This document shows positions 1-64,000 of a stretch of 64,000 bases of DNA, piece by piece; position 1 is the first letter of the stretch, and every line of letters starts with the position of its first letter. This DNA comes from Chloranthus sessilifolius (lineage: Eukaryota; Streptophyta; Magnoliopsida; Chloranthales; Chloranthaceae): the NCBI GenBank assembly GCA_021018995.1, contig CM037588.1:81503765-81567764 (forward strand). The letters are read 5' to 3'. The notes beneath the pieces are model-generated. The model had not been told where the DNA came from, did not search any database, and saw only the letters and a list, made by a program, of their open reading frames with translations. The translations under genes and the position numbers were made by a program.

Positions 1-541
1 GTTTAGATCGCTCGAGTGAGGGCAGAAACCTTTACTTCGTGATTTTATTCAAAAAATCTATTCTATTTATTTACCTTAAATAAAATTAATCGGCCATTGC
101 CCCTAAACATTGTAGGTTATCATTAAGACATACCTAAGCACTTCTCAAGCATTATCTCTTACCTAAATCGGCGGATTTCGTAGTCGGCTCGATCCAACGT
201 TCGAATCTTGTTAGAAACGAAGAGATCTCTACGGTTCTGGTTCGACCTTCTCTCCGGGTCTTCCACCGGTTTACACTCGAACAAGGCCTTAGCCTTTCCT
301 CCCTAGAAGTCTCTCTTTTCTCTTTCTCTATTTTCCTCCTCTCTATTTAGGTTAACATGATGTTACGTAGGGGAGATACTTCTCTCCACTTTCACTTATA
401 TAGTGAAAGGAAAGGAAAAATATAATATGTTATACACATATACACACCGTGTGTGTATGTTGACCCAGGTTTCCTTATGAACCACACATACACGTGCGTG
501 GCATGTGGCTTATATGGTTCCGAAAATCTGGGGTTGTTACA
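1..541 (-). repeat. Element A 3' LTR, inner part only
   Basis: This matches 9561-10096 almost base for base and ends in GTTACA (TGTAAC on the minus strand), directly abutting the polypurine tract. The rest of the LTR is beyond the window edge. One copy of the CGCTCGAG motif of this family is visible at the very start. Confidence 0.95.
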
Positions 542-554
542 TTCTCCCCACCTT
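542..554 (-). other. Element A polypurine tract
   Basis: On the minus strand the sequence AAGGTGGGGAGAA sits immediately before the TG of the 3' LTR, the place where plus-strand DNA synthesis is primed in Ty3/gypsy elements. Element B has nearly the same tract at 18737-18749. Confidence 0.85.
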
Positions 555-992
555 ATAAGATTTTCGCCCTCAAAAATCGATCATGACCTAAGGTAATGTG
601 ACTGCATATTTTACGGTTGTGTCCTTGATTAACTCATTAATCATTTATTAGATAGTCGTATGGTCCAATGACCCGAAAAGATCTATTTAACGCTTACAAG
701 TGTTTGTACAATCAATAATACAATCACCTGAAACAGCCTGAGGGGTTTAGAACCTGAAAACGATCATTATTAGAATTTAAAAGATGTTCATATCACACTA
801 CGCATGAAAACTTTCGTCATGTTCTACAGTCATTCTATCAGCTCATCTAATCAAAACATGTATATATATATAACGAAGATTTAGTGCCCACTAATTATAA
901 TTGGTGACAATCATGTCACAACAGTATCAACCATTCACCATACAAACAAAAATTTTTAGTTTTACAACATAAAAAAAAATATCCATAGCGAC
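555..992 (-). other. Element A 3' untranslated region
   Basis: AT-rich stretch between the end of the extra ORF and the polypurine tract. I see no coding potential or repeated motif in it. Confidence 0.6.
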
Positions 993-2290
993 CTAGTCGT
1001 CACCCTCCTCATACTCATCGTCGTCATCGCCGGTGTCCCATTCCTCATCACTCTCCGCATCGTCTCCCTCGCCCTCGCCAACGGTCTCACCAGCATGGGT
1101 GGCACCCTCTGTAGTGGTCCTAGCCGCCTGGGCCGAACTAGATTTCCCAAAAATGGCATCCCTCATCGCCGCAACCTGCTGTCGGTACGTCTGCAGATAA
1201 GCTTGACCCATGAGGTCAATAAGAAGCGCCTCCTGGAACCGCTGATGTAGTCGGGTCTCCCGTACCTGTTGGAGAATATCTGCATTACACCGGAGTCGGT
1301 GGAATGCAGATGTGGTGGAGGCACAGTGGAGGGAGTAGCCGGTCCAGTCGATGGTGGCTGTGGTGCTTGCCTTGCAGCCTGACGATCTCTTTTCTTGTTC
1401 ACACTGTTTTGAAGCCCCTTTAGGTTTCGGCTGAGGTCCTGGGCTATGTAGGGTACAATGTTATCGGTAAGTGATAACTCATTGGTGTTGATCTTGAATC
1501 CATCCCTCCCATTACGCGTATCGAGGAGTCGGGAGATAAGACGTGCGTATGGGAGGCGGTTTATTGGCGGAGGAATAACGCCCCTAACATTTCTCCTATA
1601 GGCATGCACCATGCCTTTAATGATGACCATTGGGGCGCTAAACCACCTATTGTGGAAAGCAGAGTGCAAGGCCTGTAAAAAGGTGTCACTCCACTCTTGG
1701 TCATGACCGGTAGGGTGTAAATTTTTCTTGAAAATGATGTCCAAAAACCACATGTGTGGTGGTAGCTGGAATCGGGTGATGGATTGACCCGATGCGGACG
1801 CGCCGCCAGTAATATCATCAATGATTGTTGGAAACCCGACGTTTCCAACAAGTGGAGGTTGTGTGTTTGGTGTTGGGGTGTAGGTGAGAGGGCAGTTCAT
1901 GACGGCGGATACGTCGCCGCCTCCAAAAGACAGATACTTCCCGTCAATTGTGACGAGGATGGTGTCTTCATTTACATTTGTTTTGAGGGTCTGATAAAAT
2001 AATCGGACTAATCTCGGATAGTACCGAGGTTCAAATGGTGTAAGTAAAGGTCGGAGTTGGTGATTGGTCAGGAAATCTGATGTCCATTTCATGGATGTCG
2101 GATCAATAAAGCACGAGGGATGGATTTCCCACTCGGGTTCCATTTCTTTCGTGCCCCACCAATCATCAAGTTGGATCAGTATGGGTGCCAGTGGTGGAGG
2201 TGGTTGTTGTTGTGGTGCTTTGTTTCGCGATGGTGGCGATCGGGTCGCCATTCGCTTCCTTGGTTGGGGATTAGGGCTTGAAGAAGCCAT
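993..2290 (-). pseudogene. Element A extra ORF: putative plant transposon protein domain, acidic tail, one frameshift
   Basis: The ORF is collinear with pol but lies downstream of integrase. It opens with ATG at 2290 and reads without a stop for 375 codons. The N-terminus is basic and proline/glutamine rich. The conserved domain (about residues 40-290) includes a WWG start, a YPRLVRLFYQ segment, a PPHMWFLDIIF segment and LPYARLISRLL. Segments of this kind recur in the extra ORFs of elements B and E. I recall this family as the putative plant transposon protein domain (Pfam Transposase_32), which has no proven activity. Near 1300 the better frame changes. The other frame gives a helical glutamine-rich segment and a strongly acidic tail (DDDDEYEEGDD) ending at 993. 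About 430 codons would be the unbroken length. A motif array and a TATA-like run lie upstream. Confidence 0.72.
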
Positions 2291-2485
2291 TAGTATTGAT
2301 AGGTAAAAAAAATGAAAGGAGTATGGGGAAGGTAGAAATTTTTACCTAGGGAGTGGTTTGGACGGTTCGGATTTTTCAAATCCGGCTTGGATCGGACAAA
2401 AATTACTTGAGGGTGAAAACCCTAGCTCTTCGGTCGGCAGCAACTCCTCGCGTGAAGAAGAAATGTGTGTTCAGCTATCTGTCCC

Positions 2486-2719
2486 ATATATATATATAGT
2501 CCGTCTCGCCGGCGGTCATTAGTTATCGCTCGAGCGATCACAGAACGTTTTCTGGCATATAATTTGGCCTCGCTCGAGTGGCTTGGAGTCCTCGCTCGAG
2601 CGACCAATACACCTCGCTCGAGCGGTCACTATTGATCGCTCACGCGAGCCCTAAACACGTGATGTTTGTTATTTTATGTAGAACGCGCTCGAGCGATTGT
2701 GAAGTCTCGCTCGAGCGAG
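2486..2719 (-). promoter_or_regulatory. Element A internal motif array (TCGCTCGAGCGA) with TATA-like run, upstream of the extra ORF
   Basis: Seven copies of a palindrome with consensus CTCGCTCGAGCGAG lie between 2525 and 2719. The central hexamers start at 2529, 2573, 2595, 2617, 2639, 2688 and 2710, so most spacings are 22 or 44 bp. An ATATATATATATA run at 2486-2498 follows on the minus strand, about 200 bp before the ATG at 2290. The same motif, at the same 22-bp spacing, occurs in this element's LTR. That it is a promoter for the extra ORF is my inference. Confidence 0.6.
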
Positions 2720-2879
2720 CCCATCAGCTGATTTGCTCATCCATAAGCTCGTACCTTGTCTTCTTCCGTCCTTACGTTCGCATGAGGGGTCCGTCGTAAC
2801 AAACAGTTTAGGCTAGAAAAATATTGAAATTTATACTTGAAATTAAAGTGTTATGTGACGTCACCATTTACAAACAATT

Positions 2880-4289
2880 CTAATCGTCCCTCTCAAACAA
2901 CTTGGGGTATTGTTCTTTGACATCATCCTCCCGTTCCCATGTTGCTTCTTCGGTCGGATGATTCTTCCATCGAACAAGTACTAAGGGAATGATTTTGGTG
3001 CGTAGTACTTGGTCCTTTCTATCCAGCTCCTCTGCCGGCTCTTCTATCATAATCATGTCTTCACACATCTCTAGTGATTGACCCTCCAAAATGTGGGAAG
3101 GATCATTCACATATTTCTGAAGCATAGAAGCATTGAAAGCGTTATGTACTCGATCGAACACCGGAGGTAAGCTAATGCGATATGCAACTTCGCCAACTCG
3201 GCCCAAAACTTCGAATGGTCCAAGATATCGTGGACTCAATTTCCCCCTCTTTCCAAATCTCATCATGCCCTTCATAGGCGATACCTTGACAAACACGTGT
3301 TCTCCCACCTTATAATCGACGTTGGTCCGCTTGATATCAGCATAGCTTTTCTGTCTGCTTTGAGCCGACTAAAGCTTCTCCCTAATGATTCGGACGACTG
3401 TAGCATTCTCTTTCAGCAACTCAGGCCCTAAGACAAATTTTTCACCGATTTCCTCCCAATTGATGGGCGATTTACACCGCCTTCCGTATAATGCTTCATA
3501 TGGTGCCATTCCGATGCTTGTTTGGAAATTGTTATTATATGCAAATTCGATTAACGGTAAGTATTGATCCCACGATTCTTGCATTTCCAACATACAAGCT
3601 CTTAGCATGTCTTCTATTACTTGATTCACCCGCTCTGTTTGTCCGTCTGATTGTGGATGGAAGGCTGAACTGAAATCTAATCGTGTCCCCATCCCTTCCT
3701 AAAACTTCTTCCAGAATTTTAATGTATATAACGGATCTCGATCGGAGACAATGCTACTTGGGATTCCGTGTAGGCGTACTATTTCCTTCATATAGAGTTC
3801 CGCTAGCTTTCCTACTGTATACATCGTGTTGTAAGGTAGGAAGTGTGCTGACTTGGTTAGTCGGTCCACGATTACCTAGATGGCATTATATTTCCTTGCC
3901 GTACGCGGTAGTCCAACGATGAAATCCATAGATATTGATTCCCATTTCCATTCTGGTATTGGCAGAGGTTGCAACAATCCTGCAGGGTGTCTATGATCAA
4001 TCTTCACTTGTTGACACGTCAAACATCGTGAAACGTATTCCGCTACATCTTGTTTTAAACCTCTCCACTAGTAATTCCTTTTCAGATCTTGGTACATTCT
4101 TGTGCTACCTGGGTGTATCGCGTAACTTGATTTGTGTGACTCGTCAAGGATAGTTCGCTTTAGCTCAACATTGTCCGGAATACAGAGTCGACCCTTGAAC
4201 AATAAAGAACCATCCTCCTTGATTGAGAAATCTGATCTGATGCCCTCGGTTACATCTTGGCGACTCTTCATTAACACTGGGTCCCTCAT
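2880..4289 (-). pseudogene. Element A integrase with chromodomain-like C-terminus, broken
   Basis: Reading leftward from 4289: a remnant of the zinc-binding N-terminal region (SYAIHPGS segment), ended by a stop at about 4067 where the family usually has two tryptophans; the catalytic core with DRLTKSAHF- and SIVSDRDPL-like segments; then FHPQSDGQTERVNQ and FAYNNNFQTSIGMAPYEALYGRR (intact from 3692 to 3369); then the SH3-like region (RYLGPFEVL). It ends with IIPLVLVRWKNHPTEEATWE, the shortened chromodomain typical of Tekay-type elements, with a stop at 2880. Further in-frame stops lie near 3365, 3700 and 3880. The enzyme would have inserted element cDNA into chromatin; this copy cannot be made whole. 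Confidence 0.9.
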
Positions 4290-5917
4290 CTGTAGTCATG
4301 GATGTGCTCGAATATTACTGGTCTCACTAATATGTTAGCCAAAAAGGCCCCTGTGGTGCGTGGCTCAATATTTGCATCATACATCGAAAGATCTTCAAAC
4401 AACTTCCATCTATGCATACCCCGAACCAAACTGGCCAACAGAGCTGGACCCTTTCGACTTAGGGCATCGGCTACTATGTTAGCCTTACCTGGATGATACT
4501 GTATGGAATAGTCATAGTCCTTAAGAAACTCCATCCATCTGCGTTGTCTCATATTTAGTTCCTTCTGTGTGAACAAGTATCTGAGGCTTTTATGATCGGT
4601 GAAAATCTCGAAGGTCTCACCGTACAAATAGTGTCGCCAAATCTTCAACGCAAATATGACTACTGCTAACTCTAGGTCATGTGTCGGATAGTTCTTCTCA
4701 TGTTCTTTCAACTGTCTTGACCTATAAGCTATCACTTTCTTATGTTGGTTGAGCACGCAACCCAAACCATTGTACAAAGCATCACTGTACACTGCGAATC
4801 CCCCACTGCCTGAAGGAATTGCTAATACTGGGGCTGAAGTGAGTCTCATTTTGAGTTCTTGAAAACTCTTCTCGCACGCCTCACTCCATTCGAATCTCAC
4901 ATCCTTCCTTGTCAGTCTCGTGAGAGGTCCCGCTATTTTTGAAAACCCCTCAACAAAACGTCGATAGTAACCTGCCAGTCCAAGGAAACTACGGATATCG
5001 ATCACTGTCTTAGGCTGTTCCCAATTCACTACTGCTTCGATTTTGGATGGATCCACTGTGACACCATGCTTGGAGACGACATGTCCCAAAAGGCTAACCT
5101 CTTCTAACCAAAACTCGCATTTGTTGAGTTTGGCATAAAGTTTGTCTTGGCCGAATAAAGTTTGTAGAGCGAGTCTTAGATGCTTCTCATGTTCTTCTTC
5201 TGACTTGGAATATATCAAAATGTCATCGACAAACACTACGATGCAAGAATCCAGATGTGGTTTAAACACCCGGTTCATTAAATCCATGAACGACGCCGGT
5301 GCGTTTGTCAACCCAAACGGCATCACTAAAAATTCGTAGTGTCCATACCTTATTCTAAATGCAGCTTTCTAAATATCTTCGGCCTTAACTCTCAATTGAT
5401 GGTATCCTGACCTGAGGTCGATCTTAGAGAAATACCTTGCTCCTTGCAGTTGATCGAACAAATCATCTATTCTCGGCAACGGGTATCGGTTCTTCACAGT
5501 TATTTTGTTCAACTATCGATAGTCAATGCATAAGCGCATTGACCCATCTTTCTTCTTTAAAAATAAGACAGGTGCTCCCCAAGGAGACACACTTGGTCTT
5601 ACAAACCCTTTATCCATAAGTTCCTATAACTGTTCCTTCAATTCCTTCAACTCAGTAGGAGCCATTCGGTATGGTGCCTTTGAGACTGGTTCCGTTCCTG
5701 GCGGTAAGTCGATAGCGAATTCGACCTCCCTCTCTGGAGGTAACCCTGGCAATTCATCTGGGAACACATCTTGAAACTCTCGCACTACTGCGATTTCTGA
5801 AATGACATTCTTCTCTTCCTTATCAGCCTTCAAGAATGCCAAGTAACCGCCGCACCCCTTTCTGATCATTTTCTCGGCCCTTACTGCTGAAATCAGTGGC
5901 ATAGATGACGACCTCAC
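4290..5917 (-). pseudogene. Element A reverse transcriptase and RNase H, broken
   Basis: The frame from 5917 to about 5326 encodes the RT fingers, including FPDELPGLPPEREVEF and [11 protein letters not shown], with stops near 5623, 5515 and 5370. The open run 5326-4286 encodes [12 protein letters not shown], the catalytic FVDD motif, the LGHVVS and [12 protein letters not shown] segments, and RNase H ([19 protein letters not shown]). RNase H has DAL where relatives have DAS. A frameshift near 4290 separates it from integrase, and another near 5920 separates it from protease. The protein would copy element RNA into DNA in cytoplasmic particles. Confidence 0.92.
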
Positions 5918-6296
5918 TCCTTGAAACCGAAATGATCTTCTTGTGTTGGGTCTGAAAATGACGACCTTGTTCTTGCAATGATCACAGAATCAGGTCGCCA
6001 ACCATCCATGCCAAGGATCACATCAAACCCCGCATGTCCAAAGAAGATCAATTTCGCTTCCAATTCATGCACCTCTAGCTCTCGAACTGCTATAATGACG
6101 GATTTGCAAGCTAACTCCGCGTTTATAAATTCTCCAGTCGGAATAGACACGGATAGGACGAAGTCCAACACCTCTGGAACAATCTTCATCCTCTTGGCAA
6201 ATCGTGGGGTGACGAATGAGTGGGAAGACCCTGGGTCTATCAACACTCTAGCGTCATATCTAAAGACACATCCTTTCTCATACATGGTTAAAGTAC
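5918..6296 (-). pseudogene. Element A protease (second exon start), broken at its end
   Basis: Exon 2 starts at 6296 after the TATAG acceptor. The region holds the retroviral-type aspartic protease signature ARVLIDPGSSHSF, with DPG instead of the usual DSG/DTG, as often seen in plant Ty3 elements, and the later FDVILGMDGW segment, where relatives have DWL. A frameshift near 5920 precedes RT. The protease would cleave the Gag-Pol polyprotein. Confidence 0.85.
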
Positions 6297-6454
6297 CTAT
6301 AGTACACATACATACATAAAATTTACACATCCTTTCACATCCCTAGTTCACAAATAAATTTAGTGTTTAGCAAAAGAAACCTACACTATTTATATTGAAT
6401 GCACCCCCTCTATCTAAAGGAATGAAATTTCTTAAATTTTAAAAAAATTCTCAC
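6297..6454 (-). other. Element A gag-protease intron
   Basis: The minus strand reads CAAG|GTGAGAATTT at the donor and TGTACTATAG| at the acceptor, 158 nt, AT-rich and T-rich, with CTAAAC-type branch-point candidates. The gag frame meets a stop 22-24 nt into the intron. Removing it joins exon 1 (…VIQ plus one base) to exon 2 in phase 1, making a Gly codon and running into protease in frame. Element B has the same arrangement and related intron sequence, which is strong support. Confidence 0.8.
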
Positions 6455-7804
6455 CTTGGATGACGTCATGCACGTTCCCTGCTTCCTGAGCAGTGACTGC
6501 ATAGGCTCTCCCTTGCACGACCGTTTTCCTTGCTTGAATTGGTCGTGACATCAAGTCAAGTTTCCTTGTTTGCCTCAGTCCTTAATCATGTGGCCCATCT
6601 TGCCACATTTAAAACAACCTCGCATCCCTTGTCTGCAATCAGCTGTTTTGTGGGACTTGCCACACTTGGCACAAGTATCCCTTAATGTTGAAGATGCAGC
6701 TCGTGAGAAGCCTTGTGTTATCGCAGCTCCATTAGAAATGGCAGGGTTCTCATATCTCATCGGTCTCCCTGATGCCGGAAATGGAAACTTTTGATATGTG
6801 CTCTGTTGTGTCAGTCTCCCATATCCTGCTTGAAACGGTTGTTTCTGATTTTGTACTATGAATCTCGGCTTTTTGTTTATTGGCTCGTAGTTCCCAGTTC
6901 TGTTCTGATCCACGTTTGTTCTTCCCTGTTGTTCCCTTTGACGGTAGCGGTTGTTGTTCTCTTCTTCCACTACTAGCGCCTTACTCATAACCTCTCCGTA
7001 AGTTTTCAGCTGAAATGGAGCAACTCCTCCTCGAATATCTGGCCTCAAACCCTGTTGAAACCTCTTTATTTTCATCGCTTCTGTAACCACATAGTCGGAA
7101 GTGAAATGAGCAAGTCTCATGAACTCCACTCCGTATTCCCTTACTGTCATGTTTCTCTGTAGGAGTTGTAAAAACTGTACTTCCATCTGATTTCTCACCA
7201 CTTCGGGGAAATACTGTTTATTGAATTCTTCCACGAATTCATTCCACGTCCATGGCGTATTTGGGGTCTCCTGAGCCCTAGTTCGCGACACAGACTTCCA
7301 CCAAGGTCCAGCCTCCCCATCTAACATGTACGCCAATCCGTGCAAGTGAGTACGCTGAAAAGCTTTTCCATCTCACTTAGTTAATTTTCAGCAGCCATAG
7401 TGTCCGCTGTTCTAAAAGTTTGAGGTCTCATCCTCCGAATTCGTAAATGCCGGTCAAAGGGGTGTTGGCACTACCGAAGATGTAGGTGGTTGATGCTGAT
7501 TACCAGTATTTTGGGCTAACAAGGATGCTGCCATGGCAGCCACCATGGTTTCCATAGTGTGCATCATCCTCTGACGCTCCTCTCTCTCTTCATTTCTCTC
7601 CCTGATCCTATCTTGTTCTCTCTGATCTTGACCCTGACGGTCTCGATCGTGAATTTCGGTCTGTTCTTTGTTCCCTTGACTACTACTCTCGGGAATTTCT
7701 CTTTCTCCCAACGGTACTGTGTTTGTTGGCGAGATTAACTCACCTCTACTGCGTAAGTTCCTATCATGACCACCCCTTGGTCGACATCTCCTTCCCGAAG
7801 ACAT
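6455..7804 (-). pseudogene. Element A gag, with two CCHC zinc knuckles, frameshifted
   Basis: The start at 7804 is chosen because elements A and B both have an ATG at this aligned position, exactly 6 nt after a CAG; A also has an in-frame ATG at 7816. The N-terminus is arginine and glutamine rich with an REERQRMMHTMETM helix. The capsid core (GEAGPWWKSV, WNEFVEEFNKQYFPE, REYGVEFMRLA, RFQQGLRPDI) runs from about 7345. Two zinc knuckles follow, CAKCGKSHKTADC and CFKCGKMGHMIKDC. Stops lie near 7452 and 7380, and a frameshift at about 6575 leaves the last 40 codons in another frame. Gag would form the particle and bind the RNA. Confidence 0.9.
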
Positions 7805-7891
7805 CACGACCTGCATATGAAATGAACTTTCGTCAGCAGAAGTCCCTATGCTCTGACAAAAGAATGATTGTCATAATTTCTAGAAGAAACA

Positions 7892-7903
7892 GCTCTGATA
7901 CCA
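7892..7903 (-). other. Element A primer binding site (initiator Met tRNA)
   Basis: The minus strand reads TGGTATCAGAGC two bases inside the 5' LTR, complementary to the 3' end of plant initiator-Met tRNA, the usual primer for this group. Confidence 0.92.
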
Positions 7904-7905
7904 AC

Positions 7906-10096
7906 TGTGATAGCCCGATTTTCGTTACTCAAAAGTTTGCCATCAGCACGACCTTCGAGGTCATGCACCTTAAATCTAAGCGGAACATCACATAACGATT
8001 AAAAGTCAACAATTTAAATTACCACGCTTCAAATTAATTTAGTCTCCATATTTCAATAGGGTCTAGCAACTAACAGACTGTTCCAGTCTCATGCCAATTC
8101 AAGAGCAGAGGAACTACCTTGACCCATAAATGATAATCTTATCACCTTTGATAGTTTGCCAAAAGAAAAGTATAGTATTTAATTACATTTAAAAGAAAGG
8201 ACTTGACATGCCAAGCCACGAGTACTCTCTACTCACCACTTCTAAACGTAAAGCACTTCTAAAAGAATTCCTCGGGAGGAGGTTCTAACTCTTCTCCGTC
8301 TGTGAAATCCAAACCCTTAGGATCAACGTCTCTCGAAACCTGTGTTGTTGCGACATATAGTCTAAGGGATGAGCTACATCCTAGCTCAATAGGGAAACAT
8401 AAAGAACATATAGATTAATTCTGACATATATGTTGTGCAGTAAAAGAAAAGTATAGTTTATCTACTATCACTCTCTGGGAGGCAATCGAAATAACTGAAG
8501 GAAAAGGTGAACACCACTACTTACTTTACATAGTTTTATTCTTTCTCATCTTACTCGTTTAGTTGTGATTCCGGCCTAATAACTTAGCTCTTTAACTTAA
8601 ATAGTCCCCGAGCAATATAGCATCGAGCCCCGATGGAATACCCACCATCGTCGTCTAACTAGACAGTTATCAATTTTATCATTCCCTGGGAATACTGCCC
8701 CAAGCCCCTTTCTCCTAGGTGGCGGGTCTCATCGTTAAATCTACATCCTCGATGTGCTATCAGATACGGATTAACCGCCAGATCGGTCATGTATATCCCC
8801 GCCGAGTCGGGTCAGGTATCCCACCACGCCTAAACAAACCTTAAATAACAAAAATATCAAGTGTGCCTTACATGTTGTTATTCACCGTGATTGTACTAAT
8901 TTTTAATATATTAGGCCTTATCACTTTACTTTCTTTTCCCCACTGATTCTCATCTGCTCCCTTGGGATGCTACTGATATGTTGTATCATGTAGGTATTCA
9001 TCTTGTAGTTCTTGCGTCCCCTTGAGACCTCTGGCTTCATTTTCTGAAGTCAACACACACACGCTCTATTTATGTGGCATGATGAGATACTTAGTTTAGC
9101 AATTAAATCAGACACACATATGCTAAACCCAACAATGTACATGTTTCGATAAGGTTCCCTACCTCAAGGCAAAACCTGGTCCTTCTGGTAGTGATGACAC
9201 GTACCGATCTTACGTCAATCTACATTTCATGCGAAAAGACATGCCTTAGAATGGTCATTAGTGGTCACTAGCACTCCTTGAGCGCATAGTTCACATGAGG
9301 TATATTTGTATACATAAAAGAACTAAATTTTAGTTTTGGTGTATCGCTCGAGCGGTTGCTTAGCCTCACTCGAGCGACCTCTTAACCTCACTCGAGCGGT
9401 TGCGAAGCCTCGCTCGGGCGGCCTCTTATCCTCGCTCCGGCGGGTTAAAAGAGGTGTCGGATTACCTCGCCATGAGCCTACCTTTCAATATGGGTCTCGC
9501 TTTGAGCAAGCCCGAACGCACTATTCCAGTGTTATATATTCTGTCCTCGCCACATGAGACGCTTAGATCGCTTTGAGCGGAAACCTTTACTTCATGATTT
9601 TATTCAAGAAATCTATTCTATTTATTTACCTTAAATAAAATTAATCGGCCATTGCCCCTAAACATTGTAGGTTATCATTAAGACATACCTAAGCACTTCT
9701 CAAGCATTATCTCTTACCTAAATCGGCAGATTTCGTAGTCGGCTCGATCCAACGTTCGAATCCTGTTAGAAACGAAGAGATCTCTACGGTTCTGGTTCGA
9801 CCTTCTCTCCGGGTCTTCCACCGGTTTACACTCCAACAAGGCCTTAGCCTTTCCTCCCTACAAGTCTCTCTTTTCTCTTTCTCTATTTTCCTCCTCTCTA
9901 TTTAGGTTAACATGATGTTACGTAGGGGAGATACTTCTCTCCACTTTCACTTATATAGTGAAAGGAAAGGAAAAATATAATATGTTATACACATATACAC
10001 ACCGTCTGTATATGTTGACCCAGGTTTCCTTATGAACCACACATACACGTGCGTGGCATGTGGCTTATATGGTTCCGAAAATCTGGGGTTGTTACA
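7906..10096 (-). repeat. Element A 5' LTR
   Basis: A 2191-bp LTR bounded by TG…CA: TGTGATAGCCCG at one end and GTTACA at the other. The primer site lies just outside the first end. Elements B and G share the TGTGACAGCCCGA-type terminus. No ORF in it looks real. Confidence 0.93.
9343..9445 (-). promoter_or_regulatory. Element A LTR motif array (CTCGAG), exact 22-bp spacing
   Basis: Five copies of a TCGCTCGAGCGG-like motif have their central hexamers starting at 9347, 9369, 9391, 9413 and 9435, exactly 22 bp apart. The last two are mutated at the centre (CTCGGG, CTCCGG). Looser copies follow near 9495 and 9566. The array lies in the presumed U3. The same motif lies upstream of this element's extra ORF at 2525-2719. 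Confidence 0.7.
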
Positions 10097-10101
10097 GTAG
10101 G

Positions 10102-10286
10102 TAACTTCACTCAAAACCTTCAGGAGACTACAACTCTTCCACTAGGGATCACCTAGAAATTTTAAAGGCTTGTTAAATTTGTTAAATGTAATCGTGCTCC
10201 CTACGAAAGTGGCATGTAAATTCTTAGTTAGGATATTTTTCATTTCCTTGTTTGCTAGGGACTACCAAAACGTAAGTTTGGGGGTG
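10102..10286 (+). other. Athila-like fragment F: end of the internal 3' region with polypurine tract
   Basis: The text ACTAGGGATCACCTAG … GCTCCCTACGAAAGTGGCAT … GTTTGGGGGTG is shared with the 3' ends of elements E (about 47700-47852) and D (about 59395-59565), where it directly precedes the 3' LTR. Here it is interrupted on the left by element A. Confidence 0.8.
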
Positions 10287-11783
10287 TGATCAGTCACATA
10301 ATATACCATTTTACTACCCTTAACATAGTGATGTTAGCTACTAATAAGTTATTGATGTGCATATATTAAGGAAAATCAGTAAAATAAAGCTAAAATCTTA
10401 ATCTTCATCAACATGAACTCAAAAGGCAGTAAGAAAGACGATTGGAAGAAAAAGACGATTGAGCACTGTTGTTGAAGAAGAGAAATGAGAATTTACGATT
10501 CTTCAAAAGACGATTCTTCAGGAGACGTTCAAAAAACTAAGCGATACAAAGAAGACAACGATTAATCATAAATAGAAATCGTCAACTGGAAGCTGTACTG
10601 AGAGATAGAAAATCGAGATTTACGATTTTCCACAAAAAGCTACAACAGAAGAAGGAAATTGTGATTTACGATTTTACAAAAAGGAAGCTTATGCTACTGC
10701 TACTCACGTGAAGGTTTATACCACCATGAACAAAATTAGAAGACTTCTTAAAGAAGAAGTCTGGTGAATCACGGATCTGAGAAGATTGATGAAGATAAAT
10801 TCTTAAAAGACTTTGCTGCTGAAAATAAGGAGAAAACTCATAAGGATATCAACCATTAAAGCAAGGAAATATAAGATTAGAAGTAGAGTTATAATAGGAT
10901 ACCTTTATTTTAGTTGTTTTTTTATAATTAGGAGTTTTGTAAACTGACCCCTTTTGATCTATAAATAAGAGGGCTTGGTCTAGGAATAAACCATCGAAGA
11001 AATTCCCAGCATCAATTGATAACTGAGGTTGTGTTTTCTTCCGATCATTAGAGTAGTTTAGTTTAGATATCTGTGGTTCCTCAATCACAATTGACGACTG
11101 TGATTAAGAGCTAAAAGATTAGAGTAGATATCTGTAGTTTCTTAGAAGTAATTGACGACTGCAACTGAGGGGTGAAAGATATAATTTTTATTGCTTTCTA
11201 GTATAGATTTATTTTATTATAATTTTTTACTTTGTAAATATCTTCAGATTTTAATTTGAATTGACAACTCAGGTTGAAGTTTGCAGATTAGTGTAATAGA
11301 TTTTATTTCCCATTTTTAATTTTCTAGAATTTGATTTACTCTCAAATATCTGGTAGATTAATGATTAGTATAAATCTATATTGAATGATGCTAGTTTTTT
11401 ATTGATGCCCAAATTCTAAAAGACTGAGATATAGTGTAACGGTATTTTAAATTTGTAAACATCCGATAGCTGAAGATTGTGATTGACGACCACAATTGAA
11501 AGGAGGATTTAGGATTTATTTTTTACAATATAGTTTAAGACACAATTCTTTATTCATATTTCTCAAGTAGTTTAGGATCTTAAAAGAAAAGTATAAGTTT
11601 TCAGAAAAGTTATATATATATATATATATATATATTTATGCAAATATATAAATATATCCTTGTGGGAACATTCTTATACTAGCTCTACAATTTCAATTGT
11701 GTGCTTGCAATAGGTTAAGACTTAATTATATACATATAATTAGAGAATCAAGATCATAATTTTTCTTCAGTAAGTATCCACTA
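10287..11783 (+). repeat. Athila-like LTR F, right end uncertain
   Basis: It starts with TG right after the polypurine tract. It has a TATAAATA box at 10960-10967 and a late segment (CTTGTGGGA … TTGCAATAGG) matching the U5 of elements D and E. The right end is placed by analogy with the CCCCAACA|AGTTTTT ends of D and E and may be off by some bases. Between about 10430 and 10700 the word ACGATT or its complement recurs about ten times in a purine-rich background. Confidence 0.6.
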
Positions 11784-13539
11784 AGTTGGATAACTGCTTC
11801 CCATTTTTTTTCTTATTTTTCTCATTTTGTAGATCCCATTTCTTTAATTTAATTTGCAGAATCATATTTTACAATTTTTCTTTCTTTACTTACTAAATCA
11901 TCTTTTACGATTTTTCACCTCTTCTCCCATATTCTTCATCTTAATTTCTTCAGTTGTACCCTGTTTTCAGCATTCCCTTTTTCTGTTTTTGCTTTTACAC
12001 CTTCCACTCCCTCTTCTTCCCTTCTTTTGTATTCTAAAACTCTCAAAAAATATAGGGGTTAAAGGTTGAAAGCTTTGTGTAGTACTTATGGTTAAGGGTG
12101 TTTTCAAGATTTTTGGTATAAAGAAAATTTAGTTTAGGTTTCTAATATGGGTTCAAAGGATAAGTTTTTTTCTGAGATTTTGGCTTTTTGGCTCTGATTA
12201 ACAAAAGATGGCAATTAATCATCTTTACGATTTACTAGCATAGATGCCTTCTTATTTTGATATTTTTAATAGATAGTTCTAGATATAAAAAAAAGGTTGT
12301 CATAGACATAAAATATTTTGGTCCTACGTTCAGTAATATGAGATTCATAAAAATAGTAAAGAATCTCAAAGAAATTTTATCTTTGAATAGAAGCAGTCTC
12401 TCTCTCAAGGAAAGGAAAATTACCTTTTGATGCTCACTGGTTTATAATGTTGAAACTATAGTCTAAATGTTGCAGTTCTGATCAGTCTATTGTTTTAAAC
12501 ATTCATTCTAATACAGTGTTCAACGAGCTACAACATGAATTGTAACTATTCTATATATTTAATTATTGAACCTCTATCATGTTGGATCGTAAGTTTTTAG
12601 GATTTGTATTTTTTTCTATCATAATTCTGATATAATGATCAACTATAAAAAAAATTTCAGAGAGAAGAATAAAAAAAATTTATGCAAAATTTATTATGCG
12701 AAAAGCAAACTAATATACTGACGACAAACTAAGACTAATACTAAACACAAAATTTCTGTATCCCCCCCCAAACTTAATTTGGACAATTCCCTCATTTGCA
12801 CAAAAAAAATAGGGAACATTAAAAATTTACTTACCTTTTGAGTTACTGATATTAGTGATTGTATACTGGATGTGAAAAAAATTCATTAAAGAATGTCCCC
12901 CAAACTTGATGAAAACACATCTATTTTATTCTCAGAGATATCAATAACAAAAATTGAAAGAAAAAAAAAAGTTAGGAACAATTACGCAGTTAGTCAAGAG
13001 AAAATATTATATATTATCCAAATATTTAGAATGAGCATAAAAAGAAATCTAAAGTACTAAAAATAAAAAAACTAATTACATAAAAGTATAAGCCTCGGAA
13101 AAATCTAGACACACTATCTATTACACTGGCAGCAACTTCTAAGAGAAAATGACTTTGATAAAACTTGGTCAACGGCTTTTAACCATCGTTGATTAGAGTC
13201 TCTCATTCTTTCCTATCAAAGGAGTATCCACACCTTGGCAGGGTCGCTACTCTAGGAGCTGCTAGAATACTTCTCACTGCCCTTCAAAATCCCTCCCTAA
13301 ACAAAGCACATCACAAGTCTTCCTTAGAAGAAATGCACTGCCACAGCGGAGGTTCTGTGAAGCATGGAGAAGTGAACACATCTCTAGATCACCCTTCACC
13401 TACACTGCCTCCCTGTGAAGATTCTATGTAACACAGGCAGGGGGAGAAGATAAGCATGAAGAGGGGTGGGGAGGGATGGTTCAACCCACCATCATCATAT
13501 AGGAGCTCGCATTCGGAGTGAGTTATGATGATATAAAGG
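11784..13539. other. Low-information, AT-rich stretch, probably decayed retroelement
   Basis: The first 250 bp are T-rich and contain TTTACGATTTTTC, like LTR F, and resemble the T-rich leader of element D. On the minus strand two polypurine-like words, AAGTTTGGGGG, occur near 12756-12772 and 12899-12912, which suggests 3' ends of minus-strand elements. A (TA)n run lies earlier, at about 11611-11633. I find no credible gene; short ORFs here are low-complexity. Confidence 0.4.
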
Positions 13540-13758
13540 TTAGGAAGTGGGGGAAAATGAGTTCTTCGAATGTGATGTCGGATTTGGGTTAGGTTTAGGG
13601 TAAAGGGTAGTTTCGGTGGATGATTCAGTATCTGGTGTAGGTCGCCAGCACTTCAAATTTTCTACTCTCTGTATGGCAATTAGGAGCTTAGCCTTGTGTA
13701 TCCCAAGGATTCTATCCAGCTGTTTGTTGAAATTGCTTTGGTTGGGTTCTTTCACCAT
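13540..13758 (-). CDS. Unrecognised 72-codon ORF with a TATA box upstream
   Basis: ATG at 13758 opens a polar protein of 72 residues (MVKEPNQSNFNKQLDR…) with a lysine/isoleucine helix in the first half and a proline-rich end. I do not recognise it. On the minus strand a TATAAAA box lies about 60 bp upstream, a spacing that suits a plant promoter, and the leader contains CCCTAGCCCTT. It could be a decayed start of a retroelement extra ORF or chance. Confidence 0.2.
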   Translation of the reverse strand: MVKEPNQSNFNKQLDRILGIHKAKLLIAIQRVENLKCWRPTPDTESSTETTLYPKPNPNPTSHSKNSFSPTS

Positions 13759-13817
13759 AAGGGCTAGGGTATGAAAGAAAGACGAAGAGATGGGTTTTTG
13801 GGAAGGTAAAGGTCTGG

Positions 13818-13824
13818 TTTTATA
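13818..13824 (-). promoter_or_regulatory. TATA box candidate for the 72-codon ORF
   Basis: CCCTATAAAACC on the minus strand, the only well-formed TATA box in this stretch. Confidence 0.3.
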
Positions 13825-13931
13825 GGGAAGGATTCACGTGTCAATGTGTAGGCTTATAGGCTTGGGTAGTTAGCAAGTGGAGAGATTGAATGTGATGCGT
13901 GTTCTCTTCCTCTATGAATTAAATGGGTTCG

Positions 13932-14378
13932 TGTGACAGCCCGATTTTCTCGTAGCCACAAAACCACCATAAATATTGTGCAACCATGGATTTTTGACGA
14001 TCCCGTGTGGGAATGTGCTCTCTTGCAAAAAATATAGAGTCGACACCCAGAGCTTTTGGTGTCTCGGGATACCTATATCATTTTTATAAGCACCGAAGTG
14101 CCACAAATATGACTTTGAATCTGGTCCACACCTAAGGCTCTTGGATAGGGGCTTCGGTTACCAATCGGGAAGGTGTTACTCACCAGATCAACCCACTTAA
14201 CGTGGTCTCTACTAATGGCCAACACAAAAATAAAGTAAAAGAAAAGAAAATGGCTTCCACTTGCCCAAATGGGCCTCAAATCCTATTTGTACACCTCCGT
14301 TCCTACCAAAAATTCGGTGGCATAACGACACAAATGGGAGGATAGGAAGAGCTAAGGAAGAGATAGGAGAAGAAAGGG
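13932..14378 (-). repeat. Locus C: inverted copy of the LTR U5 end and leader
   Basis: This segment is the diverged reverse complement of about 15655-16055. Shared parts include GATACCTA…TTTTTATGAGCACCGAAG, the GGGGCTTCGGTTA and GGAAGGTGTTA words, and the GACACAAATGGGAGGAT end. Left and right arms would fold into a hairpin around LTR 1. Its outer end begins TGTGACAGCCCGATTTT, the terminus typical of chromovirus LTRs, so a further fragment may be fused here. Confidence 0.7.
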
Positions 14379-15986
14379 TGTAAACACCCAAATTTGGCCC
14401 AAGGCCCGATCGAAACACATTTCAAGAGAGGCGCAATTTTGAGCTTTTAATGGCATATATGGAACCCTTAGGAATCACCCCAAACCCTTAGGAATCGCCC
14501 TAGACCCCTTAGAAACCTATCCCGGACCTTTAGAAATCAATCCCGACTCTTAGAACCCATTCCAAATCCTAAACCTAACCTTCCCGAGCAATGGATAAAG
14601 GGTGGTGCACCGGAGCTGGCTACGACCCTCTACGACAATCAAATCTCATACCATTGAATAGTAGAGGTCATCAGCTTTCCAACAATCTAAGAATCGCCCC
14701 AATCAGAGGTATACATCAAATGATATGGCAGTCCGAACCCGAAGGGTAGAGAAGTAATTTCATGTTGGCCCCCCTAGGGATTTGGCACAACTAATAGTCA
14801 CGCCAGGCTATTTCTCCCCAGAAATGGCCTGGCACAACTAATAGTTGTGCGAGTTATAACTTTACCTGGCACAACTATTAGTTGCGCCAGGCTAATTCCA
14901 CTAGACTTTAAGCCTGGCGCAATTAATAGTTGCACCAAGTTTAAAGGTGGTCCCCTCCCCCGCAAGCTAACTTCCAGGCTACTGTTCATTACTGTTTTAC
15001 TGTACATTTACCTGGCACAACTAATAGTTGCGCCAGGCATATGAACAGTGACTGTTGGATTTTGCCCCAAAAATCGTGATTGGGGTTTGACTTGTTGACC
15101 ACCTCGACCTTTGGGGTATCTTTTAATAGTTCTGTTGCACCCATTCACTACCTATTTGTAACCCCTTAAGTGGCTTAAGGCCTCACCCCATCATCCACCA
15201 TTGGAGGACTTTCTCACACATTTCAAAGCTCCAAAAACCCTAGGAAACCTTAGATGGTAGATTACCTAATTCTTAAACATGTTTAGCATCTAAACACCCT
15301 CCTAATCCACCCATTTCCTATAAATAGAGCCCCCCCTCCCTTTGGTTTAAGGGTTGAGAAATTGGCTTAAGAGAGAAAGAGCTCAAAGTGAGAAGTTCTT
15401 CCTCCCTTTTGTGCACTATTTTCATGCAAATTCCAGAATCTTCCAACTTCATTTCAAGCTTGTTCTTGCATCCAAAACCCTTAGCCTAGGTGTGTGTGAT
15501 CCCCTAGCCTCCCTTCCCTATCTCTTAGCTTCAAGTCTTAAGAGTTAGAATCCCATTTTCCACCATACAAGGCCTTTAAAAGCTCATCAAAGCAAGCCAC
15601 GCAAGGCTCTCCTACGGTGCTACAATGGCTCGAGGGCTCCGGCTCCGGCTCTCCCCTTTCTTCTCCTATCTCTTTCTAGCTCCCTCCATCCTCCCATTTG
15701 TGTCGTTACGCCACCAACTTTTCGGTAGGAACAGAGGGGCACAAATAGGATTCTAAGCCCTTTTGGGCAAGAGGAAGCTATTTTCTTTTCTTTTACTTCA
15801 TTTTATTTTTGACCATTAATAGAGACCGCATTAAGAGGGTTGATCAGGTGCCTAACACCTTTCCGATCGATAACTGAAGCCCCTACCCAAGAGCCTTTGG
15901 TGTGGACCGGATTCAGAGTCATATTTTTAGCTCTTCGGTGCTCATAAAAATGAACTAGGTATCCTGGGACACCGAAAGCCCCGGGT
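14379..15986 (+). repeat. Locus C LTR 1 (Tat/Ogre-like), plus orientation
   Basis: It begins TGTAAACACCCAAATTTGGCCC, a start I associate with Tat/Ogre-clade LTRs, and contains a five-copy palindrome array and a TATAAATA box at 15319-15326. Just past 15986, TGGCGATTC resembles the TGGCGACTC start of Ogre primer sites. The exact 3' end is not certain because no clean CA was found. LTR 2 of the same family lies in the opposite orientation to its right. Confidence 0.65.
14783..15038. promoter_or_regulatory. Locus C LTR 1 palindrome array (GCGCAACTAATAGTTGCGC)
   Basis: Five copies, at 14783-14809, 14828-14851, 14865-14892, 14912-14938 and 15011-15038, of a 25-28 bp near-perfect palindrome, flanked by CCTGG and CCAGG. 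The array is followed about 280 bp later by TATAAATA. Each copy can form a stem of about 11 bp in DNA or RNA. Confidence 0.8.
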
Positions 15987-16055
15987 GGCGATTCTATGTT
16001 TTTTCATTAGAGAGTGCATCATCACGATCGATCATCTCAATTCCACGGTTGCACA
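15987..16055 (+). other. Locus C leader fragment and inversion junction
   Basis: TGGCGATTC at its left edge resembles a primer binding site. The remainder matches the outer part of the inverted arm at 13976-14050, up to CCACGGTTGCACAA. Beyond about 16056 the sequence becomes the reverse complement of LTR 1, so a rearrangement breakpoint lies here. Confidence 0.5.
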
Positions 16056-16159
16056 AAGGGGTAGCCAGAGCCCTCGGTCCCTTGTAGCACCGTAGGAGAG
16101 CCTTGCGTGACTTGCTTTTGATGAGCTTTTAAAGGCTTGAATGGTGGAAAGAGGGGTTC
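16056..16159 (-). repeat. Locus C LTR 2, first piece
   Basis: Reverse complement of about 15550-15640 of LTR 1 (GCACCGTAGGAGAGCCTTGCGTG…). It is cut by element B and resumes at 29130. Confidence 0.8.
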
Positions 16160-18736
16160 TATGACAGCACGGATTTTGGCACTCCGAAACCCATGCCATC
16201 AGCACGATCCTCCAGGCCGTGCTCCATGGATATGTACAGAATATTGGTATAATAAGCAATAATAAAGAGATAAAGTAAATAATTTCATAAGCGAGAAAAG
16301 TTAATGTGCCCAATTGACACATACAAAAGACAGTTCTACTTTCATGCCACTACATGAACAGAGAACCGATCCGAGCCATCGGTGATAAACAGATCACCCC
16401 AGATGCTTCGCCAAAAGAAATAAATCAATTTAATTACATTGTATGATAAAAATAAAGGCTTGACATACCAAGCCGTACAATCTGCTCACAAAAACTCTCT
16501 CTCAAAGTACTCAGCGGAGTCTCCTAGAAGAAGTCCTCGGGAGGAAGCTCCAACTCGTCCCCGGAAACGTAATCCGAAATACCCGGATCTACGTCTCCCG
16601 AAGCCTCAGCTGCTACTAATAATGGACCTGCGACGTATAGTCTAAAGCTGGTGAGCTACATCCTAGCTCAATAGGGAACAACACAATGAACATATAAATC
16701 AAAATGTCACATATATTCTATGATATTCTAAGCATGATGTGTCTATGCATTTGCTACAAAACAGTTTAAAAGATGGTGACTTGCATTTCAAGTTTACTGG
16801 TAATTTACATGTATTACTTTACTGTTGATTTACCATGAATGACACTGAATAGGCCTAAAGTAAAACTTAAATCTTCAACTTAAGTAATCCCCGAGCAATA
16901 TAGCATCGCGCCCCGATGGAATACCCACCATCGTCGCCTAAATAGATAGTTGTAAAAATGTATTCCCTGGGAATACTACCAAGCCCCTTTCTTAATAGGC
17001 GGCGGGGTTAAATCTCAACTCAACATCCCTGGGATGTACTTACTGTGTATGGATAGACCTCCGCACTGGTGTACTGATTGACCGCCGTACCGGTCACGGA
17101 TATCCTACCGCGTCAGTCATGGGTATCCCGCCACATCGGTGGGGTATTCTAAACAAACCTCAAATAACAAAAATAATATGTGCTTTACATATAGTTGTTC
17201 ACCATGTAAAGCGCTATCTTATATCAGTTAGGCCTCAACAGTAATTATTCAATCATATGTACATCCCTAGGATGTTTAATTTACTCGCATCATAATGATG
17301 CTTTTATTACTTTCTCATCCCCTGGGGATGTCTCATTCTCATTAGATTACATGATCTCAGTTACTCGCATCACACAGATGCCTTCATCACATTCTTGGTG
17401 TCACACACACCCATTTTCACAAAGCTTTTCATAGTTAAAACATTTTCAATTCTAATAAATATATCACTACATACATGCTCTTGCAATTAAAGTACATGTT
17501 CAAGGTGTTCCCTACCTCAAGTCTCTGATGGTCCAAGCATCAAGGTCCCACGCGGCTCCTTGTGCTTGCATTCACATGTACTACCTATGGTACATCACAA
17601 CACATGTAACACATCACTATAGATGCAATAGAGAAGGCCTTAGACCTTCCATGAACCTCCAAGTCTAAGTCAAGAAGTCAAGTGAATCTGCCAAAATCGA
17701 TTAATCGATTCCCAAAATTGATTAATCAAAACTTAGATCGATTAATCGATTCCAAAAATTGATTAATCGAAACTCAAATTGATTAATCGATTCCCAAAAT
17801 CGATTAATCGAAATCCAAAATCGATTAATCGATCCCAAATCGATTAATCGAAATCCTCAACATAGTAAAGTCGATTCTCAAATCGAGTGTTCAAAGTCCA
17901 AAATCGATTAGTCGATTCTAAATAGATTAATCAAAATTAAAAATCGATTAATCAATTTCCCAACTCGATTAGTCGATTTCCCCAGGCCTTGTTTCTCTAG
18001 CCACTGGAGGTACCCAGTCGATTAGTCGATTTCCAAATCGATTAATCGAAATCCAATTCGATTAATAGAAATCGGGCTTTCTTGACTTTTCAACTTCTGG
18101 GCCAAAATTGATTAATCGAACCTCTTTTTCGATTAATCGATTTGGCCAGATTCTGCCCCCTTTCGGGCTGTTCTTCCAAAACCCATTCCTTTTCTTTTTC
18201 GTTCTTTTTCTAAGTCTTCAATCTACGATATTAACTATGCTAGACTGAATTTAACTCATCAATTCTCTAGGTATTAAAATCTAATACAATATATCTCAAT
18301 AAATCCTTTAAAGGGTTGATTTGTTGGGTTAATGGCTAGGGTTCCGTCTATTCGCTTCAACGGCTCCTCAAGCGTTGAATCAGCATTCAATGCTCTAATC
18401 TCCTCTTGATTTGCATTAACTCCTAGCCTCAATAACTCTCCTTGTTTTCTCCCTCTCTCTCTCTTCTTAACTCTCTCTTCAACAACCAAACAAAAGGGAT
18501 TTTAGGGTTATTAAACTCTTATATCTTCCTTCCTGTTTCGGTGTTAAGCGTATACACCAGAGATAGGTGTATGTAGCTCTAAATCAATACCATTCACTAC
18601 ACCTAGGTCACGTTTGCATCTCATCAGTCCATCACTTCATGTATTCAATGTTTGACCATCACTGGGTCAAAACTACGACCAACCGGACATGGATCCCAAG
18701 GTCAAAGTTAAATGCTCAATTTCTCGAGATATTACA
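16160..18736 (-). repeat. Element B 3' LTR
   Basis: 2577 bp, matching 26611-29124 throughout. It ends ATATTACA against the polypurine tract. The motif array 17697-18142 is longer than the one in the other LTR, and copy number is the main difference between the two. Confidence 0.95.
17697..18142. promoter_or_regulatory. Element B LTR motif array (TCGATTAATCGA), 20-21 bp spacing
   Basis: The palindrome AATCGATTAATCGATT and variants occur here well over a dozen times. In the first, regular part the central ATTAAT starts at 17700, 17721, 17741, 17762, 17782, 17803, 17824 and 17843, spacings of 19-21 bp or about two helical turns. Later copies are irregular and some read GATTAGTCGATT. Confidence 0.8.
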
Positions 18737-18749
18737 TTCTCCCCACCCT
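18737..18749 (-). other. Element B polypurine tract
   Basis: AGGGTGGGGAGAA on the minus strand, directly before the TG of the 3' LTR, almost the same as in element A. Confidence 0.85.
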
Positions 18750-19100
18750 GGGAATTTTCGTCCCCAAAAATAACCCAAGGATGCTCTGGTGTGGCATCCC
18801 ACACACAGCGGTGGCACGTAGCCGATCGCAAAAATTAACTATATATGATACAATGCAAGATTAACACATAATGCAATTGAATTTTTAAAAAATGTATATT
18901 TCACTATTCAATTCCCAAATGTACAATTTGTTGATTTACATCCTTTTAATTACGATAAAAAACTCCCAAAATCAGCCACACCAAAAGAAAAACATCCTCA
19001 TCTCAGTCTCACGCCGTCCCCTCTCCTGGCTGATCTGATGCAGGCAGCGCTCGATTTAAATGGCGCATGGTGGTGGCCGCGTCGTAGATCGCTTCTCTTG
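18750..19100 (-). other. Element B 3' untranslated region
   Basis: Between the extra ORF and the polypurine tract. The part nearest the ORF may still be decayed coding sequence; otherwise I see nothing. Confidence 0.5.
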
Positions 19101-20459
19101 TCAGGGCGTTGAGCCAGATGCATCGGCCATAGAGGTACCCCCGTGGAAAATGGTACTCGTGTGAAAAACTGTCCGACCCGCAGTCCACTTCGCCTCCTGT
19201 GCGAGGCGCTGCTGGTAGTCCAACGGATAGATGTACTGTAGGGTGTGGAACATCAAGAAGTCCATCCGTCGGTTCATCCTCTCGTTGTTGGCCTCCATCC
19301 GGGCCAACACATCCTCGATAGTGGGTGTGGCAGCTTGCCGGTAAGAAGACGTGTGGCATGGCCACTGATCACGATGGCGGCGTAGGTGAAGCCATGCAGG
19401 TGCCCTCAGCTGGTGGATCGACGGGGTGTGCTTCCCCCACTGGTGGGTCCTAATGTGGTGGTGGTTCTACTGGTGCTGCCGCTGCTGGGCCCTGAGCTGG
19501 TAGGGTCTGCTTGAGTAAGTTGTAGCTACGGCTCCATGAAGCAATGGAGAAATGCTTCACACGATCCATAGTCCTCTCCTCGTGGGGCAAAACGGTGTAC
19601 TCTGGAGTGTCTGAGTAACACTCCAGCATGCTCGAAATGAGGTGAGCATATAGCATTTTTTCTTTAGGCCTTAAATTGCCCTTCATCAACTTTCTCTTTA
19701 TGTAGACCATCCCCTTTAGGATGATCTTCGTTGCATCAAACCAACGGCCATAGAAGGCCGCGTAAAGTGCCTGCGGCACTAACTCCACCCGCTCAGTGTC
19801 GTGGCGCATCGGGTAGAGGTTGTACTTGATTATGGAATCAAGTATCCACATGTAATGGGGGAGATCGACCCTCCTAATGGACGATCCTGACCCCTTTTTC
19901 CCTTTGGTCATACGTGTCATTATTTATTCAAATTTCACCTCTTTCGCAAAGGGTGGGAAGAGGGTGGTCTCGGGCACGAAGTCTAAGTAACATTCGAGGA
20001 CCTCGTGGATGTGGCGACGAGTGAAGGTATAGTCGCGACCCTCAATGGTGGTCGTGACTACGTCGTCGGTAGGCCCCTCCTTCAACCCTTGGTAAAATAG
20101 GCGGACCCGCGGATTGGTTTTAAAAGGTTGCGGAGGTTGGCCTTTACTAGGTAATTTTGAACCCATTGGGTCTCGCCCGCCACATCGGGGTTTGTAAATA
20201 GTTCCACATCGAAGATAAACTCATCTTCGATGGTCTTAGCCGCCCACCACTCATTTGGTTGGGGGACATTCTCAAGTGGTGGTGGAATCAGTGAAGCTTG
20301 GCGCGAAGACGCGCTCATCGAACGGGATGTGGTATCCGATGCCGACGGTGATGGAGTCCTCATAGGTGATGGGGTAGGTGGTGGCGGTTTGGTGTTCTTA
20401 CGCCGGACCGGGAGCTTAGACGTTGCCTTCTTCGAAGACAAACGTGTTTTAGGCGGCAT
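19101..20459 (-). pseudogene. Element B extra ORF: putative plant transposon protein domain, frameshifted
   Basis: ATG at 20459 opens a basic N-terminus (MPPKTRLSSKKATSK) with a proline/serine linker, then PNEWWAAKTIEDEF, matching the WWG region of element A's ORF. A frameshift near 20100 leads to VRLFYQGLKEG. After a stop at 19921-19923 the same frame continues with LPHYMWILDSIIKYNLYP, FYGRWFDATKIILKGMVY and MLYAHLISSMLE, each aligning with element A. A further stop lies at 19450. Beyond it a different frame (19310-19101) gives a charged helix (MLARMEANNERMNRRMDF), similar in place to element A's helical tail. Biochemical function is unknown. It lies downstream of integrase, with this family's motif array just upstream. 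Confidence 0.72.
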
Positions 20460-20700
20460 TTTGTGACAAATATTGTAAAAACTAGGGTTTTTATAGCTTG
20501 AAACGGAAAGAAGAACGAAAACTAGGGTTTTACCTTAGTTTTTAAAACTAGGTTTTTGATCAGAATGTATGTGGTTTGATCCAAAATCGATCCGAAACAC
20601 CAAAAACCCTAGCTCTCCAAGTCTCTTGAAGGAGAACATAGTAAAGCGTGCAAGCACCAAAAATTAATTTGATTTCGAATGGGGAGAAATCCCCCTCGAT

Positions 20701-21300
20701 TTACATATATAGGCCCCAATTAAATTAATCGATTAATCGAGTTTCAAAACTAGGTTCAGCCGTGCGAAATTGATTAATCGATTTATAAAATCGATTAATC
20801 AAAACTCACAATCGATTAATTGAAACCATTTCGATTAATCGAAATCGTGGTCACTTAAAATTCAAACTTTTCCAGCTCACTGGCGCATGCCAGTCGATTA
20901 ATCGATTCTTCAAGTCGATTAATCGAAATCTCAAAATTGATTAATCAAATTTCACTTTGATTAATCGAAATCATAAGGTTCTTCAATTTTTCTAAAATTC
21001 TCAGGTAACTCAATTAATCGAACCTCCAGATCGATTAATCGAAATCCCAAATCGATTAATCGAATTCTTCTTCGATTAATCGAAATCGTATAAATTCTTC
21101 AAATTTTTCTAAATTCTTAAGTTACTTAATTAATTGAAATCCAAAATTGATTAATCGAAACCTAATTCGATTAATCGAAATATCACTTCTTTAATTTCCT
21201 GAACCTTCATTAAATTTCTCCTCACTAGCGCATGCCAGTCGACTAATCGACCAAAATTGATTAATCGAATTCCCCAAATCGATTAATCGGTTTTGATCAG
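20701..21300 (-). promoter_or_regulatory. Element B internal motif array (TCGATTAATCGA) with TATA-like box, upstream of the extra ORF
   Basis: About 20 copies of the same palindrome as in this element's LTR. ATTAAT starts include 20773, 20794, 20815, 20834; 20897, 20918, 20940, 20960; and 21013, 21034, 21055, 21075, again in steps of 19-22 bp. On the minus strand TATATATGTAA (20711-20701) follows the array, about 245 bp before the ATG at 20459. Promoter function is inferred. Confidence 0.65.
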
Positions 21301-21414
21301 ACTCTTCAGATTTTACAATTTTCTGTCTCTTTTGATTCCTTGGTAAAGCATGATCCGTTGGTCATTGGTTTTGCGATCCACATCACCATGGTCATGTCGT
21401 GGTTATAATGAACT

Positions 21415-22799
21415 TTAACCAAGCAATTTACATTGCATTAGGGATACGATGCAGATAAAAGTTTTTCTATGGAGTACATTGATCAAAGATTTACATTGGA
21501 TTACAATATATGGCCTCATCCCACAAACATGCTTGCGGTGATACAATTTTTGACTCTCAAGTTGTCGCAACAAGTCCGGATACTGTTCTTTCACATATGT
21601 CTCTCGTTCCCACGTAGCTTCTTCGACCAGATGATACTTCCATCGAACAAGTACTAATGGAATCACTTTTGTCCGCAACAGTTGTTCCTTTTGATCTGAA
21701 ATCTCCGCCGGCTCTTCAATCATGGTCATATCCTCATGCATCTCAAATGATTTGTCGCTCAACACGTGATCAAGGCCATTGAGATATTTCCTGAGCATCG
21801 ATACGTGGAACACATTGTGTACTTGATTAAATAACAGTGGCAATCCAATGCGGTAAGCAACTTCCCCTACTCGACCCAAAACCTCAAATGGTCAAAGATA
21901 GCGGGGACATAGCTTCCCTTTCTTTCCAAACCTCATCACGCCTTTCATAGGAGATATCTTCATGAACACATGGTCACCCACCTTAAAGTCTACACTCGTC
22001 CACTTCATATCAACGTAGCTTTTCTGTCTGCTCTGAGCCGCTTTGAGTTAGACCCTTATCATCCGAACATAAGTGGCATTATCTTCAAGTATCTCGGGTC
22101 TCAAAATGAATTTCTCACCAGTTTCCTCCCAATTGATGGGTGATCTACATCTCCGTCCATAAAGTGCTTCATATGGTGCCATCCTAATGCTCGTCTGAAA
22201 GCTGTTGTTATATGCAAATTCAATCAACGGTAGGTGCTTATCCCACGATCCTTGCAATTCTAACATACATGCCCTAAGCATGTCCTTAATGATCTGATTG
22301 ACCCTCTCAGTCTGTCCGTCGGTTTGTGGATGGAATGCCGTATTGAAATCTAGTCGCGTTCCCATTCCTTCTTGAAATTTCTTCCAAAACATTGATGTAT
22401 ATAATGGGTCATGGTCCAAAACAATGCTACTCGAAATCCCATGCAAACGGACAATCTCTTTCATATACAGCTCTGCCAGTCTTCCCGCCGTGTACATTGT
22501 GTTGTAAGGCAAGAAGTGTGCTGACTTGGTCAATCGATCGACTACTACCCAAATGGAATTGTAGTTCTTTGCGGTACGCGGTAGTCCAACGATGAAGTCC
22601 ATAGAGATCGATTCCCACTTCCATTCCGGTATAGGTAGAGGCTGCAATAGACCCGCAGGGTGTCTATGATCGATCTTCACTTGTTGGCATGTCAAACACC
22701 GTGACATATACTCTGCCACGTCTTGCTTCAAACCTCTCCACCACTAATTCTTTTTTAGAACTTGATACATCTTCGTGCTTCCCGGGTGGTTAGCATAGC
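21415..22799 (-). pseudogene. Element B integrase with chromodomain-like tail, broken
   Basis: The largest intact piece, 22731-22048, covers [19 protein letters not shown], the core with [29 protein letters not shown] (relatives have VSDRDP), FHPQTDGQTERVNQ and APYEALYGRR. The piece 21879-21415 covers the SH3-like region and the chromodomain-like VIPLVLVRWKYHLVEEATWE. A one-base loss near 22800 shifts frame inside the zinc-binding region, and stops lie near 22047 and 21892. The C-terminus extends about 50 residues beyond the chromodomain compared with element A, probably read-through of noncoding DNA. Confidence 0.92.
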
Positions 22800-24446
22800 T
22801 TTGTGAGATTCATCAAGAATTGTCCGCCGTAAATCGGCATTGTCCGGAATGCAAAGACGGCCCTTGAATAATCAGGAACCATCCTCCTTGATCAAAAGCT
22901 CAGATCTAATGCGTTCAGTTACATCTTGACGAAACTTGGTTAGCGCCAGGCCTTTCATCTGTAGCTCTTGGATATGCTCAAATATTACCGGTCTCACTGA
23001 TATATTAGCCAAGAAGGCTCTTGTAGCTTGAGACTCGATGTTCGCATCATACAGTGCCGGATCCTCAAACAACTTCCATCTGTGCATACCCAAAATTAAA
23101 CTGGCCAATTGAACTAAACCCTTCCGACTCAAGGCATCGGCTACTACATTAGCTTTGCCTGGATGGTACTGTATAGAATAGTCGTAGTCTTTGAGAAACT
23201 CCATCCATCTGTGCTGCCTCATATTCAGTTCCTTCTGTGTAAACAGATATCTGAGGTTATTGTGGCCGGTGAAAATCTCAAAAGTCTCACCGTACAAATA
23301 ATGTCTCCAAATCTTAAGTGCAAATATGACCGCTGCTAGTTCTAGGTCATGTGTCGGGTAATTCTTCCCATGCTCTTTCAACTGTCTCGACTCGTAAGCT
23401 ATCACCTTTTTGTGTTGATTAAGCACGCAGCCCAAACCACTATACGAAGCATCACTGTATGCTGCGAACCCTCCACTGCTTGAATGAATGGCAAGTACTG
23501 GAGCTGAAGTGAGTCTCTTCTTGAGTTCTTGAAAACTCTTCTCGCATGCCTCACTCCATTCGAACCTTGCGTCTTTCTGTGTAAGTCTCGTGAGTGGTCC
23601 TGATATTTTTGAAAAACCCTCAACAAAATGTCGATAGTATCCTGCTAATCCAAGGAAACTACGGATGTCGGTCATGGTCTTTGGTTGCTCCCAATTCACT
23701 ACTACTTCGATCTTTGCTGGATCTACTGCGACACCAAGCTTTGAGACAACGTGTCCCAAAAAGCTAACTTCTTCTAACCAAAACTCACACTTGCTGAGCT
23801 TAGCATATAACTGGTGTTCACGTAGAGTCTGTAGGGCTATTCTTAAGTGTTTCTCATGCTCTTGTTTTAATTTTGAATAGATTAGGATGTCGTCAACAAA
23901 CACTATGACACAAGAGTCTAGGTGTGGTTTAAACACCCTATTTATCAGATCCATGAATGACACCGGGGCATTTGTCAACTCAAACGACATCACAAGGAAT
24001 TCATAGTGTCCATACCGAGTCCTGAATGCAGTCTTCTGAATATCCTCTACCTAGACTCTCAATTGATGGTACCCAGATCTCAGATCGATCTTGGAAAAGT
24101 ACCTTGCTCCTTGCAATTGATCAAACAGGTCATCTATCCTAAGCAAAGGGTATCAATTCTTAATGGTAAGTTTGTTCAATTGTCGATAGTCAATGCACAG
24201 ATGCATTAACCCATCTTTCTTCTTTACAAACAAGACTGGTGCTCCCCATGGAGACACGCTCGGTCTAACAAACCCCTTGTCCATTAACTCTTGCAACTGC
24301 TCTTTCAATTCCTTCAACTCAGTAGGAGCCATTCTGTATGGTGCTTTAGAAACAGGCTCCATCCCTGGTGCTAAGTCGATGGTGAATTCTACTTCTCTCT
24401 CTGGACGTAATCTGAGTAATTCCTCAGGAAATACATCGGCGAAGTC
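22800..24446 (-). pseudogene. Element B reverse transcriptase and RNase H, with in-frame stops
   Basis: One frame runs through the whole region. It contains [28 protein letters not shown] and [10 protein letters not shown], then stops near 24150 and 24050. It continues as [10 protein letters not shown], the catalytic [26 protein letters not shown] and RNase H ([41 protein letters not shown]). RNase H has GHNNLRYL where relatives have DHKSLRYL, so a catalytic aspartate is changed. A stop near 22870 precedes integrase. Confidence 0.93.
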
Positions 24447-24967
24447 TCACACAACAGCTATCTCAGAGATAACATTATTCTCCTCCTTATCTTCCTTCAA
24501 GAATGCCAAGTATCCACTGCACCCCTTTCTGATCAAGCGTTCGGCCCTGACTGTCGAGATAAGTGGCATGTGAGTCGACCTTTCTCCTTGAAATCGGAAT
24601 GATCTTCTCATATTTGGTCTGAAGATGACAACCTTGTTCTTGCAATCTACCGTCGCACAGTGGGTCGACAACCAATCCATGCCAAGGATCACGTTGAATC
24701 CTTACATGTCTAAAAGAATCGGGTTCGCTGGTAGTTCAAAGACGTCTCCATCCATGACCCTCACGATCACGGAGTTGCAACCCTTTTCGATATCAATCGA
24801 TTTTCTAGTAGGAACAATCACGGTTAAAATTAAGTCTAACTCCTCTTGGTCGACTTTCATCCTCCTCGTAAAGCGAGGGGTAACGAATGAGTGGGTAGAC
24901 CCCGGGTCTATCAACACTCGAGCTTCGTATGTCACGTCACTTCCCTTCTTATATATTTGTAATGCAC
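24447..24967 (-). pseudogene. Element B protease (exon 2) and linker to RT
   Basis: Exon 2 starts at 24967 after the GATTAG acceptor. It holds ARVLIDPGSTHSFVTP, the active-site loop with DPG, and ILGMDWLS, with a stop between them near 24700. The linker to RT (SGYLAFLKEDKE) ends with a stop at 24447-24449. Confidence 0.87.
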
Positions 24968-25111
24968 CTAATCATACATACTCATATATATAATGCATAT
25001 CATAACACTAGAATTTATTACAAGCAAGTTCTTTTCTATTTTCTATATGGATGCACCTTCTCTATCTAAAATTTTTTAAGAATTAAAATTCTTTATTTAA
25101 AAGAAACTCAC
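24968..25111 (-). other. Element B gag-protease intron
   Basis: The minus strand reads ATTCAAG|GTGAGTTTC at the donor and GTATGATTAG| at the acceptor, 144 nt and AT-rich. The gag frame stops at 25083, 27-29 nt into the intron. Splicing restores an uninterrupted frame (phase 1, Gly codon) from gag into protease. The inside of the intron shares TTTAGATAGAG…GGTGCAT with element A's intron, so the two are homologous. Confidence 0.82.
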
Positions 25112-26507
25112 CTTGAATCACGTTGTTTGTATTCTGAACCTCTTGAGCTGTGACTGCGTAGGCTCTTCCTTGGACGATCGGCTTCCTTGCTTGTATCGAT
25201 CGTCGAATAGGAGCTGAAGTCGTCTTCCCTTTGTTCATCTCAGGGCAATCTTTGATCAGGTGGCCCACCTTGCCACATCGAAAGCAACCCCGAGTATCCT
25301 GTCTACAGTCTGCCATCCTGTGAGACTTGCCACACTTGGCACACATCTCACGAGGTGTGGAAGAAGCCGCTCGAGAAACACCTTGTGTGACTGTAGCTCC
25401 GATAGTAATAGCAGGGATCTCGTATCTCATTGGCCTCCCCAACGCAAGCAATGGGAATTTTTACTGGTTAGTCTGCTGTGTCGGTCTCCCATATCCTCCC
25501 TAGAACGGTGGTTTCTGATTGTTTGGTACAAATCTCAGCTTTTTGTTCACCGGTTCGTAATTCCCCGTTCTACTCTGGTCTGTATTCCACCTTCCTTGTT
25601 GCTCTCTCTGGTGGTACTTGTTATTATTTTATTCTTCTACCACCAAAGCCTTGCTCATGACCTCTCCATAGGTCCTCAACTGGAATGGTGCTACTCCTCC
25701 CCTCAAATCCGGCTTCAATCCTTGCTGAAACCTCTTCGCTTTCATCATCTCTGTGAGGACGTAGTCGGGCACGAAGAGAGCGAGTCGCATGAACTCCACT
25801 CCATATTCTCTCACACTCATCCTCCCCTGAACCAACTCTAAAAATTGAATTTCCATCTTGTTTCTCACCACCTCCGAGAAATACTGCTTGTTGAATTCCT
25901 CGACGAACTCGTCGCATGTCCAGGGCATATCTGGAGTCTCCTGAGCCCTAGTCCGTGAAACAGACTTCCACCAAGGCCCAGCCTCTCCATCCAACATGTA
26001 GGCTGCCCAATGGACGCTCTCATCCTCTGTACAAGTGAGCACACTGAACACCTTCTCCATCTCACTTAACCAGTTTTCAGCTGCCATAGAGTCTACCTTT
26101 CCTGAAAAGCTAGGAGGTCTCGTCATCCTGAACTCGATAAAAGCTGAAGACATCGGCAAGGTGAGCCATCAAGCGTGTCGGTGGTCGATGTCATTATGAG
26201 TCAGATGAGCTGCCAAAGATGCTGCCTATTGAGCCCTAACAGCCGCCATGGTCTCCATGGTGTGCATCATCCTCTGACGCTCTTCTCTATCCTCATTTCT
26301 TTCTCTGACTCTCCCTTGTTCTCTTTGATCTTCATCTTGACGATCTCGATCCTGGTTCTCTCCTTGATCGTGGCCCTCTTGACTACCACTACCCGAAGCA
26401 CCTCCGTGTCCCAAAGGTACTCGATTGGTATCCGAGATGAGATCATTTCGACTACGCAAATTTCTATAATGACTGCCCCTGGGTCGGCCTCTTCCTCTAG
26501 GAAACAT
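25112..26507 (-). pseudogene. Element B gag, in one frame with several stops
   Basis: ATG at 26507 is 6 nt after a CAG preceded by a pyrimidine-rich run. The frame stays the same to the intron donor but contains stops near 26224, 26180, 25627, 25500 and 25460. Segments: RGRGRPRG, REERQRMMHTMETM, capsid core GEAGPWWKSVSRTRAQE, EFVEEFNKQYFSE and REYGVEFMRLA, then zinc knuckles CAKCGKSHRMADC and CFRCGKVGHLIKDC. Since there is no frameshift, most decay has been by point mutation. Confidence 0.92.
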
Positions 26508-26596
26508 AACGGTCTGCACGTGAAAATAAAGTTTTTATTAGCAGAAGTCCCTATGTTCTGACAAAAGAATGATTGTCAAAATTTCTAAAAGAAAAT

Positions 26597-26608
26597 GCTT
26601 TAATACCA
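26597..26608 (-). other. Element B primer binding site (Met tRNA, mutated)
   Basis: TGGTATTAAAGC on the minus strand, two changes from TGGTATCAGAGC, two bases inside the 5' LTR. Confidence 0.85.
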
Positions 26609-26610
26609 AC

Positions 26611-29124
26611 TGTGACAGCCCGAATTTTAGCACCCCGAAACCCATGCCATCAGCACAATCCTCCTGACCGTGCCCCTTGGATATGTACGAAACTTTGGTA
26701 TAACAAGTAATAATAAAGAGATAAAGAAAATAATTGCATACGCGGAAAAAGTTAATGTGCCCAACTGACACATACAAAAGACAGTTCTACTTTCATGCCA
26801 CTGTATGAATAGAGAACCGATCTGAACCAATGGTGATAAACAGATCACCCCAGATGGTTCGCCAAAAGAAATAAATCAATTTAATTACATTATTTGACAA
26901 AAATAAAGGCTTTACATACCAAGCCTTACAATCTGCTCACAAAAACTCTCTCAAAGTACTCAGCGGAGTCTCCTAGAAGAAGTCCTTGGGAGGAGGCTCC
27001 AACTCATCCCCAGGTACGTAATCCGAATCACTCGGATCTACGTCTCCCGAAGCCTCAGCTGCTGTTGACAATGGACCTGCGACGTATAGTCTAAAGGGGG
27101 TGAGCTACATCCTAGCTCAATAGGGAACAACACAATGAACATATAAATCAAAATCTCACATATATTCCATGATATTCTAAGCATGATGTGTCTATGCATT
27201 TGCTAGAAAATAATTTAAAAGATGGTGACTTAAATTTCAAGTTTACTGCTAATTTGCATGTCTTACTTTATTGTTGATTTATCATGAATGACACTGAACA
27301 GGGCTAAAGCAAAACTTAAATCTTCAACTTAAGTAATCCCAGAGCAATATAGCATCGAGCCCCGATGGAATACCCACCATCGTCGCCTAAATAGACAGTT
27401 GTAAAAATGTATTCCCTGGGAATACTATCCAAGCCCCTTTCTCAATAGGCGGCGGGGTTAAATCTCAACTCAACATCCTTGGGATGTGCTTACTGTGTAT
27501 GGATAGACCTCCGCACTAGGGTACGGATTGGCCACCGTACCAGTTACGGATATCCTCCCGCATCAGTCGTGGGTATCCCGCCACATCGATGGGGTATTCT
27601 AAACAAACCTCAAATAATAAAAATAACATATGCTTTACATGTAGTTGTTCATCGTGTAAAATGCAATCTTATATCAGTTAGGCCTCAACAGTAATTATTC
27701 AATCATATGTACATCCCTGGGATGTCTAATTTACTCGCATCACACTGATGCCTTTATTAGTTTCTCATCCCCTGGAGATGTCTCATTCTCATTAGATCAC
27801 TTGATCCCAGTTACTCGCATCACACAGATGCCTTTATCACATTCTTGGTGTCATACACACCCATTTTCACAAAGCTTTTCATAGTTAAAACATTTTCAAT
27901 TCTGATAAATATATCACTACATAAATGCTCTTGTAATTAAAGTACATGTTCAAGGTGTTCCCTACCTCAAATCTCTGAAGGTCCAAGCATCAAGGTCCCA
28001 CGCGGCTCCTTGTGCTCGCTTTCACATGTACCACCTATGGTACATCACAACACATGTAGCACATCACTACAGATGCAATAGAGAAGGTCCTAGACCTTCC
28101 ATGAACCTCCAAGTCTAAATCAAGAAGTCAAGTGAATCTGCCAAAATTGATTAATCGATTCCCAAAATGGATTAATCGAAACTCGAATCGATTAATCGAT
28201 TCCCAAAATTGATTATTTAAAACTTAATTCAATTAATCGAAATCCAAAATCGATTAATCAAAATCCTCAACATAGTAAAGTCGATTCTCAAATTGAGTGG
28301 TCGAAGTTCGAAATCGATTAGTTGATTCCAAATCGATTAATCAAAATGAAAAATCGATTAATCGATTTTCCAACTCGATTAGTCGATTTCCCCAGGTCTT
28401 ATTTCTCCAGCCACTGGAGGTACCTAGTCGATTAGTCGATTTCAAAATCGATTAATCGAAATGGCATCCTTGACTTTTCAACTTCTGAGCTAAAATCGAT
28501 TAATCGAATCTCTTTTTCGATTAATCGAATTGGCCAGATTCAGCCCCCTTTCGGGCTGTTCTTCCAAAACCTATTCCTTTTCTTTTTCCTTCTTTTTCTA
28601 AGTCTTTAATCTATGATATTAACTATGCTAGACTGAATTTAACTCATCAATTCTCTAGGTATTGAAATCTAATACAACATACCTCAATAAATCCTTTGAA
28701 GGGTTGATTTGTTGGGTTGGTGGCTAGGGTTCCATCTTTTCGCTTCAACGGCTCCTCAAGTGTTGAATCAGCATTCCATGCTCTAATCTCCTCTTGATTT
28801 GCATTAACTCCTAGCCTCAATAACTCTCCTTGTTTTCTCCCTCTCCCTCTCTTCTTAACTCTCTCTTTAACAACCAAACAAAAGGGATTTTAGGGTTGTT
28901 AAATCCTTATATCTTCCTTCCTATTTCGGTGTTAAGCGCATACACCAGAAATAGGTGTATGTAGCTCTAAATCAATACCATTCACTACACCTAGGTCACT
29001 TTTGCATCTCAGCAGTCCATCACTTTATGTATTCAATGTTTGACCATCACTTGGTCAAACCTACGACCAATCGGGCACGGATCCCAAGGTCAAATTTAAA
29101 TGCTCAATTTCTCGGGATATTACA
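26611..29124 (-). repeat. Element B 5' LTR
   Basis: 2514 bp, TGTGACAGCC…ATTACA, matching 16160-18736. Confidence 0.95.
28147..28530. promoter_or_regulatory. Element B 5' LTR motif array (TCGATTAATCGA)
   Basis: Same array as in the other LTR, with fewer copies. ATTAAT or decayed forms start at 28150, 28171, 28191, 28212, 28232 and 28253, spacings of 20 or 21 bp, then become irregular. Confidence 0.78.
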
Positions 29125-29129
29125 AGTTC

Positions 29130-29669
29130 TAACCACTAAGGCTTACTAGCTAAGAGGTAGAAAAGGGAGGCAAATGGATAGCACACACCTAACCTAGAGA
29201 CTTTTTAGGAAAGGTAAGGCAAGGAATGAGGTTTTGGAATTCTGAAATTTGTATGAGAAATGGTGCACCAAAGGAAGAAAGATCTTCTCACTTTAAGCTC
29301 TTTCTCTCTTAGGCAAAAATTCTCAACTCTTAAACCAAGGGGGGGGCTTTATTTTTAGGAAAATGGTGGATTAGGAGATCACTCAGGAGCTAAATGGGTT
29401 TAGCAATTAGGTAATCTCAAATCTAAGGTTTTCTAAGGTTTTTGGAGTCTTGAAATGTGTGAGAAAGTCCTCCAATGGTGGATGATGGGGTGAGGCTTTA
29501 ACACACCCCAAGGTCAAGGTGGTCAACAAGTCAAACCCCAATCATGATTTTCGGGGCAAAATCCAGAGGTTATAGTTCATATGCCTGGTGCAACTAATAG
29601 TTGTGCCAGGCAAATGTACAGTAAAACAATTTTAAAAGGTGCCTGAAAGTTGGTCTGCGAGGGTGGGCC
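29130..29669 (-). repeat. Locus C LTR 2, second piece
   Basis: Continues 16056-16159 beyond element B and is the reverse complement of about 15030-15540 of LTR 1. One palindrome copy (29583-29611) is present, then the piece is cut by element D at the GGGCC duplication. Confidence 0.85.
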
Positions 29670-32047
29670 TGTTAAGCACTGATTTTTGCCACTTTCTACA
29701 CCTTTAAACCTGGCTTTTGCTAAGCCTTAGAGCTATTTATAATCACTTTTAGCTTGTTTTGCATTTTAAGGAAGATAGTACAACATAGTGCAGAAATCTA
29801 GTTAATAAGTGCCACAAAGATCAGAAATAGAGCCATTCATTGGGGCTGACACAGACGAAGCCCATGATTTGAAAGAGATCCTATCGAGAAGTGCTGTATT
29901 GGCAGCAGCAACAAAGGCCCATCCTGTTGACTTGTTGATACATTTTGCAGCAGTAGTAGAACCTATCGAATGGTTCAAGAGAAGTAAAGCTGAAGTGCTC
30001 TTGCATTGCAGGCCGCTGATGCTACTGGAAATAGAACATATCGATAGGTCATGAAGATCCTATCGAGCAATTCCTCAATGCATCAATAGAACCTATCGAA
30101 TGATTCAATCCATGAATCTAGTGACTTGTTCAAGATTAAAGGAGGACCTATTGATCTACACTTATAATTGGAATCAAAACCTGTCAAACTACTGAGCACT
30201 CCAACCTGTCGAACTCCTCCAAACCTCTATGGATTGAACCTATCGAATAGAACTGCTGCTGAAGACTGAACCTATCGAATGGAACTACTACTGGAAATTT
30301 AACCTATCAAATGGAGCGATTACATCCTATCGAGCCTTTCCTGCATCAACCTATCGAATGGATTCTAAACCTGTCAAACAATGTTTTGTACCTATCGAAT
30401 CCTCCAAAGAACTGCCATGCATCCTATCGAATACAAGTCTCCCAACCTATCGAATGCATAAGCTATCAACCTGTCGATTGGTTCATGAAGCTGGAGCTCA
30501 ACCTATCGAATGGTTGTAATTCAACCTATCGAATGGTTCAATCCAACAACTTGTCGAAGGGTTCCTTGGACTGCAAGCTTCATCCTTTCGAAATGCATCA
30601 ATTTGAACTTATCGAATGGTTCACTTCAGCAACCTGCCAACCACTACCTTTAACCTATCGAATGCATTTGCTGAAGCCACAATCCTGTCGATAGCTTGAG
30701 GTTGCAGCAGCAAAGATCAATGGACGGCAGCGGCAAATCTGGGAACTCTAATGCACAGGAAATTCTGCACATGGGTGTGAACTAATTTTTGACGGGGAAC
30801 AAACTAGCTTCAGCTGGACACAAACAAAACTAGATCCCTATCTCTTCTCTGATTTGTTGAAACTCTTAAATAAGGATTAAGCTTAAACTGAATTCCTCTC
30901 TTCTGATTGGCTGCAACTCAAAGCACATGGATCACTGCATACCTATAAATAACCATCTATTTTGTTGTTTTTCTTCAGCAAGGAAAGTAGGAATAAAGGA
31001 ATAACCTAAGTTCTCCTTAGCTCATTTAGGTTTAGTTTTAGGTTTTATTTTTCTTTTTTTCTCCCCCCTTCTCTCTCTAATCCAGTCTGTTGGATTAGAT
31101 CTAGATAGTAGCTCAGATCTGGTTTGTAATTATAATTTTGGCATGAGGAAATGTGGTTCGATGCACAAATTACAGATCTCGGAACAATGTTATTGTAAGT
31201 TATTTTTTATTAAAGCAATAAATTGTTGATTTTAAAGCTTAATTAAATCTAAAGATCTTGTGGTCCCATTAGATTCTCGACCGAATTTGTGTAGATGGGA
31301 CTAGCCCACCCACTTAACTGGTAGATCTCTTGATGACCATCTGATTTCCCTGGGTTTGATATGCCTGTGGGTGCCTGAGCTTGTGGCCTTGCATCCATAG
31401 CATCTGTAGTGATTATCTTGTTTTGATTAAAACCTTTGATTTGGAGGAAATCTATTGGATGATCTGTGACCATTTAAGTGGACAGATCATAGCCTTAGAC
31501 CAATCCAAACCATCAGAATGGAGGAAATCTATTGGATGATCTGTGATCATTTAAGTGGACAGATCATAGCCTTAAGATCAATCCAAACCACCAGTCTATA
31601 TCAGATTCTTATACCTTGCATTTGTGCTTATAGCCAAATGAAGGATGGCTGCATATCCTCAGATCTTGATCTATTTTGTAATGAAAGCCAGGCCCTAGCT
31701 GTCTATTTCTCCTCATTTTATATTTTATTTTACCATTCATCTTCCTCCATCTCTTAGTTTAGTTTTATTTCAGTTCTATAAATTAGATCTAGTGACACCC
31801 GAAAAGCTCTGTTTCTTCTTAGAATTGCTAGATCTGTAGTCAGATCTGAAGGTCTACTATACACCTTTTAGGTTTAGATCATTACTCCTTGTGGGACAAA
31901 CTCGCACTTATTAAAACTTGCTACAAAGGATCCTGTATCTTGCAGGTCTAGGATATTTTAGATGTGCTGAATCAATCCTCTGTTTTACTTTGATTTTATT
32001 TTACTTTTTATCATTATATAATAATCAGCACCTAAAATTCCCCAACA
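29670..32047 (+). repeat. Element D 5' LTR
   Basis: 2378 bp, TGTTAAGCACTG…CCCCAACA. It contains the TATCGA motif array, a TATAAATA box at 30944-30951 and an imperfect tandem duplication of about 72 bp at 31440-31580 (AGGAAATCTATTGGATGATC…). Confidence 0.95.
29961..30690 (+). promoter_or_regulatory. Element D 5' LTR motif array (CCTATCGAATGG / CCTATCGATAGG) and TATA box
   Basis: More than 20 copies of (A)CCTATCGAATGG or decayed forms. At 30039 and near 30685 the fully palindromic centre ATCGAT is seen, so the original word may have been CCTATCGATAGG. Spacing is irregular (22-36 bp). TATAAATA follows at 30944. Confidence 0.75.
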
Positions 32048-33520
32048 AGTTTTTTACACCGCTGCCAGAGAGTTTTGATCTAGATAGTATATCTGAGTTT
32101 TTCATTTTTGTAGATCTGATTCTTATTTTGTAGATCCGAGTTTTATTACTATTTTTGCTTTAAACCTACACTTTGCATTCCAAGTGCTTGATTAAATTTC
32201 TGTTGTGGTTTTTGTATAGAAACCCAGTTTTAAAACTGTAGAAATTCTGATTTTTCTGAGTTTTTATTTTCTGCCTTTTGCATTTTGCATTTTTTCATTT
32301 TTGCATAAATGAGGCTGCAGTTTGAGTTTTTCTTTGTGTTTTGTCAATATGCTTGAATAAGGTACTGCTGCAGTTGTTGAATTTTTACAAATCTGCAGCT
32401 GCTACCAAACGAGGAGCAAATAGATTGCTGTAGGAGCAGATCTGCTTGAGTTTGCATCCCCTTCTCCTTTGCATTCATTTTCTATTTTTAAATTCTTTTG
32501 ACCAGCAGTTTTGTTGTGTTTGCTGTCATTCTAATTTTTGTATAACTCAACAAAACCAAATATATAAAAAAAAGAAGAAAATGAAAATACAAATTCCAAT
32601 TTCTTATTATTTTTTAGCAATAGTAAATAAGGGCTCTTGTTGAGCCAGAGCTGATCCAAAACAAGTAAAAAAATAAAAAATTATAAAAACATAAAATATC
32701 TTTCAGATGGGCTGTTATTCTTTGTTTTTATTCATTTTTTTCCCATCTGGACCTGCTGAGATTATGGTTTTTCATTTTGAGGAATCATGTAGGATAATGA
32801 GCAGTGGATCATATGTTGTTTTAAATATTCAATGGACCCACTAATTTTATTTTCCTTCGAGATTCTTTCATCAGTAATGGGTCTCAGTTGTGTATGAACC
32901 CTGCTTTTAATATGTGTTTTCATGCTTCATTATTTAGAAATTCTTTTTTATTCATAGACATCATCAACATAGGGGACAGTCTTATGAATCTTGCTTTTCA
33001 CTGTATGTTATTCCTGCTGATCATTTTTATAATCACTTAGATTCATAGGTATTTGATTAGCTCAGGCTTTTGAGGTTTTCTTTGGGCTTAGGGGATTTAT
33101 GATTGGCAGTAGGATTTTCTGCTTTAGGAATTTTAGTTTAAAATTCTATTTTTAGATCACTGATTTTTCCTTCTTAGGTTAATGTGTCCTAGTTTTACTG
33201 ATCTTCTACAGTTTTCTATGATTATAGTTAGTTTCTAACTTTGTTTTCCTATTTTTATCTGCAATTCCGGTTTTGTATCTGCATTTTTCTGTTGTTGTAG
33301 TTTTGTATTCAGTTCCTTACTATTGTTTTGCTATTTTTCCTGTTATTGGCAGTAGTTTTTTTCTTTGTATAACAGTTCTTCTATTTTTCTGATTCATATA
33401 TTCAGTTTTTAGCTTTTATTTTGTAGCATTTCTAGATTTATTTTATAGATTTTTCTATTTTATTAGTAATTTCCAGTAGTTGTATAACATTTTCTCCATT
33501 TTCCCGCTCATATATTCAGT
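32048..33520 (+). other. Element D leader region with degenerate primer site, non-coding
   Basis: TTACACCGCTGCCAGAG at 32054-32070 is a decayed form of TGGCRCCGTTGCCGGGG, the Asp-tRNA primer site seen intact in element E. The rest is T-rich with many TTTTTAGTT-type words. No gag is present where Athila elements have it. Confidence 0.75.
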
Positions 33521-33525
33521 TTTAT
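33521..33525. other. Target-site duplicate of element G (TTTAT), left
   Basis: TTTAT precedes the TGTGACAGCC start of G and is repeated at 57787-57791 after its GTTACA end. Confidence 0.9.
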
Positions 33526-34203
33526 TGTGACAGCCCGACTTTTCCCCTTCTCATAAATGGGAAAGGTCACGCCGTCGGATCACCTAACATGATCCTGCCA
33601 TACAAGGGCATCGTGTACAAAGTTTTACGTATGCGGAAGCAAATTGAATTAACTCTGATACGTAGAAATATGGCAACAACTGATATTCATTCATTTATCT
33701 AAAGCAGTGAACTGAACATGAATATAAACCGAAACCTATACATGAAGTAGTAAACTATCTTAAATCACACTATTGTTTATACATGTTTAATGTTTAAAAA
33801 CAAATCTTTCTCTCTCAAACCTCTCACGGAAAGAAGTCCTCAGCAGAACCTTCCTCGTCCTCCTCCTCAGACTGGTAGGTAGGATCAGCTTCGTGCTCAG
33901 GGTCACGAGCAAAATCTGCAGCTAAGACATGAAGTCGTAAGATGAGTTATCATCAAAGCTTAGCAGAGAAATTTAAAGTGCTAAGTTATATGTTAGATTT
34001 CCAATTCACTTCTAAATGCATAAATTATAAAACTAAACACGTTATATCTTATCTTGTATCTATTTTAGTAACATTTAGCATTTATTCTAGCAGCATATAG
34101 TATAACAAGCAATAAATTATGCAAATATTGTATCATACTGACAGATTCATGCTGAATAAATACGAGGAATCATACTGACAAGACATATACAAGAAACAAG
34201 AAA

Positions 34204-34390
34204 ATCAAGCTCTCGAGTTAGCAGGATCACTTGGACCGTGAAAATTAAGCTCTCGAGTTAGCAGGATTACTTGGACAAGATATCAAGCTCCCGAGTTAGC
34301 GGGATCACTTGGACGAGATATCAAGCTCCCGAGTTAGCAGGATCACATGGATGAGATATCAAGCACCCGAGTTAGTGGGATCACTTGATT
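34204..34390. repeat. Element G 3' LTR tandem repeat, five units (CCCGAGTTAGCGGGATCAC)
   Basis: Five imperfect units of about 31-40 bp, each with CTCCCGAGTTAGCGGGATCA and then CTTGGAC. CCCG and CGGG are complementary around a 6-bp spacer, so each unit can form a small hairpin. The other LTR has six units (54515-54731). Confidence 0.85.
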
Positions 34391-36045
34391 CAAGATGAAA
34401 CAAAAACATGTACATGACATCAAGGATAACAGGGCATAAACAATGCATGGTAACATATATGCAAGCATATCATGAACAGATATTATATAGCAAAACTAAT
34501 TTGAATAACTAAACCCACATGATTATATAAAACTGTAATTATCATAGTCATTGATATTCATGTATCGAGGCTGAACTAGCATCATAATCATGTAAAGCAT
34601 ACATCAAGTTTGTAGCTTCCTAAGCTGATCTAACACCAACAGTCATAGTAATACATTGAAAACTAGCATGAGCATATATTATACTTCCTCTAAACTCATC
34701 TAGTATTATCATACATACAAATTCATCTACTAATCTATATCAAGTTATCTAAATTAGTTTAACAATAGTTCTAACATAATAACATATGTCAAACTGATCT
34801 TATCGAACTGATATGCTCACAATCATTTAGCGAAACTTTTATTAGTATAATCTGAAACATGCATAATACTTAACTAGCATACTAACCAAGCGTAACTATT
34901 CATATTCATGCATTGAAACTGATCGTATCCTCATTTCCATCTAACTGAATTAGCATTACTGATCTTGCATATTTATACATCATGAAACTAGCATACTTGA
35001 CTGACTGAGTTAACTATTGATTAACGCTGAACTTATCCAAGCTGAACGTATCAAAGCTGCACTATCATGTTCATACTAATTTAAAACTGAGCTTCTTATT
35101 CTTAATTAACAGTTTATCCAAACTGAATTTAACAATGTTGAATATTTTAAGGCTGAATTCATCAAAACAATATTAGCATGGTACTACTAATCATCTTTAT
35201 ATACCATTCTTTTCATCCTTATTTCTTAATCTTAATTCGAGCATATCTTATCCATACCAAATTAAATATCACATTACAGCTGGTAACTATTAATAGGTTA
35301 CTGATATCCATCATGCAAAACATTCCTTTAGTTACTAATATCTATCATCGTCCTCAGAAAATAAAATTTAATCAGATATCATATTTCCTATACACATGAT
35401 TCTACTAACAGTTTACTTAACTAGATGAGAATAAAAAACTCAATATCATTTAGTTCAGAAAAGTCCCTACAACAGTATACATCGAATCTATCTCATTATA
35501 AGCAACTATTTTGTACTTATAGCTTTATTGAACAAAATAATTTTATATGCTATCTAGATGTGAGTGAGCAATTAAAATACAAGTTAGCAAATCACATTCC
35601 CTACCTTATAGCAGGCTTACGTGTAACTGGTTACCCGTGCACGCATGTCTTCAAGCAAACTTGTCATGTGTACAAAATACCTAGAATTTATGGTCATAGT
35701 TTTAGTATTTTTAATGGTTTATTGGGTCAACATAGACCCCAAATATAGACCATTTATGGTCCCAAGTCTCATGGTTAAACTCAGCAAATCATCCCAACAC
35801 AAAACCCTGATAGCGGTGTCACCAAGTGCGTCAGATGCAGGGCTACAGCGGCAAGCTTTGCAGCTGAGCATATTTCCATGACTTGTCACCCATTTTGACC
35901 CCTTAAACGTTGGATTCAGAAGCTTATTCCTTCATGAAAGTTTTAGGGCTTGTGGTCCCCTTTCCAACGCATCAAGAATCGTGCCATTTAGAATTCGGGG
36001 TTAAAAGTTATGATGAAATTACCAAATAGTTGTCTGAGCATACTG

Positions 36046-36300
36046 TTGCCGCGGCAAGCCTGAGAATCTTTCTGCATCTTGTCACTACTTTTTGACCCTT
36101 TAAACATCCGATTTTGAACTTGGTTACTTCATGAAAGTTGTAGGGCTTGTTTGCCCCTTTCCAACGCATCATGAATCGTGACATTTGGAGTTTGGGGTCA
36201 AAAGGTATGACCAAAATACCAAATAATGTTCAGTGCATATTGTGGCCACGGCAAACCTGAGTACCTTGCCGTGGCAAGCCTGTAAAGTTGCCGTGGCAAG
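36046..36300. promoter_or_regulatory. Element G 3' LTR palindrome copies (TTGCCGCGGCAA)
   Basis: A perfect 12-bp palindrome at 36046-36057 and diverged copies near 36237, 36268 and 36291 (TTGCCGTGGCAAGC). They are embedded in a duplicated stretch of about 195 bp (TTCATGAAAGTT…ACCAAATA). Confidence 0.65.
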
Positions 36301-37009
36301 CTTATCAGGCCAGGCTTGCTGGGTGTTTTCTGCTCCACTTTGGCTTCTTTTCCTCATGTAATTGGATGGGTCTTTGATATATATATCAAGCTTATATATT
36401 GTATATATATTACACAAAAATTGGATATATTATCTAAACTAACTAATGAAACGGACCTAATTTAGGGAATCTGTTCGTTTATGGCATACCTTTCGGAGGA
36501 CTCATGGTGACGATGTGATAACGTCGAGTGTGTGTCAGCATCAGAGCTTGTAAGAACTCGGTCATCAAGAAGTCTCCGATAGAGATTGCCTTTAAAAGAC
36601 GCTAACTCGAATTGCAGGTCACACGGTGATTTATATTTCTGAAACCAAGGTTCGAATTCAATGGTTTGAAGAGATTAAATGGAGAAATGGGTTTGTAAAG
36701 CTAGCAGAAGAGTTTCATCTTTATATGATTTGCTTTAATGGTTGAGCAAAGCAGGGAATGGTTGCTAAGAGGATGTCCTTCAAAGCCCGTAGTAGGAAGA
36801 AGAAAGGAGTTGTTGTTGGCAAATTTTATAGTGGATTTGCTTCCACTTTGCATGCATTGAGTCTAATAGTGACTCATGCTCTCGTGGAGTCTGCTGGCGG
36901 AAATAGTATTACAAGCCTTATAGGCTTGGCTTTTGTGTACTGTCATCATAAGCTTTTGATTCTATACCCATATAAGCCAAAATAGGCTTATCTTTTATTC
37001 AAAGCTTAT

Positions 37010-37014
37010 ATACC
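37010..37014. other. Target-site duplicate of element E (ATACC), left
   Basis: ATACC directly before TGTTAAGACC, repeated at 50322-50326 after CCGCCAACA. Confidence 0.92.
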
Positions 37015-39546
37015 TGTTAAGACCTGAAAAGTATCACTTTTTACCCCTTAACTTAACCCTTGATTAGACCCATAGCCACCTAATAAGTCCTTGTTAAATG
37101 TTTTATGTACGTAGTACCCAGCAGTGAAATAAGGCCAGGAATCCTACTAAAAAGCCTGTTTTGGCACCATAAGTCCCTCAGAAGGATGAAGTCTGAATCC
37201 AGACCTGAAAATGAGCCTCGCACAGTCCAGCTGAGCTTCCCAAGACTCTACAACAACTTCTCGTGCAGATGATTGACTGAAGAGCTTCAGAAACATAAAC
37301 TCGTGCAGCTCTCCTGAAGCTCAAGAATAGAACACCTTCGCAGTATCGCGCAGTTCAAAGCAGACTTCTCTCAACCACGCACAGTTCACTCAGAACGGTT
37401 GAGAAGAGAGAGCTTCAGAAGACACCTCGCACAGCTATCGCGTAGTCACCGCGAGATGCAACTATCAAAAGAGAACTCCTCGCGCAGTTCTAGTGCCATT
37501 CAAGAAGAAAGCATCCTTACGAAGGCAAAGCCACCCTTGTGAAGATCAGTTAAGACATGGAACTTTGCGCAGTTCAGAACTCATCAAAGCCTCGCGAGGT
37601 GACTCGCGAAGCCCAGTGAAGATAAGTGCTCGCGAAGTTCTCGCGCTATTCAAATCTATCTTTGCAAAGATCAACCTCGCGACTGCTTAAGCTCCAACCC
37701 CGCGACATCTAAGGCTCTGATGTCCACTCAACCTCGCGACTGCCTGAAGAGCAAACCAAGCCAACCTCGCGAAGGCAGAAGCTTCAATTTTAAATCATCC
37801 TAGTGAAGAACAAAACCTACCACGCGACAAGTCTGGGAAACAATGGCTACTTAGCGAAGCTCTGAACCTCAAACTTCCATCTCTTCAGCTGAGGACTTTC
37901 TGGGAATTTCCAGCAATTAGGGCATGCACTCCCACACTCAAATCTCTGTGCACGCGCCCTAAGGCATCAAAGGATTACTGTTCAGCCAGGTGGCATCGTT
38001 AAAATTAGGGTTTCCTAACCCTAATGCGCTGCCACACCACTACTATAAATACCCACACTTAGCTTAGGTTTGGAGAACTTAGACTTTCTTTTCTTTCTAC
38101 ATCCTGGAATAGCTAGGAACCCATCTCATTTCTGGGAGACCTGATCTGAGATCATTTAGTTTTTCTTTTTGTAGTTGTAAGTAGCTTTCTTTTTCTCTTT
38201 CCTTCTCTCCATAGTCCAACACTTGCTGGCTATGTCTTTGTGTATTTTAAACTAGATTAATGAAAGTTCTGTAATAAGATCTATACTTTGTGGGATTTGT
38301 GATTGAATGTGAGATGCTCTGTGCAAGGCTGCTGCCTTGTGATCCCCCATTGCTTTGGCTGTGTTTCAAAGCAATAGAGGACTGATTCTAAGGGCCACTC
38401 AGATCCAAGTGACTTGTGTGTCTGGGCTATCATAGTCCTATACAGCCTTAGCCCCACCACAGGACCCACTAGATATGAAATCCCCATGGGAGCTTGAGCT
38501 GGTAGCCTTGTGACCATGGTGGTAGCAGCGATATTCTTGTTTTGTCTTCGGCTCCGTGAGGAGGATAACCTCTAGGATAGTCTGTGACCATTTAAGTGGA
38601 CATATTATAGCCTTAGGGTGATTCTAATCCACCGATCCAAGATGGATCCTTCTTCTTTACACCTGAGCTTGTAGAAGCCTGGTGGGAGATTGTACAGAGG
38701 CAGACTCCCCTATATTTGTATAGATCCACCATCAGATGTTGGATCTGATTTGGTTATAGAGATTGTCGGCTGGTGACTGGAGCATTATAGCCTCACTCAA
38801 GCAATGGACAGCTAGATCGAAGGTTGTACTCAATCTCTTGCTGGTTCTATGTGTCTGGGCTATCATGGTCCTATACAGCCTTAGCCCCACATATAGAGCT
38901 TTAGAGGTTGAGGTTCCCTATGGGTTCTTGAGCTGGTAGCCTGGATGAAATAGTGTCTGCAATGATTTACTGGTTATGTTTTGACCCATCCCTGGATAGT
39001 GGTTCCCCTATGGGATAATCTGTGACCATTTGAGTGGACAGGTTATAGCCTTAAGGGTGGAATCATGGAAGAGTGATGGGTTGAATCCTTTCTCCTCAGT
39101 GGTGATAATGTAGCCACTAGATAGGATTTCTATAGCATCAGATCTGAATCTGAGTTATAAAACTCCTCTGATCTGGGTTCAATAACATACTTCTCACCCT
39201 TTTATATTTATTTTCTACACTCCATCCATCCTCTCAACCCTTTCTGTAGTTTAGACATTAGAATACTTAGAATAAGTGACCTTAAACTCCCCTCCTTTTA
39301 GGATTGCCAGATCTGTAGTCAGATTTGGAGGGACTACTAGAGATGGCTCCTTCGGAGCTGTAGATCACCTTTCCCTGTGCGACAAACTCTTACTTATCAA
39401 AACTTGCTACAATGGACCCTGTATCTTGCAGGTTTAGGATTTCTTAGTTGTGCTGATTCCATCTCCTGTTTTACACTTTCTTTGATTTTCAAATGACTTT
39501 CACCACCAACCAATAAAGTAAGCACACACTCAGAAATCCGCCAACA
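37015..39546 (+). repeat. Element E 5' LTR
   Basis: 2532 bp, TGTTAAGACC…CCGCCAACA. It has a motif array at 37205-37830 and a TATAAATA box at 38044-38051. Downstream are repeated modules such as GTGACCATTT…GGACA…TTATAGCC and CTATACAGCCTTAGCCCCA (twice each), shared in part with element D. Confidence 0.95.
37205..37830 (+). promoter_or_regulatory. Element E 5' LTR motif array (CTCGCGCAG / CTCGCGAAG) with TATA box downstream
   Basis: About 20 copies of CTCGCGCAGTT, CCTCGCGAAG and variants, with palindromic core TCGCGA or GCGCGC. Spacing is irregular. The TATAAATA box at 38044 lies about 200 bp further on. The same word recurs inside the element at 41800-41985. Confidence 0.75.
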
Positions 39547-39552
39547 AGTTTT

Positions 39553-39570
39553 TGGCACCGTTGCCGGGGA
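39553..39570 (+). other. Element E primer binding site (Asp tRNA)
   Basis: TGGCACCGTTGCCGGGGA, one change from the classic Athila TGGCGCCGTTGCCGGGGA complementary to Asp tRNA, six bases inside the LTR. Confidence 0.9.
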
Positions 39571-39918
39571 AAGATGATCTATTAGTAGACCCTTAGTTTT
39601 TGTATTCTTAGTATTCTTTGCACATGTGAATAATTGATACTGCTGACATAATTTTGTATCTTTCTTGCAGATCTAGACAGCAGCAGTGAAGGATAGTTGG
39701 ACTGCAAGTGGAGCTTAGCTACCTCTGTTTGCAAACTCTCTGACTTTTAAAGCTCTGTCTATCTTTCTTAAAAAAATTTCTAGCAGTATCTAGGATAGTT
39801 TTAAATGTATTCTTTGAATGGCTGTAATCTAGTTAGATAAATTTGTTAGTTGTACAATTATTCTTTTGCAATGTGCCTGTAAGAAGCTTTCCTTGCTGTT
39901 GGTGTGCTTGTATGCTAG

Positions 39919-41442
39919 GGAGGAGATCCTCACTCGCTAGAGCCTCTTAACCCTGAGTTAGAAAGGGGAAGGAGACTTAGAAGAGACAGGCACACCACAG
40001 GAGAGCCCCAAAGTGAACCTGTGACAGTAATTATGGGTGAAGAACAATCCAGAACCCTCAAGGAGTTGAATGCTCCGGATGACTATAACTCCCCTTTTAG
40101 CATTCAATTTCCTGATGTTCAGGGGAACTATGAAATAAAAACTTCAATCATCCAGATGCTGCCACCTTTCCTTGGGCTTAGCAAGGAGGACCCTTACAAG
40201 CATATTGACCAGTTCTTGGCCTTGTGCACCACTTTTAATATCACTGGTTTGGGACCTAAGGCTACTAGGCTCAGACTCTTTCCCTTCTCTCTGAAGGATA
40301 GGGCCAGTACCTGGCTGACCACTCTTCCCAACATTAGCATTGCTTCATGGAACGACCTGCAGACCAAGCTCCTAACCAAGTTCTTCCCTGAGACCAAAAC
40401 TAGCCAGTTGAGGAAAGAGATTCTTGCGTTTGCTCAATCCCCAACTGAGGATTTTAACCAGTCCTGGGATAGGTTTAAAGAGATGCTCAAACAATGCCCC
40501 CACCGCAAGATCCCAGAGTGGTAGCTTGTACAAAGCTTCTACAATGGTATTGATGAAAAAAATAGAGATATGGTCGATGCCTCTTGTGGTGGATCCTACA
40601 TGCACAAGACTGCTGAGGAGGCATGGGAATTGTTTGAGGTGATTAGTGAGAATGCTTTTCAAAAGCCATCCCTGGCAAGAACTAGTCAGGAATCTGAGTC
40701 AAAGGTGGGGCCTGCTGCTGGGTCAAAAGGAAAAGTTTATGAGGTGTCTGAGAACAATGACCTACAGCTACAGATGGCAAACCTCTCTATGAAGTTCGAC
40801 AAATTATTGACTGTGATGCAACCCAGAAGGGCTGCTCATGTGGCGGAGGCATGTCTGATATGTCAGTCCCCACAGCACATAGTGGAGGAATGTCCATCTG
40901 CAGGGCAATTTCCTGAATTGGTTTTGAAACATGCTGCTGCTGCTCAATCTTATGGCCAGCAACAATCTGGGGGCTACAATAGGTAGCCATATGGATTCCA
41001 GCACCAAAATGCTGGTTACCAATGGAGAGACCACCCAAATCTGAGGTGGAGGCAAGACAACTACATGCAGCCCCAGCAGATGTTGGCCTTACCACAAAGG
41101 CCACAGCAGCAGTTCAATCAAGGGAATGCCCCTAGGTCTACCTTCCAGCACCATTAGCAGCCATATCAGCAGCAAAATCAGTTGGTCTCATCCCCTTCTC
41201 ATCCTAAAAATGTTTCTTTTGAGTCTGGACTTCATTGCAAAACTTGGGTTCCTTGGCTCAGACTGTGAACTCTCATGGTCAGAGCATCAAAAAGATGGAA
41301 GAGCAGATTGGCCAACTAGCGAATACCTTAGCCAAAAGAGAAGAGGGAAGGTTGCCCAGTCAACCAGTGGTGAATCCCAAGGGCCAATTTTTGATTGGTG
41401 AAGGATCCTCAGACCCTGAAGGGGATCTTTCATTGAATTGAT
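39919..41442 (+). pseudogene. Element E gag (Athila type), with stops and a frameshift
   Basis: The frame is open from 39919, and its first codons (DPHSLEPLNPELERG) look like an Athila gag N-terminus, so translation probably began upstream in the ancestor; the first ATG now is at 40033. The capsid core includes FLGLSKEDPYKHIDQFLALC, RLRLFPFSLKDRASTWL, FFPETKTSQLRKEI and FNQSWDRFKEMLKQCPH. A TAG at 40522 interrupts before VQSFYNGID. A zinc-knuckle remnant reads CLICQSPQHIVEECP, with CLIC…H…C spacing. After stops at 40984 and 41155 a frameshift leads to the C-terminal helix IKKMEEQIGQLANTLAKREEG, typical of this family just before protease. Protease is absent. Confidence 0.88.
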
Positions 41443-42259
41443 GATAAGAACTGTGCACCTTTGTATAATATATACTTTACAGTTTAGAGGAATTTGTAGC
41501 AATCTTATTGGGATCTGAGTTTAGTGCTTTATGCCTACTTTTATTCCTGTTCCCCTTGTTTGCTAATATCAAGTGATTGAATGATAATGGTAGTATTTGA
41601 ATGCTTTTCATGATGTGTGAATTTAATGCTTTGAGAGTATGGGAATTTGTGAATGCTTTATAATGCTTATGGGTGTCCCTGGAAGAGAGACTGTGAGAGA
41701 ATCCACCCACAAAGTCAGGATCAAAAGGCTGACTAGTGGGTGAGTGAATTCTAACTCTGTTAAGCCATCGCAGGGTGGTTCTGAATAATGGGTTTGGTCC
41801 CCTCTCGCACAGTTCATAAAGAACTACCTTGTTTTGCTGCCGCGAGCTTCAGATATAACTGGGTGGGCTGCCTCGCGCAGTTTAAATGAACATCTAATCT
41901 CGTGACCCATTCATGCCCATCCAGCGAGCGGATATTTTCAAAGCGCGCCGAGCCTCGCGATTTTTAAATCCCACCCCGCGCTGCTTTTCTTTACTACTTT
42001 CTCTTTCCTCTCCTGCCAGTGAAACCCTAGCTCCCATTCCTCTCAATCTCTCTCCTCCAGCTTCCTGTCTATAGTTCATTGCTCACTTTGAAATTTTGGA
42101 TTTTTGTTCTTAAAGCTTCCATCAACAGTTGCCCCCTGCTAGGAGCTCTTGTGATCTACCCTGCGTTAAATTGAACAGAACCTTAGCTTTTAGGGTTAGA
42201 CTCAGCTCTTAATCTTTCCTTTCCAAATTTCAACTGCACACTCACCAAGGAGAATCTTG
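41443..42259 (+). promoter_or_regulatory. Element E spacer where pol is missing, with internal motif array
   Basis: No pol sequence is seen. From about 41800 to 41985 the element's own LTR word returns: CTCTCGCACAGTTC, CCGCGAGCTTCAG, CCTCGCGCAGTTTAAA, TCTCGTGACC, GCGCGCCGAGCCTCGCGA and CCGCGCTGC. The array ends about 275 bp before the ATG of the extra ORF. There is no clear TATA box, only TTTTTAAATCC near 41962. The position relative to the ORF is the same as in elements A and B. Confidence 0.55.
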
Positions 42260-45200
42260 ATGGCTCCTAAAAGTGCACCTGTGAAGAGAGCCAGGGACCA
42301 GGCCACCGTGGAGCCTGTCCCTAAGAAAGCCAAGTCCTCTACGGCATAACAAAAAGGGAAGGAGCTGATTCCTGAGGTGACTGTAAAAGCACCTGATTAT
42401 TCTACTCCCTCTGAGCTCCTCATTTCCGTTCCCTTAGAACCTGAAGCCATTTTTGATATATCGTTCTTCGAATCTGAGCCGTTGTCAGCTCCTGCCATCG
42501 AGTTCTTGCGAAAGGCTGGTTTGTTCCCCTTGATGCAAATGATTCTTGTACTAGCCTATCCTAGGTTAGTGCAACTCTTTTACCAGCACCTTAGGGTCAA
42601 ACCTGACACACATGGGCAGCCAGGCCTCCTTATGTTAGTTGAAAATTTTGAGATGCTGCTTCACCCAGCGTTGATTGCTGAAGTCTTGGGCATCCCTGCC
42701 ATTTTTTATCCCAACTGCAGTTATGGTGCCCCTGTGAATGCCCCTCTCGATACCATTGCCCAGGCCATTACCAGAGGCTTGAAGGTCACGGGGGACTCCA
42801 TCAGAAGAAGAGATTTGGATCCCAAGCTGTTGTTCATCGATCAAGTGCTAAGGAAGAATATCTACTGCTCCGACCATCAACAAGAAAGGAGGACACCAAT
42901 TGTTGATGCTCTCTATTCCTTCTCTCTGGGCCACGGATTTAATGCTGCATGGTTGATTTTTGAGGCCATGAAAGATATGATGGTGAATCTTGGTTTGCAA
43001 AAGAAGGTCCACACTCTCCCCTACAGAAGACTCATCCCCAAATTACTTCTGAAGGGAGGATACAAGATACCAGTGGGGGAATTATCTGCTGACGTCACTC
43101 CCACCACTTTTGCCAAAAGATAATAGGGGATCAGCAGAAGTCTAATGGATCCCCAGAAGAAGAAGAAGAAGGCTGAAGCTTAGAATGTTTCCGAGCAGGG
43201 AGAGGGAGCTGCTGTGGCAAAGGCCACCCCTGCCCCCAAAAAGAAGGCTAAAGCCCCTGCCCCAAAGAAGGTGGCGCGAGTCCACCTCCGCTCGCAGCAA
43301 TCCCTCCATCCACCACACTTGCCTCTCTACTAATTTCTTCACCTATTCCATCTCTCCTTTCCCTCTTATCTCCCTTTTCCATTCCACCCCATCGTGATTC
43401 GCTCGGGTGGAAAGTGTCAACCCCATGACAACACCCCTTCACCCACCTTACGACCTCAGGCATCCTCCGACCTCAACCACAGCGGCCCTCCCTTGATAAC
43501 CTACCTTAAAAAGAAAACCTCTCACACAACCCCTGCCTTATCTCTCCCACTTCCACCTTCACTGTCACTCCCACAGACACCCCCCATATTGACCAACCCC
43601 TAGTCCAACCCCTCCCACCTACATCTTCCCTCCATGATCTGGACTTTAACCAAGCCACCACTTCAGGGTATCAGGCCTTCATGACTACCTTGCTTGATAC
43701 CTTGCCCACCCATGACATCCCTCTCCCAAATTCACCACTCCCTTCCCCACATCACTCCCCAGCCCTTTCACCTTCTCCCCTACCACTTTCCATCATGCCC
43801 CCACTTCCCCTTTCCAACCAGTTCCCTCCTATCCTCATACTCCACCCCAACCAACCTCAGATACCCTTACCCATATCCTTTCCCTCTTACATGACATCCA
43901 ATCCCAACTCTCCAACACCACACAGACCCAAGCCCAAATGCAAATGGATATCACCAACATACAATCCACCCTTCAAACATTGACAACCCCAATCGTCCCT
44001 ACACAACCTCCTACCACCCCATTGACCCAACCCCCTTCCACCTCTGACTCCACAGTTCCAACAGACCTCACCCACTTTGACTTACCGACAGCCTTCACCC
44101 CCCCAGACACCATACCCTACCACTCCTTCCCCTCTCTATGTACCCCACCCCCTCTAATACTACCTCCACCTCAATTTACCAACATTTCTACCCAAACTGA
44201 CCCTATTCCCTTCCCTTCCACCTTTCCCATTCAACCCCACTTATTTACAACCCCATCCCTTCCATTTTAACCCTTCACCATTCCATTCGTCCCTTACCCA
44301 GACCCATCCACATCCACTGCCCTTCCTTCATTTCACTTTCCACCCATACCTTTCATTCCACATCTTCTCCCACCCCCTCCTCAATTCACTGACCATTCAA
44401 CACAGACTACCCCAGCCACTTCCACCCCTTCTCTTGACTTCATCCTTACACCACCTACTCATCCCCCCAGGATCAATCCTCTTCTGCTTCTTCCACTCCA
44501 TTTCTCCCCATCTTACCCAGACACTCCTATTACACCCCCCCTACTTCACCCTCCTCCATTCCATGTGGGACAATGCCTATATCAAGAGGGAAGTTCTCAA
44601 TGGCATGGCCCAACTCCGCCAAGCCATCGAATACCCCTTGCTGCAGAAACTTAATGACTTAAAGCTTGCTCACCGCGAGCAGCTGAGAGATATTTCCAAA
44701 GGGTGGGAGGCAATTTTGGAGACCCTAAACGCGAACAAGGCTGCGGCAACATATTACAGAATGACTACTGAGATTGAAAAAGCCAATGCAGAGAGGGCGA
44801 AAAAGCACAACTGGTTATTAGAGAAAAAATTGAACAATGCTCAGGAGATCAACTGACTCAGTAAGGAGCTTGCAGATACCAATCTCCTGTGGGCTAATAA
44901 GAAAATTGAGATCTTGGAACAGAGAGTTGGCTTCCTACTTTCCCAACCCATACAGGCCACCCCTCTCGCCACAGCTCCCCCTGAGGCCCCATCTTCTTCC
45001 ACTGCCCCTACCCCAACACCTACACAATCTGTTCCCCCACCTCCCACAGCCCCAACTCAGGTACCTCCTCCTGTTCCTCCTCAAATGCTACAGTACCTAC
45101 ACAACCTGTTGCTCCTGCTCCAGTCCCTACTGCAGCTCCTGCTCCTGTCTCAGTGCCCCCCCTTGTTCCCTCTCCTGCTCCCATAAGAAAACGCACTCCT

Positions 45201-45984
45201 TCTAAGAAAACTCCCACTTCCAAAAGAGCCACAGCAGCTCAAAAAGGAAAAAGGTCGGCCCCTCCATCCCCACCTCCAATGGTCACCAGAGCTTCTGCTC
45301 AGGATGATCCCCCAGGTCGCCTACTTTCCAAAGAGGAACGCAGGTAGGCTGCTGCTGCCGCCCTTGGATTGGATCCCACTGAGCTTTTTCCTTCTGACTC
45401 CGACTCTGATTCTGCACCACCACAGGATCCCAGTGCCCCCACTACTGCTGCTGCTCCTTCATCAAGCCCTGCTGAACAATCCTTTCCTCAGCGAAGGAAG
45501 GTTGCTTCCAAGAGGACTACTCCCCCAAGTGGCTCTTTGAAAATTAGCAAAGACACATCTGCCCAGTCTTAGGAGGCACCACCACTAAGCCATCCCGCGA
45601 AAGGGAAGAGCCCTGCCATTCCTGCAGCCAAAGTACAAGAACCATCTTCTGTGGCTCCCCCTAAACCAGTGAAAGGGAAAAGTCCTCTCCTGCCTCAGGT
45701 GAAAGCAAAAGCTAAATCCCCTGTTGTCCCTCCTGAGCCAACACCAGCCCCAATCCCCTCTTATTCCCCCTCCGGCCCAGCAAGGGCAAGCCTCCAAAGG
45801 TAAGGGCCCCAAAGGAAAATCTCCCACCAAACCCCCTGAGCCAACCACTGATAAATCTTCAGAGATCCCTCTTGAACCAAAGAAGAGAAAAATGAGGGTC
45901 AGAGCTCCAACCATACCCAAAACGGCCGACCAAAGAAAGGCAGAGAGAGATCGAAGGAAGAAAGAGGAGGAGGCTTACCTTTAA
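42260..45984 (+). pseudogene. Element E extra ORF: plant transposon protein domain, proline-rich tract, coiled coil, basic tail
   Basis: ATG at 42260 opens a basic N-terminus (MAPKSAPVKRARDQ), a TAA at 42347, and then the conserved domain to 43123. Landmarks are YPRLVQLFYQHL, DPKLLFIDQVLRKNIY, ALYSFSLGHGFNAAWLIFEAMK and LPYRRLIPKLLL, each aligning with the extra ORFs of A and B. A lysine-rich stretch (KKKKKAEA, APKKKAKAPAPKK) follows TAA-TAG. Then come about 1.3 kb of proline/threonine/serine-rich sequence with many stops, a helix (44575-44910, MAQLRQAIEYPLLQKLNDLK) with coiled-coil character, and a basic proline-rich tail with PSKKTPTSKR and EPKKRKMRVRA, nuclear-localisation-like. If it was once a single protein it exceeded 1000 residues. 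No catalytic motif is recognised. Confidence 0.65.
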
Positions 45985-47839
45985 GAACATGCCAAGAAAA
46001 TGGGTTAGGACAAGTTTTGAGCCAGATTCTGACTAGATTGTCCATAGGATTTTATCTATTTTTGCACTCTTTTGCTTCTGTTTTCTTGTAGTTTGTACAC
46101 TTCTCATTTTTAATACACTTTATTCTCTTATCATTACTTTTTTGCTTTGTATGTTGTGTGTTTGTTTCTTGTTCTGGTCTTTTATGCTATAATAACTCTG
46201 CTGCACAGACACCTTTGAACTAGTGAGGACACTGCTTCTCATAGGTTTGGGGGCGTGCCAGGTAGACCCTGCCAATGGAATACATAACATAAGTGCAGCT
46301 GACTCATCTGAGCAATATGGAAATGGACCTCTTTTCTCTTAAGAATCATGAAAATAAAAAGTTTAAAATTTTTGCAAACCTTGGACATTATAAACTTCTA
46401 ATACTCCACATTTCCATGATAATATCACCAAGGAAACTCACTTGTATCAGCACTTAGTGAATTAGTAGAGAGAGAAAAAGGTGAGGACATACTTAAAAGT
46501 TTAAAGGAAGACCATAACCAGTGAGAATTGGGCCTATATAAAAAAAAATTTCCATCTTTTGAGGAGTAACCAAGGCAATCCCTTCTAGTTCTAAAGATTG
46601 ACTGAGTCACTGTGCTCACTAGAAGTTAGGTAAATCCAAGTTGAAACAACTGACAGTACTCATGAGACTGAGGAAAGGATCAAGGCCTTCTCTTGGACAG
46701 TTTGAGCCTAATAAGACCAACCCTTAAGTAACTGCCCTTGTCCATAACCCCTTTGAGCTTTAAATCCTAAATTTCTTCAAAATACACCTGAGTATTTGAA
46801 CCTGAACCTATGAACCTGCTTCAGCCTACCCTCACTCTGAGAATTCAGAAGGTAAAGGAGAAAAAGTTGAGGATGGACTAGCTATGGTCAACAGTAGGTG
46901 AATGGAAAAGAAATACCTCAAATCTGGCAGTATGATAATTGGGAGCATGGTGGCATTTCTGAAAAGTAAAAACAAAAAAAAAATATATATATATATAAAT
47001 CAAAAAATTCCACAAGAAGGAAACAAAAATAACAATGAAGAGGAGTAAGGGAGGAGTCAAGAGGAACTTTCATTGGAAAATCAAAATCAAGAAGAGAAAC
47101 TGATCACTTGAAATCTAAAAATCTCGAAGAAGATGAAAGGAGCTGATTTCAAGAAGGTTGAGTCATGAATCACCTCTGTCACCTACTGATTTCTCAATTT
47201 TGAACCCCTTCTCAACCCTCCATTCTTTCAACCCCACTCCATAAGCCACATTACAGCCCAGTTAAAAACCCTTGTGATCCAAAAGTTGAGTGAGTTGTCA
47301 TGTGAAGATAAAGAGTTATCTAATCTATGGTGAGGAACTGCCAATGATGTCAGCACTAAAGAACTCTGCCTATGCTCATGCTTACAGACCCATTTGGGGG
47401 ATGCAACTGCTCTTGAGCCTGTGAGAGAATGAACCCCTCAACAAAACCCTTATGAGAGTATGCCCTGGCACACACTAGTGCAGTTTTCTGTGATTGAGAC
47501 TAATTGGAAATGTTGTGCAATCATGAAGAGTTTATGCTGTTTAAGTTACTGTGCAACCAATGAATTAAATTTCTTTTACGCTTAATGATGCAAGAGTAAA
47601 CTAAGTATGCCCCTTGATTGCTCATTGGATGATATTGCACTTTTGTTAACTGTTTCATTGAAGAAGTTTGTGGGTGTCTTCACTGAAAACCCTCAGGAGA
47701 CTTCACTCCTCCACTAGGGATCACCTAGGGGTTTAAAAGGCTTGGTACATATGCTAAACGTATCCGTGCTCCCTACGAAAGTGGCATTTAATTTTTATAT
47801 TAGGTTTAATGTAGCTTTGCTAAGGGACTAGCAAAGATT
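45985..47839 (+). other. Element E 3' untranslated region
   Basis: Non-coding. From about 46240 (GGTTTGGGGGCGTGCC, a second polypurine-like word) it aligns loosely with the 3' region of element D (57915-59550), including CTCTGAGAATTCA… and the ACTAGGGATCACCTAGGGG block before the LTR. It contains an A/T microsatellite near 46970-47000. Confidence 0.75.
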
Positions 47840-47852
47840 AGGTTTGGGGGTG
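47840..47852 (+). other. Element E polypurine tract
   Basis: AGGTTTGGGGGTG immediately before TGTTAAGACC. F and D have the same type. Confidence 0.85.
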
Positions 47853-50321
47853 TGTTAAGACCGGAAAAGTACCACTTTTCACCCCTTAACTTAACCTTTG
47901 ATTAAACCCATAGCCACCTAATAAATCCTTGTTAAGTGTTTTATGTAGGTAGTACCCAGCAGTGAATATGGCCAAGAATCCTGCTAAAAAGCCTATTTTG
48001 GCACCAGAAGTCCCTCAGAAGGATGAAGTTTGAATCCAGACCTGAAAATGAGCCTCGTGCAGTCCAGCTGAGCTTCCCAAGACACTACAACAACTTCTCG
48101 CGTAGATGATTGACTGAAGAGCTTCAGAAATATAAACTCGCGCAGCTCTCACGAAGCTCAAGAATAGAACACCTCGCGTAGTTCAAAATAGACCTCTAGA
48201 CTCCTCGCGGGTCAAGCGCCATCCGCGGGTTGCAACTATCAGAAGAGAACTCCTCATGCAGTTCTTGCGCCATTCAAGAAGAAAGCGTCCTTGCGAAGGC
48301 AAAGCCACCCTCGCGAAGATCAGTTAAGACATGGAACTTTGTGCAGTTCAGAACTCATTAAAGCCTCACGAGGTAACTCGCGAAGCCCAGTGAAGATAAG
48401 TGCTCGCGAAGTTCTCGTGCTATTTAAATCTATCTTCACGAAGATCAACCTCGCGACTACTTAAGCTCCAACCCCGCGACATCTGAGGCTTTGATGTCCA
48501 CTCAACCTCGCGACTGCCTGAAGAGCAAACCAAGCCAACCTCGCAAAGGCAGAAGCTTTAATTTCAAATCATCCTAGCGAAGAACAAAAGCTACCATGCG
48601 ATAAGTCTAGGAAACAATGGCTACCTACCGAAGCTCAGAACCTCAAACTTCTATCTCTTTAGCTGAGGACTTTCTGGGAATTTCCAGCAATTAGGGCACG
48701 CACTCCCATGCTCAAATCTCCATGCATGCGCCCCAGGGCATCGGAGGATCACTATTCGGCCAAGTGGCATCGTTAAAATTAGGATTTCCTAACCCTAATG
48801 TGCTGCCACACCACTGTTATAAGTACCCACACTTAGCGTAGGTTTGGAGAACTTAGACTTTCTTTTCTTTCTACATCCTGGAATAGCTAGGAACCCATCT
48901 CATTTCTGAGAGACCTGATTTGAGATCGTTTAGTTTTTCTTTTTGTAGTTGTAAGTAGTTTTCTCTTTCTTTTTCCTTCTCTCCATAGTCCAGCACTTGC
49001 TGGCTATGTCTTTCTGTGTATTTTGAACTAGATTAATGGAAGTTCTGTAATAGGATCTGTACTTTGTGGTATTTGTGATTGAATGTGAGATGCTCTGTAC
49101 AAGGCTGCTGCCTTGTGATCCCCCATTGCTTTGGTTGTATTTCAAAGCAATGGAGGATTGATTCTAAGGGCCACTCAGATTCAAGTGACCTGTGTGTCTG
49201 GCTATCATGGTCCTATATAGCCTTAGCCCCACCACAGGACCCACTAGATCTGAAATCCCCATGGGAGCTTGAGCTGGTAGCCTTGTGACCATGGTGGTAG
49301 CAGCGATATTCTTGTTTTGTCTTGGGCTCCGTGAGGAGGATAACCTCTGGGATAGTCTGTGACCATTTAAGTGGACAGATTATAGCCATAGGGTGATTCT
49401 AATCAACCGATCCAAGATGGATCCTTCTTCTTTACACCAGAGCTTGTAGAAGCCTGGTGGGAGATTGTACAGAGGCATACTCCCTTATATTTGTATAGAT
49501 CTGCCATTAGATGTTGTATCTGATTTGGTTATAGAGATTGTAGGCTAGTGATTGGACCATTGTAGCCTCACTCAAGCAATGGACAGCTAGATCGAAGGTT
49601 GTACTCAATTTCTTGCTGGTTCTATGTGTCTGGGCTATCATGGTCCTATACAGCCTTAGCCCCACATATAGAGCTTTAGAGGTTGAGGTTCCCTATGGAT
49701 TCTTGAGCTGGTAGCCTGAATGAAATAGTGTCTGCAATGATTTACTGGTTATGTTTTGACCCATCCCTGGATAGTGGTTCCCCTATGGGATAATCTGTGA
49801 CCATTTGAGTGGACAGGTTATAGCCTTAAGGGTGGAATCATGGCAGAGTGATGGGTTGGATCCTTTCTCCTCAGTGGTGATAATGTAGCCACTGGACAGG
49901 ATTTCTATAGCATCAGATCTGAATATGAGTTACAAAACTCATCTGATCTTGGTTCAATAACATACTTCTCACCCTTTTATATTTATTTTCTACACTCCAT
50001 CCATCCTCTTAACCCTTTCTGTAGTTGAGACATTAGAATACTTAGAATAAGTGACCTTAAACTCTCCTCCTTTTAGGACTGCCAGATCTGTAGTCAGATT
50101 TGGAGGGACTACTAGAGATGGCTCCTTCGGAGCTGTAGATCACCTTTCCCTGTGAGACAAACTCTTACTTATCAGAACTTGCTACAATGGACCTTGTATC
50201 TTGCAGGTCTAGGATTTATTAGTTGTGCCGATTCCATCTCCTGTTTTACTCTTTCTTTGATTTTCAAATGACTTTCACCACCAACCAATAAAGTAAGCAC
50301 ACACTCAGAAATCCGCCAACA
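47853..50321 (+). repeat. Element E 3' LTR
   Basis: 2469 bp, close to 37015-39546 except for a rewritten and shortened stretch in the motif array (48175-48245 against 37335-37470). TATA-like TATAAGTA at 48818. Confidence 0.95.
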
Positions 50322-50326
50322 ATACC

Positions 50327-50759
50327 AAGTTAGGGTGTAAGGCTGGTTATTAAATTTAAGTGTAATCCTGTTACACCAAAGTAAGTGTATGGGCTGGGGA
50401 TAGAGTTTTAGTGTAAGTCTGCTACACTTAGTTTAGTTTAAGAACTTGAGATTCAGTGCAACTCCAATATACTAAGTGTATATATATACTAATATAAAAC
50501 TCGAGTGTATTAGCTAATACACACCACTATATTTATATGGGATGGTCTAAATTTTAAGTGTATACTCAATACACTATATTTTAGTGCATTGAGGGCCGGG
50601 TTTTACTAACAACTTTACTAGGCCATTAAGGTTGCACTATTTTACAGTCATCATTAAAATTCTTACTCAGTTCTTTGTATCACATTTTTTGCACAAGCCT
50701 GACCCTACTCAAGTCCGTACCTAATGTTGTCAGGAAAAAAAAATGTGCCAGTTGTTACA
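50327..50759 (-). repeat. Element G 3' LTR, second part
   Basis: Matches 57359-57786 and ends GTTGTTACA against the polypurine tract of G. Confidence 0.93.
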
Positions 50760-50770
50760 CTCTCCCCTAC
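50760..50770 (-). other. Element G polypurine tract
   Basis: GTAGGGGAGAG on the minus strand directly before the TG of the 3' LTR. Confidence 0.8.
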
Positions 50771-51119
50771 TTAAGGGATTTCCATCCTCGAAAATAAAAG
50801 AAGGCGGGGAAATGAGATCAAATTCGGTTATATGTTGAAGGCATATCCCATTATAAAACAGAGGAAACATGACTAGGTAATAATGAAGAATAAAATAAAT
50901 ATATAACAGATTTAGAATAATATAAAATAAACTAAATCATGTGCAGTATCATGTGCCAATACATAATGCATCTAATATCCAACTATTTCTCTACGTCTAA
51001 TGTATACCTAATTTCTACCTAAGTATATGGGCAATGCACACTACACTTTTACAAATATCATATGGAGTAATTTATTCTAACATATACAATAACTGATTTA
51101 TCTCATGGAAATTAATGGG
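50771..51119 (-). other. Element G 3' untranslated region
   Basis: AT-rich and non-coding. Unlike A and B there is no room here for an extra ORF, and no family motif is seen. Confidence 0.6.
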
Positions 51120-52075
51120 GATACTGAGTGCGAATATCAGCTTCGTGTTCCCAGGTAGCCTCATGTGAACAGTGATTATTTCATTGGACCAATACGAGTG
51201 AAATACGTTTTATTCTCAAGATTTGGTTTCTATGATCCAATATCTGAACTGGCTCTTCAGTCACTATTAACTCTTCCTGAATATCCAATGGCTGATAATT
51301 CAACACGTATAACATACTTCCTCAGCATAGACATGTGGAATACATCGTGTACGCTGGATAAATGTGGAGGTAACGCAACTCGATATGCTACCTCACCAAC
51401 TTTGCCCAAAACATGGAATGTTCCAACATAACAAGGACTGAATTTGTCTTATTTCCCAAAGTGTATCATACCTATTTTTTCAGAGATATTTGGATAAATA
51501 CATGCTTGCCAATCTGTACGATATATGGTAGAGATCAGCATAACTCTTCTGCCGACTCTAGGCACTCTTCAGTCGCTCACGAATGATGTGTACAACTACA
51601 TTGGTACTTTTGATCAAGTCAGAGCATAAAATCAAATGCTCTCCAGCTTCTTCCTAATTAATAGGAGATTTACATCGGTGTCCTTACAATGCCTCTAATG
51701 GTGCTATGCCGATGCTCAGTTGGGAGCTATTATTATATGCGAATTCGATCAGGGGTAAGTGCTTATCCCATGATCCTTGGTAATCCAGCATATAGGCCCT
51801 TTACCCTTTCCATTTGACTGTCAATCTGAGGATGAAATGCATAACTGAATTCCAACTTGGAACCCATTTCCTTTTAGAAATTCTGCCAGAACCTGGAGGT
51901 ATATAACGGATCGTGATCTGACACGATACTCACTGGTATCCCATGTCGTCTGACTATCGCTCTTAGATAGACGTCGACCAATTTCGATGCTTCAAGCCTC
52001 TCCACCAAAACATCTTCATTAAGTCATGATACATTTTCATGCTACCAAGATGAATGACATAGGCTGACTTATGAC
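51120..52075 (-). pseudogene. Element G integrase and chromodomain remnant
   Basis: Reading leftward: [15 protein letters not shown] and WWRGLK (zinc-binding region end), a core remnant with RRHGIPVSIVSDHDPLYTS and FHPQIDSQMERV, an APYEAL-equivalent region with many stops, and a chromodomain-like ISLVLVQ…HEATWEHEADIRTQYP near 51125-51200. Stops are frequent and the core is shortened. Confidence 0.8.
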
Positions 52076-52713
52076 AAGAAACTCGTAGTGACAATATCAT
52101 GTCCAAAGGGCTATCTGTCTTTGAAATATCTTTCGCTTTCACCTTCATCTGGTGATAACTCGATCGTAAGTCAATCTTCGAGAACCATCGTGCTCTTTGT
52201 AACTGATCATAGATATCGTTGATTTTGGGGAGCGAATAATGATTCACAATTGACAGTTTATTTAATTGACGATAATCAATGCAAAGACGCATTGACCCAT
52301 CTTTCTTCTTTACGAACAATATCGGTGCGCCCGCGCCCCACAGAGACACACTCAGTCTGATAAATCCTTTGCCAATAAGCTCTTACAATTGCTTCGTGAG
52401 GTCTTTCAACTCCACAGGTGCCATTCGATATGGCGCCTTAGCAGGGAAGACATCAGGGAATTCACAGGCTATTGGCAATTTACTTCTACAATCAATGCTC
52501 GAATGATGATTGGATAGCCAATCCATGCCAAGGATTATAGCGAATCCTTGCATATCGAGTAAATCGAGTAAGATCAATTGGTTACTGCTTCATAGTCATC
52601 GTGACCTTGGAGTACGACAATGATTGATCGACATATCATGGTAGTAGTGACAGATTGTCTAGTCGGTGCCTCATACAACAAGTAGGCATTCTCTGGATAC
52701 AATTGCAAGGTAT
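52076..52713 (-). pseudogene. Element G protease-RT remnant with deletion of the catalytic region
   Basis: The protease end ILGMDWLSNHHSSIDC is followed directly by [20 protein letters not shown], so the protease-RT linker has been cut out. RT motifs [25 protein letters not shown] and [14 protein letters not shown] are kept. At about 52080 the sequence jumps from the region just before the catalytic FVDD straight into integrase, so the catalytic motif and all of RNase H are missing. Confidence 0.85.
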
Positions 52714-52905
52714 CTAATGTATATATATACTAGTGTTAGCTAAATTGTGTCAACTTACAAAAATATAAATTTATCATTTTTAAAACTGATGCAAAGAAAA
52801 TAATATACTAGATGTACATTAGATGTACACATATATAAATTAGTTACCTCGATGCACCATTCTCATAAACAATTGAAATAACTTATAACAAAATAGTTCA
52901 CATGC
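52714..52905 (-). other. Element G gag-protease intron (GC-AG, degraded)
   Basis: At the position of the introns of A and B, G has ATTATCTAAG|GCATGTGAAC and TATACATTAG|ATACCTTGC, 192 nt. The donor is GC, and the Gln codon before it is now TAA. The inner GGTGCATCGAG recalls GGTGCAT in A and B. Exon 2 would begin TLQLYPEN-like, aligning with exon 2 of A. Confidence 0.6.
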
Positions 52906-53516
52906 CTTAGATAATATCGTTGCTCGTTTGGGGCATCTTGTGCCGTCTTTGATGTTGTTCCCACCATCTCTGGGCAATCCTTAATCTGATGTCCCATCAT
53001 ATCACAATAAAAGCACGCCCCAGACACTCTACGACATTTGTCCATGTTATGTGCCTTCCTACATTTTCCACAGAATGCTAATGAAATGGATGAAGAGGTG
53101 CGTGAAGTTTGTAGAACTCTGAATGCACCTATTTTAGTAGGGTTCGAGTGATGGAATGACCCTGAAGGTGTAGATATAGTCGATTTCAGATAAACACCTT
53201 CAGCAGGTTGCTGAGATTTGGGTGTCATCATTTTCATTTTTACCATAGGGCAATCTTTTATCAGATGTCCTCGTCTACCACATTTGAAACACTCACCTGT
53301 GGCCCACCTACATTTCCTTGTCTTGTGTTGTATCCCGCACCGTGAGCATGACCCAATGAGTGCGAGTGAAGAAATGAGTGTAGTGGGCTGTACTATTGTT
53401 GTACGTAACTCATTCTGCTGGGCCATGGTTCTGACCATTGTCTCCAGTAGTTGCCGAGTTTGTTCATGATCATCCCTCCCAGCAAGCGTGGTCCTAGCTC
53501 TTTTGCGAGGTGCCAT
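52906..53516 (-). pseudogene. Element G gag with four zinc knuckles, capsid core missing
   Basis: ATG at 53516 is 6 nt after CAG. The N-terminus is basic (MAPRKRARTTLAG) with a TRQLLETMVRTMAQQ helix. The capsid core present in A and B is absent. Instead there are two knuckle pairs: CSRCGIQHKTRKC with CFKCGRRGHLIKDC, and CGKCRKAHNMDKC with CFYCDMMGHQIKDC. The frame is open for over 200 codons. It seems to come from duplication of the nucleic-acid-binding end together with loss of the capsid part. Confidence 0.82.
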
Positions 53517-53814
53517 AGTTATCTGTCAAAATGAAATAAATGTTCCAATTAATAGTGATCGTGATCATCATGAGCCCACGACTTGCCAAAAGTTACATCC
53601 TAACTCGGATCCTATCGACATATTTCGATCACTATTGACCGAGTCCTTCAATCAAACATGGTCATAAAGATCCATAATATATGCTCTAACCAAAACCTAC
53701 TGCCATAGCCTTAAGTCCCTAGAAGACCTAAAGCCTAGGCTCTAACACTGAACAAACATCAGAAGTCTTGCCATATATACGTGTCAGACTTAAGTCTCCA
53801 AAGTTAAACACCGG

Positions 53815-53826
53815 TCTCTGATACCA
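53815..53826 (-). other. Element G primer binding site (Met tRNA)
   Basis: TGGTATCAGAGA on the minus strand, two bases inside the 5' LTR. Confidence 0.9.
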
Positions 53827-54514
53827 TCTGTGACAGACCGACTTTTCCTCTTCTCGTAAATGGGAAAGGTCGCGCCGTCGGATCACCTAACATGATCCTG
53901 TCATACAAGGGTATCGTGTACAAAGTGTTGCATATGCGGAAGCAAATTGAATTAACTCTGATACGTAGAAATATGGCAACAACTAATATTCATTCATTTA
54001 TCTAAAGCAGCGAACTAAACAGGAATATAAACAGAAACTTATACATGAAGTAGTGAACTACCTTCAATCACAATGTTGTTTATACATGTTTAATGTTTAA
54101 AAACAAATCTCTCTCTCTCTCTCTCAAACCTCTCAAGGAAAGAAGTCCTCAGCAGAACCTTCCTCCTCGTCCTCCTCCTCAGACTGATAGGTAGGATCAA
54201 CTTCGTGCTTAGGGTCACAAGCAATATCTGTAGCTAAGACATGAAGTCGTAGGATGAGCTATCATCAAAGCTCAGCAGGGAAATTTAAAGTGCTAAGTTA
54301 TATGTTATATTTCCAATTCACTTCTAAATGCATAAATTATAAAACTAAACACATTATATCTTACCTTGTATCAGTACTAGCAACATTTAGCATTTATTCT
54401 AGCAGCATATAGTATAGCAAACAATAAATCATGCAAATATTGTATCATGCTGACAGATTCATGCTGAATAAATATGAGAAATCATACTGATAAGACATAT
54501 ACAAGAAACAAGAA

Positions 54515-54731
54515 AATCAAGCTCCCGAGTTAACGGGATCACTTGTCAAGCTCCCGAGTTAGCGGGATCACTTGGACTGAGAAAATCAAGCTCCTGAGTT
54601 AGGAGGATCACTTGGACAAGATATGAAGCTCACGAGTTAGCGGGATCACTTGGACGAGATATCAAGCTCCCGAGTTAGCAGGATCACTTGGACGAGATAT
54701 CAAACACCCGAGTTAGCGGGATCACTTGATT
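54515..54731. repeat. Element G 5' LTR tandem repeat, six units
   Basis: Six units with CTCCCGAGTTAGCGGGATCA, one more than in the other LTR. The first two are spaced more closely than the rest. Confidence 0.85.
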
Positions 54732-56181
54732 CAAGATGAAACAAAAATATGTACATGACATCAAGGATAACAGGACATGAACAATGATGCATGGTAACAT
54801 ATATGCGAGCACATCATGAACAGATATCATATAGCAAAACTGATTTGAATAACTGAACCCACATGATCATATAAAACTGTAATTATCATAATCATTGATA
54901 TTCATGTATCCAGGCTGAACTAGCATCATAATCATGTAAAGCATACATCAAGTCTATAGCTTCCTAAGCTGATCTAACACCAACAGTCATAGTAATACAT
55001 TGAAAACTAGCATGAGCATATATTATACTTCTTCTAAACTCATCTAGTATTATCATACATACAAATTCATCTACTGATCTATATCAAGTTATCTAAATTA
55101 GTTTGACAATAGTTCTAACATAATAACATATGTCAAGCTGATCTTATCGAACTGATATGCTCATAATCATTTATCGAAACTTTTATTAGTATAATCTGAA
55201 ACTTGTATAATATTGAACTAACATATTAACTTTGCATAACTATTCATATTCATGCATTGAAACTGATCGTATCCTCATTTCCATCTAACTGAATTAGCAT
55301 TACTGATCTTGCATATTAATACGTCATGAAACTAGCATACGTGACTGACTGTGTTAACTATTGATTAATGCTGAACTTATCCAAGCTGAACATATCAAAG
55401 CTACACTATCATGTTCATACTAATTCAAAACTGAGCTTCTTATTCTTAATTAATAGTTTATCCAAACTGAATTTAACAAAGTTGAATACTTTAAGGCTGA
55501 ATTCATCAAAACAACTTTAGCATGGTACTACTAATCATCTTTATATACCATGCTTGTCATCCTTATTTCTTAATCTTAATTCGAGCATATCTTATCCATA
55601 CCAAATTAAATATGACATTGCAACTGGTAACTATTAATAGGTTACTGATATCCATCATGCAAAACATTCCTTCGGTTACTAATATCTATCATTGTCCTCA
55701 GAAAATAAAATTTAATCAAATATCATATTTTCCATACACATGATTCTACTAAGAGTTTACTTAACTAGATGAGAATATAAAACTCAATATCATTTAGTTC
55801 AGAAAAGTCCCTACAATAGTATCGAATCTATCACATTATAAGCAACTATTTTATACTTATAGCTTTATTGAACAGAACAATTTTATATGCTATCTAGATA
55901 TGAGTGAGCAATTAAAACACAAGTTAGCAAAGCACATTCCCTACCTTATACCAGGCTTACGTGTAACTAGTTACCCGTCCACACATCTCTTCAAGCAAAC
56001 TTGTCATGTGCACCAAATACCTAGAATTTATGGTCATAGTTTTAGTATTTTTAATAGTTTATGGGTCAACATAGACCCCAAATATGGACCATTTATGGTC
56101 CCAAGTCTCATGGTCAAACTCAGCAAATCATCCCAGCAGAAAACCCTGACAGAGGTGTCACCAAGTGCGTCAGATGTAGGG

Positions 56182-56650
56182 TTGCCGCGGCAAGCTTTGC
56201 AGCTGAGCATATTTCTGTGACTTGTCACCCATTTTGACTCCTTAAAATTTCGATTCTGAAGTTTATTCCTTCATGAACGTTGTAGGGCTTGTGGTCCCCT
56301 TTCCAATGCATCAAGAATCGTGCCATTTGGAGTTCGGGGTTAAAAGTTATGACCAAATTACCAAATAGTGGTCTGAGCATACTGTTGTCGCGGCAAGCCT
56401 GAGTATCTTTCCACATCTTGTCATTACTCTTTGGCCCTTTAAACATCTGATTTTAAACTTTTTTACTTCATGAACGTTGTAGGGCTTGTTTCCCCCTTTC
56501 CAATGCATCAAGAATCGTGCCATTTGGAATTTGGGGTCAAAAGGTATGACCAAAATACCAAATAGTGGTCTGTGCATACTGTTGCCGCAACAAACCTGAG
56601 TACCTTGCCGCGACAAGCCTGTAAAGTTGCCGTGGCAAGCCTATCAGGCC
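56182..56650. promoter_or_regulatory. Element G 5' LTR palindrome copies (TTGCCGCGGCAA)
   Basis: A perfect copy at 56182-56193 and diverged copies near 56391, 56582, 56608 and 56628. Confidence 0.65.
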
Positions 56651-57786
56651 AGGCTTGTCGGGGTGTTTTCTACTCCACTTTGGCTTCTTTTCCTTATGTA
56701 ATTGGCTGGGTCTTTGATATATATATCAAGCTTATATATTGTATATATATATTACACAAAAAATGGATATATTATCTAAACTAACTAATGAAACGGACCT
56801 AATTTAGGGAATCTGTTCGTTTACGGCATACCTTTCGGAGGACTCATGGTGACGATACGATAACGTCGAGCGTGTGTCAGCATTAGAGCTCGTAAGAACT
56901 CGGTCAGCAAGAAGTCTCCGACAGAGATTGCCTTTAAAAGACGCTTACTCAAATTGCAGGTCACACGGTGATTTATATTTTCGAAACGAAGGTTCGAATT
57001 CAATGGTTTGAAGAGATTAAATGAAAAAATGGGTTTGTAAAGCTAGCAGAAGAGTTTCATCTTTATGTGATTTGCTTTAATGGTTGAGCAGAGCAGGGAA
57101 TGGTTGCTAAGAGGATGTCCTTCAAAGCCCGAAGCAGGAAGAAGAAAGGAGTTGCTATTGGCAAATTTTATAGTGGATTTGTTTCCACTTTGCATGCATT
57201 GAGTGTAGTTGTGACTCATGCTCTCATGGAGTCTGCTGGCGGAATTAGTATTACAAGCCTTATAAGGCTTGGCTTTTGTGTACTGCCATCATAAGCTTTT
57301 GGTTGTATACCCATATAAGCCAAAATAGGCTTATCTTTTATACAAAGCTTATATACCAAGTTAGGGTGTAAGGCTAGTTATTAAATTTACGTGTAATCCT
57401 GTTACACTAAAGTAAGTGTATGGGCTGGGGATAGAGTTTTAGTGTAAGTCTGCTACACTTAGTTTAGTTTAAGAACTTGAGATTCAGTGTAACTCCAATA
57501 TACTAAGTGTATATATATACTAATATAAAACTCGAGTGTATTAGCTAATATACACCACTATATTTATATGGGATGGTCTAAATTTTAAGTGTATACCCAA
57601 TACACTATATTTTAGTGCATTGAGGGCCGGATTTTACTAACTTTACTGGGCCACTAAGGTTCCACTATTTAGCAGTCATCATTAAAATTCTAACTCAGTT
57701 CTTTGTGTCACATTTTTGGCACAAGCCTGACCCTACTCAAGTCCGTACTTGATGTTGTCTGGAAAAAAAATGTTGCAGCTGTTACA

Positions 57787-59565
57787 TTTATTTTTATTTT
57801 TATTTTTTTTCTGCTGCACATAACTATAATTTTTCTGCTTAGTTTTTCTTTCTTCTTTCACCATGCTGCCCCTCGTTTGTCATTGTGAAGAACATTGAGG
57901 ACAATGTTCATCTTAGGTTTGGGGGTATGGTAGCTGTGCCAAATAAAATAAGTTAATGCTAGTGTAGCTATGTTGAAAAAGTTTTTTAAAATATAGTAAT
58001 TTCCCACCTGATTTTTGGAAAAAGTGGAAATTAAAAACTTTTTAAAACTGAAATGAGCTGTAGTTTTAACATTTTTCATAAAGCAAATGTCAAGAATTTT
58101 CAAAAATTGATGTTTAGTGAACCTGAAATGAGAGAAAATTGTAAGGATACACCCCAGAAAATTTGATGGAAGGCCAAACCCAGTGAGATTTGGGCCTGAA
58201 AAATTTTCTTTGAAGAGTGTCTTGACAATTATTTTGCTCTAAGGACTGATTGAATCTAGTTTTGATTACTAGAAGTTAGGCAAATCCGAGTTGAAATAGC
58301 TTGATAGCATTCATAACATTGAGGACATGAAGTAAGGCCATCCCTTGGACAGTTTGAGCCTAAAATTTTCCCACCTTTGAACTGCACTTGATACACACTA
58401 TTTGAGACTTTAAAATCCCAGCTTTTCTTTGATAAAAAATCATAAAATTTTAACCCAAAACCTTTTGACCTATTTCAATTCACCCTCAATCTGAGAAATC
58501 AAGAAAAAGGAGGAGAAGTGAGGTTAGAGGAGTAAGGTTCGATGATTGGTTGAAAAAGAAGGAAGCACATTTGGTGATATTATGGCATTCCAGCCCATGG
58601 AAAGAGAAATGGAGAAAAATACAAAAAGTAAAAAGCATACAAAAAGAAAAGAAAAACAGAAAAGCAAAATAAAAGAATGAGGAAGAGAAGTCACTTCGTT
58701 GGATATTTTGAAAGAGAAGAGAAAAAGTTGGCCACTTTGGCTCTAAAAATTCGAAAAGAAGATGGATCTTTGCTGAAATAAAGAAAGTGTACATGTCACC
58801 TCCTTACCTTGTTGATTTCTCAATTTTGAATGTCATTCCACCCTTTTATTCTTTGTAAAACTTCACCCATAAGCCACATTACAACCCAATAAAAAGACCC
58901 TACTGATCTGAAATTGGATTGAGCTGTCATATGGAGATGTGGATTTGTGTAATCTATGGTGAAGAAAATTAGAAAATTTCAGAAGTTAGAGCAATGCTTA
59001 TGCTCATGCTTGCAAGTCCTATTCGAGGGCTGTAACTGCTCTTGAGCAATGTGAAATGATGCACCCTTCTATTTTTGTTGTGAGTGAACAGCCCCAGTAA
59101 GATTTGGGTCTAAAATCTGGTTTGTCTGGGGCATCATCAAAACAGAATTCTTAAATTAAAGGTGAACTCTGCATTAATTTTTAGGCATAATGTTTTGACA
59201 TGAACTGATTGATAATGAAGGAACTACAGCAGAATTTTAGGTTTTGAACTGGTGCTTTTTCTGCTAAAAATTCCTCTAAAATTTAATGGACATGGTGTGG
59301 AATTTATTTTATTTCCCTTAAACTCTGTTTTAACATGTTGCATGAGTATTAACTAATTTTATTGGAGAAGTTTGGGGGTACCTTCACTGAAAACCCTCAG
59401 GAGACTCCACTCCTCCACTAGGGATCACCTAGGGGTTTAAAAGGCTTGATGCATGTGCCAAATGCACCCGTGTTCCCTACGAAAGTGGTATTTTATTTCA
59501 TAGGTTAGTTGTTTCAAATTTCACTTTGCTCGAGGACTAGCAAAGGTTAGGTTTGGGAGTGTGTT
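57787..59565 (+). other. Element D internal 3' region with polypurine tract, non-coding
   Basis: Starts with the right TTTAT duplicate of G. It contains GGTTTGGGGGTATGG near 57915 and loosely follows the 3' region of E. It ends with the ACTAGGGATCACCTAGGGG block and GGTTTGGGAGTG (59554-59565). No ORF is credible. Confidence 0.8.
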
Positions 59566-61996
59566 AAGCACTAATTTTTGCCACTTTCTACACCTTTAAG
59601 CCTACCTTTTGCTAAGCCTTAGAGCTGTTTATAATCACTTTTAGCTTGTTTTGCAGTTTAAGGAAGAAATTGCAGCATAGTGCAGAAATCCAATTAATAA
59701 ATGCCACAAAGATTAGAAATAGAGCCATTCATTGGAGTTGACACAGATGAAGCCCATGATTTGAAAGAGATCCTATTGAGAAGTGATGTATTGGCAGCAA
59801 CAACAAAGGCCCATCCTATCAACTTGTTGATACATTTTGCAGTAGTAGTAGAACCTATCGAATGGTTCAAGAGAAGTAAAGCTGAAGTCTCTTGCAAAGC
59901 AGCCCATTGATGCTATTGGAAATAGAACTTATCGATAGGTCATGAAGATCCTATCGAGCAATCCCTCAATGCATCAATAGAACCTATCGAATGATTGAAT
60001 CCATGAATCTAGCGACTTGTTCAAGATCGAAGGATGACCTATCGAGCTTCACTTATAATTGGAATCCAAACCGGTCAAACTGTTGTGCGCTCCAACCTGT
60101 CAAACTCCTCCAAACCTTCATGGAATGAACCTATCGAATAGAACTGATGCTGAAGATTGAACCTATCGAATAGAACTGCTGCTAAAAATTGAACCTATTG
60201 AATAGAGTCGTTACATCCTATCGAGCCTTTCCTGCATCAACCTGTCGAATGGATGTTGAACCTGTCAAACAATGTTTTGTACCTATCGAATCCCCCAAAG
60301 AACTGCCATGCATCCTATCGGATACAAGTCTCCCAACCTATCGAATGCATCAGCTATAAACCTGTCGATTGGTTCATGAAGCTGGAGCTCAACCTATCGA
60401 ATGGCTGCAATTTAACCTATCGAATGCGAAAAGAATGTTGCAGTTTTGTACCTATCGAGCAGTCTTCAATGCATCAGCTTTCAACCTATCGAATGGTTCA
60501 ATCCAGCAACCTGTCGAAGGGACTGCAAGCTTCATCCTATCGAAATGCAGCAATTTGAACCTACCGAATGGTTCACTTCAGCATCCTGCCGACCACTACC
60601 TTTAACCTATCGAATGCATCTGCTAAAGCCATAATCCTGTCGATAGCTTGAGGTTGCAGCAGCAAAAATCAATGGATGACAGGGGCAAATCTGGAAACTC
60701 TAATGCACAGGAAATTCTGCACATGGGTGTCAACTAATTTTTGGCGGGGAATAAATTAGCTTCAGTTGGGCACAAACAAAACCAGATCCCTATCTCTTCT
60801 TTGATTGGTTGAAACTCTTAAACATGGATTAAACTTAAATTGAAATCCTCTCTTCTGATTGGCTGCAACTCAAAGCACATGGATCACTGCATACCTATAA
60901 ATAACCATCTATTTTGTTGTTTTTCTTCAGCAAGGAAAGTAGGACCAAAGGAATAGCCTGAGTTCTCCTTAGCTCATTTAGGTTTAGTTTTAGATTTTCT
61001 TTTTCTTTTTTTCTTTCCCCTGCTCTCTCTAATCCAGCCTGTTGGATTGGATCTAGATAGTAGCCAAGATCTGGTTTGTAATTGTAATTTTGGCATGAAG
61101 AAATGTGGATCGATGCACAGACTACAGATCTGGGAACAATGTTATTGTAAGTTGTTTTTGAGTAAAGTAATAAATTGTTGATTTTAAAGCTTAATTAAAT
61201 CTAAAGATCTTATGGTCCCATTAGATTCTCGATCGGATTTGTGTAGATGGGACTAGCCCACCCACTTAACTGGTAGATCTCTTGATGATCATCTGATTTC
61301 CCTTGGTTTGATATGCCCGTGGGTGCCTAAGCTTGTGGCCTTTCATACACATCTGTAGTGATTATCTTGTTCTGATTGAAACCTTTAATTTGGAGGAAAT
61401 CTATTAGATGATTTGTGACCATTTAAATGGACCAATTATAGCCTTAAGATCAATCCAAACCATCGGAATGGAGGAAATCTATTGGATGATCAGTGACCAT
61501 TTAAGTGGACTGATCATAGCCTTAAGATCAATCTAAATCACCGCTCTAAATCAAATTCTTAGACCTTGCATTTGTGCTTGTAGCCAAATGAAGGATGGCT
61601 GCAAATCCTCAGATCTTGATCTGTTTTGCAATGAAAATGAAGCCCTAGTTGTCTATTTCTCGCCATTTTATATTTTATTTTACCATCCATCTTCCTCCAT
61701 CTCTTAGTTTAGTTTTATTTCAATTTTAGAAATTAGATCTAGTGACACCTGAAAAGCTCTCTTTCTTCTTAGAATTGCTAGATCTGTAGCCAGATCTGGA
61801 GGTCTACTATACACCTTTTAAGTTTAGATCACTACTCCCTGTGGGACAAACTCTTACTTATTAAAACTTGCTACAAAGGACCCTTTATCTTGCAGGTCTA
61901 GGATATTTTAGATGTGCTGAATCCATCCTCTATTTTACTTTGATTTTATTTTACTTTTATCATTTCATAATAATTAGCACCTGAAATTCCCCAATA
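59566..61996 (+). repeat. Element D 3' LTR
   Basis: 2431 bp, TGTTAAGCACTA…CCCCAATA; the final CA has become TA. TATAAATA at 60896-60903 and the GGGCC duplicate at 61997. Confidence 0.95.
59851..60640 (+). promoter_or_regulatory. Element D 3' LTR motif array (CCTATCGAATGG)
   Basis: Same array as in the 5' LTR, with insertions and losses of whole copies, for example an extra block near 60428-60475. TATAAATA follows at 60896. Confidence 0.75.
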
Positions 61997-62001
61997 GGGC
62001 C

Positions 62002-62592
62002 CTACTTTAACCTTGGCGCAACTAATAGTTGCGCCAGGCTTAAAATCTGGGAGAATTGGCTTGGCGCAACTAATAGTTGCACCAGGCAAAATTATCACTG
62101 GCACAATTATTAGTTGCGACAGGCCATTTTTGGGGAGAAATAGCCTGGCGCAACTATTAGTTGCGCCAAATCCCTAGGGGGGCCCACTTGATTTTACTCT
62201 TATGCCCTCCGGGCTCGGTTTGTCGTATCTTTTGATATATACCTCTAATTGGGGCGATTCTTGGACCGTTGGAAAGCTAACGACCTCTACTTTTGAATTG
62301 TATGAGATTCGATCATAGTAGAAGGTTGTAGCTAGTTTCAGTGTACCCCTCCTCAACCATTTGCTTGATAAGGTTAGGTTTAAGTTCAGAATGGGTTGTA
62401 AGGGTCGGGATTGATTTCAAAAGGTTCAGGTCAGGTTCCTAAGGGACTAGGGTGATTCCTAAGGGTTTGGAAAGGTTCCTAAGTGTTCTAGGGGGGTTCC
62501 TAAAGGTTCCATACATGTCATCAAAAGCTCAGAATTGCACCGCTCTTGAAAGATGTTTCGATCGGGCCTTGGGCCAAATTTAGGTGTCTACA
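62002..62592 (-). repeat. Locus C LTR 2, third piece (outer end)
   Basis: Continues 29130-29669 beyond element D. Four palindrome copies are at 62012-62039, 62060-62086, 62098-62124 and 62143-62169. It then follows the reverse complement of 14379-14780 of LTR 1 and ends GGTGTCTACA (TGTAGACACC on the minus strand). Confidence 0.88.
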
Positions 62593-62607
62593 GACGCCCC
62601 TCTTTGG
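62593..62607 (-). other. Locus C polypurine tract
   Basis: CCAAAGAGGGGCGTC on the minus strand, next to TGTAGACACC, the expected place for a 3' LTR. Confidence 0.75.
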
Positions 62608-64000
62608 TATCCGATCACTAATGATCGAATGCCAAAGAAAAAAAGACATCCGAAGAGGCCCAAGGCATTACTGACTGGTATGCTGCATTCATAATGAACT
62701 TCAAACATCAAATGAGTAACACGATGAGAAATAAAGCCCTGGGACGCCAGGCTAAACATTCGTTTCTCGAGGTAATCGGTTCCCAAGCGCTTAGCGGCAT
62801 TACTGGGCATAACCAAGGTGGAATGAGTTGCAAACTCCCTATAGTCGGGAAAGATATTTGCTTCTCAGGATGATTTCAAAGGTATCTGATGTTTAAAATT
62901 CATTCTGAATGCAACAACTTCGTGAATTAAAAGGGAGGGGATCGACTCACATTCAAAGATAGGTGGAAAGTAAGCATATGCAAGGCTCTAAAGTTTGTGT
63001 TCAATCCTACGAGGCATTTGATGTCCCCATCTGACTGTTCACGGCCTGCTGAAAGCAGGGTTCAAGTTGTTTGGGTGATCCCATCGATCCCGTAGTTTAT
63101 TTAGCATGGCTGCCTGAGCGAAGTGAATAGATGTCACAACGCTTTTAGGAGTGCGTGCCATTTTTGAAAGCATGCCTTAGATCAACATGACCAATAGTAT
63201 TCAGCTTCAACTACCTTTGAATAGATCCAACCAGACATTGGGGCATCTCCCTAAAGGGACATCCAATCCGGGTCTATGCTGACAATGATCATAAATATCA
63301 ATTAACTATACATAAACATGCACCCATCAGGGGCGATAAGCAACGACAAAGGCGATGGAAGCCCCGACCCGGACTTGCCCAGGTATAATTTACGAGAATA
63401 AATGACCATCATACGGATACCTAGACGCATGATGTACAATTTACAGGGATACCGCTGCCCATACAGGTTTTAAGCCTACAGAAAAATAAAAGGGAAATGA
63501 ACCCTTCTGAATGAATGCTTGTACATAGTTTGATTCATACGTAATCTCATTCTCAATAGGTTGGTCTCAACCAACGATTGACCTTTTCCAATGGAGAATC
63601 TGAAGCTTAAGACACTTAAGTTCATATGAATCCAAAATAAAGCGCTCATCGCAAAGATTTAGTAGTGGAGTCGACTAGATCGAAACATTGATTGTTTGAC
63701 CGGGACTGACACCGTTGCTCCTTCCTTGAAGTAGGATCCAAAATCTTAGGCATGCCTTAGACTTAGGATGTTACTATAACACAGTGGGGTTGCTGATTAA
63801 ATATCAACATTTTATCGCATAAGAACACGCATGTGCGTAGCTCTGTGGGGAAGCATAGATTTATTCTTTCTTTTTCAAAATGATTCTCTCTTTTTTTAAT
63901 AGACTTGACATTAGTGGTGAGATGCTTCATCTGATTTGTCCATCACTGAGAAGTTGCATGCTTCGAGGCATTGGACCATGTGATGTTCCAGCATATTCTC
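62608..64000 (-). other. Internal 3' region of a Tat/Ogre-like element, non-coding in the window
   Basis: Begins GGTATCCGATCACTAATGAT and continues to the window edge without a recognisable ORF. It should be the 3' untranslated part of the element whose 3' LTR is LTR 2; any coding region lies to the right. Confidence 0.55.

Follow-up and report, generated by a model that had tools for sequence, protein, structure and literature searches.

Three LTR retrotransposons with an extra open reading frame

The window, that is, the whole 64-kb stretch of DNA that was analysed, holds three elements (A, B and E) with an extra open reading frame (ORF) located towards the 3' LTR. Element A lies on the minus strand, and Pfam recognises gag, RT-RNase H and a chromodomain in it. 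Its 5' LTR extends from 7925 to 10096, with the start taken from the LTR pair and the end at 7925 set by eye at a primer-binding-site-like sequence, while its 3' LTR, which starts at 541, is cut off by the edge of the window; the two LTRs are 97% identical over their common part. The extra ORF of A (1163-2290, minus strand) begins with an ATG at 2290 and encodes 375 amino acids. Another frame at 993-1460, bearing an acidic C-terminal stretch, overlaps this ORF, so that the frame has probably been disrupted towards its 3' end.

Element B, also on the minus strand, is bounded by a 5' LTR at 26610-29136 and a 3' LTR at 16159-18746 that are 90% identical. It contains RT-RNase H, a chromodomain below the cut-off and a gag recognised through its similarity to that of A. 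Its extra ORF region (19411-20459, minus strand, ATG at 20459) is broken by at least two lesions, a frameshift near 20100 and a stop that separates the open piece 20082-20534 from the open piece 19450-19923. Element E is on the plus strand and has gag and LTRs. A Retrotrans_gag match in the first of two frames of its gag region (39919-40986) is the one piece of evidence on its superfamily, and no pol region was found when 51 ORFs were inspected by eye, four of the 51 submitted to Pfam and tblastn run with the RT-RNase H of A. The extra ORF of E (42260-43123, plus strand) starts with an ATG at 42260, is interrupted by a single in-frame stop (42347-42349) and stays open over 42350-43123, and it is followed by further, Pro/Ser-rich frames up to about 45984.

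The extra ORFs belong to one protein family

The initial annotation had considered the three extra ORFs to be homologous, and protein comparison confirms it: A and B share 35% identity (E=1.7e-38) and A and E share 28% (E=3.7e-20); after these, the A product has its best match in the window at E=0.03. We collected 24 protein homologues, 21 of them from JGI; used as sole queries, the A ORF retrieved one homologue and the E ORF none at E 0.001. Relatives accompanied by their DNA were looked for with an alignment of seven homologues, and none was confirmed among 17 pattern-matching stretches in viral contigs or 21 in genome contigs. None was confirmed in plasmids with the A product as query either; these contig and plasmid collections may omit records near the window's genome.

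The closest Pfam family is PF20167 (Transposase_32), to which the products of A and E are similar below the gathering score of 45 (30.9 and 29.5 bits, respectively), and for which the open B piece gave no match. One homologue, P0001, exceeds the gathering score with 45.7 bits, and 23 of the 25 aligned members of the ORF family match PF20167 at E up to 10. DUF1985 and DUF287, the domains of VANC proteins, did not turn up when Pfam was scanned with E values up to 10; this yielded PF20167 and stray matches only, the HMMER filters discarding most weak matches.

Each element repeats its own word in the LTR and ahead of the ORF

Arrays of short words had been reported in the LTRs of A, B and E and again just ahead of their extra ORFs, and we found them at all these places. 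In A (minus strand), the pre-ORF array at 2504-2720 is made of CTCGCTCGAGCGAG-type words spaced mostly by 22 bp and is followed by a TATA-like stretch at 2498-2490. The 5' LTR array at 9343-9445 has five words, again 22 bp apart, and the TATA-like matches of this LTR (10069, 9957 and 9538) all precede it. In B (minus strand), TCGATTAATCGA-type words, many of them spaced by 19-22 bp, form the pre-ORF array at 20696-21290, where a TATA-like site is found at 20711. Fifteen words compose the 5' LTR array (28147-28528), with TATA-like matches before (28911) and after it (27673), and 18 words the 3' LTR array (17697-18140). In E (plus strand), the pre-ORF array at 41804-41983 is small and degenerate, with four sites above threshold and a TTTAAAT at 41963 within it, and word sites form arrays in the 5' LTR (37217-37860, preceding a TATA-like site at 38044) and in the 3' LTR (48054-48582).

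The words differ between families and match within each element, as the initial annotation had stated. When the whole 64 kb is searched on both strands, own-word sites fall nearly all inside their own element. With up to two mismatches, the A word TCGCTCGAGCGA has 12 sites, all in A (seven pre-ORF, four in the 5' LTR and one in the in-window part of the 3' LTR), and the B word TCGATTAATCGA has 49 of its 50 sites in B (19 pre-ORF, 13 and 17 in the LTRs) and one stray at 49029. With up to one mismatch, 18 of the 19 sites of the E word CTCGCGCAG are in E (nine and seven in the LTRs, two pre-ORF), the stray being at 19197. The exact A 14-mer occurs once and the exact E word three times, one of them internal. 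Within the window, each family thus has dense arrays of its own word in its non-coding DNA that are absent from the other families. The label "palindromic" applies to the words of A and B, which are perfect palindromes, and fails for E, whose word is no palindrome and whose 18 sites all have the same orientation.

De novo counts were compared with 20 dinucleotide shuffles. The pre-ORF regions of A (12-mers, count 7 versus a shuffle maximum of 3) and B (22 versus 7) exceed the shuffles, whereas that of E (3, within the shuffle maximum of 4) shows no excess. The internal array of E was missed by simple k-mer discovery and was accepted only once the matrix tests had recovered it. Matrices trained on the LTR recover the element's own pre-ORF array in all three cases (7 sites in A, 19 in B and 4 in E), and training on the pre-ORF array recovers the LTR array with a few strays, a reverse test that is partly circular for E because its four training sites were chosen with the LTR-derived word. 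All words were derived from the window on which they were tested. LTR arrays without an extra ORF, also mentioned in the initial annotation, are seen in D and F, with 11 of 11 D words inside the D LTRs and 22 of 23 F words inside the F LTRs (one stray at 52418).

Word and ORF change together between A and B

Comparison of A with B indicates that words and ORF have changed together while gag-pol stayed similar; protein and word diverge fast over conserved mobility genes in this pair, the only one available. The percent identity leaves out gaps and amounts to 72-80% even where regions hardly align, so that only z-scores separate the regions of the two elements.

The predicted fold resembles VANC21

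When the model of the A product was searched against the PDB, VANC21 bound to its target DNA ranked first, and VANC21 again came first in a second look with the model of the E product; among solved structures, the predicted fold of the ORF product is thus most like VANC21. Against the viral fold library, no match had an E value below 0.9. The analogy with VANC in the initial annotation was a guess from motif layout, and the fold match is a new kind of support. That interpretation is partly supported, by the A and E predictions and by the joint change of word and ORF between A and B, and its palindromic part does not fit E.

As in the VANDAL/VANC system of Arabidopsis, an element-encoded protein accompanies dense, short, family-specific words in the element's own non-coding DNA, and the mobility genes change more slowly than word and protein. 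In contrast to VANDALs, which are Mu-like DNA transposons, the carriers here are LTR retrotransposons with arrays in the LTRs and ahead of the extra ORF, their products have no DUF1985 or DUF287 match, and the A and B words are palindromic while VANC21 words are not. VANC21 binds the DNA of its own transposon and lifts its silencing, with removal of methylation; the ORF products, likened to it by predicted fold and layout, may do the same.

Related systems and alternative explanations

Words in the LTR and before an extra gene have a precedent in the Sireviruses (Ty1/copia), which carry element-specific words in their LTRs and again ahead of their ENV-like gene (Bousios 2010, PMC2829016), a precedent that the initial annotation does not mention. 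A, B and E share this layout, and D and F, devoid of internal word copies, resemble the four motif-bearing Sireviruses without ENV, in which internal copies are likewise absent (PMC2829016). Unlike these copia elements, A and B are chromodomain Ty3/gypsy elements by their domains (E having its Retrotrans_gag match only), the LTR arrays are not always placed before the TATA-like site, and the ORF product has a VANC21-like predicted fold. The A and B palindromes have cores other than the Sirevirus CGG-CCG core, also lacking in one Sirevirus, Tnd-1 (PMC2829016), and the E word is non-palindromic.

Sense 3' extra ORFs with PF20167 are described in sunflower Athila elements in the available text of PMC11728184, and the ORFs here are alike in orientation, position and partial PF20167 similarity. 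Unlike here, that text reports no word arrays, and the comparison it draws for Tekay ORF models is with a protein that binds dsRNA, not with VANC. A follow-up already raises the idea of LTR-element-encoded factors acting on their own methylation, citing VANC (PMC12844716). From the portions available of PMC11963269 and PMC7264820, Grande gene23 and Retand TRP28 encode nuclear or possibly DNA-binding accessory proteins, with an own promoter in Grande and family-specific tandem repeats between pol and the 3' LTR in Retand. Their ORFs differ from ours in being antisense and having other domains, and those portions report no word common to LTR and ORF promoter.

The ORF product could instead be a transactivator like Tas of foamy viruses, binding both arrays and activating the LTR and the internal promoter with no removal of methylation, which we consider unlikely. 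By analogy, the layout is similar: Tas is encoded by a 3' accessory gene with its own internal promoter and binds both the LTR and internal promoters, according to the accessible part of PMC4929722, as might a product of our ORFs, which lie near the 3' end with a possible own promoter and words at both places, and the overlapping frame of A ends with an acidic stretch. However, the nearest solved fold is that of an anti-silencing protein, the elements differ in where the LTR array lies with respect to TATA-like sites, and the arrays are CpG-rich, which suits a chromatin role. Foamy viruses are animal retroviruses, and no Tas chain was present among the fold matches listed in the PDB (A product) or the viral fold library; the likeness is one of layout only.

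Less likely still, host transcription factors would bind the arrays, and the extra ORF would be an env-like or other gene using the same factor at its promoter. A view close to this one was taken for Sireviruses, whose similarly placed palindromic words match stress factors in PLACE (PMC2829016), and it agrees with the LTR arrays without ORF in D and F. Nevertheless, a fixed set of factors does not predict unrelated words in related elements (A versus B, E versus F), and the predicted ORF fold matches a self-recognising transposon protein.

We give very little credit to a neutral origin, in which tandem repeat growth and template switching placed the arrays and a new ORF in one 3' block, the words having no common reader. 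The A-B divergent block is indeed one unbroken stretch that begins with the pre-ORF region and takes in the LTR's first 1.2 kb, and the LTR and internal arrays of B share matching stretches of 37-57 bp, spacers included. Yet words are better kept than spacers within arrays, and both regions carry arrays in three elements, as in nine ENV-bearing Sireviruses. Helical phasing of the words is clear in B and in the A LTR, weaker in the A pre-ORF array (p 0.015) and absent in E, and neutral tandem repeats alone could produce it. Equally improbable is a role of the arrays as RNA (hairpins entering small-RNA silencing, signals for packaging, or sites bound by an ORF product with affinity for dsRNA), for which small RNA hot spots at Sirevirus palindromes (PMC5311732 and PMC10760457, as far as their available text goes) and the dsRNA-binding comparison of maize and sorghum Tekay proteins (PMC11728184, same restriction) speak, but against which stand the non-palindromic E words, the nearest fold, that of a DNA-binding protein solved with DNA, and the two-turn DNA spacing in A and B, itself explicable by tandem repeats.

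A candidate self-recognition module

Around the observed arrays, nearly private words, homologous ORFs and joint A-B divergence, we propose that A, B and E each probably carry a two-part self-recognition module, a VANC-fold protein and arrays of its own word, which may work as a private lock-and-key device against silencing by the host. The first part would be a nuclear DNA-binding protein encoded by the extra ORF, which lies between pol, or gag in the case of E, and the 3' LTR, and the second the family-word arrays, acting as landing sites in the LTR and ahead of an internal promoter of the ORF. The protein would sit on dense arrays of its own word, probably cooperatively since the words of A and B are about two helical turns apart, and their palindromic form suggests dimers in these two elements. 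At these sites it would remove silencing marks from both promoters or prevent their deposition, in a positive feedback by which an active ORF goes with an active LTR. That the internal promoter is active, and that the protein enters the nucleus, binds the word and counters silencing, is what we infer.

More tentatively, and with somewhat more doubt than confidence, PF20167-type extra ORFs of plant LTR retrotransposons may be remotely related to VANC in structure, and modules of word plus ORF a widespread, element-encoded anti-silencing device, shared or exchanged with Mu-like DNA transposons and matched by Sireviruses. If so, such modules would account for a large share of the "env-like" genes that still lack an explanation in plant retroelements, whose extra ORFs are called of unknown function, with a controversial "env-like" label, in the literature text available to us. 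The VANC-like fold match and the nearly private landing sites turn the question of ORF function into direct tests, and word-reader pairs, if real, would be possible tools for aiming demethylation. LTR retrotransposons, which form a large share of plant genomes, would then possess a sequence-specific means of their own to counter silencing.

Word arrays are nearly private to each element within the window

The window is plant-type DNA built of nested LTR retrotransposons, judged by both domains and layout, and self-comparison gave LTR pair identities of 97% for A (the part within the window), 90% for B and about 90-94% for E. Of the minus-strand elements A and B, A has gag, reverse transcriptase-RNase H (RT-RNase H) and a chromodomain, all above Pfam cut-offs; B has RT-RNase H, a chromodomain below cut-off and a gag recognized through its similarity to A, and both are taken to be Ty3/gypsy elements of the chromodomain type. 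E (39560-47852), on the plus strand and inside the LTR of another element, has a gag region along with the extra ORF, the additional gene near the 3' LTR in A, B and E, and a limited search (51 ORFs by eye, four of them by Pfam, and tblastn with the RT-RNase H of A) detected no pol in it. E is perhaps a non-autonomous element retaining a candidate reader gene. Its primer binding site is presumably similar to that of Athila elements. Downstream of its extra ORF, Pro/Ser/Ala-rich frames with Lys/Arg clusters (44857-45984) may represent another product or an extended C-terminal tail.

The initial annotation proposed that palindromic motifs form arrays in the LTR and again ahead of the extra ORF in A, B and E. 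Counted over the 64 kb, the sites of these words fall almost entirely inside their own element (A 12/12, B 49/50, E 18/19). Matrices trained on the LTRs found 7, 19 and 4 sites in the own pre-ORF regions of A, B and E, values reached by 0/1120, 0/1017 and 0/1033 equal-length background windows, respectively, these windows overlapping one another. The same matrices found no site in foreign pre-ORF regions, apart from one marginal A-matrix site in E whose value was matched by 38/1097 background windows. Conversely, matrices trained on the pre-ORF arrays, with the LTRs of A, B, D, E and F as test set, found 6 (A), 31 (B) and 14 (E) sites in the own LTRs, with strays for A (two in E and three in D LTRs) and B (one in E and two in F LTRs) and none for E. 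The arrays are present in both places, and the palindromic description does not hold for E. The small internal array of E, with its non-palindromic word, was not picked out by simple word discovery; all 18 of 18 E sites share one orientation, as do VANC21 sites (PMC5735166, which also describes VANC biology).

Array form and nearby promoter-like sites

Words are spaced mostly by 22 bp in A and often by 19-22 bp in B, about two DNA turns, a phase that E words do not show. When B sites were anchored on the left half-word, the right half-word held 1.33-1.41 bits per position versus 0.37-0.69 over the next nine spacer positions. In A and B a TATA-like site (2498-2490 and 20711, respectively) closes the pre-ORF array, and in E just TTTAAAT (41963); between these sites and the ORF there is no ATG in A or E and one in B. 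Other pre-ORF TATA-like matches lie at 2561 (A), 20787, 20546 and 20495 (B) and 41881 (E). In the LTRs, all matches of A (10069, 9957, 9538) precede the array, those of B lie before (28911) and after it (27673), and in E the array precedes the site (38044). Array position relative to these putative sites varies among the three elements, which at most hints that the words have a role other than that of a fixed core promoter box. By eye, the LTRs of A (9700-8870) and B (28690-27610) show GGTAAG/GGTATG-like sites between a TATA-like site and the array, so that the LTR arrays might sit within a 5' leader intron. Several of the bins that hold arrays rank near the top of the window in CpG content, the A pre-ORF region coming first, as do some coding stretches.

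Word and extra ORF diverge together between relatives

Protein identity between A and B is 76% for gag, 84% for RT-RNase H and 70% for the end of integrase, against 35% for the extra ORF. In a region-wise DNA alignment (z against 10 shuffles per region), four regions were near-unalignable: z was 1.1 for the initial 1.2 kb of the LTR, 3.2 for the pre-ORF region, 6.2 for the extra ORF and 8.3 for the 3' UTR, versus 39-93 for the remaining seven. Because these four form one contiguous stretch at the element's 3' end, the word, the candidate reader gene and the LTR start constitute a single module, changed either rapidly as a unit or in one swap event. E and F provide a second, weaker pair of this kind: they are related, with 66-85% identity over the later portions of the LTR and over pieces of the 3' UTR, but their words are unlike. 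The F words, of CCTATCGAATGGAAC type, occupy its LTRs (29667-32100 and 59562-61994; 22/23 sites), and F lacks an extra ORF within the window. D LTRs carry a 38-bp tandem repeat (34204-34387 and 54508-54728; 11/11 word sites inside D LTRs) with, by eye, an imperfect dyad CAAG..CCCG..CGGG..CTTG; nothing in D matched the extra ORF of A, B and E. A minus-strand ORF of D (52863-53525) has two CCHC zinc knuckles and otherwise no gag domain match.

The extra ORF family and comparison with known systems

Sequence comparison bore out the proposed homology of the three extra ORFs. A profile search returned 24 homologous proteins, 17 of them with a precomputed PF20167 assignment. Among the 24 are P0017 from Tetracentron sinense and P0024, a fragment fused to reverse transcriptase sequence. 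The A and E products score under the PF20167 gathering cut-off and the homologue P0001 slightly over it.

In Sireviruses, repeated motifs sit in the LTR and ahead of ENV; internal copies occur in the nine motif-bearing elements with ENV and in none of the four without, and six ENV-bearing elements have no repeated motifs (PMC2829016). Extra ORFs are described in sunflower (PMC11728184), and the follow-up, citing VANC, suggests that LTR-element factors may influence methylation (PMC12844716). Foamy virus Tas (PMC4929722), Retand and Grande (PMC11963269, PMC7264820) offer further comparisons. In the accessible portions of the open-access literature, we found neither a VANC-like fold described for PF20167 ORFs nor words that a Ty3/gypsy element shares between its LTR and its extra ORF.

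The sharing of words between LTR and pre-ORF array, together with the extra ORF, is a real finding, strengthened by the predicted fold match to VANC21. This match favors the suggested VANC-like working; we do not claim that the protein is a VANC, since carrier and sequence domains differ from those of VANC. The best-supported claim is that the extra ORF module is a candidate for functioning like VANC.
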